The notes beneath the pieces are model-generated. The model was not told where the DNA came from, made no database searches, and saw nothing but the letters and a program-made list of their open reading frames with translations. This document shows, in pieces, positions 1-64,000 of a stretch of DNA of 64,000 bases (positions within the stretch are counted from its first letter, which is position 1; every line of letters begins with the position of its first letter). The position numbers were made by a program, and so were the translations under genes. The DNA is from Rhodobacter xanthinilyticus (lineage in GTDB: Bacteria; Pseudomonadota; Alphaproteobacteria; Rhodobacterales; Rhodobacteraceae). Location of the stretch: contig NZ_CP017781.1 in NCBI RefSeq assembly GCF_001856665.1, positions 806,001 through 870,000 on the forward strand. Reading direction: 5' to 3'.

Positions 1-465
1 CTCATGCGCGACCCAGCCGGTGAGCCAGCCCGCCCCCCAACCGGCCGCGAGCGCGGCGTTGACAAGCTGCATGCAGGCCGCGCCGACAGAGAGCTCCTGC
101 TCCACCGTCGGCACCTTCTCGGTCGGCCGCGGCACCGCGATCACCGCGATGCACAGCGGGCTTTGCGCGAATTGCCCCACGCCCTTCGCCGCCACATCCT
201 CGGCCAGCCCGCGCGCCTGCGCAAAGGCCGCAGCCTCCCCCGCCAGCCGCGCGAGCGCGCCGCCCTCGAGCACCACGAACCGCCAGGGCTCGAGCTTGCC
301 ATGATCGGGCACCCGCGCCGCCGCGGTCAGGATCTCGAGGATCTCCGCGCGCCCCGGCGCCGGCGCGGCGAGGGTCTTGGGCGGGCGCGAGCGGCGGGTT
401 AGCAGGAACCGCAGCGCCTCCTCATTGCGGATCGCGGGGTTCACGGCCCCGGGGGCAATCTCCAT
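1..465 (-). CDS. Nitroreductase family protein (3' end outside window)
   Basis: This is probably a flavin-dependent NAD(P)H oxidoreductase of the small YdjA-like nitroreductase group. The protein starts at an ATG (463-465 on the complement). It shows the FMN-binding N-terminal signature LTRRSRPPKTL at about residues 22-32 and ARVPDHGKLEPWRF at about 50-63. The later segment VGAACMQLVNAALAAGWGAGWLTGW is typical of the family's central helix and cofactor pocket. About 155 residues are visible; the C-terminal part lies outside the window. It is transcribed in the same direction as the downstream-coordinate hydrolase gene (524-1615). The substrate cannot be inferred. Confidence 0.85.
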   Translation of the reverse strand, partial: MEIAPGAVNPAIRNEEALRFLLTRRSRPPKTLAAPAPGRAEILEILTAAARVPDHGKLEPWRFVVLEGGALARLAGEAAAFAQARGLAEDVAAKGVGQFAQSPLCIAVIAVPRPTEKVPTVEQELSVGAACMQLVNAALAAGWGAGWLTGWVAHE

Positions 466-523
466 GGCACTCTCCTTCAATTGCGCCCCTGATATCGGGG
501 CGGGGTCAGGCGATTGCAACGGC

Positions 524-1615
524 TCAAAGCCCGAAATCCGCCGCGAGTTCCGCCAGATAGCCGGAGACCTGCGCAACCCAGCGCGCGCCCGGCTGACGCG
601 CGGCGATGGTGCGCGCGAGCGGGTCGGGCGCGGCGACCCGGCTCCCCGACAGCGCCTCGAGCACCGCATGGCCGCAAAACGGCACATGCACCTCGGAATA
701 GCCACCCTCATGGGTCATCGCGAGCCGCCCGCCACAGAGCGCCTCGGCCGCGGCCATCGCCCGCAGCGTCAGCGCCCGGAACCCCTCCGCCCCCATCAGC
801 ATCCGCCCGAGCGGGTCCATCGCCGAGGCGTCATAGCCACAGGCCACCACGATCAGCTCGGGCGCATGACGCGCGAGCGCCGGCGCCACGATCCGGTCCC
901 AGGCCTCGAGATAGCTCGCCTCGCCGCAGCCCGGCGGCAGCGGCACGTTGAGATTGGCGCCGCCCGCGCCGCGCACCTCGGCCCCGCCGGTGTCGAGCGG
1001 ATAGTTCCATTCCTGATGCAGCGAGATCGTCAGAACCTCGTGGTCGTCGAGGAAAATCGCCTCGGTGCCATTGCCGTGATGCACATCCCAATCGACCACC
1101 GCCACCCGCCGCACCAGCCCCGCCGCCTGCGCCGCGCGGATCGCCACCGCGATATTGTTGAGCAGACAAAAACCGTTCGGCCAATCGGGCAGACAATGAT
1201 GCCCCGGCGGACGCGCCAGCGCATAGGCGTTTTGCGCGCGCCCCTCGAGCACCGCAAAGACCGCCGCCTTCGCCAGCCCCGCCGAGAGCGCCGCGAGCTC
1301 ATAACCGCCCGGCCCGAAGGGCGTGCGCAGCCCGAGCTCGCCGCCCCCCGCATCCGAGGCCGCCTTGAACGCGTCGAGATAGCTCACCGGATGCACGAGC
1401 GCGAGGTCCGCGCGCGTCGCCTCGGGCGCCGAGCCCGCGTCGATCTCCGCCATCAACCCCGAGACGCGCAACAGGTTCACCAGCCGCCGCTTCGTCTCCG
1501 GGCTCTCCGGCAGGCCGCCGCCAGGCTGCACGAAGCCCCCCACCGGCAGCGTCAGCGCGTAATTGCCGCCGCCATGCCAAAAACTGCGCTCATCGTGAAA
1601 AAAGGCGGTCCGCAT
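524..1615 (-). CDS. Histone deacetylase family / acetylpolyamine amidohydrolase-like protein
   Basis: This is a zinc-dependent deacetylase of the arginase/deacetylase fold, 363 aa and of normal length for the family. Visible motifs are ARPPGHHC (tandem active-site His, about residues 133-140), VVDWDVHHGNGT (metal-binding Asp and His, about 172-183), GYDAS (third metal ligand, about 261) and THEGGYSE near residue 310. The ATG at 1615 is preferred over upstream in-frame codons because GAAAGGA sits just before it. Bacterial members deacetylate small acetylated amines or, less often, proteins; the substrate here is unknown. It is divergent from the DUF167 gene at 1658. Confidence 0.88.
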   Translation of the reverse strand: MRTAFFHDERSFWHGGGNYALTLPVGGFVQPGGGLPESPETKRRLVNLLRVSGLMAEIDAGSAPEATRADLALVHPVSYLDAFKAASDAGGGELGLRTPFGPGGYELAALSAGLAKAAVFAVLEGRAQNAYALARPPGHHCLPDWPNGFCLLNNIAVAIRAAQAAGLVRRVAVVDWDVHHGNGTEAIFLDDHEVLTISLHQEWNYPLDTGGAEVRGAGGANLNVPLPPGCGEASYLEAWDRIVAPALARHAPELIVVACGYDASAMDPLGRMLMGAEGFRALTLRAMAAAEALCGGRLAMTHEGGYSEVHVPFCGHAVLEALSGSRVAAPDPLARTIAARQPGARWVAQVSGYLAELAADFGL

Positions 1616-1657
1616 GGTTTTCCTTTCGCCCCGCGCGGGGGCGCGGTAAGGGGGACC

Positions 1658-1906
1658 ATGACCGAGCTGAGCCACCTTGCCAAGAGCGGCGCCGAGATCG
1701 CGCTGCGTGTCACGCCGAAGGCCTCGCGCAACCGCATCGTGCTCGAGGACGGGCAGTTGCGCGTCTATGTCACGGTGATTCCCGAGGATGGCAAGGCCAA
1801 TGCCGAGGTGGTGAAGCTTCTCGCCAAGGCGCTGGGCGTGGCCAAGAGCCGGCTCACGCTGATCCGCGGGCAGACCGCGCGCGACAAGGTGTTTCGTCTC
1901 GATTGA
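1658..1906 (+). CDS. DUF167 / YggU family protein
   Basis: A small 82-aa protein with the complete DUF167 core: IALRVTPKASRNRI near residues 13-26, then VIPEDGKANAEVVKLLAKAL and the C-terminal IRGQTARDKVFRL. The family is widespread and folds as a small alpha/beta domain, but its biochemical role is unestablished. The ATG at 1658 fits the family start; a much longer upstream open frame crosses the divergent deacetylase gene and is not believed. It ends 217 bp before the next gene. Confidence 0.85.
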   Translation: MTELSHLAKSGAEIALRVTPKASRNRIVLEDGQLRVYVTVIPEDGKANAEVVKLLAKALGVAKSRLTLIRGQTARDKVFRLD

Positions 1907-2123
1907 GGCGATAATCCCTTTATTTTACGAAGGATTGTCGGCCCCCGCGCAACGCGGGCGCGAACGCATTTCGCCGCGCGACGGTTCCCGGCGCGGCGGG
2001 CAAAGTGGCAAGAATCCGCCGGTTCGGGCGGGGCGCGTGATCTAAGGGGTTCAAGCGCGCCGGGATTCGCCGTTACAAACCCGCCCAACGAGCACAAAAA
2101 TAACCATACGAGTTTTGGGACTG

Positions 2124-2684
2124 ATGACCACCGACACCGCTTCGAACCGCCGCCTTCGCCTGCCGCTGATGCTGACGCTGATGATCGCGCTGGGCGCTTG
2201 CGGGATGAAAGCGCCGGAGCGCGCGGAGGCGATGAACTTCGCCCGCGCCGAGACCTCCTCCCACCAGCAGATCGACCCGGCCCGCCGCGACCGCGCGGTG
2301 GCGATCGCGAAAGAACTGCGCGCGCGCGGCCAGCGGGTCTGGTGCGTGCCCTTCGCGCGCAACGCCTCGGGCATCGACCTGCGCGGCAATGCCAAGACCT
2401 GGTGGTCGCAGGCCGCCGGCGTCTACCAGCGCAGCCATACCCCCAAGGTCGGCGCGGTCATGGCCTTCTCGGCGACCCGCAAGATGCCGCTCGGCCATGT
2501 CGCGGTGGTCTCCAAGGTGGTTTCGGATCGCGAGATCCTGATCGATCACGCGAACTGGCGCCGCAACCAGATCTCGCTCGGCATGAAGGTGATCGACGTG
2601 TCGAAAGCCAATGACTGGAGCCAGGTGAAGGTCACCAACACCGGCGCGCGCACCTATCCGGTCGCGGGCTTCATCTCGAAATAA
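2124..2684 (+). CDS. CHAP-domain lipoprotein (putative amidase/peptidase)
   Basis: 186 aa. The N-terminus is a lipoprotein signal with a hydrophobic stretch and the lipobox LGAC (Cys near residue 26), so it is probably anchored in the periplasm. The rest looks like a CHAP (cysteine/histidine-dependent amidohydrolase/peptidase) domain: VWCVPFAR holds the likely catalytic Cys, GHVAVVS the His, and LIDHANW the Asn/Asp-rich strand. CHAP enzymes cut peptidoglycan cross-links or stem peptides. An alternative TTG start lies 9 bp upstream. A strong hairpin follows the stop. Confidence 0.8.
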   Translation: MTTDTASNRRLRLPLMLTLMIALGACGMKAPERAEAMNFARAETSSHQQIDPARRDRAVAIAKELRARGQRVWCVPFARNASGIDLRGNAKTWWSQAAGVYQRSHTPKVGAVMAFSATRKMPLGHVAVVSKVVSDREILIDHANWRRNQISLGMKVIDVSKANDWSQVKVTNTGARTYPVAGFISK

Positions 2685-2705
2685 GCCCGGGCGCGCCGCC
2701 CGACA

Positions 2706-2734
2706 AAGCCCGCTTCGGCGGGCTTATTTCTTTT
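2706..2734 (+). terminator. Rho-independent terminator
   Basis: An 8-bp stem (AAGCCCGC / GCGGGCTT) closes a TTCG tetraloop and is followed by ATTTCTTTT. It serves the CHAP lipoprotein gene, and its right arm overlaps the stop codon of the convergent small gene. Confidence 0.85.
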
Positions 2735-2975
2735 CGACCTGCCGCAGCCGATACACCCCCTCGGGCAGGTTGAGCGCCGCCGCCAGCTCGCGCAGCTGCG
2801 CGGGCGAGAAGACGATGCGCTGCACGTTCTCGGTCTGGTCGTCGACCTGCTCGACCACGACACAATCCTCGAAGGATTGGATGGTGATGTCTTCTTGCAG
2901 ATAGTCGCGCGGATCGGCGCCCTCGTCGACGAGGGTGATCACGGTGGCGTCGAATTCGTGTTCGATGGTAAACAT
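2724..2975 (-). CDS. Small conserved hypothetical protein
   Basis: 83 aa, no family recognised. The sequence is acidic in its first half (FTIEHEFDATVITLVDEGADPRDY begins it) and has no signal peptide or membrane segment, so it is probably cytoplasmic. The C-terminal part, beginning near FSPAQLRELAAAL, could form a helix. Codon use resembles the chromosomal neighbours. The gene converges on the CHAP lipoprotein gene and shares its terminator region. Confidence 0.65.
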   Translation of the reverse strand: MFTIEHEFDATVITLVDEGADPRDYLQEDITIQSFEDCVVVEQVDDQTENVQRIVFSPAQLRELAAALNLPEGVYRLRQVEKK

Positions 2976-3107
2976 GCCCTCAGGCTAGCGCGGCCCGGCG
3001 GGCGGCGGAAGAGCAAACATTTCGGTGAGGCCGGGGCGCGCGGGCGGACGAGCCCTTGCGGGCGCCAAGGGCCGCGTTAAACTGCGCCCAGCTTCCCCGG
3101 AGGATCG

Positions 3108-3842
3108 ATGACCCGCCCCGTTACCCGCCTCAGCGCGGTTCTCTCTCTCGTGCTGCTTGCGGCCTGTTCGGTCCCTCAGACGCAGGGCGCCGCCGCCCCC
3201 GGCCCGAGCGCTGCGCGCGTCGAGACCGAGCTCACCCCGGCCGAGGCCGCGCAGAATTTCATCTCGGTCGCCCAGCATATGGAGCCCGAGATCGAGCGCG
3301 AATGTCAGGCCCGCACCAGGGGGCGCAGCTGCGATTATCAGATCATGGTCGATGACCGCCCCGGTCAGGAGCCCAACGCCTTCCAGACCGAGGACCGTCA
3401 GGGCCGGCCGATCCTCGCCTTCAACCTCGCGCTGATCGCCTCGGTGCGCAATCAAGACGAGCTCGCCTTCGTGATGGGCCATGAGGCGGCGCATTTCATC
3501 ATGGGCCATCTCGACGCGAAGGCGCAGGACGCGGCGGCGGGCGCGGTGATCATGGGGGTGCTGGCGGCGGCCTCGGGCGCCGATGCGCGGGGCATCTCGC
3601 AGGCGCAAGACATCGGCGCCGAGGTCGGCGGGCGCGCCTATTCCAAGGATTACGAGCTCGAGGCCGACCGGCTCGGCACGATCATCACCTGGGATGCGGG
3701 CTATGACCCGCTCAAGGGCGCGGAATTCTTCCGCCGCCTGCCGGACCCGGGCAATGTCTTCCTCGGCACCCACCCGGCCAACGGGCTCCGGCTCGATATC
3801 GTGCGCCGCACGGTCGCGCAGCTCAAGGCCGGCACGATCTGA
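3108..3842 (+). CDS. M48 family zinc metalloprotease lipoprotein
   Basis: 244 aa. A lipoprotein signal ends in LLAAC (Cys near residue 22), placing it in the periplasm. The catalytic zinc motif HEAAH (about residues 124-128) and the downstream third-ligand motif ELEADRLG (about 184-191) are complete. It resembles the BepA/LoiP-type Ste24 peptidases that act in outer-membrane protein quality control, but lacks a long TPR tail. A clear GGAGG lies 5 bp before the ATG. Specific targets are not inferable. Confidence 0.88.
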   Translation: MTRPVTRLSAVLSLVLLAACSVPQTQGAAAPGPSAARVETELTPAEAAQNFISVAQHMEPEIERECQARTRGRSCDYQIMVDDRPGQEPNAFQTEDRQGRPILAFNLALIASVRNQDELAFVMGHEAAHFIMGHLDAKAQDAAAGAVIMGVLAAASGADARGISQAQDIGAEVGGRAYSKDYELEADRLGTIITWDAGYDPLKGAEFFRRLPDPGNVFLGTHPANGLRLDIVRRTVAQLKAGTI

Positions 3843-3861
3843 GCCCGGCCCTTCGCCGGGC
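3843..3861 (+). terminator. Probable terminator hairpin after the M48 gene
   Basis: GCCCGGC / GCCGGGC form a 7-bp stem with a 5-nt loop directly after the stop codon. The following tail is A-rich rather than T-rich, so termination may be weak. Confidence 0.5.
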
Positions 3862-3999
3862 GCCCAAAATACATGCAACCTGAGCGCGAAACCCGCCCCG
3901 GCGCGGCGCAAATCCGCAAGCGGGGCGGGGTTTTGATCTGAATCATGGCTTCTGACCTGACGCAGGGGGATCTTGGACCCACTGCGACAGGAGGACGGG

Positions 4000-4311
4000 A
4001 TGTTCGGAGCCAGAACGCTGAATCGCCATGCGGCGCTGATGAACCGGATGGCGGAAACGCTCGGCGTCGATCTGACCGAGGCGATGGCCAAGGGCCGGCT
4101 CTCGAGCGAGGGCTGGCGCGAGGCGGTGGTGCGCTGCGCGGGCTGCGATGACCCGAGCGCCTGCCTGCATTGGCTCTCCGAACAGCCGGCCCCCGAGGAT
4201 CAGGCGGGCGCGGTCGACGAGGCGCCGCATTATTGCAACAACAAGCTGATGATGGCCCGCCTGCGCGAGGAGTTGGGGCTGGCCGAAACCGATGCTGGAG
4301 GACGTGTCTGA
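4000..4311 (+). CDS. DUF6455 family protein (first of pair)
   Basis: 103 aa, resembling the small cysteine-containing DUF6455 proteins of Rhodobacterales. It has CAGCDDPSAC near residues 47-56 and a downstream Cys in HYCNNK, a spacing that suggests a metal- or cluster-binding site, though none is proven. The start at 4000 follows AGGAGGACGGG. The stop overlaps the next start as TGATG, so the two genes are translationally coupled. The neighbour has the same Cys pattern, so the pair looks like a tandem duplication. Confidence 0.7.
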   Translation: MFGARTLNRHAALMNRMAETLGVDLTEAMAKGRLSSEGWREAVVRCAGCDDPSACLHWLSEQPAPEDQAGAVDEAPHYCNNKLMMARLREELGLAETDAGGRV

Positions 4312-4565
4312 TGGGCTTTCAGGGCAATGTGGATTTGCATTTCTGGATCACGCGCGGCATGGCGCGCCGGCTCGGCGTGAACCTCTCCGAGGCGATGCAT
4401 GAGGGGCTGCTCTCGCAGGCCGATTTCGCCCAGATGGTGAACCGCTGCCGCAACTGCGACAAGTCGCAAGGCTGCCTCGCCTATCTCGCCGAGGAAGGCC
4501 GCGGCGCCGCGCCCGATTGGTGCTCCAACGCCGCCGTCCTGCGCGAGCTCAGCGCGTTGAGCTGA
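4311..4565 (+). CDS. DUF6455 family protein (second of pair)
   Basis: 84 aa, starting inside the stop of the preceding gene. It repeats its layout: MARRLGVNLSEAMHEGLLS aligns with MAETLGVDLTEAMAKGRLS of the first copy, followed by CRNCDKSQGC and a late Cys in WCSNA. The CX2CX5C plus single Cys pattern is conserved between the two. No signal peptide is seen. The function is unknown; a paired product or heterodimer is possible. Confidence 0.7.
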   Translation: MGFQGNVDLHFWITRGMARRLGVNLSEAMHEGLLSQADFAQMVNRCRNCDKSQGCLAYLAEEGRGAAPDWCSNAAVLRELSALS

Positions 4566-4691
4566 GCCAAGGCGCGTCTTGCCGGGGGACGCCGCGTGAG
4601 GGGCCGCACGGCCCGCGCGTAACCCTGTCAGGGGCGCGCGGTCGCCCCCCATCGAAGAGACGCTCTCGCCCCCGAGCCAGACCTGCCCCGC

Positions 4692-4854
4692 GCCGCCCGC
4701 CAGCCCGAGATGATCGTTCGAGGCGAAATCGCGCCCCGCCGGCGGCGCCAACGCCCGCCCGCGGTCGCGCGGCGCAAGCGCCTTGCGACCCTCGACAGCA
4801 CATCCTTGTCGCGCGTCTTCGGTTCGCCCAGGTCAGTGCCTGGGTCTCGGTCAT
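4692..4854 (-). pseudogene. Possible remnant of the 5' end of bioF
   Basis: The complement encodes APPAGRDFASNDHLGLAGG, which matches the N-terminal signature of 8-amino-7-oxononanoate synthase (biotin synthesis; usually FxSNDYLGLA). The reading frame shifts just upstream of it, and the conserved PLP-enzyme body does not follow. The ATG at 4854 could be the original start. It abuts the tRNA-Glu terminator and the island edge. The identification rests on one short motif, so it stays tentative. The rest of 4566-4958 holds no convincing gene; a 20-30 residue hydrophobic frame lies just left of the terminator on the complement. Confidence 0.35.
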
Positions 4855-4958
4855 GCGCCGCGTTTGTGTCGATAAAGCCGGAGCGCCAGCAACCGAATCA
4901 CGGCCATCACCAAAATCGCCCCGGCCAAGGCGAGCCGCCCTCGCGGCGCAGAAATGCA

Positions 4959-4984
4959 AAAAGCGGCGCCGAAGCGCCGCTTTT
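4959..4984 (-). terminator. Terminator of the tRNA-Glu operon, displaced by the island
   Basis: Read on the complement, an 11-bp stem (AAAAGCGGCGC / GCGCCGCTTTT) closes a TTCG loop and runs into T residues. No gene to its right on the complement needs it except the tRNA-Glu operon, whose 3' end (19818) is joined to this flank once the 4995-19836 insertion is removed. It is therefore probably the native terminator of the tRNA operon, now 14.8 kb from it. Confidence 0.75.
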
Positions 4985-4994
4985 CAGCTCAGTC

Positions 4995-5013
4995 GTGGCA
5001 GCCCGTAGGGGAG
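4995..5013. repeat. Left attachment site (attL core)
   Basis: The 19 bases GTGGCAGCCCGTAGGGGAG are identical to 19818-19836, the CCA end and T-arm of the tRNA-Glu gene on the complement. A third identical copy (19913-19931) belongs to the second tRNA-Glu gene. The sequences diverge on both sides of the 19 bases. Confidence 0.85.
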
Positions 5014-5066
5014 CCACCGCCGTCACAGTGGCCCAAAATATGGGGTTTTCTCGCTGATTTCGCCAT

Positions 5067-5101
5067 TGTACACCATATGTGGTTGTACATTTTGGCGTAC
5101 A
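5067..5101. promoter_or_regulatory. Candidate integrase arm-binding sites at the left end
   Basis: 5084-5101 read on the complement is TGTACGCCAAAATGTACA, a dyad found with two differences, in the opposite orientation, at 19744-19761. The motif TACACCATATG at 5069-5079 recurs at 19645-19654 (one base shorter in context). Both sets sit 55-195 bp inside the att repeats, as expected for recombinase or excisionase arm sites. They also overlap the region where the integrase promoter should be. Confidence 0.5.
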
Positions 5102-5113
5102 TGGATTTCAGGC

Positions 5114-6457
5114 ATGAAACTCAAGGCAAACCAGATCGCGAACCTCGACATCGGGAAGCGGCACAGTGATGGCGGTGGACTCTACATCGAACTGCGCAAG
5201 GGCGGAACTGGGAGCTGGCTCTACCGGTACACCGTCAACGGTCGGGCGAACTGGATGAGCCTCGGGGCGTACCCTGAGGTCTCCCTCAGCCGCGCCCGTG
5301 AACTCGCCGCCGAGAAGCGGGGCCTCAAGTCTACGGGCGTCGATCCAGTGAAGGCCAAGCGCCAAGCCGCGCGCCAGTCGATCACCGTGGAAGAGGCGGT
5401 TCGCGAGTACTGGAAGCTGAAATGCACTGGCCTTGCCAAGGCGGAAGGCTGGATCAGAATGTTCGAGATTCACGCCTTTCCCAAGATCGGCAGCAAAGGC
5501 GTAGCCGATCTGACGTCTGAGGACGTCGTGCGGGTACTCAAGCCGCTCTGGAAGAGCAAGGACGCCGTTGGAGATGGTGAAACCGGATACCCCACGGCAA
5601 AGCGCATCCTGACCCGGCTGCGGCTCGTGCTGACGCACGCCAAGTTCAAGGACCCTCGCGTCGATCCGTTTATCATCGACGTGGCCCGCGAGGCGCTGCC
5701 CAAGGTCGAATGGGAAGAAGAACACCACCCGTCGCTGCCATGGGCGCAGGCTCCCGACCTTTGGGTTTCCATGCTCGACAGCGTGGCGGGAGAGGGGCTG
5801 CGCATGATCATTCTGACGGGGCTGAGGGTTGCTTGCGTGACGAAGGCTGAGTGGAGTGAAGTGGATTTCGATGCGGGCGTCTGGACCGTGCCTCGGGGCC
5901 GCGTGAAAGGCTGGAATGCAGGCTTCCGGGTGCCGCTGACGCGGCCAATGACCGATGTCCTAAAGCGCGTACAGAAGGCCACCGGCACGCAGAAGCACAT
6001 CTTCCACAGCCCGACCGCTTGGAAGAAGGGCTTCATCAGCGAGAACACGTGGAACAAGTGGCTAGAAGAGAACGGTTGGAAGGATGCCGATGGGCGACCT
6101 GCCACTGCCCATGGCTTCCGTTCCACCTTCCGAGACTGGGCTGCGAAACATGGCTGGGCGCGCGATCTGGCGGAGCACAGCATCCAGCACGTCTCTGCGA
6201 AAGGGACGAAGGTCGAGCGCGCATACTGGCGAGAGGATCGGCTGGAGGATCGGGCTGAGCTGATGATGGCGTGGAACGATTTCGTGGTCGGGAAGGAGGT
6301 GGCGCAGAGGATGGCTGCGGGCGCGCGTCAGCGCGCTCTGGACCGGCTGGACGAGGTCGTGCTGGCAGACGGGCGCACGCTCCGCGAGGCCGAGGAATGG
6401 GCGCGATACGATGGGTTGGAGGGCGAGGTCGACGCCAGTCAGCCTGCGGATGATTGA
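5114..6457 (+). CDS. int: P4-type tyrosine recombinase (integrase)
   Basis: 447 aa. The N-terminal DUF4102/arm-binding part is recognisable from DGGGLYIELRKGGTGSWLYRY (about residues 20-40) and LGAYPEVSLSRAREL. The catalytic part has the first Arg in LTGLRVACVTKAEW (near 238), the HxxR box in AHGFRSTFRDWA (near 333-336) and the nucleophilic Tyr in RAYWRED (near 370). It catalyses integration and excision at the tRNA-Glu attB. The ATG at 5114 gives the family's usual N-terminus MKL; an upstream in-frame start adds an unlikely leader. It is the only gene between attL and the rest of the island. Confidence 0.92.
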   Translation: MKLKANQIANLDIGKRHSDGGGLYIELRKGGTGSWLYRYTVNGRANWMSLGAYPEVSLSRARELAAEKRGLKSTGVDPVKAKRQAARQSITVEEAVREYWKLKCTGLAKAEGWIRMFEIHAFPKIGSKGVADLTSEDVVRVLKPLWKSKDAVGDGETGYPTAKRILTRLRLVLTHAKFKDPRVDPFIIDVAREALPKVEWEEEHHPSLPWAQAPDLWVSMLDSVAGEGLRMIILTGLRVACVTKAEWSEVDFDAGVWTVPRGRVKGWNAGFRVPLTRPMTDVLKRVQKATGTQKHIFHSPTAWKKGFISENTWNKWLEENGWKDADGRPATAHGFRSTFRDWAAKHGWARDLAEHSIQHVSAKGTKVERAYWREDRLEDRAELMMAWNDFVVGKEVAQRMAAGARQRALDRLDEVVLADGRTLREAEEWARYDGLEGEVDASQPADD

Positions 6458-6500
6458 TTGTGGCCCACGTTGTGCTCTGAGCAAGCGGGCGGCTGGGTGG

Positions 6501-6530
6501 TTGAAAAAGGCACGTTGTGCCCGCTATGGT
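6501..6530 (+). promoter_or_regulatory. Promoter with internal operator-like dyad
   Basis: TTGAAA (6501-6506) and TATGGT (6525-6530) are separated by 18 bp, ahead of the small gene at 6551. The spacer holds the dyad GGCAC-GTT-GTGCC (6509-6521). Its core CACGTTGTGC also occurs at 6466-6475, so two copies precede the gene. This suits autoregulation by the ribbon-helix-helix-like product. Confidence 0.5.
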
Positions 6531-6550
6531 GCCATCGGTGGAGGTGCCCG

Positions 6551-6940
6551 ATGGCGAAGACCAAGGCGGATAATGAAAAGCTCAAGGTCAGGACCGTGTC
6601 CTTGCCCCTCGATCTGTACGAGCGCCTGCAGCCAATCGTGGATGCGGCTGTCGCTGCAGGCGAGAATGAAGCATTCGTGCTGCGGCAAGTGGCTCGCATC
6701 GCCCTCCAGCGCCAATGGACCGCGACGTTTCTTGAGGTCCCCTCCGAAGTGACGAGAGAGCGGGATCGAGATCGCGTGACGCCCCGGTTGGCGCTTCCTC
6801 CGGCGATGGACGAGCAGGTCTTCGCGCTGTCTGAGTTCGCGGCGTTCAGCAGATGGTTCACGTTCGCCGTCGAGCGGTTCCTCGTGCAATATCGGAAGGG
6901 CGACCCTCACCTCTTCGACGTCCTGCCCCGCCGCAGTTGA
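6551..6940 (+). CDS. Ribbon-helix-helix-like small protein
   Basis: 129 aa. The stretch KVRTVSLPLDLYERLQPIV (about residues 10-28), followed by a helical segment NEAFVLRQVARIAL, resembles a ribbon-helix-helix DNA-binding fold; no exact family is recognised. The start is fixed by GGAGGT seven bases upstream, with the same frame open but unsupported earlier. It lies directly after the integrase in the same direction but has its own promoter-like sequence. It may control integrase or island genes; that is inference from position and fold. Confidence 0.65.
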   Translation: MAKTKADNEKLKVRTVSLPLDLYERLQPIVDAAVAAGENEAFVLRQVARIALQRQWTATFLEVPSEVTRERDRDRVTPRLALPPAMDEQVFALSEFAAFSRWFTFAVERFLVQYRKGDPHLFDVLPRRS

Positions 6941-7097
6941 GATTCACTTTCGGATTTCTAGCCCATATTTCCAGTACCTACGCGCCCGACCCGCCCCCTC
7001 CCGGTACCCCGTCAAGGGTCCCGTTGTGCTATTTTTGCAACGGTATCGGTCAAGGGTCGCGCGGGCGGGTCAGGTCGACTCGCCCGCGCGCGCCTTG

Positions 7098-7460
7098 CTA
7101 GGCCATTGCGGGGAACACGTGGCGGATTCCCTTGCGCTCTTTCAGGTCATCCAGCGCCGCTTTCAGCGCGTGCCCGGCGGAGTCGATTGCCGCCGTGGTG
7201 CTGGCAGGACTCCAGATAGACGCGCGGGCGATGGCAAGGCGACGGCGCGCGCTGGCAAGGTCCTGAAGACGTTCCAGACGGGCAAGCTCTTGCGCCTTGT
7301 CCATGAGCTGGGCCGTCAGCTTTTCAACGTCCTGCCCGATTGTCGCGTGGCGCAAGGCGTCCTTTGCCGCGCGTGCCGCCATGTTGACGCGCGGGCAGGA
7401 TATGCCGCGCCGTTCCAGCGCCTTCACCTCTTTCAGCATGGCTTGGATGTCACCGATCAT
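7098..7460 (-). CDS. Hypothetical coiled-coil protein of the island
   Basis: 120 aa, family not recognised. The sequence is almost entirely helical with heptad-like spacing (for example DVEKLTAQLMDKAQELARLERL), suggesting a coiled coil, and it has no signal or membrane segment. Start support is strong: AGAAGGAG precedes the ATG at 7460, and a promoter plus a 13-bp palindrome lie just upstream. It is convergent with the small gene at 6551. Between them (7059-7090) is a GC-rich inverted repeat and two copies of GTCAAGGGTC (7011 and 7049). Confidence 0.7.
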   Translation of the reverse strand: MIGDIQAMLKEVKALERRGISCPRVNMAARAAKDALRHATIGQDVEKLTAQLMDKAQELARLERLQDLASARRRLAIARASIWSPASTTAAIDSAGHALKAALDDLKERKGIRHVFPAMA

Positions 7461-7478
7461 GACTGACTCCTTCTGTTG

Positions 7479-7528
7479 ATCGTGTCACGATACTACACAA
7501 TACCAGAATGATTCGCTATCTAATTCAA
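7479..7528 (-). promoter_or_regulatory. Promoter and palindromic operator for the 7098-7460 gene
   Basis: On the complement TTGAAT (7523-7528) and TGGTAT (7500-7505) are 17 bp apart. The perfect dyad ATCGTG-T-CACGAT (7479-7491) overlaps the expected transcription start. The half sequence ATCGTGTCA recurs at 9503-9511, upstream of the other leftward island gene. Confidence 0.6.
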
Positions 7529-7672
7529 TGGGATAGCCGGATTCAACGCTAGCCGGTCGGCACGCTACAGACGGCGCGCCAGACGGTCGGGCGGCAGGGC
7601 CGGAGGCGAGGTGCTCAGAGCACGACCGCGCGCGCCAGCGCCCAGCCGGGCACCTCAGCGCGGGGGCAAATT

Positions 7673-7820
7673 CGGATTCGTCAAAACCGGAATATAAAAA
7701 TGGACTCCCGTAAAAACTGGTTCCCGTCAAAACAGTCGCGCGTCGAATCAAAAACGGTCGAGCGCCAAAACAAAAATGGCTGATCGTCAAAACAAAAAAT
7801 GGGCGATCACCAAAACGACT
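7673..7820. repeat. AT-rich imperfect direct repeat array (possible iterons)
   Basis: Seven copies of a core close to CGTCAAAAC start at 7679, 7709, 7725, about 7747, 7763, 7785 and 7808, spaced 16-30 bp (mostly 16 or 22). The copies are followed by short A-tracts and GG or GAC. The array is strikingly AT-rich for this element. Irregular spacing and non-unique spacers argue against CRISPR. Iterons or a DNA-unwinding element of a replication origin are the most natural readings. Confidence 0.6.
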
Positions 7821-7922
7821 GCGCGCCAGTTCGAGCGCGGGCTGCAGACAGTCGTGACCCGAGCACGAGCACGGCGACGGCGTGAGCCTCGATGCTGAGA
7901 GGCCATATGGGCAGATTGGCAA

Positions 7923-8470
7923 GGCCCGCTGACGCGGGCCACGACCACGCCACCAAGTCACCCAGCCACATTGCCAGCGTTGCCTCGGGCACAGGATTGG
8001 TCCCAGAGCATCGCACAGCGCGCCACAGACGCCCACTCAGGCCTGTGCCGCCATCCGTGACGACTGACCGCCACAGCGCCCCTGAGGGCCTTCCAGCACG
8101 TGCTCTGAGCGCGTCTGCGCGGCATGTCTGCGTGGTTTGAGCTGTGCGACTTGGATAGCAGCGGACTTGCTGCTGGCCCCGCGTCAGCGGGCATTGCGGG
8201 CTTGCCGGTGGCCCGCCGTTAGGCGGGTGTGGTGGCTGGAATGGTTGGCTGACGATCCGGGTAGGTAGGTGCTACGGGCAAGGCATGGCCCGCTGACGCG
8301 GGCAGACTGACCATGTCGCCAAGGCGGCTAGGCAGGCACGGACCAAGTCGGTGATCTGGTCAGGCGGGATGGCAGTAAGCCTGTGATTTGGGATGGGTAT
8401 GGATGGGCTGGGCCGGTGACGTGGGCGACTTCGGAAGGTGGGGTGATGGTGTTGGCCCGCGTCAGCGGGG
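7923..8470. repeat. Interspersed GC-rich hairpin repeat (four copies)
   Basis: The dyad GGCCCGC-TGAC-GCGGGC occurs at 7923-7940 and 8287-8303, and in inverted orientation (GCGTCAGCGGG core) at 8175-8192 and 8454-8470. A related arm pair GCCCGCC-GTTA-GGCGGG lies at 8211-8226. Each can fold as a 6-7-bp stem with a 4-nt loop. No coding sequence separates them. Confidence 0.6.
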
Positions 8471-8652
8471 CTTACCAGATTATGTGTATCTAGGCCTACC
8501 GACTACATGATAGTGTGTAGTGATCCCGTTGAATGCGGCGAATGTCTGATTCGGCACTAGGGATGGTGGCGATTCGGGGTGAATCTGGCTAGATGTGGGG
8601 GTGGCGGAAGGGGGCATTTTCTGGGGAATCGAGGGGGGCCTATCGGAATCCC

Positions 8653-8686
8653 CGAGGGTCCCGGCCTCTGCCGAAAGGGTCCCTCG
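8653..8686 (+). other. Stem-loop of unknown role
   Basis: CGAGGG pairs with CCCTCG, then a T-T mismatch, then CCC with GGG; the loop itself contains GGC-CTCT-GCC. The sequence GGGTCCC occurs repeatedly here and at about 8722 and 8957. The role is unknown. Confidence 0.35.
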
Positions 8687-8982
8687 ATTGGCTGGGAATG
8701 CCCTACCCCCTCCTGAATCTAGGGGGTCCCTCGGCCCCGGATGTGCCATTTCCCTGAATAGGTCACGTACAATGTGACGAAATGCAGCGGTCGGGCCAAT
8801 AGAATCAAGCGGTTGAATGCGATGCTGCGATGCAGCAAATTGGGTGCTGAAATCGGCACATCTCGCTCCGGCAAATCGTCACATCTGGTAGCGCGATGGG
8901 TCAGGAAGGGTGACCTATGTGTCTGGCGGAGGGTGGGGGCTGGTCCGAAACTGCAATGGGTCCCCGATGTGTGCGTCTCTGC

Positions 8983-9002
8983 GGAAATTTGATCAAATTT
9001 CC
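8983..9002. promoter_or_regulatory. 20-bp perfect palindrome
   Basis: A perfect inverted repeat with arms GGAAATTTGA / TCAAATTTCC, centred on TGATCA, lies between the non-coding region and the gene ending at 9096. It is AT-rich against its surroundings. It could be an operator or a recombination/partition site; no promoter clearly overlaps it. Confidence 0.45.
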
Positions 9003-9028
9003 AGAATTGGTGCAGCGGCGCACAGAGA

Positions 9029-9050
9029 AGCCGCCCCGAGGGAGGCGGCT
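9029..9050 (-). terminator. Probable terminator of the 9096-9479 gene
   Basis: AGCCGCC / GGCGGCT form a 7-bp stem with an 8-nt loop, followed on the complement by TTCTCT. Position just past the stop of the leftward gene supports the call. Confidence 0.5.
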
Positions 9051-9095
9051 GCCGGTAGCGTGAGGTTCGTGGAGGTCGGCTGAGGTTCTGGGAGG

Positions 9096-9479
9096 TCAGA
9101 TGAGGCCCGGCACCGGTTCGGTCACGAGGCAAACCTCCTGCCAATCCATGCTGCCATCCTCTTCATTGTGGTTCCATTCCACGATCAGCCTGAAGTCGAG
9201 CAGCGCGCCACGCGGGCAAACCTTTCGGACGGCTTGCATGAGGGCGTCGATGGCGCGGTCGACCTTGATCATGACCATGAAGCTGGGACCGTCGTCGAAT
9301 TGGTCCAGTGGGCGCTCGGCTCCAGTCGTCAGCTTGAAGCCATCTTGCTCCAGAATCTGGCACAGATCGTCACGGAAGCCTTCACTGACCAAAGGGCCGT
9401 AGACGCTGACTTCAAGCAGGACGGCGGTATCAGGACGGGACGGGTCTCCGAACGGGGTTGGCATTTCGTGGACGGGCAT
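9096..9479 (-). CDS. Hypothetical protein divergent from the methyltransferase
   Basis: 127 aa, no family recognised. It is acidic and looks globular, with alternating strand and helix segments (AVLLEVSVYGPLV; FMVMIKVDRAIDALMQAV; LLDFRLIVEWNHNEEDG). There is no recognisable helix-turn-helix, so it is not an evident controller protein of the restriction system. AAGGAG lies six bases before the ATG. It is transcribed away from the methyltransferase across a 136-bp divergent promoter region, which suggests it belongs to the same defence cargo, perhaps as an accessory factor. Confidence 0.65.
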   Translation of the reverse strand: MPVHEMPTPFGDPSRPDTAVLLEVSVYGPLVSEGFRDDLCQILEQDGFKLTTGAERPLDQFDDGPSFMVMIKVDRAIDALMQAVRKVCPRGALLDFRLIVEWNHNEEDGSMDWQEVCLVTEPVPGLI

Positions 9480-9502
9480 GTGGGTCTCCTTAGAATCGAA
9501 TC

Positions 9503-9529
9503 ATCGTGTCATTTTCAATTATCATGATA
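9503..9529. promoter_or_regulatory. Operator-like sites in the divergent methyltransferase promoter region
   Basis: The AT-rich interval contains the perfect palindrome TATCATGATA (9520-9529) and the sequence ATCGTGTCA (9503-9511) that also forms half of the dyad at 7479-7491. Either could bind a repressor common to the two leftward genes, or the methyltransferase itself. Confidence 0.4.
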
Positions 9530-9615
9530 GCCTTTCGACGCGTATGCAAGCCGCCGGATCGGGGAAATTGTTGCCACCTTCCCGCGATCCAGATACCAAC
9601 ACGAAAGGAGATCAA

Positions 9616-10803
9616 ATGACCAGTAGCACGCCTGTTTCGATGAATGTCGTCGACCTGTTCTCGGGAGCCGGGGGTATGTCCTATGGCTTCAAGGCGCATG
9701 GGGCGTTCAACATGATCGGGGCTGCCGACGCGGAGATCGGGAAGCCCACGGCTGGGGACGGGCGGCTGCAGTGCAACTCGACCTACCAGAACAACATCGG
9801 CATCGCGCCGACGCGGGTTAACCTCGCAGAGGTTGTGGCGGAAGACCTCCGCTCGGTTCTGGGTATTGGTGACAAGGCGGTCAATGTCCTGAGCGTCTGC
9901 CCGCCGTGCACTGGGTTCAGCCGTGCGAACCCGGACAACCATCTGCGCGACGACGCCCGCAACAGTCTGGTATCGCGGGCGGCGGATTTCGCTGTGGCAC
10001 TCGATGCTGACATCGTGGTCATGGAGAATGCCCGCGAGCTGATCCGGGGGAACTTCGTCCATCACTACCGGGCTTTCCGGCAGCGCTTGGAGGAAAGCGG
10101 CTACAACGTCTTCGGACGCAGCTACATGCTGAACCGGTTCGGACTGCCTCAGGTACGTGAACGGTCCATCGTGATCGCTGCAAAGGAACGCCTGCCGCTC
10201 TACACGCTGGAAAGCATGTGGGACGGCTGGACGGTGAAGGGCGAAGCCATGACCGTCCGTCGCGCGCTCGGGGTAGTGGCGAAAGCCCGCAAGGCCGACA
10301 AGCGGTTTCCGGGGTTCTCATCGGACGAGGTGCGCCGCAGGTTGGCCGCGATCCCCAAGGACGGCGGATCGTGGATGGACCTTCTCGAACACCCGGAGGC
10401 TGACGAGCTGATGACCGGTTCGATGAAGCGCATCGCTGCTGCCGGGAAGTTCGGATCGTACCCAGATGTCTACGGTCGCATGGCGTGGGATCGCCCGGCA
10501 CCGACCATCAAGCGGGAATGCGCGCACATCGGCAATGGTCGGTACGCCCACCCGGTCGAGGACAGGCTCTGCAGCATCGCAGAGATGGCGGTGTTGAACG
10601 GGTTCCCGTACGACTACAACTTCCGGGGGGTGGCCCTGTCAAACGTCTATCGCCACATCGGTGACGCCGTTCCTCCGATGATCTCTTACCAGTTGGCGCA
10701 CCTGTGCCGCTGGATGCTCACCAACGAGCAGCCCGGCATGCAGGAGCTTGTACTTCCCAGTACCAGCCTCAGGTCGACCGACCTTATCCGTGAGGCTGCC
10801 TGA
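9616..10803 (+). CDS. DNA (cytosine-5) methyltransferase
   Basis: 395 aa, complete. Ordered C5-methyltransferase motifs are visible: motif I DLFSGAGGMSYGF (about residues 13-25), motif IV VCPPCTGFSR with the catalytic Cys near 98, motif VI MENARE (ENV variant ENA), motif VIII RFGLPQVRERSIVIA (QxRxR), a variable target-recognition stretch, motif IX near RPAPTIKRE, and motif X IGDAVPP. It transfers a methyl group from S-adenosylmethionine to cytosine C5. AAAGGAG precedes the ATG at 9616. The probable endonuclease starts 3 bp after its stop, so the two form a type II restriction-modification unit. The recognition sequence is unknown. Confidence 0.9.
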   Translation: MTSSTPVSMNVVDLFSGAGGMSYGFKAHGAFNMIGAADAEIGKPTAGDGRLQCNSTYQNNIGIAPTRVNLAEVVAEDLRSVLGIGDKAVNVLSVCPPCTGFSRANPDNHLRDDARNSLVSRAADFAVALDADIVVMENARELIRGNFVHHYRAFRQRLEESGYNVFGRSYMLNRFGLPQVRERSIVIAAKERLPLYTLESMWDGWTVKGEAMTVRRALGVVAKARKADKRFPGFSSDEVRRRLAAIPKDGGSWMDLLEHPEADELMTGSMKRIAAAGKFGSYPDVYGRMAWDRPAPTIKRECAHIGNGRYAHPVEDRLCSIAEMAVLNGFPYDYNFRGVALSNVYRHIGDAVPPMISYQLAHLCRWMLTNEQPGMQELVLPSTSLRSTDLIREAA

Positions 10804-10805
10804 CG

Positions 10806-11540
10806 TTGTTACCACCGAATGCCACCGAACAGCGCTACGTCGACGAACTTCTGACAGCCATGCGGGGTCCATGTCAGGCCGCGTTTCCGCATGCTTCAGC
10901 GCTGATCTCGGATGTGTTCGCGAGAGAGTTTCAGGCGTCCCTGCTGATCAACCACTACTTCCTCGGCGCGCCGCTTTCGACGTCGTCCTTCGATGCTGCG
11001 TTCATCCGTGCCGCGAGAGCTGCGGGCCACGCGGTGTCTCCCGCCCCTGATGGGTATCGGTTCTGGGATGTCGAGATCGGCGGGCAGAAGATCAGCCTCA
11101 AGTCCACCGCTGCGGCCAACCTTCGGGTGGGCACGCTCCACATCTCGAAGCTGTGCGAAGCTGCATGGATTCAGGACATGCGTGGTGCGGCTCAGCGCGA
11201 GGACGCCACCAAGCGGCTGTTCTCGGATTACACGTCCGCCGTCGACAGCATCATCCAGCTCCGCCTCTTCAAGGACCGCGCCTTCTACGAACTGGTCGAA
11301 ATTCCATCAGCGCTCTTGGCGCAGGTGGCGGACGTTCCACGAGCTGAGTTCGCCCCGGATGGTCCATCCATCGGCATCCCGGTTGGAAAGAACCCGCCCG
11401 ACTTCACGCTGAAGCTCGACCGGTCTGACGCCAAGGTGACGCTGGCGAACATCAACAAGAGCGTCTGCCGGGTGCTTGCGACGTGGCAACTCGATCCGAC
11501 GTTTGGGAACGCCGCGACGGTGCCACCGTTGGCGACCTGA
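10806..11540 (+). CDS. Probable type II restriction endonuclease
   Basis: 244 aa. It starts with TTG two bases after the methyltransferase stop; no earlier ATG exists, and a later in-frame ATG at 10860 would remove conserved-looking sequence. The segment FWDVEIGGQKISLKST (about residues 86-101) resembles a PD-(D/E)xK nuclease core, with D88 and K99 as candidate catalytic residues, although the usual acidic residue two before the Lys appears to be Ser. Identification depends mainly on its coupling to the methyltransferase. It would cut DNA unmodified at the partner's site, guarding the host and satellite against phage. Confidence 0.7.
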   Translation: MLPPNATEQRYVDELLTAMRGPCQAAFPHASALISDVFAREFQASLLINHYFLGAPLSTSSFDAAFIRAARAAGHAVSPAPDGYRFWDVEIGGQKISLKSTAAANLRVGTLHISKLCEAAWIQDMRGAAQREDATKRLFSDYTSAVDSIIQLRLFKDRAFYELVEIPSALLAQVADVPRAEFAPDGPSIGIPVGKNPPDFTLKLDRSDAKVTLANINKSVCRVLATWQLDPTFGNAATVPPLAT

Positions 11541-11544
11541 CCGC

Positions 11545-11895
11545 GACCCAGCCGACCCAGCCGCGACCCAGCTTTGCGCGCGTGGTTGGGTCGCCCCGAA
11601 CCCCTTATTCCATTGGCAAAAACAGCCAGAGACCCAAGAGACCCAAGTTTTCTTCTTCTTATAGAAAAGAGAGAAGTAATATAGGGAAGAAGGGGGCGTA
11701 GGGGTCCTCCTCCCGCGCGGTCAGCGGGTAAAATCCGGCTGGGTGGGTCGGGTCTCTGGGTCTCACGCGCGCCAGCCCAAGGAATTTTCGGGTGGGTGGG
11801 TCGCGTGGGTTTGGCTGGGTTTCCGGCCTGAAAAATCAATAAAACCAATAAGATAGCAGCGACCCAGCCATCTGGGTCGCTGGGTCGCTAGCTGG
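11545..11895. repeat. GACCCAGC iteron-like repeat cluster (candidate origin)
   Basis: The 359-bp gap 11541-11899 between the endonuclease and the primase 3' end is filled with GACCC/GGGTC words. Exact GACCCAGC copies lie at 11545-11552, 11554-11561, 11565-11572 and 11861-11868, and the opposite orientation GCTGGGTC or close variants recur between 11739 and 11898. An AT-rich stretch with polypyrimidine (TTTTCTTCTTCTTATAG) lies between them, and another (AATCAATAAAACCAATAAG) at about 11835. Satellite P4 has its origin repeats near its own primase-helicase gene, which this layout resembles. Confidence 0.65.
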
Positions 11896-11899
11896 GTCT

Positions 11900-14800
11900 C
11901 TACCCCCGCCCGAACGCGGCGAGGGTCTCCTGTACATCCTTCAGGGCCGGAATCTTGACATACCGATCCTTCTTCTGCAGGGGCACGCGCAGGTCGATCA
12001 CGTCGAACTGGTCGTCGCGGCACAGAGCATCCGCGTCCTGACCGGCATCGCGCCGATACCCGCCGAAGTAGGTGATCAGCCGCTTGTTGTCGCCGCCGTT
12101 TGCCTCGGGGCCGAGCAGCTTCGCCATAGCCGTCTTGACCTCCGCGCTCAGGTTGCCCTTTTCCGTTTCCGGGTGGAGGATCGAGACAAGGTGGCTCCGG
12201 GCAACGTAGGTCGGTTCGTCCTCGTGGAACCGATAGTAGAATTCCGCTCCACCCGTCTCCCGACCTGCCAGTTCCCCGCTTTCCAGAATGGCGGCAAGGC
12301 GCGCCATCGGACCACGGAGACCCATCCCGACCTGCTGACGCAGGCCCTCAGTAACAATCGGACTGCGAAGGCTGTCCCACGTCAAATCCACCGCCTCAGG
12401 GTTCCAGTTCGTCAGCTCATGAACCATGGCTTCGAGACCGCCATTTTCCATCTGATCGTCGATGGCCCCGAAGAACGCGGCGTCCTGCTTGCGCGTCGGC
12501 AGACAAGTCAGCACGAGGAACCGGCGCGCATCCTCTGCGTCGGTCGGGATCATCCATTCATCGTTCGAGATGAACACGAGGTTCACGTAGTTGGGTCGTT
12601 CAACCACGTTGGCGAACTTGCCCTCGATCTGCAGCGTGTCCGAGCTGATCAGGTCCTTGATCACTCCAGCGTCACTCTTCGCGCCGCCCCAGAACGATTC
12701 CTCGCACACCATAAAAATCTTTCCATCCATGTGTGCGTTGAAGTTCCCGGTCAGGTGCCGCCCGTTGCTGATCTTGATCGCGGATGCACCGATGGCGCGG
12801 CGAACCCAGTCAAAGACCTTGCTCTTGCCAGTACCCTGTTCACCCTGCACCGCAATCGCGCTGGGAATCTTCACACCCGGACGAGCAAACAGGGACGCGA
12901 GCCACGTCATGACCCAGTTGAACAGGTTCTTGTCACCGCCACAGAGCTGATCGCGGATGTGATCGCGCAAGAGCGACCAGTCGCCCGGCTTGGGCAGCAC
13001 GGCGAAGCCAGTCCACAGGTTGTACGCGCCGCGAGCCTCTGCTGCCTTCGCCTTCACGGGATCAGGCTCAAAGCAGGTGTCGAAGTAGGTCGCACGCTGA
13101 CGCGTGTACACGAACACTTCCGCAGGCTTGATCGTCTTGGACTTTGCCTTTTCGCCTTCACCCTCCCAGTACGTGACGCCACGGTTGATGTAGAGCTTGC
13201 CCAGCGTTGCCTCCTTCCAGAGACGGACAGGCTCGCCGCGACCGGACCGGATCGCCCACTTGGCTTCCCCGTCGATCACGACATAGCTGGCGCGCCGGTT
13301 CAGGTTGGCGACGATCTGGTCGCGGATGGTCGTCCGCATAACCGCCTCGGCATTGTTCATCTTGGGGTCGATGCCGTAGTGCTTGTACAGCTTGGGGCTG
13401 TCAGCGGGTCGAACCATGAAGCCGTCAGCATCGACGAGGCGCTCATCGTAGAGCGGCGCAAGGATGCTCTCCTTGCTCTCTTCCTTCACAGGGTCGACCT
13501 GCCGATCCCGAACGCGCTCTTCGAGCTGACGAATGACGTCCTCGGCTGCCTCTGCAACGAAGGCCTCGGCATCTTCGGCGTCGATGCCATCGTCGACCAG
13601 CTTGGAAATTGCGACCTGGGCCGCGTCAGCGGCGATGGTCGTCTTCCCGTCGGCGGTCACCAGATGCTGTCGCAGAATAGCACGCGCGGCTTCGATAGCC
13701 GCTTCTTCTTCGCGCGCGGCTTCCTCTTCCGCCGCGCGCCGATCCTCGATGTACTCGCGCGCCCGCACCACGCGGTCGATCAGGTAGTCGTCGGTTGCAT
13801 ACCGCCGTTCCACGCGGTCGTCCTTGCAGGGAGCGGCAAGGATGACGTCGCGCAGGGTTTCGATCAGTTCGGTCTCGTCGCCATCGGGGTTCTCGCGCCA
13901 CCACGAGCAAGCCGCACGGTTGATCGTGTCGTCGAACCCGCGCTTGCCATCGCCGTCGCCGATCAACTCGCACCACGCTTCGAAGCCGAAACCGGTTGCC
14001 GTGCCGTTGCCGAGCGCGACACGTTCAGCCCGACGCTCCTTCTTCACGCGCGCCGTCGTCTCCTTCATTGCCGCGTAGGCGAGGTCTTCCAACCATTCCG
14101 GGGCATCCGCGATTTCGCATTCCCACGGAGCGCGGCCTGCCGCCCAACGATAGAAATTGCCGGTATGGTGGATCGAGGGCGCGGCGATGATCTGCCCGCC
14201 TTCACCGCGAATGTCGACGCCGGGTGCGATCTTGGACGCGGTGTTGCGGATCGTCCGGGAAGACCGGAAGATGTAATGCGCGCCGCCGGAGCCGCTGATG
14301 CTGTGCGGGGTCGGGGGCAGTTCGCCGTGGCGTGCAACCAGCTCAGCCAGAGCCGCCGCGCCGCTCTCGCCGTCGAGGTCGAGGACGAACAGGCCGCAGC
14401 CCTCGGGGAGCACGATGGACACGTTGCGCACAAAGTTGACGTGCTTGTAGAGCCGCCCCTTGTCGGCATTCTTGCTCGGGGGATAGCGGCCCTTACCAGT
14501 CCAGAACGCGACGATCTGGTCGGGGTCCGAGCTGGCACGCGACTGCCAACCAGCGCCAAGAGGGGACTTGGCATCGCCAGCGATGCTCATACCGCGACCC
14601 GTGACCGGGTGGATTGCATACGCATCCGCGACGTGCAGGTCGCACTCGGCATACCGAAGCGCATAGGCCAACGTCATGACATTGTGGTCGGCTGCGTCGG
14701 GAATATCCACATGCACACGCTTGAGACCGGCGCGGATCAGGGTCTCCCGAGCAAAGTCGAGCTGGTCCGACACTTCTACGGCAGCGCGCTGACGCGCGTT

Positions 14801-15010
14801 CTCGGCCCGTTCAGTGTGATACAGAGACGCCTTGGGGGGCAGCCCGAAAGCGCCAACACCGGGCGGCAAGGGAAGCCGGTCCTCAGGAATCTTCGGCTTC
14901 TGGACGACCTTCCTGCTGATCTCGCGCGAAGGCTCGACGCCGTCGTCGACGTCTTCGACCGCTTCCAGCGCGGCGAGGATTTCATCGGTGAAGTTGAAAG
15001 CGGTGGTCAC
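11900..15010 (-). CDS. Primase-polymerase / superfamily 3 helicase replication protein
   Basis: 1036 aa. The N-terminal half is a bifunctional primase-polymerase domain: PLGAGWQSRASSDP (150-163), FVLDLDGES (208-216, catalytic acids) and SGSGGAHYIFRS (239-250). A charged helical linker follows. The C-terminal half is a phage/plasmid SF3-type helicase with Walker A GEQGTGKS (near 727), Walker B in FMVCEESFWGG, and the sensor segment FISNDEWMIPTDAEDARRF. It should prime and unwind the island's own DNA. The start is GTG, overlapping the upstream stop (GTGA). It is the last gene of the leftward operon and ends beside the GACCCAGC repeats. Confidence 0.88.
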   Translation of the reverse strand: MTTAFNFTDEILAALEAVEDVDDGVEPSREISRKVVQKPKIPEDRLPLPPGVGAFGLPPKASLYHTERAENARQRAAVEVSDQLDFARETLIRAGLKRVHVDIPDAADHNVMTLAYALRYAECDLHVADAYAIHPVTGRGMSIAGDAKSPLGAGWQSRASSDPDQIVAFWTGKGRYPPSKNADKGRLYKHVNFVRNVSIVLPEGCGLFVLDLDGESGAAALAELVARHGELPPTPHSISGSGGAHYIFRSSRTIRNTASKIAPGVDIRGEGGQIIAAPSIHHTGNFYRWAAGRAPWECEIADAPEWLEDLAYAAMKETTARVKKERRAERVALGNGTATGFGFEAWCELIGDGDGKRGFDDTINRAACSWWRENPDGDETELIETLRDVILAAPCKDDRVERRYATDDYLIDRVVRAREYIEDRRAAEEEAAREEEAAIEAARAILRQHLVTADGKTTIAADAAQVAISKLVDDGIDAEDAEAFVAEAAEDVIRQLEERVRDRQVDPVKEESKESILAPLYDERLVDADGFMVRPADSPKLYKHYGIDPKMNNAEAVMRTTIRDQIVANLNRRASYVVIDGEAKWAIRSGRGEPVRLWKEATLGKLYINRGVTYWEGEGEKAKSKTIKPAEVFVYTRQRATYFDTCFEPDPVKAKAAEARGAYNLWTGFAVLPKPGDWSLLRDHIRDQLCGGDKNLFNWVMTWLASLFARPGVKIPSAIAVQGEQGTGKSKVFDWVRRAIGASAIKISNGRHLTGNFNAHMDGKIFMVCEESFWGGAKSDAGVIKDLISSDTLQIEGKFANVVERPNYVNLVFISNDEWMIPTDAEDARRFLVLTCLPTRKQDAAFFGAIDDQMENGGLEAMVHELTNWNPEAVDLTWDSLRSPIVTEGLRQQVGMGLRGPMARLAAILESGELAGRETGGAEFYYRFHEDEPTYVARSHLVSILHPETEKGNLSAEVKTAMAKLLGPEANGGDNKRLITYFGGYRRDAGQDADALCRDDQFDVIDLRVPLQKKDRYVKIPALKDVQETLAAFGRG

Positions 15011-15423
15011 TGCTTGACCTCCACGGCACGAATGTTCCGCCCGAGGATGCGACAGGCCATCTTGTCGATTTCCTCGGCCATGGAGATCATACCTACGAGA
15101 CGGGCGATCTCTTCATCGTGGTCTTCCACCGTCATCAACGCGCTGCGATGGAGTTCCGCCGTGAGGCGGATAAGTTCGCCTTCCTCGAAGTCGTTGAACG
15201 GCTCACCCAGACGTCCGCTATCGAAAAGGCTGGACTTCGGTTTTTCGCCACCGCGCGCCGTCACGTAGTCGCGAAACTTTTCATTCGCGACACAAATCGC
15301 GTCAATACCAGTGCGCCGATCAGCAGGATCGGGGGCGGCAACCGGCGCGCGCGGCCCACGGCGCTCACGGCGAGCGCGGTTGCCCTGATTGGTGGTGGTG
15401 GTGGTGTTGGTTTCCGGCATCAT
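15007..15423 (-). CDS. Small protein translationally coupled to the primase
   Basis: 138 aa, family unknown. A Thr- and Arg-rich disordered N-terminus (about 30 residues) precedes a helical, acidic C-terminal half containing EEIARLVGMISMAEEIDKMA. AAAGGAG stands before the first of two adjacent ATGs. The stop overlaps the primase GTG, so the product may help the primase, for example as a loader or accessory subunit; this is inference from the coupling only. Confidence 0.65.
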   Translation of the reverse strand: MMPETNTTTTTNQGNRARRERRGPRAPVAAPDPADRRTGIDAICVANEKFRDYVTARGGEKPKSSLFDSGRLGEPFNDFEEGELIRLTAELHRSALMTVEDHDEEIARLVGMISMAEEIDKMACRILGRNIRAVEVKQ

Positions 15424-15434
15424 TTGCTCCTTTA

Positions 15435-15552
15435 GGGTTGCGTCTTCGTGGTGGAATGTGTTACCTTATGCAAGCGTCAAGACCGCAAACGCGGTAGCTC
15501 CTTCTGCGTTGCACCCCCGGCCTGTCCATCAGCAGGTCGGGGTTTCTTTTTT
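15435..15552 (+). ncRNA. Candidate small RNA opposite the replication operon leader
   Basis: A strand-specific intrinsic terminator lies at 15515-15552: CCCCGGCCTG pairs with CAGGTCGGGG (one G-T pair) over an 8-nt loop, followed by TTTCTTTTTT. No protein gene on this strand ends here. Upstream are a weak promoter-like pair (TTGCGT about 15435, TACCTT about 15458, 18 bp apart) and a hairpin ACCGC-AAAC-GCGGT (15482-15495). This gives a transcript of roughly 80 nt antisense to the leader of the 138-aa/primase unit. Satellite P4 uses a small RNA (CI) to control its replication operon, so a similar role is possible. Confidence 0.45.
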
Positions 15553-15627
15553 CTACCCGATGTCAGGCGTTCTGTCCAGAAGCTATTGAAAAACAACAGT
15601 TTTTCGGCTTCAAGCCGACTTTAAGGC

Positions 15628-15936
15628 TTACGCCGCCGCGTCGGTTTCGTCCGTGATCACCCAGTTCTTCATCACGTGAGCGACATCGGCGGCGGATTTC
15701 AGATCGGCACGGTCGCCCTTCAAGCCAAAAGCCGGGCAGACGGTCACGCGCCCCTCAGCGATCCACTGGTCGATCTCGGCGCGGAGGCGTTCGTTCTCGG
15801 CGGCGATCTCTTCGTCCGACCAGTACAGTTCGCGGATCGCGGCCCCACGGCGGCGAGCCATGTCTCGCTCCTTCTTGGCGAGCGCGGCCTCCTTGGTGCG
15901 CTTGTTAAGTTCGATCAGGTGAAGTGCGCGGGCCAT
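15628..15936 (-). CDS. Hypothetical protein of the island operon
   Basis: 102 aa, unknown family. The N-terminal half is strongly basic and helical (ELNKRTKEAALAKKERDMARRR) and is followed by a helical stretch SDEEIAAENERLRAEIDQWIAEGRV, so a coiled coil or DNA-associated role is conceivable. The start overlaps the stop of the upstream gene by one base (TGATG), showing translational coupling. Downstream, before the 15423 gene, lie 204 bp with two A/T-tailed hairpins and the candidate small RNA. Confidence 0.65.
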   Translation of the reverse strand: MARALHLIELNKRTKEAALAKKERDMARRRGAAIRELYWSDEEIAAENERLRAEIDQWIAEGRVTVCPAFGLKGDRADLKSAADVAHVMKNWVITDETDAAA

Positions 15937-16301
15937 CAGTACGTCCCCACGCGCCCTGCGACGAAGGGATGCAGCAGTCCAAGCGGGTCGATGGCCTTGA
16001 AGGCGGAGCGGAAGTCACCCGCCAGAAGGTCGAGATCGAGTTCCTCTTCGGCCTCGGGGAAGGGCGCGGTCTTGGTCCAAACGCCACCGCGAAGCTGGAA
16101 CCCGACCGCGCGGGCGACGATGTGGGCGTACTTCGCGCCGATGAGTTCGATCAACTCGGCCTGATCGACGTTGACCGTGATCCGGCGCGTCGGACTCTGA
16201 ATTTCGCGGAGGGCGTCACCGACGAGGGCGGTCAGCTCCTTGATGATCTGCTGTTCGGTGACCGCCGTCATGGTGGCGGCAATGTGCGGGTCAAGCGTCA
16301 T
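15936..16301 (-). CDS. Hypothetical protein of the island operon
   Basis: 121 aa, no family recognised. The ATG at 16301 (MTLDPHIAATM) is chosen because the in-frame sequence before it is Pro/Arg-rich and overlaps the next gene's region. The protein is mixed alpha/beta and acidic toward the end (EAEEELDLDLLAGDF). No signal or membrane segment is seen. It is coupled to the downstream 102-aa gene. Confidence 0.6.
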   Translation of the reverse strand: MTLDPHIAATMTAVTEQQIIKELTALVGDALREIQSPTRRITVNVDQAELIELIGAKYAHIVARAVGFQLRGGVWTKTAPFPEAEEELDLDLLAGDFRSAFKAIDPLGLLHPFVAGRVGTY

Positions 16302-16338
16302 AGTTCTGCTCTGTTCTGGTTGGGTTGGAGGTGGAAGG

Positions 16339-16557
16339 TCAGGCGATGGTGGGTTCGTCGGGCGGGGCATCGTCGACGGGTTCTGCCGGAGGGCGCGGGC
16401 GGGACTTCGTCGCGTAGAAGTCCAATCCGTCGTTGGTCGAGACCACCGGGATTCCGGCGTCAAACAGCGCCTTGGCCTTGTCGGCCTTGGCCTCGATCTC
16501 GGGGTGATTGAACATGCCGCGCACGTTGGGGCGACCGGCGTAGACGTATCCGCTCAT
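16339..16557 (-). CDS. Small hypothetical protein of the island operon
   Basis: 72 aa, unknown. It starts MSGYVYAGRPNVRG and ends in a Pro/Asp-rich, probably disordered tail (PPAEPVDDAPPDEP). AAAGGAG lies nine bases before the ATG, so it is likely translated. Nothing suggests its role beyond operon membership. Confidence 0.6.
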   Translation of the reverse strand: MSGYVYAGRPNVRGMFNHPEIEAKADKAKALFDAGIPVVSTNDGLDFYATKSRPRPPAEPVDDAPPDEPTIA

Positions 16558-16581
16558 GGCGAATTTCTCCTTTAAGGTGTG

Positions 16582-16833
16582 TCAGGCGAACCGGACGAGT
16601 TTCACGTGCTCGTCCGTGGCGGATTTGAAGCCCGCGCGGGTCTTGAGGGCGTCGATTTCGCGGGCAATCTGGCTGGCGCGGAGCTTCGGCCCTTCGACGA
16701 GCGCCCGGAACATCGAGTTCATGCAGTTCAGGCGGTCCTTGAGGACGCGATCCTCGGGAAAACGGACTGCCATCCAGTGGCTGGCCTGCGGGTATTTGAT
16801 GATGAGGTGGCGGACTGCTTCAATACGGGTCAT
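16582..16833 (-). CDS. Small hypothetical protein of the island operon
   Basis: 83 aa, unknown family. The ATG at 16833 begins MTRIEAVRHLIIKYP; the longer in-frame extension upstream would read through a stable intergenic hairpin and is rejected. It is basic and helical (LKDRLNCMNSMFRALVEGPKLRASQIAREIDAL), which could suit a small nucleic-acid-binding protein, but no motif proves it. Confidence 0.6.
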   Translation of the reverse strand: MTRIEAVRHLIIKYPQASHWMAVRFPEDRVLKDRLNCMNSMFRALVEGPKLRASQIAREIDALKTRAGFKSATDEHVKLVRFA

Positions 16834-16885
16834 GGTGGTACTACTGGATGTGGTTGGTGGGTCTCTGGGCGCGAGATGTCGGGGT

Positions 16886-16924
16886 GGGCCGCACCCCCAG
16901 AAGACCCCAACAAGGGTGCGGCCC
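16886..16924 (-). terminator. Long intercistronic stem-loop (attenuator or processing site)
   Basis: GGGCCGCACCC and GGGTGCGGCCC form a perfect 11-bp stem around a 17-nt loop in the 133-bp gap between two operon genes. It lacks a clear T-run on the complement, so partial termination or RNA stabilisation is more likely than full termination. Confidence 0.5.
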
Positions 16925-16966
16925 AACGAAGGGGCGTTTCGCCCACCTCGTGTTCTTGTGCTGGCG

Positions 16967-17320
16967 TCAGGCGAAGCGTTCGCGCAGATCGGGCAGAACG
17001 CCCCCTGCAGCCTCCAGCAGCTTTGCTGCGGCTTCTTCACGCATAGCGCGCTCACGCGCGCCCCGAGCCGCTGCCTGCTCGTTCAAGCGGACTTCATCCT
17101 CGACCAGTTCTGCGACCTCGCGCATGCGCAGCCCTTCGGCAGCGTTGAGCGCTTCCTTGACCTTCACCTCGCGGCGGAGCCAGCCGAGCAGCACATCCAT
17201 CGGAGGTCGGTCACCTTTTTTCGCGGAGATCAGCGCGCGATGCGCAAAGATCGTGCAAGCTCGCGGGTCGTTCAGGAGGGTGTCGAGCAGGGCGGGAGTC
17301 GGGGGCTTTTCGACAGTCAT
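16967..17320 (-). CDS. Hypothetical protein of the island operon
   Basis: 117 aa, unknown. Predominantly helical, with Glu/Arg/Ala-rich stretches (VAELVEDEVRLNEQAAARGARERAMREEAAAKLL) suggestive of a coiled coil. Its ATG overlaps the upstream gene's stop by four bases (ATGA), so translation is coupled. Immediately downstream is the 11-bp stem-loop. Confidence 0.65.
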   Translation of the reverse strand: MTVEKPPTPALLDTLLNDPRACTIFAHRALISAKKGDRPPMDVLLGWLRREVKVKEALNAAEGLRMREVAELVEDEVRLNEQAAARGARERAMREEAAAKLLEAAGGVLPDLRERFA

Positions 17321-17844
17321 GCGGAATTCTTGAGGTTGCGGAGATCGGCGGCTTCGGCGGTGGTCAGGGGCGTGGCGAGCGCGAGCAGCTCCAGTCGCTC
17401 CAGCCGCGTCACGGGGTGCCGACCTCCCAGCAGATAGACGCTGTCGGCGGCGGCAAAGGCCTCACGCGGGTCTTCCAGATCGGCTGCGGCTTCGTCGAAC
17501 ATGTTGACTAGATCGTTCCAGATCACGTCGTTCACGACACGCGCGGGGTATTCGAGGATCGCCTCGATGCGGGGAAGGATGTCGGCAGAGGCGTGAGCAG
17601 GCGGGCCGCGACGGGCCAGTTCGGCGGGACTCTCGTCTGCGATCCGCCCGATCTCGATGGCGAGGCGCACGGCAGACTTTGACACCACCGAGGCTTCCGA
17701 CAGGGCGGTGCGCAGCACCGACGCCGGATCGCCGGATGCCCTTGCCTCTGCCATAAGCCGCTTGAGAGCGCGCGACGACTGCGCAACGGTCGACATCAAG
17801 TGCTTCAACGCCGGGCGGCTTTGGAGGACGGTCTTACCGGTCAT
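17317..17844 (-). CDS. Hypothetical protein coupled to the terminase small subunit
   Basis: 175 aa, unknown family and largely helical. It starts within the stop codon of the terminase small subunit gene (ATGA overlap) and itself overlaps the next gene by four bases. The tight coupling to terS suggests a packaging- or helper-interference role, which is inference only. No cysteine motif, signal peptide or membrane segment is visible. Confidence 0.65.
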   Translation of the reverse strand: MTGKTVLQSRPALKHLMSTVAQSSRALKRLMAEARASGDPASVLRTALSEASVVSKSAVRLAIEIGRIADESPAELARRGPPAHASADILPRIEAILEYPARVVNDVIWNDLVNMFDEAAADLEDPREAFAAADSVYLLGGRHPVTRLERLELLALATPLTTAEAADLRNLKNSA

Positions 17845-18332
17845 TGTTTCACCACCGAGAACGATTCAAGAGTCTGGATCAGGTTGTCGGTTCGGACCGC
17901 CCGCTGTTTGTCCGCCGCCCGCAGGGAGTGCAGTTGGGCCAGCACGCGGCTGGAGATCGTCGTGAGCACATCGCGGGCCTGCGCAGCTTCGCGGGCGAGG
18001 CCATTTCCGTCACAGGCCCGAACCAGCTCAGCCACATTGTCCAGAACGCCGTTGAGCAGCTCTTCGAAGCCGTCGAAGACATCGTCTTCGAAATCATCCC
18101 ACCGACTGGCCCGCTCCCGTTTCAGGTAGTCGATCCGGGCCTTGACGTGCGGCTGGCGCAGGAGGTTGTTCCCCATCTGCGCGGCAGATTTTCGCGCGCC
18201 AAAGGCTGCCTGAATTGCCCGCGACTGGGTCACGGCCCCGGTCGCCATGGCCTGACAGAACTTCTCGTGCTTTTCGTTCGGCAGGGGCGTCTCGCCCCGG
18301 TACGAGTCTACGTCGATCCCACGCGGAGCCAT
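17841..18332 (-). CDS. Phage terminase small subunit-like protein (TerS)
   Basis: 163 aa. Residues of about 15-70 read as a terminase small subunit (Terminase_2-like) domain: EKHEKFCQAMATG, SRAIQAAFGARKSAAQMGNNLL and RQPHVKARIDYLKRE match the family pattern of a QxKF start, a TxAAxxAGY-like helix, and NPxVxxxI. The C-terminal half is helical and acidic, as expected for the oligomerisation/partner region. TerS recognises the packaging site on phage DNA. Without a large subunit in the element, it would have to work with a helper phage's TerL, as in phage-inducible islands. The ATG at 18332 is preferred to a TTG nine bases upstream. Confidence 0.78.
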   Translation of the reverse strand: MAPRGIDVDSYRGETPLPNEKHEKFCQAMATGAVTQSRAIQAAFGARKSAAQMGNNLLRQPHVKARIDYLKRERASRWDDFEDDVFDGFEELLNGVLDNVAELVRACDGNGLAREAAQARDVLTTISSRVLAQLHSLRAADKQRAVRTDNLIQTLESFSVVKQ

Positions 18333-18333
18333 T

Positions 18334-18585
18334 TCAGCCAAACTCCGCGCGCATGAGGACCGTCTGGACCTCGTTCTCGGTGACAGGCGTGGGATTGCAA
18401 TCCGGCGTCGTGAGAGGCGCGATCAGGTCCCGCACCTCGGTGCTGGTCAGGCGCGCGGCGCGCAGGGCACGGACGAGCTTGTCACCGTCGCCCAACGCGG
18501 CAGCGACGTCATTCTCGCGGGCGAGGACCCGGCAGGCGTGATGAGAGCTGAGAGCCAGACGGCGAAGGGCGTCGATAGCGTGCAT
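18334..18585 (-). CDS. Small hypothetical protein upstream of terS
   Basis: 83 aa, unknown. Helical in its first half (MHAIDALRRLALSSHHACRVLAREN). It ends one base before the terS ATG and begins two bases after the stop of the gene above it, so it is embedded in the operon. No domain is recognisable. Confidence 0.6.
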   Translation of the reverse strand: MHAIDALRRLALSSHHACRVLARENDVAAALGDGDKLVRALRAARLTSTEVRDLIAPLTTPDCNPTPVTENEVQTVLMRAEFG

Positions 18586-18587
18586 GG

Positions 18588-19040
18588 TCAGGCCAGCCCG
18601 TGCTTCCGCGCGTAATCGAGTTTTGCCTTGCCTTCGAGCTTGGACAGGACATTCACATGGTCGGAGGCCACCAGCTTCTCGGGCGACGTGCCGGTCAGGC
18701 CGTGCTGCCGCGCGTAGGTCATGCGTTCGGACGGGCGCAAGTTGGCGATTGCATCCTCGTGCCCCCGCGCAACGCGGGCAGCGTCTTCCTTCGCCTTGAG
18801 GCGGGCGGCGACCGAGGGGATCGCCCGCAGCTCGTTCACGGCCTTCGAAAGGTCGACATCCATATCTGCCAGCACGTGGAGCTTCACGCTTTCGATCTGC
18901 ACAATTTCGTCAGGCGTGAGGTCGTTCAGCCCCAGCTCATGGGCCGCGACGACGGCGATCTTGTTCGTGGCCTCGACGAGGGCGGTCACGCTGGACGGCC
19001 CGAGTACTTCGACAATGGTTTGAATAGACTGGCTGGTCAT
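18588..19040 (-). CDS. Hypothetical protein with a short internal repeat
   Basis: 150 aa, family unknown. A short motif is repeated near the C-terminus: MTYARQHGLTG and LDYARKHGLA, about 30 residues apart. The N-terminal part is hydrophobic-helical but not membrane-like. The ATG at 19040 lies three bases after the stop of the regulator gene, so it is the second gene of the operon. Confidence 0.65.
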   Translation of the reverse strand: MTSQSIQTIVEVLGPSSVTALVEATNKIAVVAAHELGLNDLTPDEIVQIESVKLHVLADMDVDLSKAVNELRAIPSVAARLKAKEDAARVARGHEDAIANLRPSERMTYARQHGLTGTSPEKLVASDHVNVLSKLEGKAKLDYARKHGLA

Positions 19041-19043
19041 TGT

Positions 19044-19613
19044 TCAGGCTGCTTCTTTCTGGAGGTGGCGGAGGGTGGCGAGCTGGGGGACGGCGAAGGC
19101 GTGGCCCCAATGCCGCCACGCGTCGGCGGATTGCGGCAGTTCGGAATGGTCGCCGCCGAAGACGTAAAGCATGACGCTCGGATGGATCAGAGCGAGGTCG
19201 AGCAGCACGCCAACGTCGGCTTTGAATGCTTCGGCCCAGAGCGCACCGATCAGCCCCGCGTGCAGTGCACCGCGCACCGCGAGGTACCGGGAAAGCTCAA
19301 GCTCGGTCAGGCAGGCCCGCAGCTCGGCTGCGCGGCGTTCACAGTCGGCCCCAAACGGAATGCCCGGCTCGGCATCACGACGTTGGGCGTCGATCTGGAG
19401 AATGGCGAAGGCTTCGTTGCTGGTGCAGCCGCGCTTACGCGCGCCCCGGAGCCTCACAATAATCTCATCGGGCCGCATGAGGGCCGGATAGCGGCTCCGC
19501 GCGAAGTGGGGGATGGCACCGCTGCGCAGCAACCAGCCGCGCGCAGCAGCTTCGCTGACGTTCAGCGCAGATGCCACGTCGTAGAGGCTAATGGTCATGC
19601 GTTCGTGGGTCAT
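19044..19613 (-). CDS. Helix-turn-helix regulator, first gene of the island operon
   Basis: 189 aa. Residues about 6-55 (SLYDVASALNVSEAAARGWLLRSGAIPHF, then MRPDEIIVRL) look like an AlpA/MerR-type helix-turn-helix domain. The remaining 130 residues are unassigned and contain hydrophobic helices. AGGGAAG precedes the ATG at 19613. A consensus-like promoter lies just upstream, and the gene is nearest to attR. In P4-like elements AlpA-type factors control excision and early genes; a similar role is inferred. Confidence 0.65.
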   Translation of the reverse strand: MTHERMTISLYDVASALNVSEAAARGWLLRSGAIPHFARSRYPALMRPDEIIVRLRGARKRGCTSNEAFAILQIDAQRRDAEPGIPFGADCERRAAELRACLTELELSRYLAVRGALHAGLIGALWAEAFKADVGVLLDLALIHPSVMLYVFGGDHSELPQSADAWRHWGHAFAVPQLATLRHLQKEAA

Positions 19614-19639
19614 GGTCTTCCCTGATTTACTGTAGCATA

Positions 19640-19668
19640 AAATTACACCATATGGCTGAAAATGTCAA
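19640..19668 (-). promoter_or_regulatory. Sigma70-type promoter of the leftward island operon
   Basis: On the complement TTGACA (19663-19668) and TAATTT (19640-19645) are 17 bp apart, 26 bp before the regulator's ATG. The spacer contains CCATATGG, and the overlapping sequence ACACCATATG is repeated at the left end of the island (5069-5079), so a recombinase or repressor could share the site. Confidence 0.7.
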
Positions 19669-19743
19669 GGTGACCAACAGAACGGTTCATGGATGGGCGG
19701 TTGGATGGGAGGGAGCGCGATTACGGTCAGTCGACCGTGCAGG

Positions 19744-19761
19744 TGTACACCAAAACGTACA
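19744..19761. promoter_or_regulatory. Candidate integrase arm-binding dyad at the right end
   Basis: TGTACACCAAAACGTACA is itself a dyad (TGTAC...GTACA) and matches 16 of 18 bases of the inverted copy at 5084-5101. It lies 57 bp inside the right att repeat. Confidence 0.5.
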
Positions 19762-19817
19762 TGGCCCCAGCCCGTTCGGGCGGAAGGCTTTTCAGATCAA
19801 CATCTTGGGGAAGGTAA

Positions 19818-19836
19818 GTGGCAGCCCGTAGGGGAG
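19818..19836. repeat. Right attachment site (attR core) in tRNA-Glu
   Basis: Identical to the 19 bases at 4995-5013. It covers the CCA end, acceptor 3' strand and the start of the T-arm of the tRNA, so integration leaves the tRNA gene intact. Confidence 0.85.
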
Positions 19837-19893
19837 TCGAACCCCTCTTCCCAGGTTGAAAACCTGGTGTCCTAACCGATAGACGAACGGGCC
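19819..19893 (-). tRNA. tRNA-Glu (anticodon UUC), used as integration site
   Basis: 75 nt with encoded CCA. On the complement the acceptor strands GGCCCGT / ACGGGCT pair, the anticodon stem CCAGG / CCTGG closes the loop TTTTCAA (anticodon TTC), and the T-arm carries GGTTCGACTCC. Its 3' end is the attR core. It is 20 bp from an identical second copy. Transcription that passes its 3' end would enter the island. Confidence 0.95.
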
Positions 19894-19913
19894 ACTTCGA
19901 CCGCGTTGCAAGG

Positions 19914-19988
19914 TGGCAGCCCGTAGGGGAGTCGAACCCCTCTTCCCAGGTTGAAAACCTGGTGTCCTAACCGATAGACGAACGGGCC
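19914..19988 (-). tRNA. tRNA-Glu (anticodon UUC), second tandem copy
   Basis: 75 nt, identical in sequence to the neighbouring tRNA-Glu, with encoded CCA and anticodon TTC. It is promoter-proximal of the two. It contains a third copy of the 19-bp att core (19913-19931), a possible secondary integration site. Confidence 0.95.
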
Positions 19989-20008
19989 AGCCTTGCAGCG
20001 TGGGGCGG

Positions 20009-20037
20009 TTCATACGGCAGCCGCCCGGACCGCGCAA
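20009..20037 (-). promoter_or_regulatory. Promoter of the tandem tRNA-Glu operon
   Basis: On the complement TTGCGC (20032-20037) and TATGAA (20009-20014) are 17 bp apart, about 20 bp before the first tRNA, followed by a GC-rich stretch resembling a stringent discriminator. Confidence 0.6.
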
Positions 20038-20112
20038 GAGGTTTTTTCGTAATTTTTTCAAACCGCCCGCGCCACGCCGGAAAGCGCTGTGGCGCAAGGG
20101 GTTTGGCCGCGC

Positions 20113-21858
20113 TCAAATCGCGCGGGCGGCGTCTTCGAGGCGCAGCTGGACCTTGGCGCGCCCGCCCCAGGTGTTGATTTCGAGCCGCCCCGCGAGGTGG
20201 AACCGCCCCGCGCCGGGGCTCGCGAGCGCGGGCCCGAGCGGGCCGTCGAAGGCGCCGAAGGCCACCGCGTCGATCCGCGCGCCCATGCCGTCGGAAAAGG
20301 TGAAGCGCAGGTGGCTCTCGCCGATCGGGCGGGGGGCGCGGATCTCCATCGCGGGGAAGGCGAATCGCGGCGCCGGCGCGCCCTGGCCGAAGGGGCCGGC
20401 GCGCTCGAGATCCTCGATCAGCGCGGGCGTCGCGGCCCCGGGCAGGAGCATCCCGTCGAGCCGCAGATCGCGCGGCCCGCCCGCGCCCGCGCCCTGCCGC
20501 GCCAGAAGCTCCGCGAGCCGCGCCATCGCGGGCTCGAGCTGATCCTCGGCGACGGTGAGCCCCGCCGCCATCTTGTGCCCGCCGCCCTTCAGCAAAAGCC
20601 CCTCGGCCGCCACCCGCTGCACCGCCGCGCCAAGATCCACCCCCGCGACCGAGCGCGCCGAGCCCTTGCCGACGCCGCCCTCGAGCCCGATCACCACCGC
20701 GGGGCGGTTCGTGGCCTCCTTGAGCCGCGCCGCGACGATGCCGACCACGCCCGGGTGCCAGCCCTCGCCCGCCGCCCAGACGAGCGGCCCCTCGAGCCCG
20801 CGCGCCTCGGCCTGCGCCAGAGCCGCCTCGCGCACCCGATTCTCGATCTCGCGCCGCTCGGTGTTGAGCGCGTCGAGCCGCGCGGCCAGCGCCTCGGCCT
20901 CGGCGGGGTCGGTGGTGGCCAGAAGCCGCGCGCCAAGATCGGCCGCGCCGATCCGCCCGCCCGCATTCACCCGCGGCCCGAGCAGGAAGCCCAGATGATA
21001 GGCGCTCGGCGCGCGGTCCATCCGCGCCACATCGGCGAGCGCGACAAGCCCCGGCCGCTCGCGCCGCGCCATCACCTTCAGCCCCTGCCGCACCAAGGCC
21101 CGGTTGACCCCGATCAGGGGCGCCACATCGGCCACCGTCGCCAGCGCCACGAGATCGAGAAGCGCCATCAGATCAGGGCCTTGCACCCCGTCGGCGCGCA
21201 GCTGCCGGTTCGCCTCGACGAGCATCAGGAAAACCACCGAGGCCGCGCAGAGATGACCAAGATCGCCGCTTTCATCCTGCCGGTTCGGGTTCACACAGGC
21301 GAGCGCGGGCGGCAGCGTCTCGGCCCCGAGGTGGTGGTCGAGGATCACCACATCCGCGCCCTTCGCCGCCGCCACCGGCTCATGGCTGAGCGTGCCGCAA
21401 TCGACACAGACGATCAGCCCATGCTCGCGCGCGAGCCCCGCCATCGCGGGGACATTGGGCCCATAGCCCTCGTCGATCCGGTCGGGGATATAGAGCGTCG
21501 CCTCGCGCCCCATCGCCCGCAGCCAGCTCAGCAAAAGCGCCGCCGATGACCCGCCATCGACATCGTAATCGGCAAAGACCGCGATCTTCTCGCGCGATTT
21601 CACCGCCGCGAGAAACCGCGCCGCCGCCGCCTCCATATCCTTGAGCGCACGCGGATCGGGCAGGAGCTCGCGCAACGTCGGCTCGAGAAACCCCGCCGCC
21701 TCGCCGGGGCCAACCCCGCGCGCCACCAGGATCCGCGCGAGCGGCAACGGCAGGCGCGTATCGCGCGCCATCGCTTCGGCCAGCCGATCGGCCTCGGCCG
21801 AAGGGCCGACCCAATGCCGGTCAGTGAGGCTTCTCTCTACACCAAGGAATGCGGTCAT
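20113..21858 (-). CDS. recJ: Single-stranded-DNA-specific exonuclease RecJ
   Basis: 581 aa. It degrades single-stranded DNA 5' to 3' in recombination and mismatch repair. DHH-family motifs are present: VFADYDVDGGSSAALL (motif I), VCVDCGTLSHE, VILDHHLG (the DHH box) and VNPNRQDE. The DHHA1 nucleic-acid domain follows with GGRIGAADLGARLL and GGGHKMAAGLTV, and an OB-fold tail with PAPRFAFPAMEI ends the protein. The ATG at 21858 is preferred to a TTG 18 bp upstream; neither has a strong ribosome site. Expected length for the family. Confidence 0.93.
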   Translation of the reverse strand: MTAFLGVERSLTDRHWVGPSAEADRLAEAMARDTRLPLPLARILVARGVGPGEAAGFLEPTLRELLPDPRALKDMEAAAARFLAAVKSREKIAVFADYDVDGGSSAALLLSWLRAMGREATLYIPDRIDEGYGPNVPAMAGLAREHGLIVCVDCGTLSHEPVAAAKGADVVILDHHLGAETLPPALACVNPNRQDESGDLGHLCAASVVFLMLVEANRQLRADGVQGPDLMALLDLVALATVADVAPLIGVNRALVRQGLKVMARRERPGLVALADVARMDRAPSAYHLGFLLGPRVNAGGRIGAADLGARLLATTDPAEAEALAARLDALNTERREIENRVREAALAQAEARGLEGPLVWAAGEGWHPGVVGIVAARLKEATNRPAVVIGLEGGVGKGSARSVAGVDLGAAVQRVAAEGLLLKGGGHKMAAGLTVAEDQLEPAMARLAELLARQGAGAGGPRDLRLDGMLLPGAATPALIEDLERAGPFGQGAPAPRFAFPAMEIRAPRPIGESHLRFTFSDGMGARIDAVAFGAFDGPLGPALASPGAGRFHLAGRLEINTWGGRAKVQLRLEDAARAI

Positions 21859-21942
21859 GCCCTTGGAATACGCCAAATCTGGAGGAGGGGGAAGAGCCGA
21901 TGGGCGGCGAGGGGGCGCTGCCCCCGCTGCCTTGCAGGCAGC

Positions 21943-22039
21943 CCCCCGGGATATTTCGGCATCATTGAAAACAGGGAGCCGCCCCTTCAGTGATGTCCAA
22001 ATATCCCGCAGGGGGTCCGGGGGCGGCGTACGCCCCCGG
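21943..22039. repeat. Intergenic inverted repeat and hairpin between recJ and glpX
   Basis: GGGATATTTCGGCATCATTG at about 21948 recurs, inverted and diverged, at about 21990-22012 (GGGATATTTGGACATCACTG). A related GGGATATTTGCGCATCGTTG lies at 61902. Next to it CCGGGGGCG / CGCCCCCGG (22017-22039) forms a 9-bp stem that probably ends glpX transcription. Confidence 0.55.
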
Positions 22040-22047
22040 CGGCGGTC

Positions 22048-23013
22048 TTACTTGACCGGGTTGCGATAGAGCACGCGCCGCACCGAGCCGGTTTTCGAGC
22101 GCATCAGGATCGTTTCGGTCTCGATATAGGTCGGCTCGCGCTTGACGCCGCGCACGATCGAGCCGTTGGTCACGCCGGTCGCGGCGAAGATCACGTCCGA
22201 TTTCACCAACTCGTCGCGGGTGTAAATCTTGTCGAGATCGGTGATCCCGGCCTTGGCGGCGCGGCCGCGTTCGTCGTCGTTGCGGAACAGGAGCCGTCCC
22301 CACATCTGGCCGCCCATGCATTTGAGCGCCGAGGCCGCCAGCACGCCCTCCGGCGCGCCGCCCGAGCCCATATACATGTCGATCCCGGTGAAATCGGGTT
22401 CGGCGCAGTGGATCACGCCGGCCACGTCGCCATCGGTGATCAGCCGGATCGCGGCGCCGGTTTCGCGCACTTCGCGGATCAGGTCCTCGTGGCGCGGGCG
22501 TTCGAGGATGCAGCAGGTGATATCCTCGGGCTTCACGCCCTGCGCCTTGGCCAGCGCGAGCACGCGCTCGGTCGGGGTCATTTCGAGCGAGACGATATCT
22601 TTCGCATAGCCCGGGCCGATCGCGAGCTTGTCCATGTAGACATCGGGCGCGTGCAGAAGCGTGCCGCGCGGCGCCATGGCGACGACGGTCAGCGCGTTGG
22701 GCATGTCTTTCGCCGTCAGCGTGGTGCCTTCGAGCGGGTCGAGCGCGATATCCACCGCCGGGCCCTGGCCGGTGCCGACTTCCTCGCCGATATAGAGCAT
22801 CGGCGCCTCGTCGCGTTCGCCCTCGCCGATCACCACGACGCCCTTGATGTCGAGCTGGTTGAGCTGGTCGCGCATGGCGTTGACGGCCGCCTGGTCGGCG
22901 GCTTTCTCATCGCCGCGGCCGATCAGCCGGGCGGAGGCATGGGCGGCCGCCTCGGAGACGCGGGCGAGGCCCAGCGAGAGCATACGGTCATTGAAATCGG
23001 TGGGGGGGGTCAT
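22048..23013 (-). CDS. glpX: Class II fructose-1,6-bisphosphatase
   Basis: 321 aa. It hydrolyses fructose 1,6-bisphosphate to fructose 6-phosphate in gluconeogenesis. Diagnostic segments are GEGERDEAPMLYIGEEVG (metal-binding acids), DPLEGTTLTAKD, and MGSGGAPEGVLAASAL near the substrate site. Some GlpX proteins also act on sedoheptulose 1,7-bisphosphate. It begins at an ATG about 117 bp past hom's terminator, in the same direction as hom. Confidence 0.95.
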   Translation of the reverse strand: MTPPTDFNDRMLSLGLARVSEAAAHASARLIGRGDEKAADQAAVNAMRDQLNQLDIKGVVVIGEGERDEAPMLYIGEEVGTGQGPAVDIALDPLEGTTLTAKDMPNALTVVAMAPRGTLLHAPDVYMDKLAIGPGYAKDIVSLEMTPTERVLALAKAQGVKPEDITCCILERPRHEDLIREVRETGAAIRLITDGDVAGVIHCAEPDFTGIDMYMGSGGAPEGVLAASALKCMGGQMWGRLLFRNDDERGRAAKAGITDLDKIYTRDELVKSDVIFAATGVTNGSIVRGVKREPTYIETETILMRSKTGSVRRVLYRNPVK

Positions 23014-23091
23014 CTTGGCGTCCTGTGTCCAAAAGCAGGTTGGCCACAGCTAAGCCCGTTGCCTCCAGGGTGACAACCCTGAAAACGCTAA

Positions 23092-23117
23092 CGGGCGGCG
23101 GGAATCGGCGCCGCCCG
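23092..23117 (-). terminator. Terminator of hom
   Basis: On the complement CGGGCGGC / GCCGCCCG form an 8-bp stem with a 10-nt loop, followed by TTAGCGTTTT, a few bases after the hom stop codon. Confidence 0.7.
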
Positions 23118-23129
23118 CGGCTCTCGGGC

Positions 23130-24431
23130 TCAGAGCTCTTCGATGCGCAGCGCGACGGGCTCGCCCTCGACCACGCCGGTCGCCGGGAAGCCCGCGATCG
23201 CGAGGGAAATCGCCTCGGGGGTGGTCTTGTGGGTGACGATCAGCACCGGCGCGGCGCTGTCGTCATGGCCGTATTGGCGCATCCGGCTGATCGAGACGCC
23301 GGCCTCGCCGAGCACGGTCGCGACCTTGGCGAGCGCGCCGGGTTTGTCGAGCAGGTGCAGGCGCAGGTAATAGGAGGCGGGCGCCGAGGTCACCGCGGGC
23401 GTCGGCGCGGCCAGTTGCGCCGCCGGCATCCCGAAGGTCGGCAGCTTCAGCCCGCGCGCGAGATCCATCACATCGCCCATCACCGCGCTGGCCGTCGGGC
23501 CCTCGCCCGCGCCCGCGCCGCGCAGCACGATCTGGCCGACCGAATCGCCCTCGATCACCACCATGTTTGTGCCGCCGTGGAGCTGGCCGAGCGGCGAGCT
23601 CGCCGGCACGAGGCAGGGCGTCATGCGCTGCTCGAGCCCGCGCCCGGTCATCTGCGCCACGCCAAGGAGCTTGATCTTGTAGCCCATGTCGCCCGCGCGG
23701 CGGATATCGTCGATCGAGATCCGGCCGATGCCCTCGAGCTTCACCGCCTCGAAGCTCACCCGCGTGCCGAAGGCGATCGCGGCGAGGATGGCGAGTTTGT
23801 GGCCCGCGTCGATCCCCCCAACGTCGAGGTTCGGATCGGCCTCGAGATAGCCCAGCTGGCGGGCCTCCTCGAAGACCGTGTCATAGGGCAGGCCCGCGGT
23901 TTCCATCCGCGTCAGGATATAGTTGCAGGTGCCGTTCATGACGCCCATCACCCGGCGGATCTGGTTGCCCGCGAGGCCCTCGGTCAGCGCCTTGATCACC
24001 GGGATCCCGCCCGCGACCGCCGCCTCGAAGCGGATCACCGCACCCGCGGCCTCGGCCATTTCGGCCAGCTCCTGCCCGTGATGGGCGAGCAGCGCCTTGT
24101 TCGCGGTCACGACATTCTTGCCCGCCCGCAGCGCGGCCTCGGTCGCGTGGCGCGCCGCGCCCTCATGGCCGCCCATCAGCTCGACGAAAACATCGACATC
24201 GTCGCGGCCGGCCAGCGCCACCGCATCCGTTTCCCAGGCATAGCCCGACAGATCGGCGTCGCGGTTCTTGGTGCGGTCGCGCGCGCAGACGGCGGTGATC
24301 ACCACCGGCCGCCCGGACCGCGCGGCGAGCAGATCGGCGTGACGCTGCACGATCTTCACCACGCCGATACCGACAGTGCCGAGGCCCGCGATCCCGAGAC
24401 GGAGCGGAGTGGCTTGAGCGGGCGCGGACAT
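23130..24431 (-). CDS. hom: Homoserine dehydrogenase
   Basis: 433 aa, the full three-domain form. It reduces aspartate semialdehyde to homoserine on the way to threonine and methionine. The NAD(P)-binding domain starts GIAGLGTVGIGV (about residues 13-24); the catalytic domain holds TANKALLAHHG, AVAGGIPVIKAL, GVMNGTCNYIL and GGIDAGHKLAIL. The C-terminal ACT domain, SYYLRLHLLDKPGALAKVA, suggests feedback control by threonine. Frame and length are normal. Confidence 0.95.
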   Translation of the reverse strand: MSAPAQATPLRLGIAGLGTVGIGVVKIVQRHADLLAARSGRPVVITAVCARDRTKNRDADLSGYAWETDAVALAGRDDVDVFVELMGGHEGAARHATEAALRAGKNVVTANKALLAHHGQELAEMAEAAGAVIRFEAAVAGGIPVIKALTEGLAGNQIRRVMGVMNGTCNYILTRMETAGLPYDTVFEEARQLGYLEADPNLDVGGIDAGHKLAILAAIAFGTRVSFEAVKLEGIGRISIDDIRRAGDMGYKIKLLGVAQMTGRGLEQRMTPCLVPASSPLGQLHGGTNMVVIEGDSVGQIVLRGAGAGEGPTASAVMGDVMDLARGLKLPTFGMPAAQLAAPTPAVTSAPASYYLRLHLLDKPGALAKVATVLGEAGVSISRMRQYGHDDSAAPVLIVTHKTTPEAISLAIAGFPATGVVEGEPVALRIEEL

Positions 24432-24523
24432 GGGAAACCTCGTCTGGTTTAAGGGCTTTCGGCCCTGTTAGCGGGAAAGCGGCGCGCGTGCAACGCGGCA
24501 GGTGGCGCGACAGGTTGGGCGGC

Positions 24524-24739
24524 TCAGTTCTGGGTGCGCAGCCAGGCCGCGCGGGTGCGCAGGCTGGCCGCGCGCGCCTCGAGCCCCGGCGCGGGATGGG
24601 GGGTGAGCTCGGCCGCGGCCTCCGCCTCGATCTGCGCGGTGGGCATCAGCGCGGGAAAGGCGGCCGGGTCGCCCGCCGAACAGCCCGCGAGAGACGCGCA
24701 GGCCAGCGCGGCGCAAAGAAGGGCAGGGCGGATCGTCAT
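24524..24739 (-). CDS. Small lipoprotein of unknown function
   Basis: 71 aa. The signal sequence ends in SLAGC (lipobox, Cys about residue 20), so a lipid anchor is expected. The remaining 50 residues are Ala/Glu/Arg-rich with PAPGLEARAASLRTRAAWL, probably helical. GAGGT precedes the ATG at 24739. It is divergent from the TetR gene. No family is recognised. Confidence 0.6.
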   Translation of the reverse strand: MTIRPALLCAALACASLAGCSAGDPAAFPALMPTAQIEAEAAAELTPHPAPGLEARAASLRTRAAWLRTQN

Positions 24740-24871
24740 GGGGCACCTCGGAGTTTGCGCCAAGATAGGGCGGCGCGCGCCGATGCGCCAGAGCCAAGCC
24801 CGCCCCCGCCCGATTGCCGCGCCGCAGCGGAAGCGTTTGAACCCGGCGCGCGCTTGGGCTAGCGTCGCATC

Positions 24872-25459
24872 ATGGCACGCAAAACCGGCTCACATTCCGA
24901 AATCACCGGCCCGAGGGTCCGCGCCGAGGCGCAACGGCTCTTCGCGCGCCACGGCTTCGCGGCGGTCTCGATGCGCCAGATCGCGGCGGCGGTGGGGGTG
25001 CAGGCGGGCGCGCTCTACCTCTACACCCCCGACAAGGAGACGCTGCTCTTCCAGCTTCTCGAGACGCATATGAAGGAGCTGCTCGCCGCCTGGCAGGCCG
25101 AGCCGCGCGGCCAGGGCCCGCTCGAGGCGCTCGAGGCTTTCGTGCGCTTTCACATCCGCTACAACGGCGAGCGCCCGGAGGTGGTGTTCCTGAGCTACAT
25201 GGAGCTGCGCAACCTCGGGCCGGAGAATTTCGCCGCGATCGAGGCCCTGCGGCGCGCCTATGAGACCGAGCTCGAGACGATCCTGAAGGCGGGGCAGGCG
25301 GCGGGGATGATCCTCGTGCCCGATACCAAACTCGCCACGATGGCGATCATCGCGATGCTGACCGGGGTGAATACATGGTTCCGCGAGGGCGGGCGCCTTG
25401 GCCGCGCCGCCGTCGAGGATATCTATTGGGATATGGTGCGCAAGGCGGTCGGCGCCTGA
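24872..25459 (+). CDS. TetR family transcriptional regulator
   Basis: 195 aa. The N-terminal HTH is typical: RVRAEAQRLFARHGFAAVSMRQIAAAVGVQAGALYLYTPDKETLL (about residues 15-60). The C-terminal ligand domain is helical and resembles regulators of acyl-CoA or lipid metabolism, but the ligand is unknown. It is followed after 16 bp by a conserved unknown gene and then ybgC, so it may control that unit. Confidence 0.88.
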   Translation: MARKTGSHSEITGPRVRAEAQRLFARHGFAAVSMRQIAAAVGVQAGALYLYTPDKETLLFQLLETHMKELLAAWQAEPRGQGPLEALEAFVRFHIRYNGERPEVVFLSYMELRNLGPENFAAIEALRRAYETELETILKAGQAAGMILVPDTKLATMAIIAMLTGVNTWFREGGRLGRAAVEDIYWDMVRKAVGA

Positions 25460-25475
25460 GCGCGGGAGGACAGAC

Positions 25476-26120
25476 ATGGCAGCATTGATGACAGCCGAGG
25501 CCGTGGCGGCGCTCTTCACCCGCGGCGGGGGCGAGTATCTCTTCGCGCGCTGGGGGCGGCCGATCGTGCCGGTGGTGTTTGGCGTCGATGCGGCCACGCT
25601 CGCCACCGTCAAGGGCGCGGTCGAGGCGGTGGTGACGCTCGCGGGCCACAAGATGGCCGAGACCGACCCCGAACTCGGCGCGAACCTGATGATCTTCTTC
25701 TTCCGCGACTGGCAGGAGCTTCTCGAGGTGCCCAACCTCGATCAGCTGATCGACGGGCTCTCCGATCTCGTCGCGCGGCTCGATGATGCGGGCGCGAACC
25801 AGTATCGCGTGTTCCGCTTCGATGCCGAGGGCGCGATTCGGGCCTGTTTCAGCTTCATCCGCATGGATGGCGCGCTCGACGAGGTGCCCGCCGAGACGAT
25901 CGCGCTCAATCAGGCGGTGCAGATGATCCTGCTCTGGTCCGACCGGGCGTTTCTTGAGCATGCGCCGCTCGCCTCGGCGCGGGGCGTGACGGTGCTGCGC
26001 CCCGAGATCGCGGCGCTGATCGCGGCGGGCTATGATGGGGTCCTGCCGGCCTCGGCGCGCGACCCGAGCCATGCGCTGCGCCTTGCCGCGCGGCTCAAGC
26101 CGGTGGAGGACGCGCAATGA
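25476..26120 (+). CDS. Conserved hypothetical protein upstream of ybgC
   Basis: 214 aa, no family named with confidence. It has mixed alpha/beta content (RPIVPVVFGVDAATLATVKGAVEAVV; NLMIFFFRDWQELLEVPNLDQLI) and no signal peptide. GGGAGGA before the ATG fixes the start. Its stop overlaps the ybgC start (ATGA), giving translational coupling to the Tol-Pal thioesterase, so a link to envelope maintenance or acyl-CoA metabolism is possible. Confidence 0.7.
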   Translation: MAALMTAEAVAALFTRGGGEYLFARWGRPIVPVVFGVDAATLATVKGAVEAVVTLAGHKMAETDPELGANLMIFFFRDWQELLEVPNLDQLIDGLSDLVARLDDAGANQYRVFRFDAEGAIRACFSFIRMDGALDEVPAETIALNQAVQMILLWSDRAFLEHAPLASARGVTVLRPEIAALIAAGYDGVLPASARDPSHALRLAARLKPVEDAQ

Positions 26121-26518
26121 CCCATGAGCTCGCGATCCGGGTCTATTACGAGGATACCGACCTCGCCGGCATCGTCTATTACGCCAATTACCTGAAATTT
26201 ATCGAGCGCGGCCGCTCGGAATATGTCCGCGCGCTCGGCATCGATCAGGCCGCGCTCAAACGCGGTCACGGCATCGTCTTCGCGGTGCGCCGCGTCGAGG
26301 CCGATTACCTGCGCCCGGCGAAATATGACGACGAGCTCACCGTGAAGACCGATCTGGTCGCCGAAACCGGCGCGCGGCTGGTGCTCGATCAATCGGTCTG
26401 GCGCGGCGCCGAGAAGCTTTTCACCGCCACCGTGACCATCGTTTGCCTGAGCGAAACCGGCGCGCCGACCCGGCTTCCGGCGGATGTGCGCCGAAAGTTT
26501 GCGCCGCCCGTGCATTGA
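26117..26518 (+). CDS. ybgC: Tol-Pal system-associated acyl-CoA thioesterase
   Basis: 133 aa, hotdog-fold thioesterase. The active-site segment YYEDTDLAGIVYYANYLKFIERGRSEY (about residues 10-36) contains the catalytic Asp and the family Tyr. It hydrolyses short-chain acyl-CoAs and is usually the first gene of the tol-pal cluster, as here. It starts within the stop of the previous gene. A 114-bp gap with a promoter-like pair precedes tolQ. Confidence 0.93.
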   Translation: MTHELAIRVYYEDTDLAGIVYYANYLKFIERGRSEYVRALGIDQAALKRGHGIVFAVRRVEADYLRPAKYDDELTVKTDLVAETGARLVLDQSVWRGAEKLFTATVTIVCLSETGAPTRLPADVRRKFAPPVH

Positions 26519-26553
26519 AGCCGCTTTTGCGACATCAAAATAACGTGGTTGTG

Positions 26554-26583
26554 TTGGCTTCCCCCCTGAACCTCGGATAGAAT
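26554..26583 (+). promoter_or_regulatory. Candidate promoter of tolQRAB-pal
   Basis: TTGGCT (26554-26559) and TAGAAT (26578-26583) are separated by 18 bp, about 50 bp before tolQ. Confidence 0.5.
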
Positions 26584-26632
26584 CACTGCTAAGAGCCGCT
26601 CAAAACGTGGCCGCAACTCGCGAGCAGTGAAT

Positions 26633-27328
26633 ATGGAAACCGAAGCCCTCACCATGGCGCCGCAGATGGATTTTTCTCTGCTGGCCCTTTTTCTGCGTGC
26701 CTCTTTCACGGTGAAGATCGTGATGATGCTCCTGACTTTCGCCAGTTTCTGGTCGTGGTCGATCATCGTGCGCAAGTTCATCACCTTCCGCGCCGCGCGC
26801 CATGAGGCCGACGCCTTCGACCGCGCCTTCTGGTCGGGCGAGCCGCTTGATGAGCTCTTCGACCAGATCGGCCCGAACCCCGATGGCCCGAGCCAGCGCA
26901 TCTTCGCCGCCGGCATGCTCGAATGGCGCCGCAGCCACCGTCAGGACGGCGAGCTGATCGCCGGCGCCCAGGCGCGCATCGACCGCTCGATGAACGTCGC
27001 CATCGCCAAGGAAACCGAGACGCTGAACTCGGGGCTCTCCTTCCTCGCCACCGTCGGCTCGACCGCGCCTTTCGTCGGTCTGTTCGGCACGGTCTGGGGG
27101 ATCAAGGTCGCCTTCGAGGAAATCGCGATTTCGCAAAATACCTCGCTCGCGGTCGTGGCGCCGGGCATCTCGGAGGCGCTCGTCGCCACCGCGATCGGCC
27201 TTCTCGCCGCGATCCCGGCGGTGATCTTCTACAACAAGCTCTCGGCCGACGCCGACAAGATCCTCGCGGGCTATGACGCCTTCGCCGATGAGTTCGCCAC
27301 CATCCTCTCGCGCCAGCTGGACGCCTGA
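26633..27328 (+). CDS. tolQ: Tol-Pal proton channel subunit TolQ
   Basis: 231 aa inner-membrane protein of the MotA/TolQ/ExbB family. Three membrane segments are visible: near residues 15-38 (LLALFLRASFTVKIVMMLLTFASF), around 135-155 (ATVGSTAPFVGLFGTVWG, the proton-path signature) and around 175-195 (ALVATAIGLLAAIPAVIFY). With TolR it uses the proton motive force to drive TolA during outer-membrane constriction. The start is uncertain among GTG 26627, ATG 26633 and ATG 26654; no strong ribosome site decides it. Confidence 0.95.
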   Translation: METEALTMAPQMDFSLLALFLRASFTVKIVMMLLTFASFWSWSIIVRKFITFRAARHEADAFDRAFWSGEPLDELFDQIGPNPDGPSQRIFAAGMLEWRRSHRQDGELIAGAQARIDRSMNVAIAKETETLNSGLSFLATVGSTAPFVGLFGTVWGIKVAFEEIAISQNTSLAVVAPGISEALVATAIGLLAAIPAVIFYNKLSADADKILAGYDAFADEFATILSRQLDA

Positions 27329-27331
27329 GCC

Positions 27332-27841
27332 ATGGGCGCGGGGGTGATGAAAAAATCGGGCGGCGGCGGACGGCGGGGCCGGCGCGGTCGCGCGGGCCAG
27401 GGCGCGATGAGCGAGATCAACGTCACGCCGATGGTCGACGTGATGCTGGTTTTGCTGATCATCTTCATGGTCGCCGCGCCGATGATGACGGTGGGCGTGC
27501 CGCTCGAGCTGCCGAAGACCGCCGCCAAGGCGGTGCCGACGGAGCAGGAAGAGCCGCTGACGATCTCGTTGCAGCTCGATGGCTCGATCTCGCTGATGAA
27601 CGAGCCGGTGCCCGAGGAAGAGCTCGTCACCCGGCTCGCCGCCGTTGCGGGCCAGCGCGAGAGCGACAAGGTCTATCTGCGCGCCGATGGCGGGATCGAA
27701 TATGCCCGCGTGGTGCAGGTGATGGGCGCGCTCAATGCCGGCGGGTTCAACAATATCGTTCTGGTCACCGATCCGGGCGGGCCGAGCCTCGGCAGCGGTC
27801 AGGCGCCTGCGCCGGCCGGGGCTGCGCCGGCGGCGAACTGA
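27332..27841 (+). CDS. tolR: Tol-Pal proton channel subunit TolR
   Basis: 169 aa. After a Gly/Arg-rich cytoplasmic N-terminus there is one membrane span INVTPMVDVMLVLLIIFMVAAPMM (about residues 30-53) carrying the proton-conducting Asp in PMVDV, then a periplasmic domain. It follows tolQ by 3 bp. The Pro/Ala-rich extension at the C-terminus (GSGQAPAPAGAAPAAN) is longer than in enteric TolR. Confidence 0.95.
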   Translation: MGAGVMKKSGGGGRRGRRGRAGQGAMSEINVTPMVDVMLVLLIIFMVAAPMMTVGVPLELPKTAAKAVPTEQEEPLTISLQLDGSISLMNEPVPEEELVTRLAAVAGQRESDKVYLRADGGIEYARVVQVMGALNAGGFNNIVLVTDPGGPSLGSGQAPAPAGAAPAAN

Positions 27842-27856
27842 GGTCAGGGGCGCGAG

Positions 27857-29125
27857 ATGCGCATGGACAGGGCAGACAAGATCGGGACCGGGATCTCGGC
27901 GGCGCTCCATATCGGGGTGATCGCCTGGGTGATCCTGGGCGGTGAATGGTTCAAGCCCCATCCCAATGAGCCGGTGCAGATGACCGAGGTTTCGGTCATG
28001 TCGGAGAGCGATTTCCAGGCGATGATGGCGGCCGCGCCGAAAGCGGCCGACACGCCGTCCGAGCCGCAGGCCCCCGCACAGCCCGCCACCGAGGCGCCCG
28101 CCGAGGCGCAACCCGAAGCGCCCGCCGAGACCGCGCCCGAGCAAAGCCCGCCGCCGGAGGCCAAACCCGCCCCCGAAGCGCCCGCCGAGCCCGCGCCCGA
28201 GCCCGAGCCGCAGCCCGATCTGACCGATCTGGCGCCGCCCGAGCCGACCCAGGTCACCGAAATTCCGCCGACGATGATGCCGCCGGTCGAGGAGCCGCAA
28301 GACACGCTCTCGCCCGATATGTCGCCGCGTCCGCGCCCCAAACCCGCGCCGCGCGTGGCGCCGGTGGCCGCCGAGGCGCCCGAGCCCGATACCAAGGTCT
28401 CCGAGCTCGCCAAACCCGCCGAGCGCCCCGAGGAAACCCCGCAGCCGGTCGAGAAAAAGCCCGAGCCGAAGCAGGAAGAGGCGCCCCCCGAGGCCGCCAC
28501 CGAGATCGTGACCGAAGCGACGCCGACCGAGGAAAAACCGCAGACCTCGGCGCCCGCCGCCTCGCCGCGCCCGCGCACCAAACCCGCCAAACCCGCGCCC
28601 GCGCCGGAAAAACCCGCGACCAAGACCGCCGCCGCCGAGGGCGCGCAGGACAGCCCGGCGAAAGCGACGCCGAGCACGAAGCCCGCCGCCGCGAGCAAGA
28701 CCGGCGCGAAGGATTCGGTCTCCGACGCGCTCAGCGAGGCGCTCGCCACCGAGGCCCCCGAGGCCACCGGCACCGGGGGGGTGGGGCGCGCCGCGATGGG
28801 CCCGCCGATCACCTCGGGCGAGAAAGAGGCGCTGATCGTCGATGTGAAGGCCTGCTGGAACGTCGGCGCGCTGAGCTCCGAGGCGCTGCGGACCTCGGTC
28901 ACCGTGCGCGTCGACATGACCGAGGACGGCAAGCCGATCATCTCGACGATCAAGATGGTGGGCTTCGAGGGCGGCTCCGAGGCCGCGGCGAAACAGGCCT
29001 ATGAGGCCGGGCGCCGCGCGATCGTGCGCTGCGGCTCGGATGGCTTCCCGCTGCCGGCCGAGAAATACGGCCAGTGGCAGCAGATCGAGATCGTGTTCAA
29101 CCCCGAGAAGATGCGGATGAAGTGA
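27857..29125 (+). CDS. tolA: Tol-Pal energy transducer TolA
   Basis: 422 aa. One N-terminal membrane anchor (about residues 12-32), a long Pro/Glu/Ala/Lys-rich periplasmic spacer (about 60-305), and a C-terminal TolA/TonB-like domain starting near SGEKEALIVDVKACWNVGALSS. It spans the periplasm and links TolQR to TolB and Pal. The spacer is Pro-rich rather than the Ala/Lys helix of enteric TolA. Identification rests on architecture and gene order. Confidence 0.93.
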   Translation: MRMDRADKIGTGISAALHIGVIAWVILGGEWFKPHPNEPVQMTEVSVMSESDFQAMMAAAPKAADTPSEPQAPAQPATEAPAEAQPEAPAETAPEQSPPPEAKPAPEAPAEPAPEPEPQPDLTDLAPPEPTQVTEIPPTMMPPVEEPQDTLSPDMSPRPRPKPAPRVAPVAAEAPEPDTKVSELAKPAERPEETPQPVEKKPEPKQEEAPPEAATEIVTEATPTEEKPQTSAPAASPRPRTKPAKPAPAPEKPATKTAAAEGAQDSPAKATPSTKPAAASKTGAKDSVSDALSEALATEAPEATGTGGVGRAAMGPPITSGEKEALIVDVKACWNVGALSSEALRTSVTVRVDMTEDGKPIISTIKMVGFEGGSEAAAKQAYEAGRRAIVRCGSDGFPLPAEKYGQWQQIEIVFNPEKMRMK

Positions 29126-29235
29126 CCCGCGCGCCGCGGTTTTCGGGAAAAGTGCAGGCGCTCCGGCGGATGTGATGCGCCGCAGTGCAGAAAACAGGTA
29201 AGAAGGGCGAAACGCCCGTTCGAGGACAGAAAAGA

Positions 29236-30555
29236 ATGATGCGGATTGCACTGGCGGCGCTGGCCGCTCTGATGATCGGCCCGGGGCTCGCGGCGGCGCA
29301 ACAGGGCCCGCTGCATATCGAGATCACCGACGGGGTGATCGAGCCGATGCCCTATGCGCTGCCGACTTTCGTGGCCGAAACCGGCGATGCGGGGCAGATG
29401 GCGAGCGACATCACCCGGGTGATCGCGGCCGATCTGAGCGGCACCGGCCTCTTCCGCGAGATCCCCGAGAGCGCCCATATCCAGCGCTTCTCGGCCTTCG
29501 AGACGCCGGTGAGCTACCCCGACTGGCAGGCGATCAACGCCCAGGCGCTGATCGTCGGCGGGGTGTCGATGCAGGGTGGCAAGGTGGTGGTGAAATTCCG
29601 CCTCTTCGACATCTACTCGGGCCAACAGCTCGGCGATGGCCAGCAACTCGCCGCCTCGCCGGCAAGCTGGCGGCGCCTCGCGCACAAGGTCGCCGACGTG
29701 ATCTACAGCCGGATCACCGGCGAGGGTGGCTATTTCGACAGCCGCGTGGTTTTCGTCTCGGAAACCGGCCCGAAGGATAAACGCCAGAAACGCCTCGCTC
29801 TGGCCGATTATGACGGCGCGAACCTGAATTACCTCACCGATTCGAGCGCGATCGTGCTCGCGCCGCGGTTCTCGCCGGCGGGGGACAAGGTGCTCTACAC
29901 GACTTTCGAGACCGGCTTCCCGCGGATCAAGCTGCTCAATGTCGGCAATGTCGCGGGCACGCTTCTGCCCGAAGTGCCCGGCACGATGACCTTCGCGCCG
30001 CGCTTCTCGCCCGATGGCGCCTCGATCGTCTATTCGATGGAGCAGGGCGGCAATACCGACCTTTACAAGATGTCGGTCTCGGGCGGCGCGCCGGTGCGGC
30101 TGACGAATTCCCCCGCGATCGAAACCGCGCCCTCCTATAGCCCCGACGGGTCGCGGATCGTCTTCGAGAGCGACCGCTCGGGCACCCAGCAGCTCTACAT
30201 CATGAGCGCGTCGGGCGGCGAGCCGACCCGGATCTCGTTTGGCGACGGCCGCTACGGCACGCCGGTCTGGTCGCCGCGCGGCGATCTGATCGCCTTCACC
30301 AAACAGGCCGGCGGGCGCTTCCATATCGGCGTGATGCGCACCGATGGCTCGGAGGAGCGGCTCCTGACCGCCTCCTTCCTCGACGAGGGCCCGACCTGGT
30401 CGCCCAACGGCCGGGTGATCATGTTCACCCGCGAAAGCCCCGGTGCGGGCGGCGGCGCGGGGCTCTATACGGTCGATATCTCGGGGCGCAACCTCAAGAA
30501 GGTCGATGGCATCGGCGGGGCCTCGGACCCGGCCTGGTCGCCGCTTCTGCCCTGA
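29236..30555 (+). CDS. tolB: Tol-Pal periplasmic propeller protein TolB
   Basis: 439 aa. A cleavable signal ends near GLAAAQ (about residue 22). The N-terminal domain (to about 150) contains [18 protein letters not shown], the segment that binds TolA in other species. Five to six PD40 propeller repeats follow ([50 protein letters not shown]). It shuttles between TolA and Pal. The tandem ATG at 29236 is chosen because the signal peptide begins there. Confidence 0.95.
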
Positions 30556-30617
30556 TTCCCAATCCAGTCTGAACCTGATACGATGCCCGAAATGGGCAAG
30601 ACAAAGGCGGTAATGAA

Positions 30618-31139
30618 ATGACGTTTGCTCCGAAAGCACTGCTCCTGCTGACCGTGCTGGGCCTCGCGGCCTGTAACAACCCCGACAAATACGGCGCCGG
30701 CAATGGCGTTGTGGACCCGGGCGGCGCCTATGGCGACGGCGGCGTGTCGCAGGGTTCGATCAATGACCCGAACTCGCCGGCCTATTTCAACCAGAAGATC
30801 GGCGATATGGTGAACTTCATGGTCGACCAGTCGACGCTCTCCGACGAGGCGCGCGCGACGCTGACCCAGCAGGCGCAATGGCTCAACGGCCACACCAATT
30901 ACAACGCGATCATCGAAGGCCATGCCGACGAACAGGGCACGCGCGAATACAACCTCGCGCTCGGTGCGCGCCGCGCCAATGCCGCGCAGGAATTCCTGAT
31001 CTCGCAAGGGGTTGCGCCGAACCGTCTGCGCACCGTCTCCTATGGCAAGGAGCGCCCGCTCGCGGTCTGCTCGACCGAGGAATGCTACTACAAGAACCGG
31101 CGCGCGGTCACCGTGATCTCGCTCGGCGCGGGGAGCTGA
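30618..31139 (+). CDS. pal: Peptidoglycan-associated lipoprotein Pal
   Basis: 173 aa outer-membrane lipoprotein. Lipobox LAAC (Cys near residue 19). The OmpA-like peptidoglycan-binding domain occupies about residues 65-170, with NAIIEGHADEQGTREYNLALGARRA binding diaminopimelate and the closing CSTEECYYKNRRAVTVI. It anchors the outer membrane to the wall and is the end point of the Tol pathway. Confidence 0.95.
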   Translation: MTFAPKALLLLTVLGLAACNNPDKYGAGNGVVDPGGAYGDGGVSQGSINDPNSPAYFNQKIGDMVNFMVDQSTLSDEARATLTQQAQWLNGHTNYNAIIEGHADEQGTREYNLALGARRANAAQEFLISQGVAPNRLRTVSYGKERPLAVCSTEECYYKNRRAVTVISLGAGS

Positions 31140-31143
31140 TCCG

Positions 31144-31986
31144 ATGCGGCGTGGTCTGAAGCTGGGCGCGCTGGCGCTGGCGCTGGCCGCGCCGGTCGCG
31201 CCGGCGATGGCGGCGGATGCGCAGACGCTGGCCGATATCCGCGCGGAGCTGCAAAGCCTCGCGGGGGAGATCCAGGGTCTGCGTCAGGAGCTTGTCGCCT
31301 CCGGCGCGCAGGGGATGCAGGCCGCCGGCGGCGCCTCGGCGCTGCAGCGGATGGATGCGATGGAGGCGGAGCTGTCGCAGCTCACCTCGCGCACCGAAGA
31401 GCTCGGCAACCGCATCGACCGGGTGGTCTCGGATGGCTCGAACCGGCTGGGCGATCTCGAGTTCCGGCTCTGCGAGCTCGAAGAGGGCTGCGATGTCTCG
31501 ACGATCGGCCAGACGCCGCTCGGCGGCGCGCCGGCCTCGGCGCCGGTGACCGCGCCTGCGGCCGGCGCGACGCCCGCGCCTGCGCCCGCCACCTCCTCCC
31601 TCGCGATGAATGAGCAAAGCGATTTCGACCGGGCCAAGGGGGTGCTCGGTCAGGGTGACTTTCGCGGCGCCGCTGACCAGTTTGCGACCTTTGCCGAAAC
31701 CTATCCGGGTGGCCCCCTGACGGGCGAGGCGATGTATCTGCGCGGCGATGCGCTGCGTCAGGCAGGCGATACCGCGGGCGCCGCGCGCGCCTGGCTCGAT
31801 GCGTTCTCGGCCGATCCGACCGGCACGCGCGCGCCCGACAACCTGCTCGGCCTTGGCCAGTCGCTCGGCGCGCTTGGCCAGAAGAGCGAGGCCTGCGCCA
31901 CGCTCGGCCAGGTGCCGGTGCGCTTCCCCGCGGCGCCCGCCGCCACGCAGGCGCAAACCGCGATGCAGGGCCTCGGCTGCCCGTGA
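31144..31986 (+). CDS. cpoB: Tol-Pal coordinator CpoB (YbgF)
   Basis: 280 aa periplasmic protein. A signal peptide ends near APAMAA (residue 23). A coiled coil (about 25-105; LADIRAELQSLAGEIQGLRQEL) would trimerise it, a Pro/Ala linker follows, and TPR repeats occupy about 155-275 (GDFRGAADQFATFAETYPGGPL). CpoB couples Tol function to peptidoglycan synthesis at division. Its stop overlaps the tilS start. Confidence 0.9.
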   Translation: MRRGLKLGALALALAAPVAPAMAADAQTLADIRAELQSLAGEIQGLRQELVASGAQGMQAAGGASALQRMDAMEAELSQLTSRTEELGNRIDRVVSDGSNRLGDLEFRLCELEEGCDVSTIGQTPLGGAPASAPVTAPAAGATPAPAPATSSLAMNEQSDFDRAKGVLGQGDFRGAADQFATFAETYPGGPLTGEAMYLRGDALRQAGDTAGAARAWLDAFSADPTGTRAPDNLLGLGQSLGALGQKSEACATLGQVPVRFPAAPAATQAQTAMQGLGCP

Positions 31987-33200
31987 GCGGGCCCGATCTC
32001 GACGCTCTGGCCCGTGCGGCCTTTGACCCCGACGCGGCGCCTGCCTGCGTCGGGGTTGCCGTTTCGGGGGGCTCGGATTCGCTCGCGACGCTGTCGCTTC
32101 TCGCCCGCCATTACCGCGTGGCGGCGGTGACGGTCGATCACGGGCTGCGCCCCGAGGCCGCGCAAGAGGCCGCGGGTGTCGCCGCCTATTGTGGGGCGCG
32201 CGGTATCCCCCACGAGATCTTGCGATGGGAGGGGCCCGCGCCGGCCGGCAATCTGATGGATCAGGCGAGGCGCGCGCGGCTGTCGCTGATCGGCGGCTGG
32301 GCGCGCGGGCGGGGGATTACCGATGTCGCGCTCGGCCATACCGCCGATGATCAGGCCGAGACCTTTCTGATGCGGCTGGGCCGTCGGGCGGGGCTCGAAG
32401 GGCTCGCGGGGATGCGCAGGCGCTTCGTGGCGGAGGGGGTGCTCTGGCACCGGCCGTTTCTGACTGCCCCTCGCGCTGCGCTGCGCGCCCATCTGACCGC
32501 CGAGGGCATCGCATGGGTCGAAGACCCCTCGAACAGCGACCCGCGGTTTGCGCGGGTGCGGGCGCGCGCGGCGCTGGCGGGGCTCGGGGCGGTGGGGATC
32601 ACCGCCGAGGGGCTGGCCGAGGTCACCGCCCATCTGGCCGCCGCCGAGGCGCTGATTGCCGAGGATCTCTACCGCTGGGCGGCGCAAAACCTGCGCGAGG
32701 AGGCGGGCGATCTGGTCGTGGCCGGCGCTGCGCTTGCCGCGCTTGCGCCCGAGCGGCGGCGTCGGCTTCTGAACGCGGCGCTGCGCTGGGTGGCGGGGGC
32801 GGCGTATGGCCCGCGCGCCGCGGCGCTGGCGCGGATCGTCGCGGCGCCCGGGCCCGCCACGCTCCATGGCTGCCGGATCACCGCCGCGCGCGGGCTCTTG
32901 CGGATCACCCGCGAGGCCGCGGCCAGCGCGCCGCGCGCCCCCGCCGCGGCCGGGCTTTGGGACCGCTGGCGCCTTGCCGGACCGGCCGCGCCGGGGCTCG
33001 AGATCGGGCCGCTCGGCGCCGCGGGGCTTGCGCGGATCACTGACTGGCGCGCGGGCCCGCTGCCCCGCCCGAGCCTGCTCGCGAGCCCCGCGATCTGGGC
33101 CGGCGAGACGCTCATCGCGGCGCCGCTCGCCCGCCCCGAGGGCGACTGGCGCGCCACGCCCGCCTGCGGCTCTTTTCACGCAACGCTAATCAGACGTTGA
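31983..33200 (+). CDS. tilS: tRNA(Ile)-lysidine synthase TilS
   Basis: 405 aa. The PP-loop SGGSDSLATLSL (about residues 21-32) binds ATP; DHGLRPEAAQEA and LGHTADDQAETFLMRL follow in the usual order. It adds lysine to C34 of the CAU-anticodon tRNA-Ile, changing its decoding from AUG to AUA. It starts with GTG overlapping the cpoB stop. The C-terminal third is Ala/Gly/Arg-rich and weakly conserved, as usual. Confidence 0.92.
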   Translation: MSGPDLDALARAAFDPDAAPACVGVAVSGGSDSLATLSLLARHYRVAAVTVDHGLRPEAAQEAAGVAAYCGARGIPHEILRWEGPAPAGNLMDQARRARLSLIGGWARGRGITDVALGHTADDQAETFLMRLGRRAGLEGLAGMRRRFVAEGVLWHRPFLTAPRAALRAHLTAEGIAWVEDPSNSDPRFARVRARAALAGLGAVGITAEGLAEVTAHLAAAEALIAEDLYRWAAQNLREEAGDLVVAGAALAALAPERRRRLLNAALRWVAGAAYGPRAAALARIVAAPGPATLHGCRITAARGLLRITREAAASAPRAPAAAGLWDRWRLAGPAAPGLEIGPLGAAGLARITDWRAGPLPRPSLLASPAIWAGETLIAAPLARPEGDWRATPACGSFHATLIRR

Positions 33201-33223
33201 ACCTGCGCGCGTAATCCCTATTT
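33196..33223 (+). promoter_or_regulatory. Sigma32-like (heat-shock) promoter of ftsH
   Basis: GTTGAAC (33196-33202), a 13-bp spacer and CCCTATTT (33216-33223) fit the heat-shock pattern CTTGAAA-N13-CCCCATnT with few mismatches. The same bases could also be read as a sigma70 pair (TTGAAC, 16 bp, TATTTT). It starts inside the end of tilS. Confidence 0.55.
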
Positions 33224-33278
33224 TCTACAAAACGGCTGCAAGCCCCGCCTGCGGCCAGCGTAATTTTGGAGGTCCCCC

Positions 33279-35159
33279 TTGGGCAATGCTCGCAATTTCG
33301 CCTTCTGGATCGTGCTTTTCGTGCTGATCCTGGCGTTGTTCAACCTGTTCGGCGACGGCCAGACGTCGATGAACTCGAAACAGGTGGCCTATTCGGATTT
33401 CATCGCGCAGGTCGACAAGGGCGAGGTCAAGTCGGTGCAGCTCGATGGAGAGGACGTGCGCTATCAGGTTGCCGATGGCTCGACCTTCTCGACCGTGAAA
33501 CCCGAGGCCGACGAGATCGCCAAGACCTTGATCGACAAGGGCATTCAGGTGCGGGTCACGAAACAGGCGCAGTCGGGCTTCATGTCGCTGCTGGGCATGT
33601 GGGTGCCGTTCATCGTGCTGATCGGCGTCTGGGTGTTCTTCATGAACCGCATGCAGGGCGGCGGCAAAGGCGGCGCGATGGGCTTTGGCAAATCGAAGGC
33701 CAAGCTGCTGACCGAAAAGCAGGGCCGCGTGACCTTTGACGATGTGGCCGGTATCGACGAGGCCAAGGAGGAGCTCGAGGAAATCGTCGAATTCCTGCGC
33801 AACCCGCAGAAATTCTCGCGCCTCGGCGGCAAGATCCCGAAAGGCGCGCTGCTCGTCGGCCCGCCCGGCACCGGCAAGACGCTGCTCGCGCGCGCCATCG
33901 CGGGCGAGGCGGGGGTGCCGTTCTTCACCATCTCGGGCTCGGATTTCGTCGAGATGTTCGTCGGCGTCGGCGCGAGCCGCGTGCGCGACATGTTCGAACA
34001 GGCGAAGAAAAACGCGCCTTGCATCGTCTTCATCGACGAGATCGACGCGGTGGGCCGCGCCCGCGGCGTCGGCATCGGCGGCGGCAATGACGAGCGCGAA
34101 CAGACGCTCAACCAACTCCTCGTCGAGATGGACGGCTTCGAGGCGAATGAAGGCATCATCATCGTCGCCGCGACCAACCGCCGCGACGTGCTCGACCCCG
34201 CGCTGCTGCGCCCGGGCCGCTTCGACCGCCAGATCCATGTGCCCAACCCCGATATCAAGGGCCGCGAGAAGATCCTCTCGGTGCACGCCCGCAAGGTGCC
34301 GACCGGGCCCGATGTCGATCTGCGCGTGATCGCGCGCGGCACGCCGGGCTTCTCGGGCGCCGATCTCGCCAACCTCGTCAACGAGGCCGCCCTGATGGCG
34401 GCGCGCGTCGGGCGGCGGTTCGTGACGATGGAAGATTTCGAGAACGCCAAGGACAAGGTGATGCTCGGCGTCGAGCGCCGCTCGATGGTGCTGACCCCCG
34501 AGCAGAAGGAAATGACCGCCTATCACGAGGCCGGCCACGCGCTCGTCGGGCTGAAACTCCCGAAATGCGACCCGGTCTACAAGGCGACGATCATCCCGCG
34601 CGGGCAGGCGCTCGGCATGGTGGTCTCGCTGCCCGAGATGGACAAGCTCAACTACCACAAGGACGAGGCCAAGCAGAAGATCGCCATGACCATGGCGGGC
34701 AAGGCGGCCGAGATCCTGAAATGGGGCGAGGAGCATGTCTCGAACGGCCCGGCGGGCGATATCATGCAAGCCAGCGCGATTGCGCGGGCGATGGTGATGC
34801 GCTGGGGGATGTCGGACAAGGTCGGCAATATCGATTACTCCGAGGCGCATGAGGGCTATCAGGGCAATACCGGCGGGTTCTCGGTCTCGACCAAGACCAA
34901 GGAGCTGATCGAGGACGAGGTGCGCGGGCTGATCGAGACCGGCTATCTCGAGGCACGCCGGATCCTCGAGGAGAACCGCGAGGAATGGGAGCGGCTGGCG
35001 CAGGGCCTCTTGGAATATGAGACGCTGACCGGCGAGGAGATCCGCAAGGTGATGGCGGGCGAGCCGATCCATGGCGGCGAGGATGTGAGCGCGGTGAGCC
35101 TGCCCTCGGTTTCCTCGAAGCCGAAATCGACCCAGGATGAGGCCGGCCCGGCGGTCTGA
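33279..35159 (+). CDS. ftsH: ATP-dependent zinc metalloprotease FtsH
   Basis: 626 aa membrane protease that degrades misfolded and regulatory membrane and cytosolic proteins. Two N-terminal membrane spans (about residues 6-22 and 108-126), AAA+ module with Walker A GPPGTGKT (near 194-201) and Walker [10 protein letters not shown], second region of homology [19 protein letters not shown], and the peptidase zinc site HEAGH (near 415) are all present. It starts with TTG, supported by GGAGG; the next in-frame ATG lies inside the first conserved segment. Confidence 0.96.
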
Positions 35160-35210
35160 TCCGGGGAACGGGCCTGAGGCGCAGCTTCGGGCCGTCACGC
35201 AGGGGGGCGC

Positions 35211-36005
35211 ATGGGCAAGGCCAAGGCAGATGGGGATTGGAACCCGGCCGCTTATGCGCGCTTTGGCGGGCTCCGGCTCCGGCCGGCGCTCGATCTTCTG
35301 GCCCGGGTTGGCGCGCTCCCCGAGAAGGGGGCGGTGGTCGATCTGGGCTGCGGGGCCGGGGCGGTGGCGCCCGCGCTCAAGGCGCGCTGGCCTGCGCGCA
35401 AGCTCCTCGGCGTCGATGCCTCGCCCGCGATGCTCGTCGAGGCGGCGGCCTGCGGGGCCTATCGGCGCTGCGACCTTGCCGATATCGCCACTTGGGCGCC
35501 GCGCAAACCCGCCGCGCTGATCTTCTCGAATGCCGTGCTGCATTGGCTGCCCGATCACGCCGGGCTGATCGCGCGCCTCGCGGGGTGTCTGGCGCCCGGC
35601 GGCACGCTCGCGGTGCAGATGCCGCGGCAGGATTTCGCCCCCTCGCACCGGTTCTTGCGCGAATTCGCCGCCGAGATGTTCTCCGACCGCTTCGATCTCG
35701 CGGCCTGGGCGCCCCCGGTGGCCGAACCTGCCGATTACGCGCGCCTGCTCGCCCCGCTCGGCGCGGCCGAGGTCTGGCAGACCGATTACCTCCAGCGCCT
35801 CGCCCCCGCGGAGGGCGGGCACCCGGTGCGCCGCTTCACCGAATCGACCACGCTGCGCCCCTTTGCCGAAAAGCTCGACCCGGCCGAGCTTGCGCGGCTT
35901 CTCGCCCGCTATGACGAGGCGCTCGGCGCCGCTTACCCCGCCGAGCCCGACGGCTCGGTCCTGTTCCCGTTCCGACGGGTGTTCTTCACGTTGAAGGTAT
36001 CCTGA
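35211..36005 (+). CDS. SAM-dependent methyltransferase, trans-aconitate 2-methyltransferase-like
   Basis: 264 aa class I methyltransferase. It begins with a DWNPAAYARFG segment typical of Tam proteins; motif I is VVDLGCGAGAVAPAL (about residues 42-56), motif II LLGVDASPAML, and FSNAVLHWLPDH matches the Tam/Tam-like post-motif. Tam methylates trans-aconitate, a spontaneous by-product of the citrate cycle. The stop overlaps the next start. The assignment to Tam specifically, rather than a sister family, is likely but not certain. Confidence 0.75.
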   Translation: MGKAKADGDWNPAAYARFGGLRLRPALDLLARVGALPEKGAVVDLGCGAGAVAPALKARWPARKLLGVDASPAMLVEAAACGAYRRCDLADIATWAPRKPAALIFSNAVLHWLPDHAGLIARLAGCLAPGGTLAVQMPRQDFAPSHRFLREFAAEMFSDRFDLAAWAPPVAEPADYARLLAPLGAAEVWQTDYLQRLAPAEGGHPVRRFTESTTLRPFAEKLDPAELARLLARYDEALGAAYPAEPDGSVLFPFRRVFFTLKVS

Positions 36006-36592
36006 TGCCGGCGCTCAAAGCCACCCGCTTTTCCGGCGAGATCGTGTTCCTCGGCATCGTGCCGGCGGGGCAGGGGCTCGCCTCGCAACCGATCGAGCGG
36101 ATGGAGCTCGGCTTCGAGGGCGCCGCGGGCGAGAGCCATGCCGGGCGCACCCGGGCGAGCTGCTCGCGCGTGACCTCGCAACACCCGCTCGGCACCGAGA
36201 TCGCCAACACCCGCCAGATCTCGATCCTCTCCGAGGAAGAGCTCGCCGAAACCGCCTTCGCGCTGCATATCCCCCGCGTCGCGCCGGAATGGGTCGGCGC
36301 TTCGATCGTGCTGCGCGGGCTGCCCGATCTGAGCCACCTGCCGCCCTCCTCGCGCCTGCAGGGTCCCGATGGCGCGACCCTCGTCGTCGATATGGAGAAC
36401 CGCGCCTGCGTCCTGCCCGGCAAGGTGATCGAGCATCATCACCCCGGCACCGGCGCGCGCTACAAACCCGCGGCGACGGGCCGGCGCGGGGTCGTGGCCT
36501 GGGTCGAGCGCCCGGGCGTGCTCGAGCTCGGCCAGAGCCTGACGTTGCACATCCCCGATCAGCGCGCCTGGGAATTCCTGCGCGACGCCTGA
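36005..36592 (+). CDS. MOSC domain protein
   Basis: 195 aa consisting of a single MOSC-type beta-barrel domain related to the C-terminus of molybdenum cofactor sulfurase. Support: GEIVFLGIVPAGQGL near the start, NTRQISILSEEELAE in the middle, and the late VVDMENRACVLPGKVIEHHHPG. MOSC proteins handle sulfur or metal-sulfur cofactors or detoxify N-hydroxylated compounds. The usual conserved Cys may be that in ENRAC. It is coupled to the methyltransferase. Confidence 0.75.
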   Translation: MPALKATRFSGEIVFLGIVPAGQGLASQPIERMELGFEGAAGESHAGRTRASCSRVTSQHPLGTEIANTRQISILSEEELAETAFALHIPRVAPEWVGASIVLRGLPDLSHLPPSSRLQGPDGATLVVDMENRACVLPGKVIEHHHPGTGARYKPAATGRRGVVAWVERPGVLELGQSLTLHIPDQRAWEFLRDA

Positions 36593-36689
36593 GCCCGGTG
36601 CCTGCGCGCCGGAAATGCGCGCGCGCCGGTCGTTTCCCGCTTTTTGAGCAGCTTGCGAATGGATTAGGCTCTTGCGCAAGGAGGAGCCC

Positions 36690-38372
36690 ATGACCGCCAC
36701 GCCTCAAGCCCCGCAAAGCGATCTCGAGATCGCCCGCGCCGCCCGCCTCGCGCCGATGCCCGAGATCGCGGCGAAACTCGGCATCCCGGAGGCCGCGCTG
36801 ATCCCCTTCGGGCGCGACAAGGCCAAGGTCGACCCGGGCGCGCTCGCCCCGCGCGGGCGCGAGGGGCGGCTCATCCTCGTCACCGCGATCACGCCCACCG
36901 CCGCGGGCGAGGGCAAGACCACGACCACCGTCGGCCTCGGCGACGGGCTCGCGCGGATCGGCAAACGCACGGCGATCTGCATCCGCGAGGCGAGCCTTGG
37001 CCCGAATTTCGGCATGAAGGGCGGCGCGGCGGGCGGCGGGCGCGCGCAGGTGGTGCCGATGGAGGCGATGAACCTGCATTTCACCGGCGATTTTCATGCC
37101 GTGACGGCGGCGCATAACCTGCTCGCGGCGATGGTCGACAACCATATCTATTGGGGCAACACCCCCGCGATCGACCCGCGCCGGGTGACGTGGCGGCGCG
37201 TGCTCGATGTCAACGACCGGGCGCTGCGCGAGATTGTCGTGGGGCTTGGGGGCGTGGCGAACGGCTATGCCCATGAGGCGGGGTTCGATATCACCGCGGC
37301 TTCGGAGGTGATGGCCTGCCTCTGTCTCGCGACCGATCTGGCAGATCTCGAGGCGCGGCTCGGGCGGATCGTGGTGGGCTATGGCCCCGACCGCGCGCCG
37401 GTGACCTGCGCCGAGGTGGGCGCGGCGGGGGCGATGACGGTGCTCCTGAAGGACGCGCTCCTGCCCAATCTCGTGCAGACGCTCGAGGGCACGCCCGCCT
37501 TCGTCCATGGCGGGCCCTTTGCCAATATCGCGCATGGCTGCAACACGCTGATCGCGACGCGCACGGCGCTGGGGCTGGCCGATTATGTGGTCACCGAGGC
37601 GGGCTTTGGCGCCGATCTCGGGGCGGAGAAATTCTTCGATATCAAATGCCGGATCGGCGGGCTGAAACCGGCCGCGGCGGTGATCGTGGCGACGATCCGG
37701 GCGCTGAAATCGGCGGGCGGGGTGGCGAAGGCCGAGCTCTCCGCCCCGGCGCCCGAGGCGCTGCGCCGCGGCTGCGCCAATCTCGGCCGCCATATCGCCA
37801 ATACCAAGGGCTTTGGCGTGCCGGTGGTGGTGGCGATCAACGCCTTCAGCGCCGACCGGCCCGAAGAAATCGCGCAAATTCAGGCCTTTGCCGCCGAGCA
37901 GGGCGTCGAGGCGATCGTCGCGCGCCACTGGGCCGAGGGCGGCGCAGGCGCCGAGGATCTGGCGCGCAAGGTGGTGGCGCTGGCCGAGGCGGGCGCGGCC
38001 TTCGCGCCGCTCTACCCCGCCGATCTCGGGCTTTTCGAGAAGATCGACACGATCGCGCGGCGGATCTACCACGCGGGCGAGGTGATGGCCGACAAATCGG
38101 TGCGCGCCCAGCTCCACGCCTGGGAGGCGGCGGGCTATCGCGATCTGCCCGTCTGCATGGCGAAAACGCCCTATTCCTTCAGCTCCGACCCGGGGCTCGC
38201 CGGCGCGCCGCAGGGCCATACCCTGCCGATCCGCGAGGTGCGGCTCTCGGCCGGCGCGGGGTTTGTCGTCGCGATCTGCGGCGAGATCATGACCATGCCC
38301 GGCCTGCCGCGCCATCCGGCGGCAAAGGCGATCGGGCTCGATGCGGAGGGGCGGATCGCCGGCTTGTTCTGA
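36690..38372 (+). CDS. fhs: Formate-tetrahydrofolate ligase
   Basis: 560 aa. It makes 10-formyl-tetrahydrofolate from formate, THF and ATP. The P-loop segment [19 protein letters not shown] (about residues 69-87), [16 protein letters not shown], and [16 protein letters not shown] are diagnostic, with [15 protein letters not shown] further on. AAGGAGG precedes the ATG at 36690. It is followed by chorismate mutase and folD in one direction, placing it in one-carbon metabolism. Confidence 0.96.
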
Positions 38373-38412
38373 GGGCGCGGCTGCGATAGGAGCGGGGGAG
38401 AAGGAGATGCCC

Positions 38413-38718
38413 ATGAAAGACCCCCGTGAGATCGCCTCCATGGCCGAATTGCGCGCCGAAATCGACGCGCATGATGCCAAGATCGTCGCCATGCTCGCCG
38501 ACCGGGCGCGCCTGATCGACCGTGCCGCCGAGCTCAAGCCCGCCGAGGGAATGCCCGCGCGGATCACCGCACGCGTGAATGCCGTGCTCGACAATGTGCG
38601 GGCCGAGGCTCAGGCGCGCGGGCTCGACCCGGCGCTGGTGGAAGGGATCTGGCGCGGGCTGATCGAATGGTCGATCGCGCGCGAGGAGAAGGTTTTGGGC
38701 AAGGGAGAGGCGGAATGA
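38413..38718 (+). CDS. Chorismate mutase (AroQ class, short form)
   Basis: 101 aa, all-helical. [33 protein letters not shown] (about residues 10-42) contains the AroQ helix H1 with active-site Arg and the KxxDxx-like region. It converts chorismate to prephenate for Phe/Tyr synthesis; short AroQ forms in this position may alternatively be isochorismate pyruvate-lyase-like. AAGGAG six bases before 38413 fixes the start. The stop overlaps folD (ATGA). Confidence 0.8.
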
Positions 38719-39605
38719 CCGCAACGATCATCGACGGGAAGGCTTTTGCGGCCAATGTGCGCGCGCAGGTGGCGGGCCATGTGACGCGGCTGAAGGAGGA
38801 ACAGGGGCTGACGCCGGGGCTTGCGGTGGTTCTGGTGGGCGAGGACCCGGCCTCGGAAGTTTACGTCCGCAACAAGGGCATCCAGACCCGCGAGGCCGGG
38901 ATGGCGAGCTTCGAGCACAAGCTCGACGCCACCACCTCGGAGGCGGAACTCCTTGATCTGATTGGCAAACTCAACGCCGATCCGGCGGTGCACGGGATCC
39001 TGGTGCAGCTGCCGCTGCCCGGCCATCTCGACGCCGATCTGGTGATCAATGCGATCGATCCGGCCAAGGATGTCGACGGGTTTCATATCTCGAACGTCGG
39101 GCTGCTCGGCACCGGGCAGAAGGCGATGGTGCCCTGCACGCCGCTGGGCTGCCTGATGATGCTGCGCGACCATCTGGGCTCGCTCTCGGGGCTCAACGCG
39201 GTCGTGGTGGGGCGCTCGAACATCGTCGGCAAGCCGATGGCGCAGCTTTTGCTGGGCGAGAGCTGCACGGTGACGATTGCGCATTCGCGCACCAAGGACC
39301 TCGCCTCGGTGTGCCGCGGTGCGGATATTCTGGTGGCGGCGGTGGGCCGGCCCGAGATGATCCCGGGCGATTGGGTCAAGCCGGGCGCGACGGTGATCGA
39401 TGTCGGCATCAACCGCATCGAGCGCGACGGCAAGACGAAGCTGGTGGGCGATGTCGATTTCGCCTCCGCCGTCGAGGTCGCCGGCGCGATCACGCCGGTG
39501 CCGGGCGGCGTCGGGCCGATGACCATCGCCTGCCTTCTGGCCAATACGCTCACCGCCTTCTGCCGCGCCAACGGCCTGCCCGAGCCGCAGGGCCTCACCG
39601 CCTGA
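38715..39605 (+). CDS. folD: Methylenetetrahydrofolate dehydrogenase/cyclohydrolase FolD
   Basis: 296 aa bifunctional enzyme interconverting 5,10-methylene-, methenyl- and 10-formyl-THF. The family landmarks are all present: [20 protein letters not shown] with the catalytic Lys shortly after (about residue 55), [15 protein letters not shown], the NADP site [17 protein letters not shown], and [16 protein letters not shown] at the C-terminus. With fhs it forms the formate-to-methylene-THF route. It is translationally coupled to the chorismate mutase. Confidence 0.96.
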
Positions 39606-39736
39606 GCCTGTGCTGCGCCGCGGCATGAAAATGCTGCGGCTGCCGCAAGGTCACGCCATTCCCTGACGCCACGGCATTGCGTGCCTTGTGCGGATTTTGT
39701 AGCACATCCCCGTAAGTGGTAATGGGGGTCGCTGTG

Positions 39737-40522
39737 ATGACCTTTTTGTGGGAAGCCCACAAGCGGGCGCTCTTCGTTCCGTTTGTGCCGATCATCTGGG
39801 CGGTGATGTCGGTGTTCAGCATCGTGGCGGCGCCTTTTGGCACGGCCGACGGGCTAACCCTCGGGGCGCGCGCGATTTTCTGGCCGCTGATGATCGGCGC
39901 GGGGGTGCTCGTCGGCGCCGCTTTGCGGGTCCTCGTGCAACAGATCCTGTGCGTGACCAACATATTTCTCGAGATCGCGCTGATCGCGGTTCTCGCCTCG
40001 GCGATCCTCTCGGCGCCCGCGATCTGGCTTCTCGACCGGCTGATCGATCCCCCCGATGCGCGGCTCGCGAGCCTGTGGACGGTGGCGCTCTATGTGTTCC
40101 TCGTCTCGGTGTCGGTTTCTGCGTTGCGGCATTCTCTGCGGCCCGGCGGGCTGCTGGTTCCGGCGCGCCTGCTGCCGCCCGCGGCGCGTGCGCCCGGGCC
40201 GCGGCTCTTCGCGCGGCTTGAGCCCGGGGTGCAGGCGCCGCTCCTGCGGCTGCAGGTGCGCGATCATTACGTCGATGTGGTGACCGAGCGCGGTCAGGCG
40301 AGCCTGCTGATGCGCTTTGCCGATGCGATGGCCGAGCTCGACGGTGTGCCGGGGCTGCAGGTGCACCGCTCGCATTGGGTTGCCGACGCCGCCGTCGCGC
40401 GGGTGCGGCGCGAGCGCGGCAAACATATCCTCGAGACGCGCGACGGCGCCGAGATCCCGGTCTCCAAGACCTATCTGCCGCAGGTGATCGCGCGCGGGCT
40501 GATCGAGGGCGATCAGGCCTGA
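39737..40522 (+). CDS. Membrane-anchored LytTR transcriptional regulator
   Basis: 261 aa. Four hydrophobic segments fall in the first 140 residues (RALFVPFVPIIWAVMSVFS; WPLMIGAGVLVGAALRVL; FLEIALIAVLASAILSAP; ALYVFLVSVSVSAL). The C-terminal 100 residues form a LytTR DNA-binding domain (RLQVRDHYVDVVTERGQASLLMRF, then VHRSHWVADAAVA). It has no receiver domain, so it may sense the membrane directly. In-frame starts at 39716 and 39722 also exist. It is convergent with the AAA ATPase gene. Confidence 0.82.
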   Translation: MTFLWEAHKRALFVPFVPIIWAVMSVFSIVAAPFGTADGLTLGARAIFWPLMIGAGVLVGAALRVLVQQILCVTNIFLEIALIAVLASAILSAPAIWLLDRLIDPPDARLASLWTVALYVFLVSVSVSALRHSLRPGGLLVPARLLPPAARAPGPRLFARLEPGVQAPLLRLQVRDHYVDVVTERGQASLLMRFADAMAELDGVPGLQVHRSHWVADAAVARVRRERGKHILETRDGAEIPVSKTYLPQVIARGLIEGDQA

Positions 40523-40528
40523 GCGGCC

Positions 40529-41839
40529 TCAGTGCTCGATCGCCTCGTCGCGTACGAACATGTTCGACCAGGCCCGGTCGATCAGCTCGGGCGTCATCTG
40601 ATAGGGGATCCCCTCGAATTCACAGATCGCGATCATCTGGTCGATCAGGAAGATCGGCTGGTAGTTCGCATAGACGTTGTTGATCGTGGGGTATTTCACC
40701 TTCAAAAGGTGGATCAGCGCCTTTTCATCGAGCGGCATCTTCCGCTTTTTCGCGACCAGCGAGAAGATCTTGAGAAAATCGGCCTGGTTCGGGCCGTCGA
40801 TCTTGATCTTGAAGAAGATCCGCCGCAGCGCCGCCTTGTCGAAGATCTCGTTGGGGTGGAAGTTGGTCGAGAAGATCACCAGCGTGTCGAAGGGCACCTC
40901 GAATTTCTCGCCCGATTGCAGCGCGAGAATATCGCGGCTCTCCTCGAGCGGCACGATCCAGCGGTTGACGAGCTTTTGCGGCGGTTCGGCCTGGCGGCCA
41001 AGGTCGTCGACGATGAAGACGCCGCCGGAGCTTTTCAGCTGCAAGGGGGCGGTATAGGTGCGCGCGGTGGGGTTGTAGGTCAGATCGAGCATGTCGAGCG
41101 AAAGCTCGCCCCCGGTGATGACCGTCGGCCGCTCGCAGAGCACATAGCGGCTGTCGAAGCGGTTGCCCGAGCGGCGCAGCGAGGCGCGGTCTTCCTCGAA
41201 TTCCTCCGCGGCGGAGTGCACGATCGGGTCATAGACGGTGATAACCTGGCCCGCATATTCGATCGCGCGCGGCACATAGATCTTGTCGCCGAGCGCGTCG
41301 CGGATACCGTTCGAGATCGAGCTCTTGCCGTTGCCGGGCGGGCCATACATCAGGATCGAGCGCCCCGAGGAGACCGCCGGCCCGAGCTGGTTGATCAGAT
41401 CGGGCGGCAAGATCAGATGGCCCATCGCCGAGGTGAGCTGGCCGCGGGTGAGCTGGATATTGCGGATCGACTGGCGTTTGACCTGCTCGCGGTAGATCTC
41501 GAGCGGCACCGGCATGGCGCCGTAATATTCCGATTGCGAGAGCGCATCGAGCGCGCGCGCCTTGCCGCCATCGGTGAGCTGGAAGCCCATTTCGCCGCCG
41601 GAATTGGCATGCAGCGTGCCGGTCGCCTCGATCAGCCGCTGGCCGCGGGCGAGGTCGATCAGCTCCTGCGTGAGCGTCACCGGCAGCGCGATCAGCTTGC
41701 CGATCGCGGTCACGGTATCGACATTGGTGCGGAACATGGTCTTGAGCAGCAGATCGCGCATCATCACCATGTTGATCCCGACCTCCGCGAGGGTCTTCGG
41801 CGGCGGCGGGGCCATCACATTCGCGGCCATTTCGTTCAT
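40529..41839 (-). CDS. MoxR-like AAA+ ATPase
   Basis: 436 aa. Walker A GPPGNGKSS (about residues 180-188), Walker B GGVFIVDDLGR and a sensor region LVIFSTNFHPNEIFDKAALRRIFFKI are visible. The N-terminal 160 residues have no named domain (LKTMFRTNVDTVTAIGKLIALPVTLTQELIDL). AGGATCGAG precedes the ATG at 41839. It lies beside the tad pilus locus in opposite surroundings, and such ATPases are often found near pilus loci in Rhodobacterales; a chaperone-like role is inferred. Confidence 0.75.
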   Translation of the reverse strand: MNEMAANVMAPPPPKTLAEVGINMVMMRDLLLKTMFRTNVDTVTAIGKLIALPVTLTQELIDLARGQRLIEATGTLHANSGGEMGFQLTDGGKARALDALSQSEYYGAMPVPLEIYREQVKRQSIRNIQLTRGQLTSAMGHLILPPDLINQLGPAVSSGRSILMYGPPGNGKSSISNGIRDALGDKIYVPRAIEYAGQVITVYDPIVHSAAEEFEEDRASLRRSGNRFDSRYVLCERPTVITGGELSLDMLDLTYNPTARTYTAPLQLKSSGGVFIVDDLGRQAEPPQKLVNRWIVPLEESRDILALQSGEKFEVPFDTLVIFSTNFHPNEIFDKAALRRIFFKIKIDGPNQADFLKIFSLVAKKRKMPLDEKALIHLLKVKYPTINNVYANYQPIFLIDQMIAICEFEGIPYQMTPELIDRAWSNMFVRDEAIEH

Positions 41840-41996
41840 GCTCGATCCTGTCTGCTCTTGGCCTTTGGCGGCGGTCGTGACTTTGTCGCGGGGGCGCCGC
41901 AGCATCGGCGCAATTGTCCCCTAACTGAATTCACAGGCCGAAGATGCGCGGCTATTGTGGCCAAAAATGGGAAAAACGGCGGAGAGGCTGGGACGG

Positions 41997-43664
41997 ATGA
42001 GCAGAATGGAGCCGGTGGGCATGGGGCGGCTGGCGGCGGTGCTGGGGCTCGTGGTGGCGGTGCTCGGCGGGCTCGCGCTCGCCAAGGGCGCGTTCCTGGT
42101 CGGCAAGCATGAGGGCGATACGCTGCACCTTGTCGATATGGTGCTGCGGATGGGCCTCGCGGGGCAGGTGCCGCATCTCGATTTCATGACGCCGATCGGC
42201 ATCGGCGCGACCTGGCCGATCGCGGCTTTCGTCGCGGCGGGCTTTGGCGTCGGCCACGCCTTCTTCGCCGCGCAGATCGCGGTGGCGCTGGGGCTCTTGC
42301 TGCCCACGCTCCTCGTCGCGCGGAGCCGGTTTCCGGGCTGGGTCGGGCTCGCCTTTGGCGCCTATGTGATGGGGCTCTGCCTCGCGCTCGTCCATGGCGA
42401 GGCCAATGCGGTGATCTCGCCCTCGATGCATTACAACCGCTGGGCCTGGGCGCTGGCCTATCTCGCGCTGCCGCTGGCGATCTTGCGGCCCCTGCCGGGG
42501 GTGGGGGGGCGGCCCGCGCTCGAGGGGGCGGTGATCGGGCTTGCGCTGGCGGGGCTTGCGCTCACCAAGGTGACCTATTTCGTGGCGCTCGCGCCCGCGA
42601 TCTTCCTTGCGCTCGCGCTGCGGCGCGATTGGGCGCGGCTGGGGCTGGCGCTGGGCGCGGGGCTTTTGGTCGCGGCGGCGATGACGGCGGGCTTCGGCTT
42701 TGACTATTGGCTGGCCTATGTCCACGACCTGCTCGCGGTCTCGCGCTCGACGATCCGGGGCGCGCCCGGCGCCGATTATGCCGAGATCATCACCGCGCCG
42801 CCCTATCTTCTGGGCTCGCTCGGCGCGCTCGCGCTGGTGATCTACTGGCGTCAGTCGGGGTTCAAGACCGAGGGGCTTGCGCTTCTCGTTGCGCTGCCGG
42901 GGCTCGCCTATATCACCTATCAGAACTGGGGCAATGACCCGCAATGGCTGATCCTGCTCGCCGCTTTCGCGATCACGCTGCGCCCCGATCCGGGCGCGCG
43001 CAGCCCGGAGGGCTGGCCGCTCGCGGCGGGGCTCGGCGCGGTGGCGCTGGTGCTTGCGACCGCCGGCGCGCCCTCGGCGATCAACCTGTTCTGGAGCCCG
43101 CTGCGCCATTTCAACACGCCGACCGACCGCCTCGTGCCGATGATCGGCAAGCGCGCCGCGGATGCCGATCTGCTCGTCTCGGGCGCGCGCGCCTATCATG
43201 TGACCGAGATCCGGCCGGCGGACGGCCCCGGCCAGCCCTATGCCGCCTATGCCGCGCTTCTCAAGGCGCAAGACATCCGCCCCGAGGCGCAGGAAACCGA
43301 GGCGGTGGCCGAGCTCAACGGCGCGGCGCTGCCTGACTGCGAGGTCGGGCAGGGCTATGGCGCGGTCTTTGACACTTGGGCGAAGGATCTCGGCGCGGCG
43401 GGCTTTGGCGGGGCACAGATCTTCGTTGCGGATCTCTTCTCCTCGCTCTGGCTTTACGGGGATTTCCCGCCGCTTGCCGGGGGCACGCCCTGGTATTACG
43501 GCGGCACGCCGGGCCTTGCGGGGGCCGAGCATGTGCTCGTGCCGCTCTGCCCGCTCAGCGCCGCGGCGCGCGCCGCCGCGCTCGAGGCGGTGGCGCAGGC
43601 GGGATGGCGGCTCGAGGAAGAGGCCCGCGGCGCGAGCTGGGTGCTCCTGCGCCCGGTGCGATAA
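41997..43664 (+). CDS. Polytopic membrane protein of unknown function
   Basis: 555 aa. About nine or ten membrane segments fill the first 370 residues; the C-terminal 180 residues appear to be a periplasmic domain (for example TDRLVPMIGKRAADADLLVSGARAYH). The layout resembles GT-C glycosyltransferase-like or related envelope proteins: an Asp-containing early periplasmic loop lies near HLDFMTPIGIGATWP. No diagnostic motif settles the activity. Earlier in-frame starts at 41955 (TTG) and 41967 (ATG) lack ribosome sites. Confidence 0.7.
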   Translation: MSRMEPVGMGRLAAVLGLVVAVLGGLALAKGAFLVGKHEGDTLHLVDMVLRMGLAGQVPHLDFMTPIGIGATWPIAAFVAAGFGVGHAFFAAQIAVALGLLLPTLLVARSRFPGWVGLAFGAYVMGLCLALVHGEANAVISPSMHYNRWAWALAYLALPLAILRPLPGVGGRPALEGAVIGLALAGLALTKVTYFVALAPAIFLALALRRDWARLGLALGAGLLVAAAMTAGFGFDYWLAYVHDLLAVSRSTIRGAPGADYAEIITAPPYLLGSLGALALVIYWRQSGFKTEGLALLVALPGLAYITYQNWGNDPQWLILLAAFAITLRPDPGARSPEGWPLAAGLGAVALVLATAGAPSAINLFWSPLRHFNTPTDRLVPMIGKRAADADLLVSGARAYHVTEIRPADGPGQPYAAYAALLKAQDIRPEAQETEAVAELNGAALPDCEVGQGYGAVFDTWAKDLGAAGFGGAQIFVADLFSSLWLYGDFPPLAGGTPWYYGGTPGLAGAEHVLVPLCPLSAAARAAALEAVAQAGWRLEEEARGASWVLLRPVR

Positions 43665-43673
43665 CGGCGGGGG

Positions 43674-44177
43674 TCAGATGAGCCCCGCCAGCACCGCCAG
43701 ATAGGTCCAGATCGTGCCGACGAGCGCGAGCCCCATCGGGAAATCGGCGCGCTGCCAGCTCACCCAATCGGGCGCCATCGCGCGCACCGCGGGGATCTTG
43801 CGCAACAGCCGGTGCGCGGTGAAAGCCGCGAGCAGAAAGGCGCACAGAAGCAGCATCACGAGCCGCAAATGATCCGGCTCGACCGCCACCAAAGGCGCGG
43901 CGGCGGCGGCGAATTTCGCATCCCCCGCGCCGAAATGCGCGATCAGGTTGAGCACGAACCCGACCCCCAGCACCACCGCGAAATTCACCCACCGCCAGGC
44001 CCAGAGCTCGAAGGGCATCAAGAAAAGCCCCCCCACCGCGAAAACCGCCAGCATCGCGAGCACCGCCGTGTTGCGGATCTTCATGTATTTCAGATCGGTG
44101 AACACCACCCACAGGCAGATCGGCGTGATCAGCACCAGAAAGATGAGCGAGGCGGTCTGACCGGAGAGGCCCAGCAT
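43674..44177 (-). CDS. cpaA: Prepilin peptidase CpaA/TadV (A24 family)
   Basis: 167 aa inner-membrane aspartic protease that cleaves Flp prepilins. The two catalytic aspartates are in FTDLKYMKIRN (about residue 27) and FGAGDAKF (about residue 85). Six hydrophobic segments are present, and there is no N-terminal methylase domain, which fits the short TadV type. It is the last gene of the leftward tad cluster, three bases after the TPR lipoprotein. Confidence 0.92.
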   Translation of the reverse strand: MLGLSGQTASLIFLVLITPICLWVVFTDLKYMKIRNTAVLAMLAVFAVGGLFLMPFELWAWRWVNFAVVLGVGFVLNLIAHFGAGDAKFAAAAAPLVAVEPDHLRLVMLLLCAFLLAAFTAHRLLRKIPAVRAMAPDWVSWQRADFPMGLALVGTIWTYLAVLAGLI

Positions 44178-44180
44178 CGC

Positions 44181-45041
44181 TCAGGCCTTTTTCTGCGGCT
44201 TGGCGTCGAGCGCCGCGAGCGCGCGCGCGGCCTCCTCGAAATACTGCGGATGGGTGTCGATCGCGTCCTGCAACAGGCCCTTGCCGATCGTCACATCGCC
44301 CTGTTTGATCGCCGAGAGCGCCGCCGTGTAAAGCAGCTGCGCGCGCTCGGTCTGGGTCATGTCGACGACCGGCAGATCGTATTTGCGCTGCGCCGCGCGG
44401 GCCAGAACGAGGTTGTTCTTGGTCGTGAACGAGCCCGGATCATAGGTCAGCGCCTGAGCAAAGAGCTTCTCGGCGCCCTTGGCATCGCCCCGCGTCAGTT
44501 TTGAGTAGCCCCAGTTGTTGAACACCCCGCTCGGCCGCGTGGTCAGCCCGGCGGCGGTCTCGTAGAAACTGTCGGCCTTCTTCCAGTCCTTCTTCGAATC
44601 CGCCACCATCGCCTCGAGCTTGTAGCGCTCGAAGGTCTCATGGGTCGGCGGGATCGTGTTCAGCGTGGCCTCGGCCGCGGGCCATTCATTGGCGCGGATC
44701 TGCGCCTCGGCGAGCGCGACATTGTCGTCGTAATTGGTGCCCGGCATCTTGATCACCTCCGACCAGGCGGTCACCGCCTCGGCCGGGCGGTTCGCCCGCA
44801 CCAGCGATTTCGCCAGGCCCCGCTTGAGGTCGATCCGGTCGGGGTTCTCGGCTGAGGAGCGCTGGAAATAGGCCACCGCCTCGCGCGGGTCGCCGACCGT
44901 CAGCATGATATCGGAGAGGTTGCTTTCGTCGATCGCGTTGACGCTCTTGAGCGCGCGGCTCACCTCGGCGTCGTCGCGGCCCATGCAGCCCGACAGGGCC
45001 ATCGCCCCGCAAAGGGCGGCGAGAATGACAGGGTGGCGCAT
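44181..45041 (-). CDS. TPR-repeat lipoprotein of the tad locus (TadD-like)
   Basis: 286 aa. Lipobox LSGC (Cys about residue 19). TPR-like repeats run through the mature protein: DPREAVAYFQRSSAENPDRIDLKRGLAKSLVRANRPAEAV and later GDAKGAEKLFAQALTYDPGSFTTKNNLVLARA. TadD proteins help assemble or localise the outer-membrane secretin. It is adjacent to a second, shorter TPR lipoprotein. Confidence 0.85.
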   Translation of the reverse strand: MRHPVILAALCGAMALSGCMGRDDAEVSRALKSVNAIDESNLSDIMLTVGDPREAVAYFQRSSAENPDRIDLKRGLAKSLVRANRPAEAVTAWSEVIKMPGTNYDDNVALAEAQIRANEWPAAEATLNTIPPTHETFERYKLEAMVADSKKDWKKADSFYETAAGLTTRPSGVFNNWGYSKLTRGDAKGAEKLFAQALTYDPGSFTTKNNLVLARAAQRKYDLPVVDMTQTERAQLLYTAALSAIKQGDVTIGKGLLQDAIDTHPQYFEEAARALAALDAKPQKKA

Positions 45042-45063
45042 TTTGCGTCCTTTTGCTCGTGCC

Positions 45064-45648
45064 TCATTGCTTGGTCAGCAGGAGGTATTCGCCCACCCCC
45101 CGCCGGACCAGCGAGAAACTCTTGTCCTCGGGCGGAGCATAATCCGGTTTTTCCATTTTTGCGAGCGCAAGGCGCAGGTTTTGCCGGATCGCGTCCGATT
45201 CGCCACTATCAAGCGCATAGGCGGTCTGGAACACCCGCGCGGCCTCGGCGGCCTTGCCGCGCTCCATCAACACGACGCCGAGGTTGTTCCAGGCCGGCAC
45301 GAAGGTCTCGTCGGTCTCGACCGCGCGGCGCAGGATCTGTTCGGCCTGGCCGAGCCGGCCGAGCTTGAGATCGGCCGAGCCGATCGCGGAGAGCACATCG
45401 ACCGAGGTGCCATGTTCCGCCGCCGCCCGGTAATAGGCCTTAAGCGCGAGCTCATATTCCCCCGCCGCCATCAGCCGGTGCCCGACGATCAGCCCGTCCA
45501 CCCCCTCGCCGCGCGCCGCCCCCGGCGCATAGGGGCTCGCCGGGTCGCCCTTGAGCGGGCTTTGCAGGCAAGCCGAAGCCCCCAGCACGAGGCCGAGGGC
45601 GAGCACGGCCCGCAGGGCCGGCGGCAGGATCGAAAGGGCAGGGCGCAT
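45064..45648 (-). CDS. Second TPR-repeat lipoprotein of the tad locus
   Basis: 194 aa. A signal with the lipobox ASAC (Cys about residue 27) and two to three TPR units: GEYELALKAYYRAAAEHGTSVDVLSAIGSADLKLGRLGQAEQILRRAV and FVPAWNNLGVVLMERGKAAEAARVFQTAY. The gene lies between tadC and the TadD-like gene, all in one direction. The two lipoproteins probably function together in secretin assembly. Confidence 0.85.
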   Translation of the reverse strand: MRPALSILPPALRAVLALGLVLGASACLQSPLKGDPASPYAPGAARGEGVDGLIVGHRLMAAGEYELALKAYYRAAAEHGTSVDVLSAIGSADLKLGRLGQAEQILRRAVETDETFVPAWNNLGVVLMERGKAAEAARVFQTAYALDSGESDAIRQNLRLALAKMEKPDYAPPEDKSFSLVRRGVGEYLLLTKQ

Positions 45649-45657
45649 CGGCTCCCG

Positions 45658-46668
45658 TCAGGGATTCATGTTCTTGAAGTTCTCGATCATATCATGGACC
45701 GAGGGGCCGACAAGGATGATCAGGAGCGGCGGCACCGTGAACATCATCGTGCCGAGCGTCATCTTGGTGGGGATCTTGTTGGCCGCCTCCTCGGCGCGCA
45801 TCACGCGCTTGTCGCGCATGTCGGCCGCGTAAAGGCGCAGCGCCTCGGCGATCGAGGTGCCGAATTGCTGGCTCTGGATCATCACCGTCACGAAGCTCTG
45901 CACATCGGGCACGCCGGTGCGCTCGCCAAAGGCGCGCAGCACCGAGGGCTTGTCCTTGCCGGCCTTGATCTCATGGGCGACCATCTCGAATTCCTCCGAC
46001 ATCGCCGGGTAGGAGCTGGCGAGCTCCTTGGCCACGCGGATGATCCCCTGATCGAGCGATTGCCCCGCCTCGACGCAGACAAGCAGCATGTCGAGCGCAT
46101 CGGGAAAGCCGTTCTGGATCTCGGCGGTGCGCGCCGCGATCCGTTTGTCGACCCAGCGTTTGGGCGCGTAATAGCCCAACACCCCCGGCATCAGCACGAT
46201 CGCGATGGCGATATTGCCCGCATAGGGCACTTCGTTGGTGGCGTTGTAGATCAGCACATAAAGCGCGCCCGCCGCCATCAGGCCGAGCCCGAGGATCACT
46301 TGCACCGCATGGAAGGTGCGCACCGCGTTCTTGCCGCGATAGCCCGCGCGCTGGAGCCATTTCTTCGACTCCGACATCTCCTCCTGGGTCTTCGGCTCGA
46401 GGAAACCTGCGAATTTGTCGAGCTTGTCCGAGCCCGAATCATAGCGCAGCCGCTGCTCCTTGGGCTTTTTCGCGCCGCCCTCGCCGCCCGGCCCGCGCGC
46501 GGCGGCGCGGGTCTGCGCCTGCAGCTTCGCGAACGGGTCGTCGCGCTTTTTCAGCAGCACCGGCAGCACCGCGAGGATCAGGAGCGCCGCGACCCCGACC
46601 AGCGCCAGCATCGGCCCCATCGGCCCGAGCCTGTCGGTCAGCAGTTGCGAGAGAGCGGAGAAATCCAT
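45658..46668 (-). CDS. tadC: Tad pilus inner-membrane platform protein TadC
   Basis: 336 aa, T2SS-F family. After an N-terminal span (about residues 15-40) and a charged cytoplasmic stretch come membrane segments near 110-150, and a conserved cytoplasmic domain CVEAGQSLDQGIIRVAKELASSYPAMSEEFEMVAHEIKAGK, then a final span PLLIILVGPSVHDMI. TadB and TadC form the platform on which CpaF acts. Nine bases separate it from tadB. Confidence 0.92.
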   Translation of the reverse strand: MDFSALSQLLTDRLGPMGPMLALVGVAALLILAVLPVLLKKRDDPFAKLQAQTRAAARGPGGEGGAKKPKEQRLRYDSGSDKLDKFAGFLEPKTQEEMSESKKWLQRAGYRGKNAVRTFHAVQVILGLGLMAAGALYVLIYNATNEVPYAGNIAIAIVLMPGVLGYYAPKRWVDKRIAARTAEIQNGFPDALDMLLVCVEAGQSLDQGIIRVAKELASSYPAMSEEFEMVAHEIKAGKDKPSVLRAFGERTGVPDVQSFVTVMIQSQQFGTSIAEALRLYAADMRDKRVMRAEEAANKIPTKMTLGTMMFTVPPLLIILVGPSVHDMIENFKNMNP

Positions 46669-46677
46669 GGCGGCACC

Positions 46678-47643
46678 TCAGACCTTGATCGTGGTCATGA
46701 TCTTCATGAACATCATGTTCACCCCCAAAAGCGCGAAGACGATCAGCGCGGCAGGGACGAAGGCGGGCGTGTCCTTGACGTTGTCGTAATAGTTCGGCGC
46801 GGCGACCTGAATGATCACCAGGATCGCGAGCGGGAAGCCCGACAGGAACATCCCCGACCATTTCGGCTCGGCGGTGATCGCCTTCACCCGCCGCATCAGC
46901 CGGAACCGCGAGCGGATCACCTTCGAGAGCCCCTCGAGCACCTCGGCGAGGTTGCCGCCCGATTGTTGCTGGATCGAGACCGCGACGGCGAGGAAGCGCA
47001 AATCCTGCATGTCCATCCGCTCGGCCATCTCGCGCAGCGCATCGGCCACGTTGCGCCCATAGGCCGCCTCATCGGCGATGATGCCGAATTCGGTGCCGAG
47101 CGGATCGGGGATCTCCTTCGCCACGGCCTGAATCGCCGAGCTGAACGGGTGCCCCACCCGCAGGCTGCGCACCATCAGCTCGACCGCGTCGGAGAGCTGC
47201 TCCTCGGCCATCTTGGTGCGTTTGGCGGCCTTCGAGGAGACCCAGAAATAGACCGCGCCGACCCCCATCGCGGTGGCGAGGATCACCCGCATCGCGAGCG
47301 CCGCCTGCGTGGCCACCGTCAGCCCGAGGAAGGCCACGAAGCACAAAAGCGCCATCACCGCGACGAGCGCGAGCGGCGAGAACGCGATATTGGCCTTTTG
47401 CGCCTTGCTGGCGAGGATCGAATAGAGCGGCACCGAGCGCACCTTGAGGTGCTGGGTCGCTTCCTTGCGGAGCTGTTCGAGCACCTCTTCGCGCCGCGTG
47501 CCCTTCTCGAGCATCTCGAGGCGCCGGTTCACCCGGTTGTTGAGCGAAATCGACTTGCCGAAGACCAGCAGATAGATCCCCTCGACGAGCAAAAGCACCG
47601 CGACGAAGATCAGGCCGTAGATGACGGGGGTTGCGGAAATCAT
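46678..47643 (-). CDS. tadB: Tad pilus inner-membrane platform protein TadB
   Basis: 321 aa, T2SS-F family. Membrane spans at about residues 8-28, 95-140 and 260-310 flank the cytoplasmic domain AVELMVRSLRVGHPFSSAIQAVAKEIPDPLGTEFGIIADEAAYG (about 165-210) and the LAVAVSIQQQSGGNLAEVLEGLS signature. The platform partner of TadC. It starts eight bases after cpaF ends. Confidence 0.93.
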   Translation of the reverse strand: MISATPVIYGLIFVAVLLLVEGIYLLVFGKSISLNNRVNRRLEMLEKGTRREEVLEQLRKEATQHLKVRSVPLYSILASKAQKANIAFSPLALVAVMALLCFVAFLGLTVATQAALAMRVILATAMGVGAVYFWVSSKAAKRTKMAEEQLSDAVELMVRSLRVGHPFSSAIQAVAKEIPDPLGTEFGIIADEAAYGRNVADALREMAERMDMQDLRFLAVAVSIQQQSGGNLAEVLEGLSKVIRSRFRLMRRVKAITAEPKWSGMFLSGFPLAILVIIQVAAPNYYDNVKDTPAFVPAALIVFALLGVNMMFMKIMTTIKV

Positions 47644-47651
47644 GGCGGGCC

Positions 47652-49103
47652 TCAGTCCTGAACGGGTTCGTAGATCGACGCGGGCAGGTCATAGCCCCAC
47701 TGCCGGAAGCGGTCGGAGAAATGCGAGCGCACGCCGGTCGCGGTGAAGCGGCCGATGATCTTGCCATCGGGGGCGAGCCCGAGACGTTCGTATTTGAAGA
47801 TCTCCTGCATCGAGATCACCTCGCCTTCCATGCCGGTGATCTCGGTGATCGAGGTCATCCGCCGCGAGCCGTCTTGCAGACGCGAGGCCTGCACGATCAG
47901 GTTGACCGCGCTGGCGATCTGCGAGCGCACCGCCTTGATCGGCATCTCGATCCCCGACATCGCGATCATGTTCTCCAGACGCGAGACCCCGTCGCGCGCG
48001 GAGTTCGCGTGGATCGTGGTCATCGAGCCGTCGTGGCCGGTGTTCATCGCCTGCAACATGTCGATGACTTCCTCGCCGCGGGTTTCGCCGACGATGATCC
48101 GGTCGGGGCGCATCCGCAGCGCGTTGCGCAAACAGTCGCGCTGGGTGACCGCGCCCTTGCCCTCGACGTTGGGCGGGCGGCTTTCCATCCGGCCGACGTG
48201 GATCTGCTGGAGCTGAAGTTCGGCGGTGTCTTCGATCGTCAGGATCCGCTCGGAATTGTCGATGAAGGAGGAGAGCGCGTTCAGCGTGGTGGTCTTGCCC
48301 GAGCCCGTGCCGCCCGAGACGATCACATTGAGCCGGGTCGAGACGGCGGCCTGAAGGTAGGCCGCCATTTCCTCGGTGAAGGCGCCAAAGCGCACGAGAT
48401 CGTCGATCCCGAGCTTGTCCTTCTTGAATTTCCGGATCGAGACGAGCGAACCATCGACCGCGACCGGCGGCACCATCGCGTTGAAACGCGAGCCATCCGC
48501 CAGACGGGCGTCGACATAGGGGTTGCTTTCATCGACGCGCCGGCCCACGGCCGACACGATCTTGTCGATGATCCGCTGCAGGTGTTTCTCGTCCTTGAAG
48601 GTCACATCCGAGAGTTGCAGCTTGCCGGAGCGTTCGACGAAGATCTGCTGGGGCCCGTTGACGAGGATATCCGAGATCGTCTCGTCCTTGAGCAGCGGCT
48701 CGAGCGGGCCAAGGCCCATCACCTCGTCGTAAAGCTCCTGGTTGATCTGCGCGCGTTCGGTGGCGTTGAGCGCGACCGACATCTCGTTCATCGCCTCGGC
48801 GGAAATCGCGGCGATCTCGGCTTTCAGATCGGCCTCGGCGGCATGTTCGAGCGCGGCGAGGTTGAGATCTTCGAGCAGGCGCTTGTGCAGCTCGACCTTG
48901 AGCTCGCCCAGACGTTCCTTGCGCTTTTTCTCCTTGTCAGAGCTCACCGCCTGCGCGGCCGTGGCCGGCGGCGGCGCCACGCGGCGCGCGACGGTGGGCT
49001 GCGCGGCCGCGGGCGCAGGGTGCGGCGCGGCCGGCGCCGGGGTCGCCCCCTGAACGGGGGTGATCTTCGGGGCCGGAGCAGTCTTTTTGTAGCGCGAGAA
49101 CAT
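47652..49103 (-). CDS. cpaF: Tad pilus assembly ATPase CpaF/TadA
   Basis: 483 aa secretion-superfamily ATPase that powers Flp pilin polymerisation. Walker [13 protein letters not shown] (about residue 265), the Asp box [11 protein letters not shown], and the His box [16 protein letters not shown] are in order. The first 70 residues are a Pro/Ala-rich linker with no pilus homology. The central segment [21 protein letters not shown] is typical of CpaF. Confidence 0.96.
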
Positions 49104-49123
49104 GGCGAACTCCGAAAGCTGAA

Positions 49124-50386
49124 TTACCCCTGCGCGGCTTCCGCGCTCTGGGCGAGCTCGGCCAGCGACAGGGCGAGCTTCTGGATTTCCTTGCGCAGCG
49201 GCAGTTTCGGCGTGGTCACCGCGAGCGGCAGGCCATGGTCATTGGCCTGCGTGACCGGGCGCCCGCCGTCCGAGAGCTGCAATTCGATCGAGATATCAAG
49301 GCTTTCTGCCAGCCGCTTGATCCGGCTCTTGCCGGTCAGATCGGTAAATTTCGGCGCCCGGTTGAGCACATAGCGCATCTTCTCGAGCGGCAGCCCCTCG
49401 GCCTTGAGCGCCCGGATCATCCGCAGCGCGTTTTGCGCCGAGCGCATGTCGAGCTCGATCAGCCCGAAATAGACATGCGCCTGATGCAGCACGGTCTCGG
49501 TCCAGCTCACCACCGTCGTGGGCATGTCGATCACGACAAAATCGTAATGCGCCCGCGCCATCGCCAGGATGCGCTCGATATCCTCGCCCGAAACAATGTC
49601 GAGCGGCAGCATGTCGGCCGGCGCGGTCAGAACGTGGAGCCGGTCGTTGAAGGTCACAAGCGCGGCCTGGAAGCTCTCGGCATCCATATGCGCGGTGTCG
49701 GTCAGCATCTCGAAGACCACCTCGCGGCGGGGCAGGTCGAGATAGGTCGAGGCCGAGCCATATTGGAAATCGAAATCGAGCAGGCAGACCCGCGGCGGCG
49801 GGGAGGCGGCCTTCTTGTTGCCCTCGCCGGCGCTCGCGAGCTCCCAGGCGAGGTTGACCGCGAAGGTGGTGGCGCCGACGCCGCCGGCGAGCCCATGGAC
49901 CGCCAAGACCGCGCCATCGCGCCCGCCGCTGACCTTGAAGGTGGGCGATTCGGCATGGGGCGGGAGCTGCGGCGCATCGCCTTGGCCGAGGCGCTCGATC
50001 GCTTCATGCAGCGCGCCTTCGGGCAGCGGATAGGGCACGAAATCATCCGCGCCGAGCCGCAGCAGCTGGTGCAGCGCGATCGGGCTGACCTCCTCGGCGA
50101 TCAAGATCACGCGCACCCCGCGCTCCTTCGCGCCGGTGATGATCGCCGCGATCCGGTTGATGTCGCCCTCATCCTCGCCATCAATGGCAATCGCAATGAA
50201 TTCAAGGTTTTGCGCGTCGGGCTGCGTCAGAAAGACCGCCGCATCCTCGAAGCTCAGATCGCCCCAGCTTTCGCCGAGTTCGCTCTCCATATCCTCGATC
50301 AGGAGGTCGAAATTCGAGACGTCGCGCGAGACCGTGCACGCCAGAATCGGCGCGGGATCGGGGGAAAGACTAACTGCTGCACTCAT
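49124..50386 (-). CDS. cpaE: Tad pilus localisation ATPase CpaE/TadZ
   Basis: 420 aa. A receiver-like N-terminal domain without clear phosphorylation residues (about 15-140) precedes a ParA/MinD-type ATPase with the atypical Walker A GGVGATTFAVNLA (about 170) and the Walker B-like LLDFDFQYGSASTYLDL. TadZ proteins mark the pilus assembly site, often at a cell pole. A GAGG ribosome site stands before the ATG. Confidence 0.9.
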   Translation of the reverse strand: MSAAVSLSPDPAPILACTVSRDVSNFDLLIEDMESELGESWGDLSFEDAAVFLTQPDAQNLEFIAIAIDGEDEGDINRIAAIITGAKERGVRVILIAEEVSPIALHQLLRLGADDFVPYPLPEGALHEAIERLGQGDAPQLPPHAESPTFKVSGGRDGAVLAVHGLAGGVGATTFAVNLAWELASAGEGNKKAASPPPRVCLLDFDFQYGSASTYLDLPRREVVFEMLTDTAHMDAESFQAALVTFNDRLHVLTAPADMLPLDIVSGEDIERILAMARAHYDFVVIDMPTTVVSWTETVLHQAHVYFGLIELDMRSAQNALRMIRALKAEGLPLEKMRYVLNRAPKFTDLTGKSRIKRLAESLDISIELQLSDGGRPVTQANDHGLPLAVTTPKLPLRKEIQKLALSLAELAQSAEAAQG

Positions 50387-50568
50387 AGCCTCACGTCCTT
50401 TGTTGCTCGGCCCGGGCGCCCTGACCGACTTCTGTCGGGTCGCGCCTCAGGTCCGGGCACGACTCACGGCCGTGCCTTCTCTGACTGTCTCCAAAGTCGC
50501 GGGTAATCTTGGCGAGATTGGGGCCGCTCTGGTCCAATTGTGGGGTAATGCGAGACGATCAAAGCGAA

Positions 50569-50596
50569 GGGCGGGCTTTGTTCCCAAAGCCCGCCC
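50569..50596 (-). terminator. Strong hairpin between the OmpA-like gene and cpaE
   Basis: GGGCGGGCTTTG and CAAAGCCCGCCC form a perfect 12-bp stem with a 4-nt loop, 28 bp after the OmpA-like stop codon. The tail on the complement is only partly T-rich (TTCGCTTTGAT), so partial termination between upstream and downstream tad genes is likely. Confidence 0.65.
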
Positions 50597-50623
50597 TCAA
50601 TTGGGGTGAGGATGTGAAACGTC

Positions 50624-51280
50624 TCAGCCGCCCGCCGGAGCCCCGCCCATTTGCGGCGCCGCGACCTGCGCCACCGGCGCGGCGCTTTGCACGTAATCGC
50701 GGAAGATCAGCTCGGCATATTTGCCGTTGAGCGGCGCCGGGCCGCGTTTGACCAGGCCCGAAACCTCGGTCACGGTGCGGCGGTTCTTCTCGTTCGGGGC
50801 CTCGGTATAGACCAGCGGCTGCGTTTCGCCGAAGGAAACAACCGCCTCGAGACGGCTGCGCGAGATCCCCTGGCTCGAGAGATAGGCCACGACCGCTTGG
50901 GCGCGTTTCAGGCCGAGCGCCTTGTTATAGGCGTTCGAGCCGACGAGATCGGTGTGGCCATAGACGCGGAAACGCACTTCGGGGAACTGGCGGATCCAGT
51001 CCGCCTGACGGCGCAAGACCGCCTGTGAGGGGCCGTCGAGAACCGCGGAGTTGAAGGCGAAATTCACCGTGTTCTGCACATCGCCCGCGAATTTCCGGGT
51101 CAGCGAGATCGCGAAATCGCGCTGGCCGCTCATCACCAGCGTGTTGTTCATCGTCGCGTTGCCAAAGCCCGCGGTGTCGAACTCCGCGCCCGCCTCGCTG
51201 ACGAATTGCCGCCCGCCATTGGCGCAGGCGCCGAGCGCGAGCGCCGTGGTCAGAAGCACCGCATACCGCATCTTGGCCAT
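50624..51280 (-). CDS. OmpA-family lipoprotein of the tad locus
   Basis: 218 aa. A lipoprotein signal ends in LGAC (Cys about residue 20), and an OmpA-like peptidoglycan-binding domain covers about 80-185 (NFAFNSAVLDGPSQAVLRRQADWI; RVYGHTDLVGSNAYNKALGLKRAQAVV). Tad loci often encode such a protein (CpaD/OmpA-like) to tether the secretin complex to the wall. The ATG at 51280 follows GGAGTGAG; it overlaps the end of cpaC. Confidence 0.85.
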   Translation of the reverse strand: MAKMRYAVLLTTALALGACANGGRQFVSEAGAEFDTAGFGNATMNNTLVMSGQRDFAISLTRKFAGDVQNTVNFAFNSAVLDGPSQAVLRRQADWIRQFPEVRFRVYGHTDLVGSNAYNKALGLKRAQAVVAYLSSQGISRSRLEAVVSFGETQPLVYTEAPNEKNRRTVTEVSGLVKRGPAPLNGKYAELIFRDYVQSAAPVAQVAAPQMGGAPAGG

Positions 51281-51285
51281 CGCGC

Positions 51286-52710
51286 TCACTCCATCACATA
51301 GCCGTAGGAGCCCGAGAAATCCTGCTTGGCCACTTCGGCCGCCGCGCCGGTGGGCGCCTTGCTGCCGGCGGTCTTGCCAAAGAGGAAGAGCTCGGATTCG
51401 GTCGGCGGGCGGACCCGGTCGGTCGGCAGCGCCAGCGCCTCGCCCCGCGTCGGCGTGACGAGATGCGGCGTGACGATGATCACGAGTTCGGATTGCTTGC
51501 GCTCATATTCGGCCGAGCGGAACAGCGCGCCGAGCACCGGCACATCGCCAAGCCACGGGATCTGGCTGTTGAGATCGTTGAAATCGTCCTGCAACAGCCC
51601 CGCGATCGCGAAGCTCTCGCCGTCGCGCATCTCGACCGTGGTCGAGGTCTCGCGGCGCTTGAACGCGTTGACCGAGAAGCCGCCCGAGGACATCGTCACC
51701 GTGGTGTCGATCGCCGAAACGGCGGCCGAGATCTCGAGGTTGATCAGATCGCCGTCGACGACGCGCGGCACGAAGGCCATCTCGACGCCGAAGGGTTTGT
51801 ACTGGATCGAGACGGAGTCGTTATCGACCACCGGGATCGGATATTCGCCGCCGGCGAGGAATTTCGCCTGCTGGCCGGACAGCGCGGTCAGGTTCGGCTC
51901 GGCCAGCGTGCGGACCATGCCTTTCGCCTCGAGCGCCTCGAGCAGCACCGCGAATTCGAGATTGCCCGCGGTAAAGCCGAGCCCGAGCGCGCCGGCCGAG
52001 GAGGCTTTGATCGGCATCGTGCCGCCATCGAAGGCGTTGTCGATCGCGCCGGCGCCGGTGAAATTGCCGGTGCCCGAGACGACGCCGGTCTGCGCCGAGC
52101 CGCCGCCCACCGTGCCGCGCACGCCGAGCGAGGAGGACAGGTTCTTCGAGACCGAGCGCTGCATCTCGGCGAAGCGGACCTTGAGCATGACCTGCTGGGT
52201 GCCGCCCACCGTCATCAGGTTCGAGACCCGGTCGCCGGCATAGCGTTTGGCCAGATCGAGCGCGCGGTCGAGTTTCGCGGTCGAGGACACGGTGCCCGAG
52301 AGCACGATCCCGTCATTGGCGGTGCGCACCTCGATCGTCTCGCCGGGCAGGATCTGTTTGAGGCGTTCCTTGAACTCGGCGATGTCGGGGGTGACCTGCA
52401 CCTCGACGTTGGAGATCAGCTTGCCGTCGGCGCCGAGGATGGTCATCGTCGTGCGGCCGGGCAGCTTGCCCAGAACGTAGATCGTGCGATCGGAGAGGGT
52501 GGTGATATCGGCGATGCCGGGGTTCGCGATCGAGAGTTCGGCAAAGGGCTGATCGCTTTCGACCACCACCGCGCGGTTCATCGGCACGTTGAGCGGGCTC
52601 GAGGAGGAGCCGGCCATCACCCGCAGCGTCTCGGCCGAAACCGGCGCGAAGCTCATCGTCCCCAACGCGACGCCGAGCAGCAGCGCTCGCAAGAAAGCCT
52701 TTATTTTCAT
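51286..52710 (-). CDS. cpaC: Tad pilus outer-membrane secretin CpaC/RcpA
   Basis: 474 aa. Signal peptide to about residue 26; an N-terminal BON-like/pilus domain (about 30-150: PMNRAVVVESDQPFAELSIANPGIADI); secretin domain from about 190 with VMLKVRFAEMQRSVSKNLSS, GQQAKFLAGGEYPIPVV, and the closing PWLGDVPVLGALFRS signature. It forms the outer-membrane pore for the Flp pilus. Confidence 0.95.
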   Translation of the reverse strand: MKIKAFLRALLLGVALGTMSFAPVSAETLRVMAGSSSSPLNVPMNRAVVVESDQPFAELSIANPGIADITTLSDRTIYVLGKLPGRTTMTILGADGKLISNVEVQVTPDIAEFKERLKQILPGETIEVRTANDGIVLSGTVSSTAKLDRALDLAKRYAGDRVSNLMTVGGTQQVMLKVRFAEMQRSVSKNLSSSLGVRGTVGGGSAQTGVVSGTGNFTGAGAIDNAFDGGTMPIKASSAGALGLGFTAGNLEFAVLLEALEAKGMVRTLAEPNLTALSGQQAKFLAGGEYPIPVVDNDSVSIQYKPFGVEMAFVPRVVDGDLINLEISAAVSAIDTTVTMSSGGFSVNAFKRRETSTTVEMRDGESFAIAGLLQDDFNDLNSQIPWLGDVPVLGALFRSAEYERKQSELVIIVTPHLVTPTRGEALALPTDRVRPPTESELFLFGKTAGSKAPTGAAAEVAKQDFSGSYGYVME

Positions 52711-52884
52711 TGTGATCCTGCCTCTTTGATCACGCGCCTCACCCCGGATCTTCCGTCCGTTGGGGGGAACTTATACCTGATTGCCAACCACTTTGGCGGA
52801 AAAGAGAAATTTTTGCAAGAATCAACCGCTTGGGAGCCGAAGTTGAGGAAACGGCGCCGGCCGGGGGCGGGCGCCGCTCAGGGC

Positions 52885-53760
52885 TCACTGCGCGCAGGGG
52901 ATCTCGGTCTCGACGAGCTCGCCGCCCTTGCGGGTCTTGATCGTGCAGACCTTGGGCGCCTCGGTCTTGACCACTTCGGCGGCCTGAATGCCGAGCAGGC
53001 TGTCGCGGTTGATCTCGATCGCGCCGACCTGGGTGGTGTCTTGCATGCCCACGAGCGAGAGCGTCAGCCGCCCGGTCGATTGCGCGAGGGTGAGGGCCGC
53101 GACCTGCTCGGGGGTGACCTCGGCGGTCACCGTGCGGGCGATCTTGGTCTCCTCGGAGCGGTCGGCGTCCGCGCTCTGGTCGATCGCGATCAGCCGCAGG
53201 TTGGGCTGGATCAGCTTGGTGACCGGGGTGTTGTCGATCGCGCCGGACCAGTAGACATCGACCATGTTGCCCGGCCGCAAGAAGCCCGACACGCCCGAGG
53301 CGACATCGACCTGGATCGTGAAGGCGCGCATGTTGGGCGCCAGATTGGCCATGATCCCGGCATCGACGCCCGGCTCGGTGACCTTCGAGGCCAGAACCGG
53401 CTCATTGATCTCGATCGAGCGCAGCGCCGCGCGCGGCCGCGTCTCGCCCTCGAGGAAGGCGGCGTGTTGCGCCTCCGGGGTGCCCTGCGCCGCCGAGACG
53501 CGCGTGAAGGCCCCCTCGGGGCGCTTGTCGGCCTGCACCTGGATGACCTCGAGATCGGCCTGCGTGAAGCGCTGGCCGTATTCGAGCTTCTTCTTCGCCA
53601 CGACCATGCTCGCCAGCTGCGGCGCATTGGCCTGGGCGGCGAGCAGCATGTCGCGTTCGTGCTGGAACTGGGCGATCTGCCCTTGCGCCATGTAGACAGC
53701 GAGGCCCGCGAGCCCGATGCCCAGGGCAAGAACCAAAACGACAATCAGCCGCATTCCCAC
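52885..53760 (-). CDS. cpaB: Tad pilus periplasmic assembly protein CpaB/RcpC
   Basis: 291 aa. One N-terminal membrane span (MRLIVVLVLALGIGLAGLAVY), then a SAF domain (MVVAKKKLEYGQRFTQADLEVIQVQ) and the RcpC region around FLRPGNMVDVYWSG. It acts with the secretin in the periplasm. A GC-rich hairpin follows its stop (about 52856-52880), and an AT-rich promoter-bearing gap of 174 bp separates it from cpaC. Confidence 0.92.
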   Translation of the reverse strand: MGMRLIVVLVLALGIGLAGLAVYMAQGQIAQFQHERDMLLAAQANAPQLASMVVAKKKLEYGQRFTQADLEVIQVQADKRPEGAFTRVSAAQGTPEAQHAAFLEGETRPRAALRSIEINEPVLASKVTEPGVDAGIMANLAPNMRAFTIQVDVASGVSGFLRPGNMVDVYWSGAIDNTPVTKLIQPNLRLIAIDQSADADRSEETKIARTVTAEVTPEQVAALTLAQSTGRLTLSLVGMQDTTQVGAIEINRDSLLGIQAAEVVKTEAPKVCTIKTRKGGELVETEIPCAQ

Positions 53761-53834
53761 GTCCTTTCACAAACGCCCGATCATGTCCCAAACGGGCCGG
53801 GCTGGCAGATCCGACCCTGCGGGCCGGGTCCTCC

Positions 53835-54035
53835 TTACTCCGTGACGACCTCGATGGTCGAGATGTGATTGGCGACCTTGTCGCCGACCCCGATCGCCTG
53901 GTCGCTGATCATCGAGCCGAAAGCCATGCCCACGCCGACGATCGCCGCCGTGAGAACCACCCAGTCGACGGTGACCGCACCGTCTTCCGAGCGCATCCGG
54001 CGCGTGATTTTCTCAATGATACGAAGCCTTTTCAA
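53835..54035 (-). CDS. Flp/Fap-type pilin (second copy)
   Basis: 66 aa. A basic leader ends in EDG; cleavage would give AVTVDWVVLTAAIVGVG, a hydrophobic helix of Flp type. Usual Flp pilins have ATAIEY after the Gly, so Asp5/Trp6 replaces the Glu5/Tyr6 pair. It shares the motif and length with the pilin at 54277. It probably encodes a minor subunit. Confidence 0.85.
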   Translation of the reverse strand: MKRLRIIEKITRRMRSEDGAVTVDWVVLTAAIVGVGMAFGSMISDQAIGVGDKVANHISTIEVVTE

Positions 54036-54216
54036 ACTGCGCTCCTGCCCATTAATGACAATTCCCCCGTATTCAAGCCATGTTTAGCCCCTGTTCGCGG
54101 CGAAATTAGGGCGCATAGATGGTCGGTATTCGGTATTCGCAAGGCTCACGCGCGCTGGGCGCAAGGCGGTGCGGGGCGCCGGAGCCGGGCCAACAACCGG
54201 GCCCGGAAACGGGAAA

Positions 54217-54238
54217 GGCCGCCCCTTTCGGAGCGGCC
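54217..54238 (-). terminator. Terminator after the first pilin gene
   Basis: On the complement GGCCGCTCC / GGGGCGGCC form a 9-bp stem (one G-T pair) with a GAAA loop and tail TTTCCCGTTT. Partial read-through here would give the promoter-proximal pilin much more mRNA than the assembly genes. Confidence 0.7.
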
Positions 54239-54276
54239 CCCACAGGAGAACCCTGTGCAAGTCCTGAGCGACCCGA

Positions 54277-54468
54277 TTATTGGGTCTTGATCTCGATGGT
54301 CGACATGTAGGAAGCGACCTTGCCCGAGAGGGCCGAGGTTTGCGTCTTGATCGCGGTCAGAGCGATCGCACCCATGCCCACAACGGCGGCGGTCAGCACG
54401 ACCCAGTCAACGGTCACAGCGCCGTCTTCTTCGTTGTGGAACTTGCGGGTGATTTTGAAGAATTTCAT
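54277..54468 (-). CDS. Flp/Fap-type pilin (major, promoter-proximal)
   Basis: 63 aa. Leader KFFKITRKFHNEEDG, then AVTVDWVVLTAAVVGMG as the hydrophobic helix. AAGGAGAG precedes the ATG at 54468. It is the first gene of the tad cluster and is followed by its own terminator, the usual arrangement for the abundant pilus subunit. CpaA at 43674 should process it. Confidence 0.88.
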   Translation of the reverse strand: MKFFKITRKFHNEEDGAVTVDWVVLTAAVVGMGAIALTAIKTQTSALSGKVASYMSTIEIKTQ

Positions 54469-54814
54469 GGTGTCTCTCCTTGGGTTGGGTTTCTCCGCGC
54501 TACCCTGAACCACCTCTGAACTTGGTCCGTTGTCTCGCGGTATGGGTATATATGGCCCCCGGATCGTGGCGGGATTGGGGCGAGGGTTTGGTGTTTTTGG
54601 GAAGTGTTAATCTTCTTCGGAAATTTAACCTAACCATTTGAAGTAAAAGATAATTAATTTTAACGATCCGTGCAGACTCTTCGCTTTCCGGGCCTCCACG
54701 CTGGCCCGCCGAGGGCGAATCGTTCCCCGATTCCCGGCTTTTGCTGGATTTTTCCCGCTGATTCCGGGATACTGCGCCAAAAGGGGAAAACCCCGGGCAG
54801 AGCAGGAAGCGCAG

Positions 54815-55696
54815 ATGCGCAAGATACGGGCAGCGACATTGGCGATCTGCGCAGCCGTTTTGGCTGCGCCCTCGACGGCGGAGACCACCTCTCCGACGGT
54901 CCATCATTATCAAGCCAAGCGCGTCTTGCCGCCGAAAGCGGGCACGACGCGATTCATCAATATCCAGATCGACCCCGAAGAGCAGCGCCGCGCGCTCGAG
55001 GTGGCCGCCGCGCGCCCCTTTGCGCCGCTGACCCCCGAGACCGTCGGCCCCGGCGCCGCGACGATCGGCGCCGCGACCGGCGGCGGGCGCACCGCCAACC
55101 CCGCGGCCGCCTCCTATGCCTGGTATTGGGATCAGGTCTCGCCCGCGCTCGGCGACCGCTCGGGGCGGTTCTCGAAGGCGATCGAGGCGCTCAGCACCGG
55201 CCCCGCGGGGCAAAGCGTGCGCGCGCCGCGCCTTGCGCATCTGCAACAGATCGCCGAGGCCCATGGTCGCGCGATCCTCTCCGCCACGATCGGCACGCAG
55301 GTCTCGCCCGCGCTCGTGCTCGCGGTGATCTCGACCGAATCGGGCGGGCGCCATGATGCGGTCTCGCGCTCGGGGGCGGTCGGGCTGATGCAGCTGATCC
55401 CCGCCACGGCCGATCGCTTCCGCGTCGGCGACAGCCTCGACCCGGCCCAGAACATCAAGGGCGGCGTGGCCTATCTCAACTGGCTGATGAAAGAATTTGA
55501 CAACGATCCGCTGATGGTGATCGCCGCCTATAACGCGGGCGAGAATGCGGTGAAGAACAACGGCGGCGTGCCGCCCTATGCCGAGACGCGCGATTATGTG
55601 CCCAAGGTGCTGGCCGCCTGGCAGGTGGCGCGCGGGCTCTGCCTGTCGCCGCCCGAATTGGTGAGTGACGGCTGCGTTTTCGCCGTGAAAGGGTAA
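54815..55696 (+). CDS. Lytic transglycosylase (SLT domain)
   Basis: 293 aa with a signal peptide to about residue 22. The SLT domain begins near residue 150: LAVISTESGGRHDAVSRSGAVGLMQLIPATADRF contains the catalytic Glu, GGVAYLNWLMKEFDNDPLMVIAAYNAGENAV completes it. It cleaves the glycan backbone of peptidoglycan, making gaps for envelope machines. It is divergent from the tad cluster across an AT-rich 346-bp gap with TTAACC-rich sequence, so it may serve pilus insertion. Confidence 0.9.
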   Translation: MRKIRAATLAICAAVLAAPSTAETTSPTVHHYQAKRVLPPKAGTTRFINIQIDPEEQRRALEVAAARPFAPLTPETVGPGAATIGAATGGGRTANPAAASYAWYWDQVSPALGDRSGRFSKAIEALSTGPAGQSVRAPRLAHLQQIAEAHGRAILSATIGTQVSPALVLAVISTESGGRHDAVSRSGAVGLMQLIPATADRFRVGDSLDPAQNIKGGVAYLNWLMKEFDNDPLMVIAAYNAGENAVKNNGGVPPYAETRDYVPKVLAAWQVARGLCLSPPELVSDGCVFAVKG

Positions 55697-55698
55697 GC

Positions 55699-57129
55699 AT
55701 GTCCGATCCGAAGCCGCTGGTGCTGGACGTCGACGGGACGTTCCTGAAGACGGATCTTCTCTTCGAGGCGTTCTGGGCGGGGCTCGGGCGCGATCCGCTG
55801 GGCACGCTGCGGGCGCTGCGGTTTGTGCGCGATCCGGCGCGGCTCAAGGCCGAGCTCGCGGGGCTGGTCGCGATGCGGCTCGATCTGATGCCGGTCAACC
55901 CGGCGGTGGTCGAGCTTGCGCTCGCCTCGGCGGGGGAGGGGCGCGAGGTGATCCTCGCCTCGGCCTCCGATCGCCGTCAGGTGCAGGCGCTCGCCGAGAC
56001 CTACGGCCTCTCGGCGCGGGTCTTCGCCTCGGATGGGGTGACGAACCTCAAGGGCGCGCGCAAGGCCGAGGCGCTTTGCGAGGCCTTCGGCGTCGAGGGG
56101 TTCGATTACGCGGGCAACGAGGCCACCGACATGCCGGTCTGGGAGGTTGCGCAAAACGTCCTCGTGGTCGGCGAGGTGCCGGCGGCGCGCGCGCTGCCCG
56201 CGCGCGGGCGCTCGGTGCAACAGCTCCCCGGCGGCTGGCGCCCGGCGGCGCTGCTCAAGGCGATGCGGCCGCACCAATGGGTCAAGAACGTGCTGCTGCT
56301 CTTGCCGTTGATCGCGGCGCATCGCTTCGACATGGCGACGCTGGTGCCGATCTTGCTCGGCATCGTGGCCTTCTCGGCCGCGGCCTCCGCGATCTATATC
56401 GTCAACGATCTGCTCGACCTCGAGGCCGACCGGCTCCACCCGACGAAAAACCGCCGCCCCTTCGCCTCGGGCGCGGTGCCGATCAAGGTGGGGATGATCG
56501 CCTGCGCGGGGCTGATGGCGCTTGCGCTCGGGCTCGCGGGGGCGCTCAACGGCGGCTTCCTCGCGATCGTGGCGCTCTATATGGGGCTCTCGCTCGCCTA
56601 TTCGCTCAAACTCAAGCGGATGCGCTGGGTCGATATCGCGATGCTGGCCACGCTCTATACGATCCGCGTGGTGGCGGGCGCGGCGGCGGGGCAGGTCGAT
56701 GTCTCGATCTACATGCTGATCTTCATCTTCCCGGTGTTCATCGCGCTGGGCTGCGTCAAACGCCTGACCGAGCTCACGCTGGCCACCGATGACGCGCCCC
56801 TGCCCGGGCGCGGCTACGGGCGCACCGATCGCGGCGATCTGCTGAACGTCGCCGGGATCGGCGTCACCGGCGCGCTGGTGATCTTCTTTCTCTACTCGGT
56901 CTCGCCGCAGGCCCGCGCGCTCTACCCCGATACCTGGCTGCTTTGGGTGGCGATGGTGCCGATGGGCTGGTGGCTGGCGCGGATGGTCGCGCTCGGCTGG
57001 TTCGGCAAACAGGATTACGACCCGATCGTCTTCGCCCTGCGCGACAAATTCGGCCTCGGCATCGCGATGCTGACGCTGAGCCTGATGTTCTGGGCGGCGG
57101 GGCTCTGGGCGCAGTGGTTCGGGGGCTGA
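55699..57129 (+). CDS. HAD phosphatase-UbiA prenyltransferase fusion (DPPR-synthase-like)
   Basis: 476 aa. Residues 1-185 are a HAD hydrolase: LVLDVDGTFLKTDLL (nucleophile Asp) and LASASDRRQVQAL, with GNEATDMPVWEVA as motif IV. Residues about 195-476 are a UbiA-type membrane transferase: RPHQWVKNVLLLLPLIA and YIVNDLLDLEADRLHPTKNRRPFASG (Asp-rich metal motif), like decaprenyl-phosphate phosphoribosyltransferase. It would move 5-phosphoribose onto a prenyl phosphate; the fused HAD domain could remove the 5-phosphate. DprE1/E2-like genes follow. It starts two bases after the transglycosylase stop. Confidence 0.88.
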   Translation: MSDPKPLVLDVDGTFLKTDLLFEAFWAGLGRDPLGTLRALRFVRDPARLKAELAGLVAMRLDLMPVNPAVVELALASAGEGREVILASASDRRQVQALAETYGLSARVFASDGVTNLKGARKAEALCEAFGVEGFDYAGNEATDMPVWEVAQNVLVVGEVPAARALPARGRSVQQLPGGWRPAALLKAMRPHQWVKNVLLLLPLIAAHRFDMATLVPILLGIVAFSAAASAIYIVNDLLDLEADRLHPTKNRRPFASGAVPIKVGMIACAGLMALALGLAGALNGGFLAIVALYMGLSLAYSLKLKRMRWVDIAMLATLYTIRVVAGAAAGQVDVSIYMLIFIFPVFIALGCVKRLTELTLATDDAPLPGRGYGRTDRGDLLNVAGIGVTGALVIFFLYSVSPQARALYPDTWLLWVAMVPMGWWLARMVALGWFGKQDYDPIVFALRDKFGLGIAMLTLSLMFWAAGLWAQWFGG

Positions 57130-57139
57130 GGCGCTTGGT

Positions 57140-57211
57140 TTCTTCTTGGCCCAAATACGCAAAATTCCGCCCTTGGCCGGCGGCGCAAGGGCGTATTTGA
57201 GCCAAGAAGAA
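57140..57211. repeat. Inverted repeat between convergent genes
   Basis: TTCTTCTTGGCCCAAATACGC (57140-57160) is repeated, inverted, at 57191-57211 with one difference. A third copy with two differences (TTCTTCTTGGCAAAAATACGC) lies at 60340-60360. The pair spans the gap between the UbiA fusion and the DprE2-like gene and could act as a two-way terminator. Confidence 0.6.
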
Positions 57212-57212
57212 G

Positions 57213-57950
57213 TCAGAAGGACATCTTCTTGAACACCGCCTCGGGGATATGGGCGATCACCGTCATGATCACCCGCCAGATCGGCGCGACATAGATCACG
57301 TTGCGCCGCCGCGCGATGCCGGTCTCGATCGCCTGCGCCACCGCCTCGGGCGAGGTCATGAACGGCAGCTTCATCCCATAGGTCATCGGCGTGTCGACCG
57401 GGCCGGGCTTCACTGTCATCACATGCACGCCCTTGCGCGCCGCGCGGTTGCGCAGCCCCGAGGCCCAGGTCGAGAACGCGGATTTGGCGGCGCCGTAGAC
57501 ATAATTTCCGAGCCGCCCGCGATCGCCCGCGACCGAGGAGATTGCCACCACCGTGCCGCGCCCGCGCGCCTCGAGCACCGGCACGAGGCGTTGCAGGAAG
57601 ATCGCCGGGCCGGTGAAATTGTCGGCGATCACCCCGGCGATGAGATCGGGGTCGGCGTCGATTGCGGCCTGTTCGGGCATCGAGCCGGTGAAGGAGATCG
57701 CGTTGAGCTCGCCCTCCTCGGCTGCGAGCCGCTCGACAAGCGCCGCATAGGGCGCCGTCTCGCGCGCATCGAAGGCAAGGCAGGTGACCGCGCGCGCCCC
57801 GCGCAGCCGGCAATCCTCGGCAATGTCTTCCAGCGCCTCGGGCCGGCGGCCAAGCAGGTAGAGCTGCGCGCCTTGCGCGGCGAAGCGGCGCAGAAGCGGG
57901 CGCGCCATGCCGGAGCCGGCGCCCAGAACGATCCAGGTAGGGGTCATCAT
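57213..57950 (-). CDS. DprE2-like short-chain dehydrogenase
   Basis: 245 aa SDR enzyme. Cofactor site VLGAGSGMARPLLRRFA (about residues 8-24), catalytic Ser-Tyr-Lys in AISSVAGDRGRLGNYVYGAAKSAF (about 140-162). In mycobacteria DprE2 reduces the keto-intermediate made by DprE1, completing epimerisation of prenyl-phospho-ribose to prenyl-phospho-arabinose. The start overlaps the DprE1-like stop as ATGATGA; the GAGG ribosome site favours 57950. A longer in-frame reading continues antisense to DprE1 and is rejected. Confidence 0.88.
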   Translation of the reverse strand: MMTPTWIVLGAGSGMARPLLRRFAAQGAQLYLLGRRPEALEDIAEDCRLRGARAVTCLAFDARETAPYAALVERLAAEEGELNAISFTGSMPEQAAIDADPDLIAGVIADNFTGPAIFLQRLVPVLEARGRGTVVAISSVAGDRGRLGNYVYGAAKSAFSTWASGLRNRAARKGVHVMTVKPGPVDTPMTYGMKLPFMTSPEAVAQAIETGIARRRNVIYVAPIWRVIMTVIAHIPEAVFKKMSF

Positions 57951-59242
57951 GCGGTCCTCAGATGAAGTCGACGGACGAGATCGGTGGTGAGGCGGCCCTC
58001 GGGGTCGGCACGCGCCACCTCCGCCTGCCAATCGGCGAGTTCGGGATACATGGCGCGGATCTGCGCGCCCTCGGCGAGGCTGTCCTTGGCGAAATAAAGC
58101 CGCCCGCCGGCCTCGGCGGTGCGTGCCTCGAGCCGCTTGATCAGCGCGCGCGCGGCATCGCGGTTGGGGAAATCGATGGCCAGCGTATAGCCCTCCATCG
58201 GGAAGCTCAGATAGCCCGCGCGCCCCGGCCCCATGCGTTTGAGCACCGCCAGCGGCGAGGCGAGCCCCGCGCCCGCGATCTCCTCGAGCATGCCCTTGAG
58301 CGCGCCCGCGGCGCCCAGGGGCACGACGCATTGGAACTGATGAAAGCCGCGCCGGCCGTAGAGGCGGTTCCAGTCGAGGATCTTGTCGAGCGGGAAGAAG
58401 AACACCTCCATCGGCCGCACCACCGTGCGCCCGCGCGCCGGCACGCGCCGGAAATAGGCCTCGTTGAAGGCGCGCACGACGGGTTTGGCGAGCGCAAACT
58501 GCGGCGCCTCGAGCGGCACGGTCAGCCGCCCGGTGCCGCCGCGCGCCAGCCCCCGGCCGTTCTCGCCCTCCTCGACGATCCCGCGCCCGAGCGCCGCGCC
58601 CGTCGCGGTCGCGTCGATCCAGCCCACCGTGTAGCTCGCCTGCGAGGCGTCGAGCATCGCGAGATGGCTCGCCCAATCGGGCGCGCGCCGCTCGGTCACG
58701 ATCATCACATCGCCCGCGCAGGGCTTCAGCCGCAGCCGGGCCGAGAGGATCGTGCCGGTCTGGCCGAGCCCGCCGGCGGTGGCGCGGAAGAGCGCCGTGC
58801 CCGGGGTCGCGGTGACGACCCCGCCCGCCTGCAGGAGCGTGATTTCCGTCAGATGGGCGCAGAACGTGCCCGCGTGATGGTGGTTCTTGCCGTGGATATC
58901 CTGGCCGATACAGCCGCCCACCGTGGCAAAGCCCGTGCCCGGCATCACGGCGGGCATCCAGCCGCGGGGCGCGAAGGCGGCGGCGATCTCGCCGATCCGG
59001 GCGCCGGCCTCGACATGGAGCACGCCGGTCTCCGCGTCAAACTCGAGGAAAGCGTCGAGGCGGCTCATGTCGAGCGCGCGCCCGCCGGAATTGAGCGCCG
59101 CATCGCCATAAGACCGGCGCATCCCGAAAGCGGGGGCGGGGCCCTCGGCCAGGATCTCGGCGCGGGTCTCGGGGCGGGCGACCTCGCCGCGCGCGCGCAA
59201 GGCGCGGCCCCAACCGGCATAATCTCGTGCAACCCATTTCAT
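57947..59242 (-). CDS. DprE1-like FAD-dependent oxidase
   Basis: 431 aa. The FAD-binding domain contains GMRRSYGDAALNSGGRALDM and GTGFATVGGCIGQDIHGKNHHHAGTF; the C-terminal part contains FHQFQCVVPLG, YLSFPMEGYTLAIDFPNRDAA and RLYFAKDSL, all matching DprE1. It oxidises C2 of prenyl-phospho-ribose. Where mycobacterial DprE1 has the Cys bound by benzothiazinones (in the ICVDFP segment), the aligned residue here is Ala (LAIDFP). It overlaps both neighbours by four bases, so the three leftward genes are translationally coupled. Confidence 0.9.
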   Translation of the reverse strand: MKWVARDYAGWGRALRARGEVARPETRAEILAEGPAPAFGMRRSYGDAALNSGGRALDMSRLDAFLEFDAETGVLHVEAGARIGEIAAAFAPRGWMPAVMPGTGFATVGGCIGQDIHGKNHHHAGTFCAHLTEITLLQAGGVVTATPGTALFRATAGGLGQTGTILSARLRLKPCAGDVMIVTERRAPDWASHLAMLDASQASYTVGWIDATATGAALGRGIVEEGENGRGLARGGTGRLTVPLEAPQFALAKPVVRAFNEAYFRRVPARGRTVVRPMEVFFFPLDKILDWNRLYGRRGFHQFQCVVPLGAAGALKGMLEEIAGAGLASPLAVLKRMGPGRAGYLSFPMEGYTLAIDFPNRDAARALIKRLEARTAEAGGRLYFAKDSLAEGAQIRAMYPELADWQAEVARADPEGRLTTDLVRRLHLRTA

Positions 59243-60240
59243 CGGCTCACCTGTGCTTTCCCGGCCGCGCGCTCGGCCAGCGGAAAGGCCACGAGCCCGA
59301 TCGCGATCGCGAACCAGAGCGTCGTGAGCCGGATCACCGCCGTCGCCGGCACCGAAATCTCCAAGCCCACCCCCTCGAGCGAGAGGAGCGCCACCATCGC
59401 CGCCTCGGCCCCGCCAAGGCCGCCCGGCGCGCCGGTCAGCCCGCCCGCGAGCGTCGCGAAGAGAAAGATCGCGACCGCCCGCCACAGCGGGATCTCGGCG
59501 CCCATCCAGCCGAGGAGAAGATGAAAGGCCACGCCCTCGGCGAACCAGCCCGCGAGCCCGAGCAAAAGCGCAACCGTGAGCGTCGGACCATGCGAGAACC
59601 GCGTGAGCAAACGCGCCGCCCCCCGCGCGCGCGCAAAGAGCCGCGGCGCCCGCCCCAAAGCCCGATGCGCAAGCGTGATCGCCCCCGCCAGAAGCCGCGG
59701 CCGCGTCGCCATCACCGCAAGCGCAAAGCCAAGGGCCGCCACCGGCACCGCCCCGCGCACCCCCCCGGCGGCCAGCGCCACCGAAAGCCCCATCAGCCCC
59801 GCCATCGCCGCGAGATCGCCGGCCCGGTCCATCAGCGCGAGCGGCGCCGCGCGCTCGGCCGCCCAGCCCGTCTCCCGCGCGATCCAGCGCATCCGCACGA
59901 ATTCGCCCACCCGCCCCGGCGTCACCGACATCGCAAACCCTCCGAGATAATGGCGCAGGCTCTGCCCCGGCCCGACCGGAACCCCGAGCCGGCGCGCCAG
60001 AAGATGCCACCGCCCCGCGCGCAGCAGATAATTGAGCGCCGAGAGGCCCAAAAGCCCCGCCACCTGCGCATTCGAGAGCCCGCGTATCTGCGCCCAGCTC
60101 TCCGCCCAGCCGGTCGCGCCCGCCAGCCCCGCGAGCCCCGCCCCCACCAGCACGAGCAGCGCCGCCAGAAGCAGACGATCCCGCCAGCGGCGGGACGCGG
60201 CGCGCCGGGGCGCCGGTTTATCGGAGGTCAGGCTCATCAT
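59239..60240 (-). CDS. Flippase-like membrane protein (LPG synthase TM family)
   Basis: 333 aa with about eight membrane spans and the family features RAGRWHLLARRLG, GEFVRMRWIAR and PGGLGGAEAAMVALL. Proteins of the lysylphosphatidylglycerol synthase transmembrane family are suspected lipid or glycolipid flippases or flippase partners. As first gene of the dprE1-dprE2 unit it may transfer the prenyl-phospho-arabinose across the membrane. The start at 60240 follows GAGAGG; another ATG lies three bases later. Confidence 0.78.
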   Translation of the reverse strand: MMSLTSDKPAPRRAASRRWRDRLLLAALLVLVGAGLAGLAGATGWAESWAQIRGLSNAQVAGLLGLSALNYLLRAGRWHLLARRLGVPVGPGQSLRHYLGGFAMSVTPGRVGEFVRMRWIARETGWAAERAAPLALMDRAGDLAAMAGLMGLSVALAAGGVRGAVPVAALGFALAVMATRPRLLAGAITLAHRALGRAPRLFARARGAARLLTRFSHGPTLTVALLLGLAGWFAEGVAFHLLLGWMGAEIPLWRAVAIFLFATLAGGLTGAPGGLGGAEAAMVALLSLEGVGLEISVPATAVIRLTTLWFAIAIGLVAFPLAERAAGKAQVSR

Positions 60241-60371
60241 TGGCCCTCTCATAGCGACAGAATCGGGCAGGAATATGGAGCTGTTGAAAATTCGTGAACA
60301 ATTCTCGCGCGCGGGCCCCGCCCGGCGCCAGCTTGCCGTTTCTTCTTGGCAAAAATACGCAAGCAACAGCC

Positions 60372-60402
60372 AAAAAAGAGGCCCCGCCGCGCCGGCAGGG
60401 CC
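60372..60402 (-). terminator. Terminator of scoAB
   Basis: On the complement GGCCCTGCCG / CGGCGGGGCC (one G-T pair) form a 10-bp stem over a 3-nt loop, followed by TCTTTTTTGG, 25 bp after the scoB stop. Confidence 0.85.
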
Positions 60403-60426
60403 CCCCATCAATCCGCGTCACTCCGC

Positions 60427-61071
60427 TCAGTCGACGATCGTCGCCTCGGTCGCCGCGCGCAGCTGCGCCTCGGTGACGCCCTCGGCCAGCTCGACGATAT
60501 GCAGCCCCTTGTGGGTCACATCGAGCACGCCGAGATTGGTGATGATCCGGTCGACGACGCCCTTGCCGGTCAGCGGCAGCGTGCAGTCCTTGAGCACCTT
60601 CGACTCGCCATGCTTGTTGGTGTGATCCATCACCACCACCACGCGCTTGACGCCCGCGACGAGATCCATCGCGCCGCCCATGCCCTTGACGAGCTTGCCC
60701 GGGATCATCCAGTTCGCCAGATCCCCCTTCTCGGAGACCTCCATTGCGCCGAGGATCGCCATCGCGATCTTGCCGCCGCGGATCATGCCAAACGAGGTCG
60801 CGCTGTCGAAATAGGCGGTCTGCGGCAGCTCGGTGATCGTCTGCTTGCCGGCATTGATCAGATCGGGGTCTTCCTCGCCCTCAAAGGGGAAGGGGCCCAT
60901 GCCGAGCATGCCGTTTTCCGATTGCAGCGTGACGTTCACACCCTCGGGGATGAAATTCGGCACCAGAGTCGGGATCCCGATCCCGAGGTTCACATAGGTG
61001 CCGTCGCGCAGCTCTTGCGCGGCGCGCGCGGCCATCTGGTTGCGGTCCCAGCCCTTGATGAATTCGGCCAT
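60427..61071 (-). CDS. scoB: 3-oxoacid CoA-transferase subunit B
   Basis: 214 aa. It forms a heteromer with the adjacent A subunit to move CoA between succinyl-CoA and acetoacetate or a related 3-oxoacid. [12 protein letters not shown] (about residues 45-56) carries the catalytic Glu that forms the enzyme-CoA thioester; [14 protein letters not shown] and [20 protein letters not shown] follow. The ATG at 61071 overlaps the scoA stop (TGATG). Confidence 0.94.
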
Positions 61072-61775
61072 CACACTGCCTCCCGCTTGCGCACGGTGCG
61101 CTGTTCGATGCGTTTTTCGTGGGTGCCCTGAATCAGGCGATGCACATAGATCCCCGGCAGGTGGATCAGATCGGGGTCGAGCGAGCCGGTGGGCACGATC
61201 TCCTCGACCTCCATCACGCAGACCTTGCCGCACATCGCGGCCGGCGGGTTGAAGTTGCGCGCGGTCTTGCGGAAGATCGCATTGCCGCTTTCATCGGCCT
61301 TCCAGGCCTTCACGATCGAGACATCGGCGACGATGCCGCGCTCGAGCACATAGGTCTCGCCGTCGAACTCCTTGAGCTCCTTGCCCTCGGCGACAACGGT
61401 GCCGACGCCGGTCTTGGTGTAGAAACCCGGGATCCCGGCGCCGCCGGCGCGCATCCGCTCGGCCAAGGTGCCTTGCGGGTTGAACTCGAGCTCGAGCTCG
61501 CCCGAGAGATACTGGCGCATGAATTCCGCGTTCTCGCCGACATAGGACGAGATCATCTTCTTGATCTGGCGCGTGTCGAGCAGCTTGCCGAGGCCGAACC
61601 CGTCGACGCCGCAGTTGTTCGAGGCGATGGTGAGATCCTTCACCCCGTTTTCAACGAGCGCGTCGATCAGCAGCTCGGGGATGCCGCACAGCCCAAAGCC
61701 CCCCGCGGCGATGAACATGCCGTCGAACAAGAGCCCGTCGAGGGCCTCCTTCGCCGAACCGTAAACCTTCTTCAT
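61071..61775 (-). CDS. scoA: 3-oxoacid CoA-transferase subunit A
   Basis: 234 aa. The CoA-binding loop [16 protein letters not shown] (about residues 22-37), [15 protein letters not shown] and the later [15 protein letters not shown] are diagnostic. It enables use of ketone bodies and polyhydroxybutyrate-derived acetoacetate. Translationally coupled to scoB and ended by the terminator at 60372. Confidence 0.94.
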
Positions 61776-61898
61776 AGAGTCCTCCCGTTTCCGTCGGGGA
61801 ATTTGTGACGAAGGGGGGGCGGGCTGTCAATCGCGCCCGCGCGGCAGCGCAGCGCAAAGCCCCCGCGGGCGGCGCGCCGGGAGAGGGCGGACGCTCCG

Positions 61899-61927
61899 CG
61901 GGGGATATTTGCGCATCGTTGAAGGGC
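61899..61927. repeat. Copy of the GGGATATTT intergenic repeat
   Basis: GGGGATATTTGCGCATCGTTG matches the repeat found twice between recJ and glpX (about 21948 and 22000). It sits directly against the topA stop codon. Confidence 0.45.
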
Positions 61928-64000
61928 TCAGCCCTCGGCGTCGGGGGCGGCCTTCTTGGCGGGGGCTTTCTTCGCGGCCGGCTTCTTGGCCGGTGCCTTT
62001 TTCGCCGCCGGTTTCTTCGCGGCCGTCTTCTCGGCAGCGGGCTTGGCGGCGGCCTTCTTCGGCGCGGCTTTCTTCTTGCCGCCCTTGGTGGCCTTGGCCT
62101 CGAGAAGCGGCAGCGCGGCTTCGAGCGTCACCTCCTCGGGGGCGAGGTCCTTCGGCAGCGTCGCATTCACCTTGCCCCATTTGACATAGGGCCCGTAGCG
62201 GCCGGGCATCACCTGCACCGCGCCGCCCTCGGGGTGCTCGCCGAGCTCCTTGAGCGGTTGCGTGGCCGCCCCGCGCCCGGGCCCGCGGGCGAGTTTGAGC
62301 GCCAGAAGCTCCACTGCGCGGTTCATGCCGATGGTGAAGACCTCCTCGGCATCGGGGAGGTTGGCATAGGTCTTGCCCCATTTCACATAGGGGCCGAAGC
62401 GGCCGAGGTTGGTCTCGACGGGTTCGCCATCCTCGGGGTGGGGGCCGATCTGGCGCGGCAGGCTCAGGAGTTGCAGCGCGCGCTCAAGGTCGATCGACTC
62501 CGGCGCCCAGCCCTTCGGCAGGCTCGAGCGCGGCGGTTTCGGCACCGCCTCGGTGGGCTCGCCCTTTTGCACATAGGGGCCGAAGCGGCCGATGCGCAGC
62601 GTGATCGCCTGGCCCTCGTCATGGCCGAGCACCTTGCCGTCGAGCGCGGCGGTCTCGTCATCGCCGGGCGCCGAGAGCGGGCGGGTGTAGCGGCATTCGG
62701 GGTAGTTGCCGCAGCCGATGAAGGCCCCGCCCGAGCGCGCGGTCTTCAGATGCAGCCGGCCGGCGTGGCAGACCGGGCATTCGCGCGGGTCCGCGCCATC
62801 GGGGCGCGCGGGGTAGAGATGGGGCGAGAGAACTTCATCAATCTTGTCAAGGACTTCGCCGATGCGCAGATCGGCGGTCTCGCCGAGCGCTGCGGAGAAA
62901 TCGCGCCAGAACCGGGCGAGAACTTCCTTGTAATCGCGGTCGCCCGCCGAGATGTCATCGAGCTGATCCTCGAGATCGGCGGTGAAATCATATTCCACAT
63001 AGCGGCGGAAATAATTGCTCAGGAAGGCGGTGACGAGCCGCCCGGTATCCTCGGGGATCAGCCGGTTCTTGTCCTTGCGGACATAGCCGCGGTCCTGGAT
63101 CGTGGTGACGATCGAGGCATAGGTCGAGGGGCGCCCGATGCCGAGCTCTTCCATGCGCTTGACGAGCGTCGCCTCGGTGTAGCGCGGCGGCGGCTGGGTG
63201 AAATGCTGCTCGGGGGTGATGGCGCGTTTGTCGGCCGCCTCGCCCTGCATGATCTGCGGCAGGCGCGCGCCGTCCTCGCCCTCGTCGTCGTCGCGGCCCT
63301 GATCATAGACCTTGAGGAAGCCGTCGAAAGTGACCACCTGGCCGGTCGCGCGCAGCTCGACCTCCCCATCGGCGGAGCCCACATCGACCGTCGTGCGCTC
63401 CATCACCGCCGCCGCCATCTGGCTCGCGATCGTGCGCTTCCAGATCAGATCATAGAGCTTCCATTGATCATCGGCGAGCTTGAGCTTCTCCGGCCCGAGA
63501 TTCATGTCGGTCGGGCGGATACATTCGTGCGCTTCCTGCGCGTTCTTGGCCTTGTTCTTGTACATCCGCGGCGAGGCGGGGACGTAATTCGCGCCGAACC
63601 GCGCCTTGATCGCGTCGCGCGCGGCCATCACCGCCTCGGGCGCCATGTCGATGCCGTCGGTCCGCATATAGGTGATGTAGCCCGCCTCGTAGAGCCGTTG
63701 CGCGGCCGACATGCAGGCCTTGGCGCCCATGCCGAACTTGCGGCTCGCCTCCTGTTGCAGGGTCGAGGTCATGAACGGCGGGTAGGGGTTGCGGGTGGCG
63801 GGTTTCGCCTCGACCGATTTCACGGTGAGCGCGCGCGAGGAGACCGCCTGCACCGCGAGCTCGGCGTCGGTCGCGGTCGCGAGGTCGAACTTGTCGAGCT
63901 TCTTGCCGCCCAGAACCGTCAGCCGCGCGGTGAAGACCTGGCCGCGGGGCGTGGTGAGCTCGGCCGTCACCGTCCAGTATTCGCGCGCCCTGAAGGCCTC
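61928..64000 (-). CDS. topA: DNA topoisomerase I (5' part outside window)
   Basis: About 690 C-terminal residues are visible; the N-terminal Toprim part lies beyond the window. Type IA motifs are clear: AGYITYMRTDGIDMAPEA contains the active-site Tyr, and LGIGRPSTYASIVTTIQDRGYV follows. One four-cysteine zinc finger remains (CPVCHAGRLHLKTARSGGAFIGCGNYPECRYT). Three Gly/Tyr-rich RFGPYVKWG repeats follow, then a Lys/Ala-rich tail of 50 residues, common in alphaproteobacteria. It relaxes negative supercoils. Confidence 0.95.
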   Translation of the reverse strand, partial: EAFRAREYWTVTAELTTPRGQVFTARLTVLGGKKLDKFDLATATDAELAVQAVSSRALTVKSVEAKPATRNPYPPFMTSTLQQEASRKFGMGAKACMSAAQRLYEAGYITYMRTDGIDMAPEAVMAARDAIKARFGANYVPASPRMYKNKAKNAQEAHECIRPTDMNLGPEKLKLADDQWKLYDLIWKRTIASQMAAAVMERTTVDVGSADGEVELRATGQVVTFDGFLKVYDQGRDDDEGEDGARLPQIMQGEAADKRAITPEQHFTQPPPRYTEATLVKRMEELGIGRPSTYASIVTTIQDRGYVRKDKNRLIPEDTGRLVTAFLSNYFRRYVEYDFTADLEDQLDDISAGDRDYKEVLARFWRDFSAALGETADLRIGEVLDKIDEVLSPHLYPARPDGADPRECPVCHAGRLHLKTARSGGAFIGCGNYPECRYTRPLSAPGDDETAALDGKVLGHDEGQAITLRIGRFGPYVQKGEPTEAVPKPPRSSLPKGWAPESIDLERALQLLSLPRQIGPHPEDGEPVETNLGRFGPYVKWGKTYANLPDAEEVFTIGMNRAVELLALKLARGPGRGAATQPLKELGEHPEGGAVQVMPGRYGPYVKWGKVNATLPKDLAPEEVTLEAALPLLEAKATKGGKKKAAPKKAAAKPAAEKTAAKKPAAKKAPAKKPAAKKAPAKKAAPDAEG

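Follow-up and report, generated by a model that had tools for sequence, protein, structure and literature searches.

A probable phage satellite in a tRNA-Glu gene of Rhodobacter xanthinilyticus and the TNAC hairpins of its island family

How does an island that carries an integrase and a terminase small subunit (TerS), and in whose 14.8 kb we found no large terminase or structural gene, travel between bacteria? The island lies in the window (the whole stretch of 64,000 nucleotides analysed, from contig NZ_CP017781.1 of R. xanthinilyticus), is inserted in a tRNA-Glu gene and is bounded by 19-bp repeats (Table 1). It encodes an integrase, a primase-polymerase/helicase, a TerS with Pfam support and a SmaI-type restriction-modification (R-M) pair, which confirms the island as first described. 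Two of 18 congeners lack it and have the flanks joined directly. We propose that it probably belongs to an as yet unnamed family of phage satellites from Rhodobacteraceae-type bacteria, and we regard packaging of its DNA in phage particles as quite probable.

The island and its genes

The first-pass annotation had placed a helix-turn-helix (HTH) gene at one end of the island and had found most of the small genes to resemble nothing recognisable. The first operon gene at that end is indeed conserved in relatives and may encode an HTH regulator or excisionase; it has a weak phrog_2907 excisionase match (E 0.087). Profile searches bore out the second point for the operon's six small genes. The long non-coding region downstream of the integrase is a candidate origin or packaging region.

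Table 1. Features of the island, numbered from the first nucleotide of the window. G006, G053, G233, G346, G390 and L097 are relatives.
Feature	Position	Strand	Evidence or context
attL	4995-5013		19-bp direct repeat of tRNA-Glu 3' end
Tyrosine integrase (int), arm-binding type	5108-6457	+	PF13356, PF00589, PF22022 above cut-off; 44% identity to G006 integrase
TNAC hairpin	5626-5639	+	inside int
TNAC hairpin	5932-5945	+	inside int
TNAC hairpin	6321-6336	-	inside int
Small protein	6551-6940	+	91% identity in G006 island; no Pfam/PHROG match
Small protein	7098-7460	-	96% identity in G006 island; no Pfam/PHROG match
Non-coding region	7461-9095		mostly conserved in G006 island; five TNAC hairpins
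CGTCAAAAC-type repeats	7678-7816		spacing roughly 22 bp; inside non-coding region
TNAC hairpin	7923-7940	+	non-coding region
TNAC hairpin	8178-8191	-	non-coding region
TNAC hairpin, TAAC loop, different stem	8212-8227	-	outside strict set
TNAC hairpin	8288-8303	+	non-coding region
TNAC hairpin	8456-8469	-	non-coding region
127-aa protein	9096-9479	-	identical copy in G006 island
C5-cytosine DNA methyltransferase (R-M cargo)	9622-10803	+	PF00145; PADLOC MTase_II
SmaI-family type II restriction endonuclease (R-M cargo)	10806-11540	+	PF17411, 37 bits (cut-off 27.3); PADLOC REase_II
Intergenic region	11541-11899		CGACCCAGC-type repeats, both orientations
Primase-polymerase/SF3-type helicase	11900-15010	-	PF09250, PF19263, PF05272
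TNAC hairpin	12331-12344	+	inside primase gene
TNAC hairpin	13093-13106	+	inside primase gene
TNAC hairpin	13620-13633	-	inside primase gene
TNAC hairpin	14597-14610	+	inside primase gene; outside strict set
TNAC hairpin	14785-14798	+	inside primase gene
Six small genes, operon	15007-17320 (15007-15423, 15628-15936, 15936-16418, 16339-16557, 16582-16983, 16967-17320)	-	no family above cut-off; five matched in G006 island (exception 15007-15423)
TNAC hairpin, TCAC loop	15155-15170	-	outside strict set
TNAC hairpin, TCAC loop	17046-17061	+	
175-aa protein, downstream of TerS	17317-17844	-	adjoins TerS also in G006, G233, G346
TerS, terminase small subunit	17841-18341	-	PF03592; phrog_51; fold of SF6 TerS DNA-binding domain
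83-aa protein	18334-18585	-	present also in G006, L097
o2 protein	18588-19040	-	relatives upstream of TerS in other islands
First operon gene, possible HTH regulator/excisionase	19044-19613	-	conserved in G006, G053, G346, G390
TNAC hairpin, TTAC loop	19430-19443	+	
attR	19818-19836		within tRNA-Glu 3' end

Relatives, TerS and the case for packaging

Relatives with a recurring o2-TerS-primase layout occupy tRNA-Glu, -Phe, -Leu or -Gly genes in other genomes of the family, across several genera (in the window, the 83-aa gene separates o2 from TerS). Eight of the ten elements with both att ends located measure 12.9-17.8 kb. Gene calls in relatives were made by a simple script, and the island ends of G176, G277a, G334, G346, L097 and L166 were set by eye. 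The co-occurring islands of like gene order envisaged in the first-pass annotation do exist. They are separate tRNA islands: we found no close plasmid match to the island DNA, a single-sequence search with the window TerS gave no match in phage records, viral contigs or plasmid records, and a pattern search found no relative of the o2 protein in viral contigs.

The expected lack of structural phage genes also held. In PHROG profile searches TerS was the one packaging or structural family seen in the 18 window proteins, with no match to a head or tail family. There was also none among the 25 strongest of the 59 PHROG families matched by 130 open reading frames of ten islands. A large-terminase search with the phrog_2 family alone returned 24 matches in 12 island-bearing genomes, none of them inside an island; the sole match in the genome of the window lies in a cluster that resembles the RcGTA cluster by gene order (by eye). 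These data make it very improbable that the island is a decayed prophage retaining an integrase, a primase and TerS. The phage-like genes are single, as such a remnant would have them, and the G390 island, whose TerS frame is shortened and continues into other sequence (by eye), shows that islands of this kind decay. However, many islands repeat this reduced gene set, their frames open and both att sites present, and no island has a phrog_2 large terminase.

The satellite reading draws support from TerS, whose assignment stands on profile matches (PF03592 and phrog_51) and on the fold of its DNA-binding domain, and whose packaging role is predicted. This typical small-terminase domain is joined to a divergent C-terminal half (residues 85-166), where no small terminase was among the matches listed by the fold search, an absence that proves nothing. 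Only the N-terminal half matches DSS3P8-like phages (96%, E 2.1e-9, 98 columns). The domain matched there is one common to many phages.

TerS is not universal in the family, though most islands found carry it, a frequency biased by discovery, since TerS led to 14 of the 16 islands and the primase to two. At the profile threshold used, it was not detected in the islands of P. antarcticus (L097), G063 (L351) and G006-C38 (L213/L214). These gaps, the unmatched C-terminal half and the few family members reached by profiles (of 13, two by the TerS model of Pfam and five by phrog_51 at E 0.01) would suit an integrative defence island that moves itself with its integrase and primase, unpackaged, and has turned a TerS-like gene into a regulator. 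We consider this unlikely: wherever TerS and the primase were both located, in the window as in relatives, TerS is the upstream gene, a position kept across diverged islands, most elements are near 15 kb in size, and no relaxase was detected among the 18 window proteins scanned.

Defence cargo varies between the islands and comprises type II R-M of two kinds, Septu (PtuA), DarT-like and kinase/PP2C genes. The R-M cargo other than the SmaI type has an M.Eco57I-like methylase together with a candidate PLD-domain endonuclease that scores below the Pfam cut-off, and L166 has an HsdM-like frame (by eye). In the G006 island, at the same tRNA-Glu site, both the R-M pair and the primase are replaced relative to the window. 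We read the R-M pair as exchangeable anti-phage cargo.

The primases link some islands to DSS3P8-like phages. The G277a primase is 40-41% identical, over 97-99%, to six such phages, and the G006 primase matches phrog_10537, their primase family, at 5e-65. The window primase has partial matches only, in 371 phage records and 19 plasmid records, and tblastn at 1e-3 matched no window protein, the primase included, to the DSS3P8, RcXuper and MD18 pieces.

In the proposed satellite cycle, the integrase and an excision function would move the island into and out of tRNA genes, and the primase-polymerase/helicase would copy it after excision. TerS would then attach to a packaging site in the island and pass the DNA to the large terminase and procapsid of a helper.

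TNAC hairpins in islands and phages

The islands share hairpins with a GC stem and a four-nucleotide TNAC loop, on both strands and also within genes. Strict hairpins, a class recognised after the fact, number 112 in 16 islands (234 kb) versus one in 278 kb of flanks and 0.65 in shuffled islands. TNAC loops make up 145 of 466 four-base-loop hairpins in islands but 5 of 506 in flanks, and the core octamers have pairing arms in 112 of 191 cases versus 1 of 57 in flanks. The stems covary, with 18 different arm triplets. These hairpins lay outside the first-pass annotation and are the family's most surprising feature.

Hairpin density, and not the exact 14-mer CCCGCTGACGCGGG, is what discriminates. 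We fetched 20 further regions around 14-base matches; two of them had at least four strict hairpins, and these were exactly the two with satellite genes. The 14-mer occurs 70 times in 198 genomes versus 27 for the reversed control (sums by hand), and 14 of its 21 copies in six genomes lie inside islands (hand count); it was rejected as a lone finder, since in 76 of the 80 viral contigs listed it occurs just once. It was also discarded as a terminator, T-runs being present at some copies and absent at most.

Among the phages compared, strict hairpins were dense only in virulent DSS3P8-like phages (DSS3P8, RcXuper and MD18), with 23 in 100 kb and 11 and 13 in 50 kb each; their IMG/VR relatives had 16 in 107 kb. 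Nine other sets, one of 924 kb, had none or one each, with the prophage controls (L209-L211) picked by large-terminase match alone. CcrColossus, a CbK-type phage, had no strict hairpin in 50 kb. P4 had none either; a looser count gave 3 in its 11.6 kb and 2 in 20 kb of a prophage-type region of G001. RcGTA was rejected as a carrier, two GTA-like regions having no strict hairpin.

The islands and these phages share the hairpin signature, and the virulent DSS3P8-like siphoviruses would therefore be the most likely helpers, a choice that we rate about as likely as not to be right. During replication the hairpins would fold in single-stranded DNA and there be recognised by a helper-type replication factor, with priming as a first guess for its role; such a replication role is conceivable, if somewhat doubtful. 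More tentatively, satellites and a virulent phage clade may share a genome-wide code of many covarying mini-hairpins with a GC stem and a TNAC/GTNA tetraloop, which would be read on single-stranded DNA by the primase or a partner. The hairpins lie within genes and on either strand, number roughly one in 2 kb of satellite and one in 4 kb of phage DNA, and would follow the replication arms in the phages. Hairpin-bearing DNA would be preferred during infection, and satellites would thrive by bearing hairpins.

In DSS3P8 and RcXuper the orientation of the hairpins divides the genome into two antipodal arms, which account for 36 of 47 and 30 of 37 hairpins versus 32 and 24 for gene strand (blocks set by hand from annotation). 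The split was chosen on the data, sign shuffles did as well in 9 and 6 of 2000 trials, and the phages are related, so the two results are not independent. The islands' own hairpins have no clear arm pattern.

A function in RNA, at transcript ends or in stability or processing, is rather unlikely. T-runs follow a few island copies and many phage copies sit in short gaps between genes (by eye), but hairpins inside the integrase, primase and resolvase genes are 24 sense and 23 antisense, and hairpin density in named genes (47 in 73.7 kb) matches that of the remaining sequence (98 in 159.9 kb). Furthermore, there is no T-rich flank on average, and in the two phages the arms explain orientation better than gene strand. 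The intergenic phage hairpins would also suit transcript ends.

Another reading of the hairpins makes them a self-DNA mark: a nuclease or repair system of the phage would use them to distinguish phage from host DNA, and satellites would mimic them. Their near absence from host flanks and density in islands and one phage group agree with such a mark; arm-wise orientation is not required by it, and we judge it improbable. The replication reading, if correct, would make the action of helper machinery on satellite DNA testable with cultured phages. The hairpins also offer a route from sequence alone to pairing satellites with helpers, and a hairpin code, if real, would let the satellites themselves be found in this way.

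Comparison with known satellites

Our literature search returned no described satellite in Rhodobacteraceae-type bacteria, which would gain a family with an early TerS and exchangeable defence cargo. Like SaPIs and other PICIs, the islands combine a size of about 15 kb, a specific att site, an integrase, a primase module, TerS (in some PICIs), defence cargo and no structural genes; the window island has the specific att site with integrase and, by the phrog_2 search, no large terminase. The gene order differs, as the first-pass annotation had remarked for staphylococcal and enterobacterial islands. PICIs run regulator - pri/rep - ori - interference - terS, with terS after the replication genes (PMC6092414), whereas the window island has another order, with TerS upstream of the primase and close to the regulator end. 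The hairpin signature and a likely virulent helper further set the islands apart. In the window no AlpA, Stl or Rpr was recognised and no Pfam regulator exceeded the cut-off; the excisionase match of the first operon gene is a weak one.

PICMIs of Vibrionaceae share a DUF5906-type primase, small size and a virulent helper (proposed for the islands). However, PICMI115 is without terS, and a position beside fis belongs to the definition of a PICMI (PMC10803314). PICMIs have an int-alpA-primase set, and our islands sit in tRNA genes and most were found with TerS (tRNA-Glu and TerS in the window). P4-like satellites resemble the islands in their arm-type integrase, primase-helicase and defence hotspot (PMC9122126). 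In contrast, neither PHROG nor Pfam searches found Psu, Sid or delta in the 18 window proteins, and P4 lacks both strict hairpins and an annotated TerS. Among cfPICIs, the Hyphomonadaceae element L100 shares a primase relative but also has capsid and gpA-type terminase genes; apart from TerS, no capsid or packaging gene was found in the window island. VEIMEs and tycheposons, mentioned in PMC10803314 and PMC11389934, likewise integrate into the genomes of marine bacteria and are presumed to be carried in phage particles.

The DSS3P8-like siphoviruses (DSS3P8, RcXuper, MD18 and vB_RpoS-V10) are phages of 146-149 kb with full structural sets, and MD18 and DSS3P8 are placed in one family with CbK phages in PMC7643831. 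They are proposed helpers and not whole-island relatives, and they share with the islands the hairpin signature (three tested), the phrog_10537 primase (G006 island) and the TerS DNA-binding domain.

Anatomy and relatives of the island

The best reading places the window island in a satellite family that combines an early terminase small subunit gene (TerS) with exchangeable defence cargo. The window covers positions 806001-870000 of a 3.78-Mb genome, and 19-bp repeats bound the island, the right repeat lying at the end of tRNA-Glu. In two congeners (G016 and G012), the left flank adjoins the tRNA-Glu side without an island; therefore, the window island is an insertion. Five of the 18 proteins in a profile scan passed curated cut-offs (integrase, the restriction-modification (R-M) pair, primase-polymerase/helicase and TerS), whereas no family scored above cut-off for the other 13. 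The TerS-like protein that the first-pass annotation had called from sequence is thus borne out as a TerS. The R-M pair is on the plus strand, opposite to the operon, and the integrase sits at the end far from the operon. The window also has about seven CGTCAAAAC-like repeats with a spacing of about 22 bp, partly conserved in the related G006 island, which could be an origin or a protein-binding array.

Coordinates of features in the window, related islands and phage DSS3P8
Feature	Coordinates	Strand	Remark
Window island	4995-19836		
Operon of window island	19613 -> 11900	-	last gene is the primase
CGTCAAAAC-like array	window 7678-7816		
TerS frame, G390	L024:6281-7402		shortened
Cargo, G233 island	L020:5156-9008		
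G006 C38 element	L213:7300-20000 and L214:1-4500		seen via hairpin
G006 C16 element	L212:2400-7500		seen via hairpin
tRNA-Phe and integrase-annotated gene, DSS3P8	55152-56427 (L349:5152-6427)		

Within the genus a TerS search matched 3 of 18 genomes, and within the family 11 of 394 (own genome included in both); a seven-row TerS profile matched 18 of the 394. The TerS proteins of G043, G134, G169, G120 and G001 resemble ordinary prophage TerS by eye and were left out of the island count. The common layout is a small regulator, a conserved small protein (o2), TerS, one or two small genes, a primase-helicase, often a serine recombinase, and then cargo. In the G316 variant the o2-like stretch lies 5 kb away from TerS, and no tyrosine integrase was recognised in the island. 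In the Pseudooceanicola antarcticus island, the primase shows 64% identity and the small genes are similar, and TerS was not found. Pairs of att repeats delimit 14.8 (window), 14.7, 14.8, 25.0, 7.8, 14.8, 17.8, 12.9, 15.5 and 15.1 kb, at tRNA-Glu, -Leu, -Phe and -Gly sites. The 25-kb G053 element may be composite; the 7.8-kb G390 island is decayed, its TerS frame running by eye into other, primase-like sequence.

A contig catalogued as viral (L166, IMGVR_UViG_2757320866_000005) ends in a family island (TerS profile match, 2.6e-18), possibly beside a prophage. In Hyphomonadaceae bacterium PRO2 (L100), an element near tRNAs and an integrase includes a relative of the window primase together with genes for a capsid protein and a gpA-type large terminase; it may be a capsid-forming island or a small prophage.

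Exchange of modules and cargo

The G006 island occupies the same tRNA-Glu site beside recJ as the window island. Identity to the window is 65-100% for its small genes and 93% for its TerS, yet just 44% for its integrase. An M.Eco57I-like methylase and a candidate PLD-domain endonuclease (below the Pfam cut-off) replace the R-M pair, and a 721-aa protein without a Pfam match replaces the window primase. Cargo elsewhere includes PP2C and kinase genes, a DarT-like protein, Septu PtuA and, in L166, an HsdM-like gene (by eye). The cargo of the G233 island, a CheB/CheR-PAS-histidine kinase protein and a response-regulator-like gene, is not obviously defensive. Cargo exchange among the islands thus mostly follows the pattern of a defence hotspot. 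None of the literature matches listed, with subscription papers mostly outside their scope, described a Rhodobacterales satellite family.

TNAC hairpins shared by the islands

We searched for words shared by 16 islands (234 kb) against 278 kb of flanks, and a single motif supplied the top word at each length from 10 to 16. The best 10-mer (82 copies in islands versus 2 in flanks) is the core of hairpins whose four-base loop reads TNAC. When all hairpins with such a loop length and a stem of at least 5 are counted, TNAC loops make up 145 of 466 in islands versus 5 of 506 in flanks. Every island has at least one TGAC hairpin, and 15 of the 16 have at least one hairpin of a narrower, strict set, the exception being a 4.6-kb fragment (G346). 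Of 191 island copies of the octamer GC-TNAC-GC, 112 are extended by three further pairs, which use 18 different arm triplets, versus 1 of 57 copies in flanks (about chance level); therefore, pairing was kept rather than one fixed sequence. Within int, primase or resolvase genes lie 47 of the 145 hairpins, 24 sense and 23 antisense and in more than one frame, so the constraint is not on one transcript strand. No hairpin fell in 8.6 kb of counted R-M, TerS and histidine-kinase genes. The opposite strand of the loop reads C-GTNA-G, a hairpin class that is unusually stable in single-stranded DNA; six example hairpins folded at -5.6 to -9.6 kcal/mol. No account of these hairpins appeared among the literature matches listed (subscription papers mostly outside scope).

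Outside the discovery set, an exact 14-mer of the motif occurred in 44 of 198 family genomes (70 copies). Six island-bearing genomes hold 21 copies, 14 inside islands by hand count; from the remaining 49 we fetched 20 regions covering 21 copies. Eighteen regions lacked island genes and had one or two strict hairpins each. The two with 12 and 4 strict hairpins both carry island genes: o2, primase and integrase in L351, which was among regions with two 14-mers close together, and o2, TerS, primase and resolvase in L358. The G316, G390 and L166 islands lack the 14-mer yet have 4, 7 and 2 strict hairpins. Hairpins also led to two other elements of G006, C38 (primase, 1104-aa gene, serine recombinase, o2-like and integrase-like genes) and C16 (recombinase and 1070-aa gene), both encoding a protein related to the 72-aa protein of the window.

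DSS3P8-like phages as proposed helpers

Strict hairpins number 4.79 per 10 kb in islands, 2.30, 2.20 and 2.60 in the virulent siphoviruses DSS3P8, RcXuper and MD18, and 1.50 in five IMG/VR relatives (L163-165, L167 and L168). Densities are 0.20 in DSS3phi2, 0.26 in RcapMu and 0.01 in 62 IMG/VR contigs whose primases are more distant, and zero in RDJL Phi1, SIO1, CcrColossus, P4, four regions around other large terminases and two GTA-like regions. Shuffling within 500-base blocks gave 0.05-3.00 strict hairpins per set. The terms hairpin, palindrom- and satellite are all absent from the main text of the MD18 paper.

Loops in DSS3P8 (47 strict hairpins) and RcXuper (37) point mostly in one direction on one genome half and in the opposite direction on the other. 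The antipodal splits that fit best lie at 129 and 125 kb and agree with 36 and 30 hairpins, respectively, versus 32 and 24 agreeing with gene strand; 9 and 6 of 2000 sign shuffles did as well as the antipodal fit. Furthermore, a plus-strand gene block at about 82-98 kb has minus hairpins only (2/2 and 3/3). The pattern, on small numbers, favours an orientation tied to replication forks. The tRNA-Phe of DSS3P8 beside a gene annotated as integrase falls in a zone of mixed orientation, and some islands use a tRNA-Phe site.

A phrog_2 search for large terminases made no resident helper prophage evident in the window's genome, the sole match sitting in an apparent GTA cluster, which suits an incoming helper. 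No window protein matches the DSS3P8-like phages at 1e-3, which counts against three points that link them to the islands: the primase of G277a shares 40-41% identity with theirs across almost its full length, the G006 primase matches their primase family phrog_10537 at 5e-65, and phages and islands have a TerS DNA-binding domain in common. These phages infect Ruegeria, Phaeobacter and Rhodobacter, and are probably the helpers of the satellite family.
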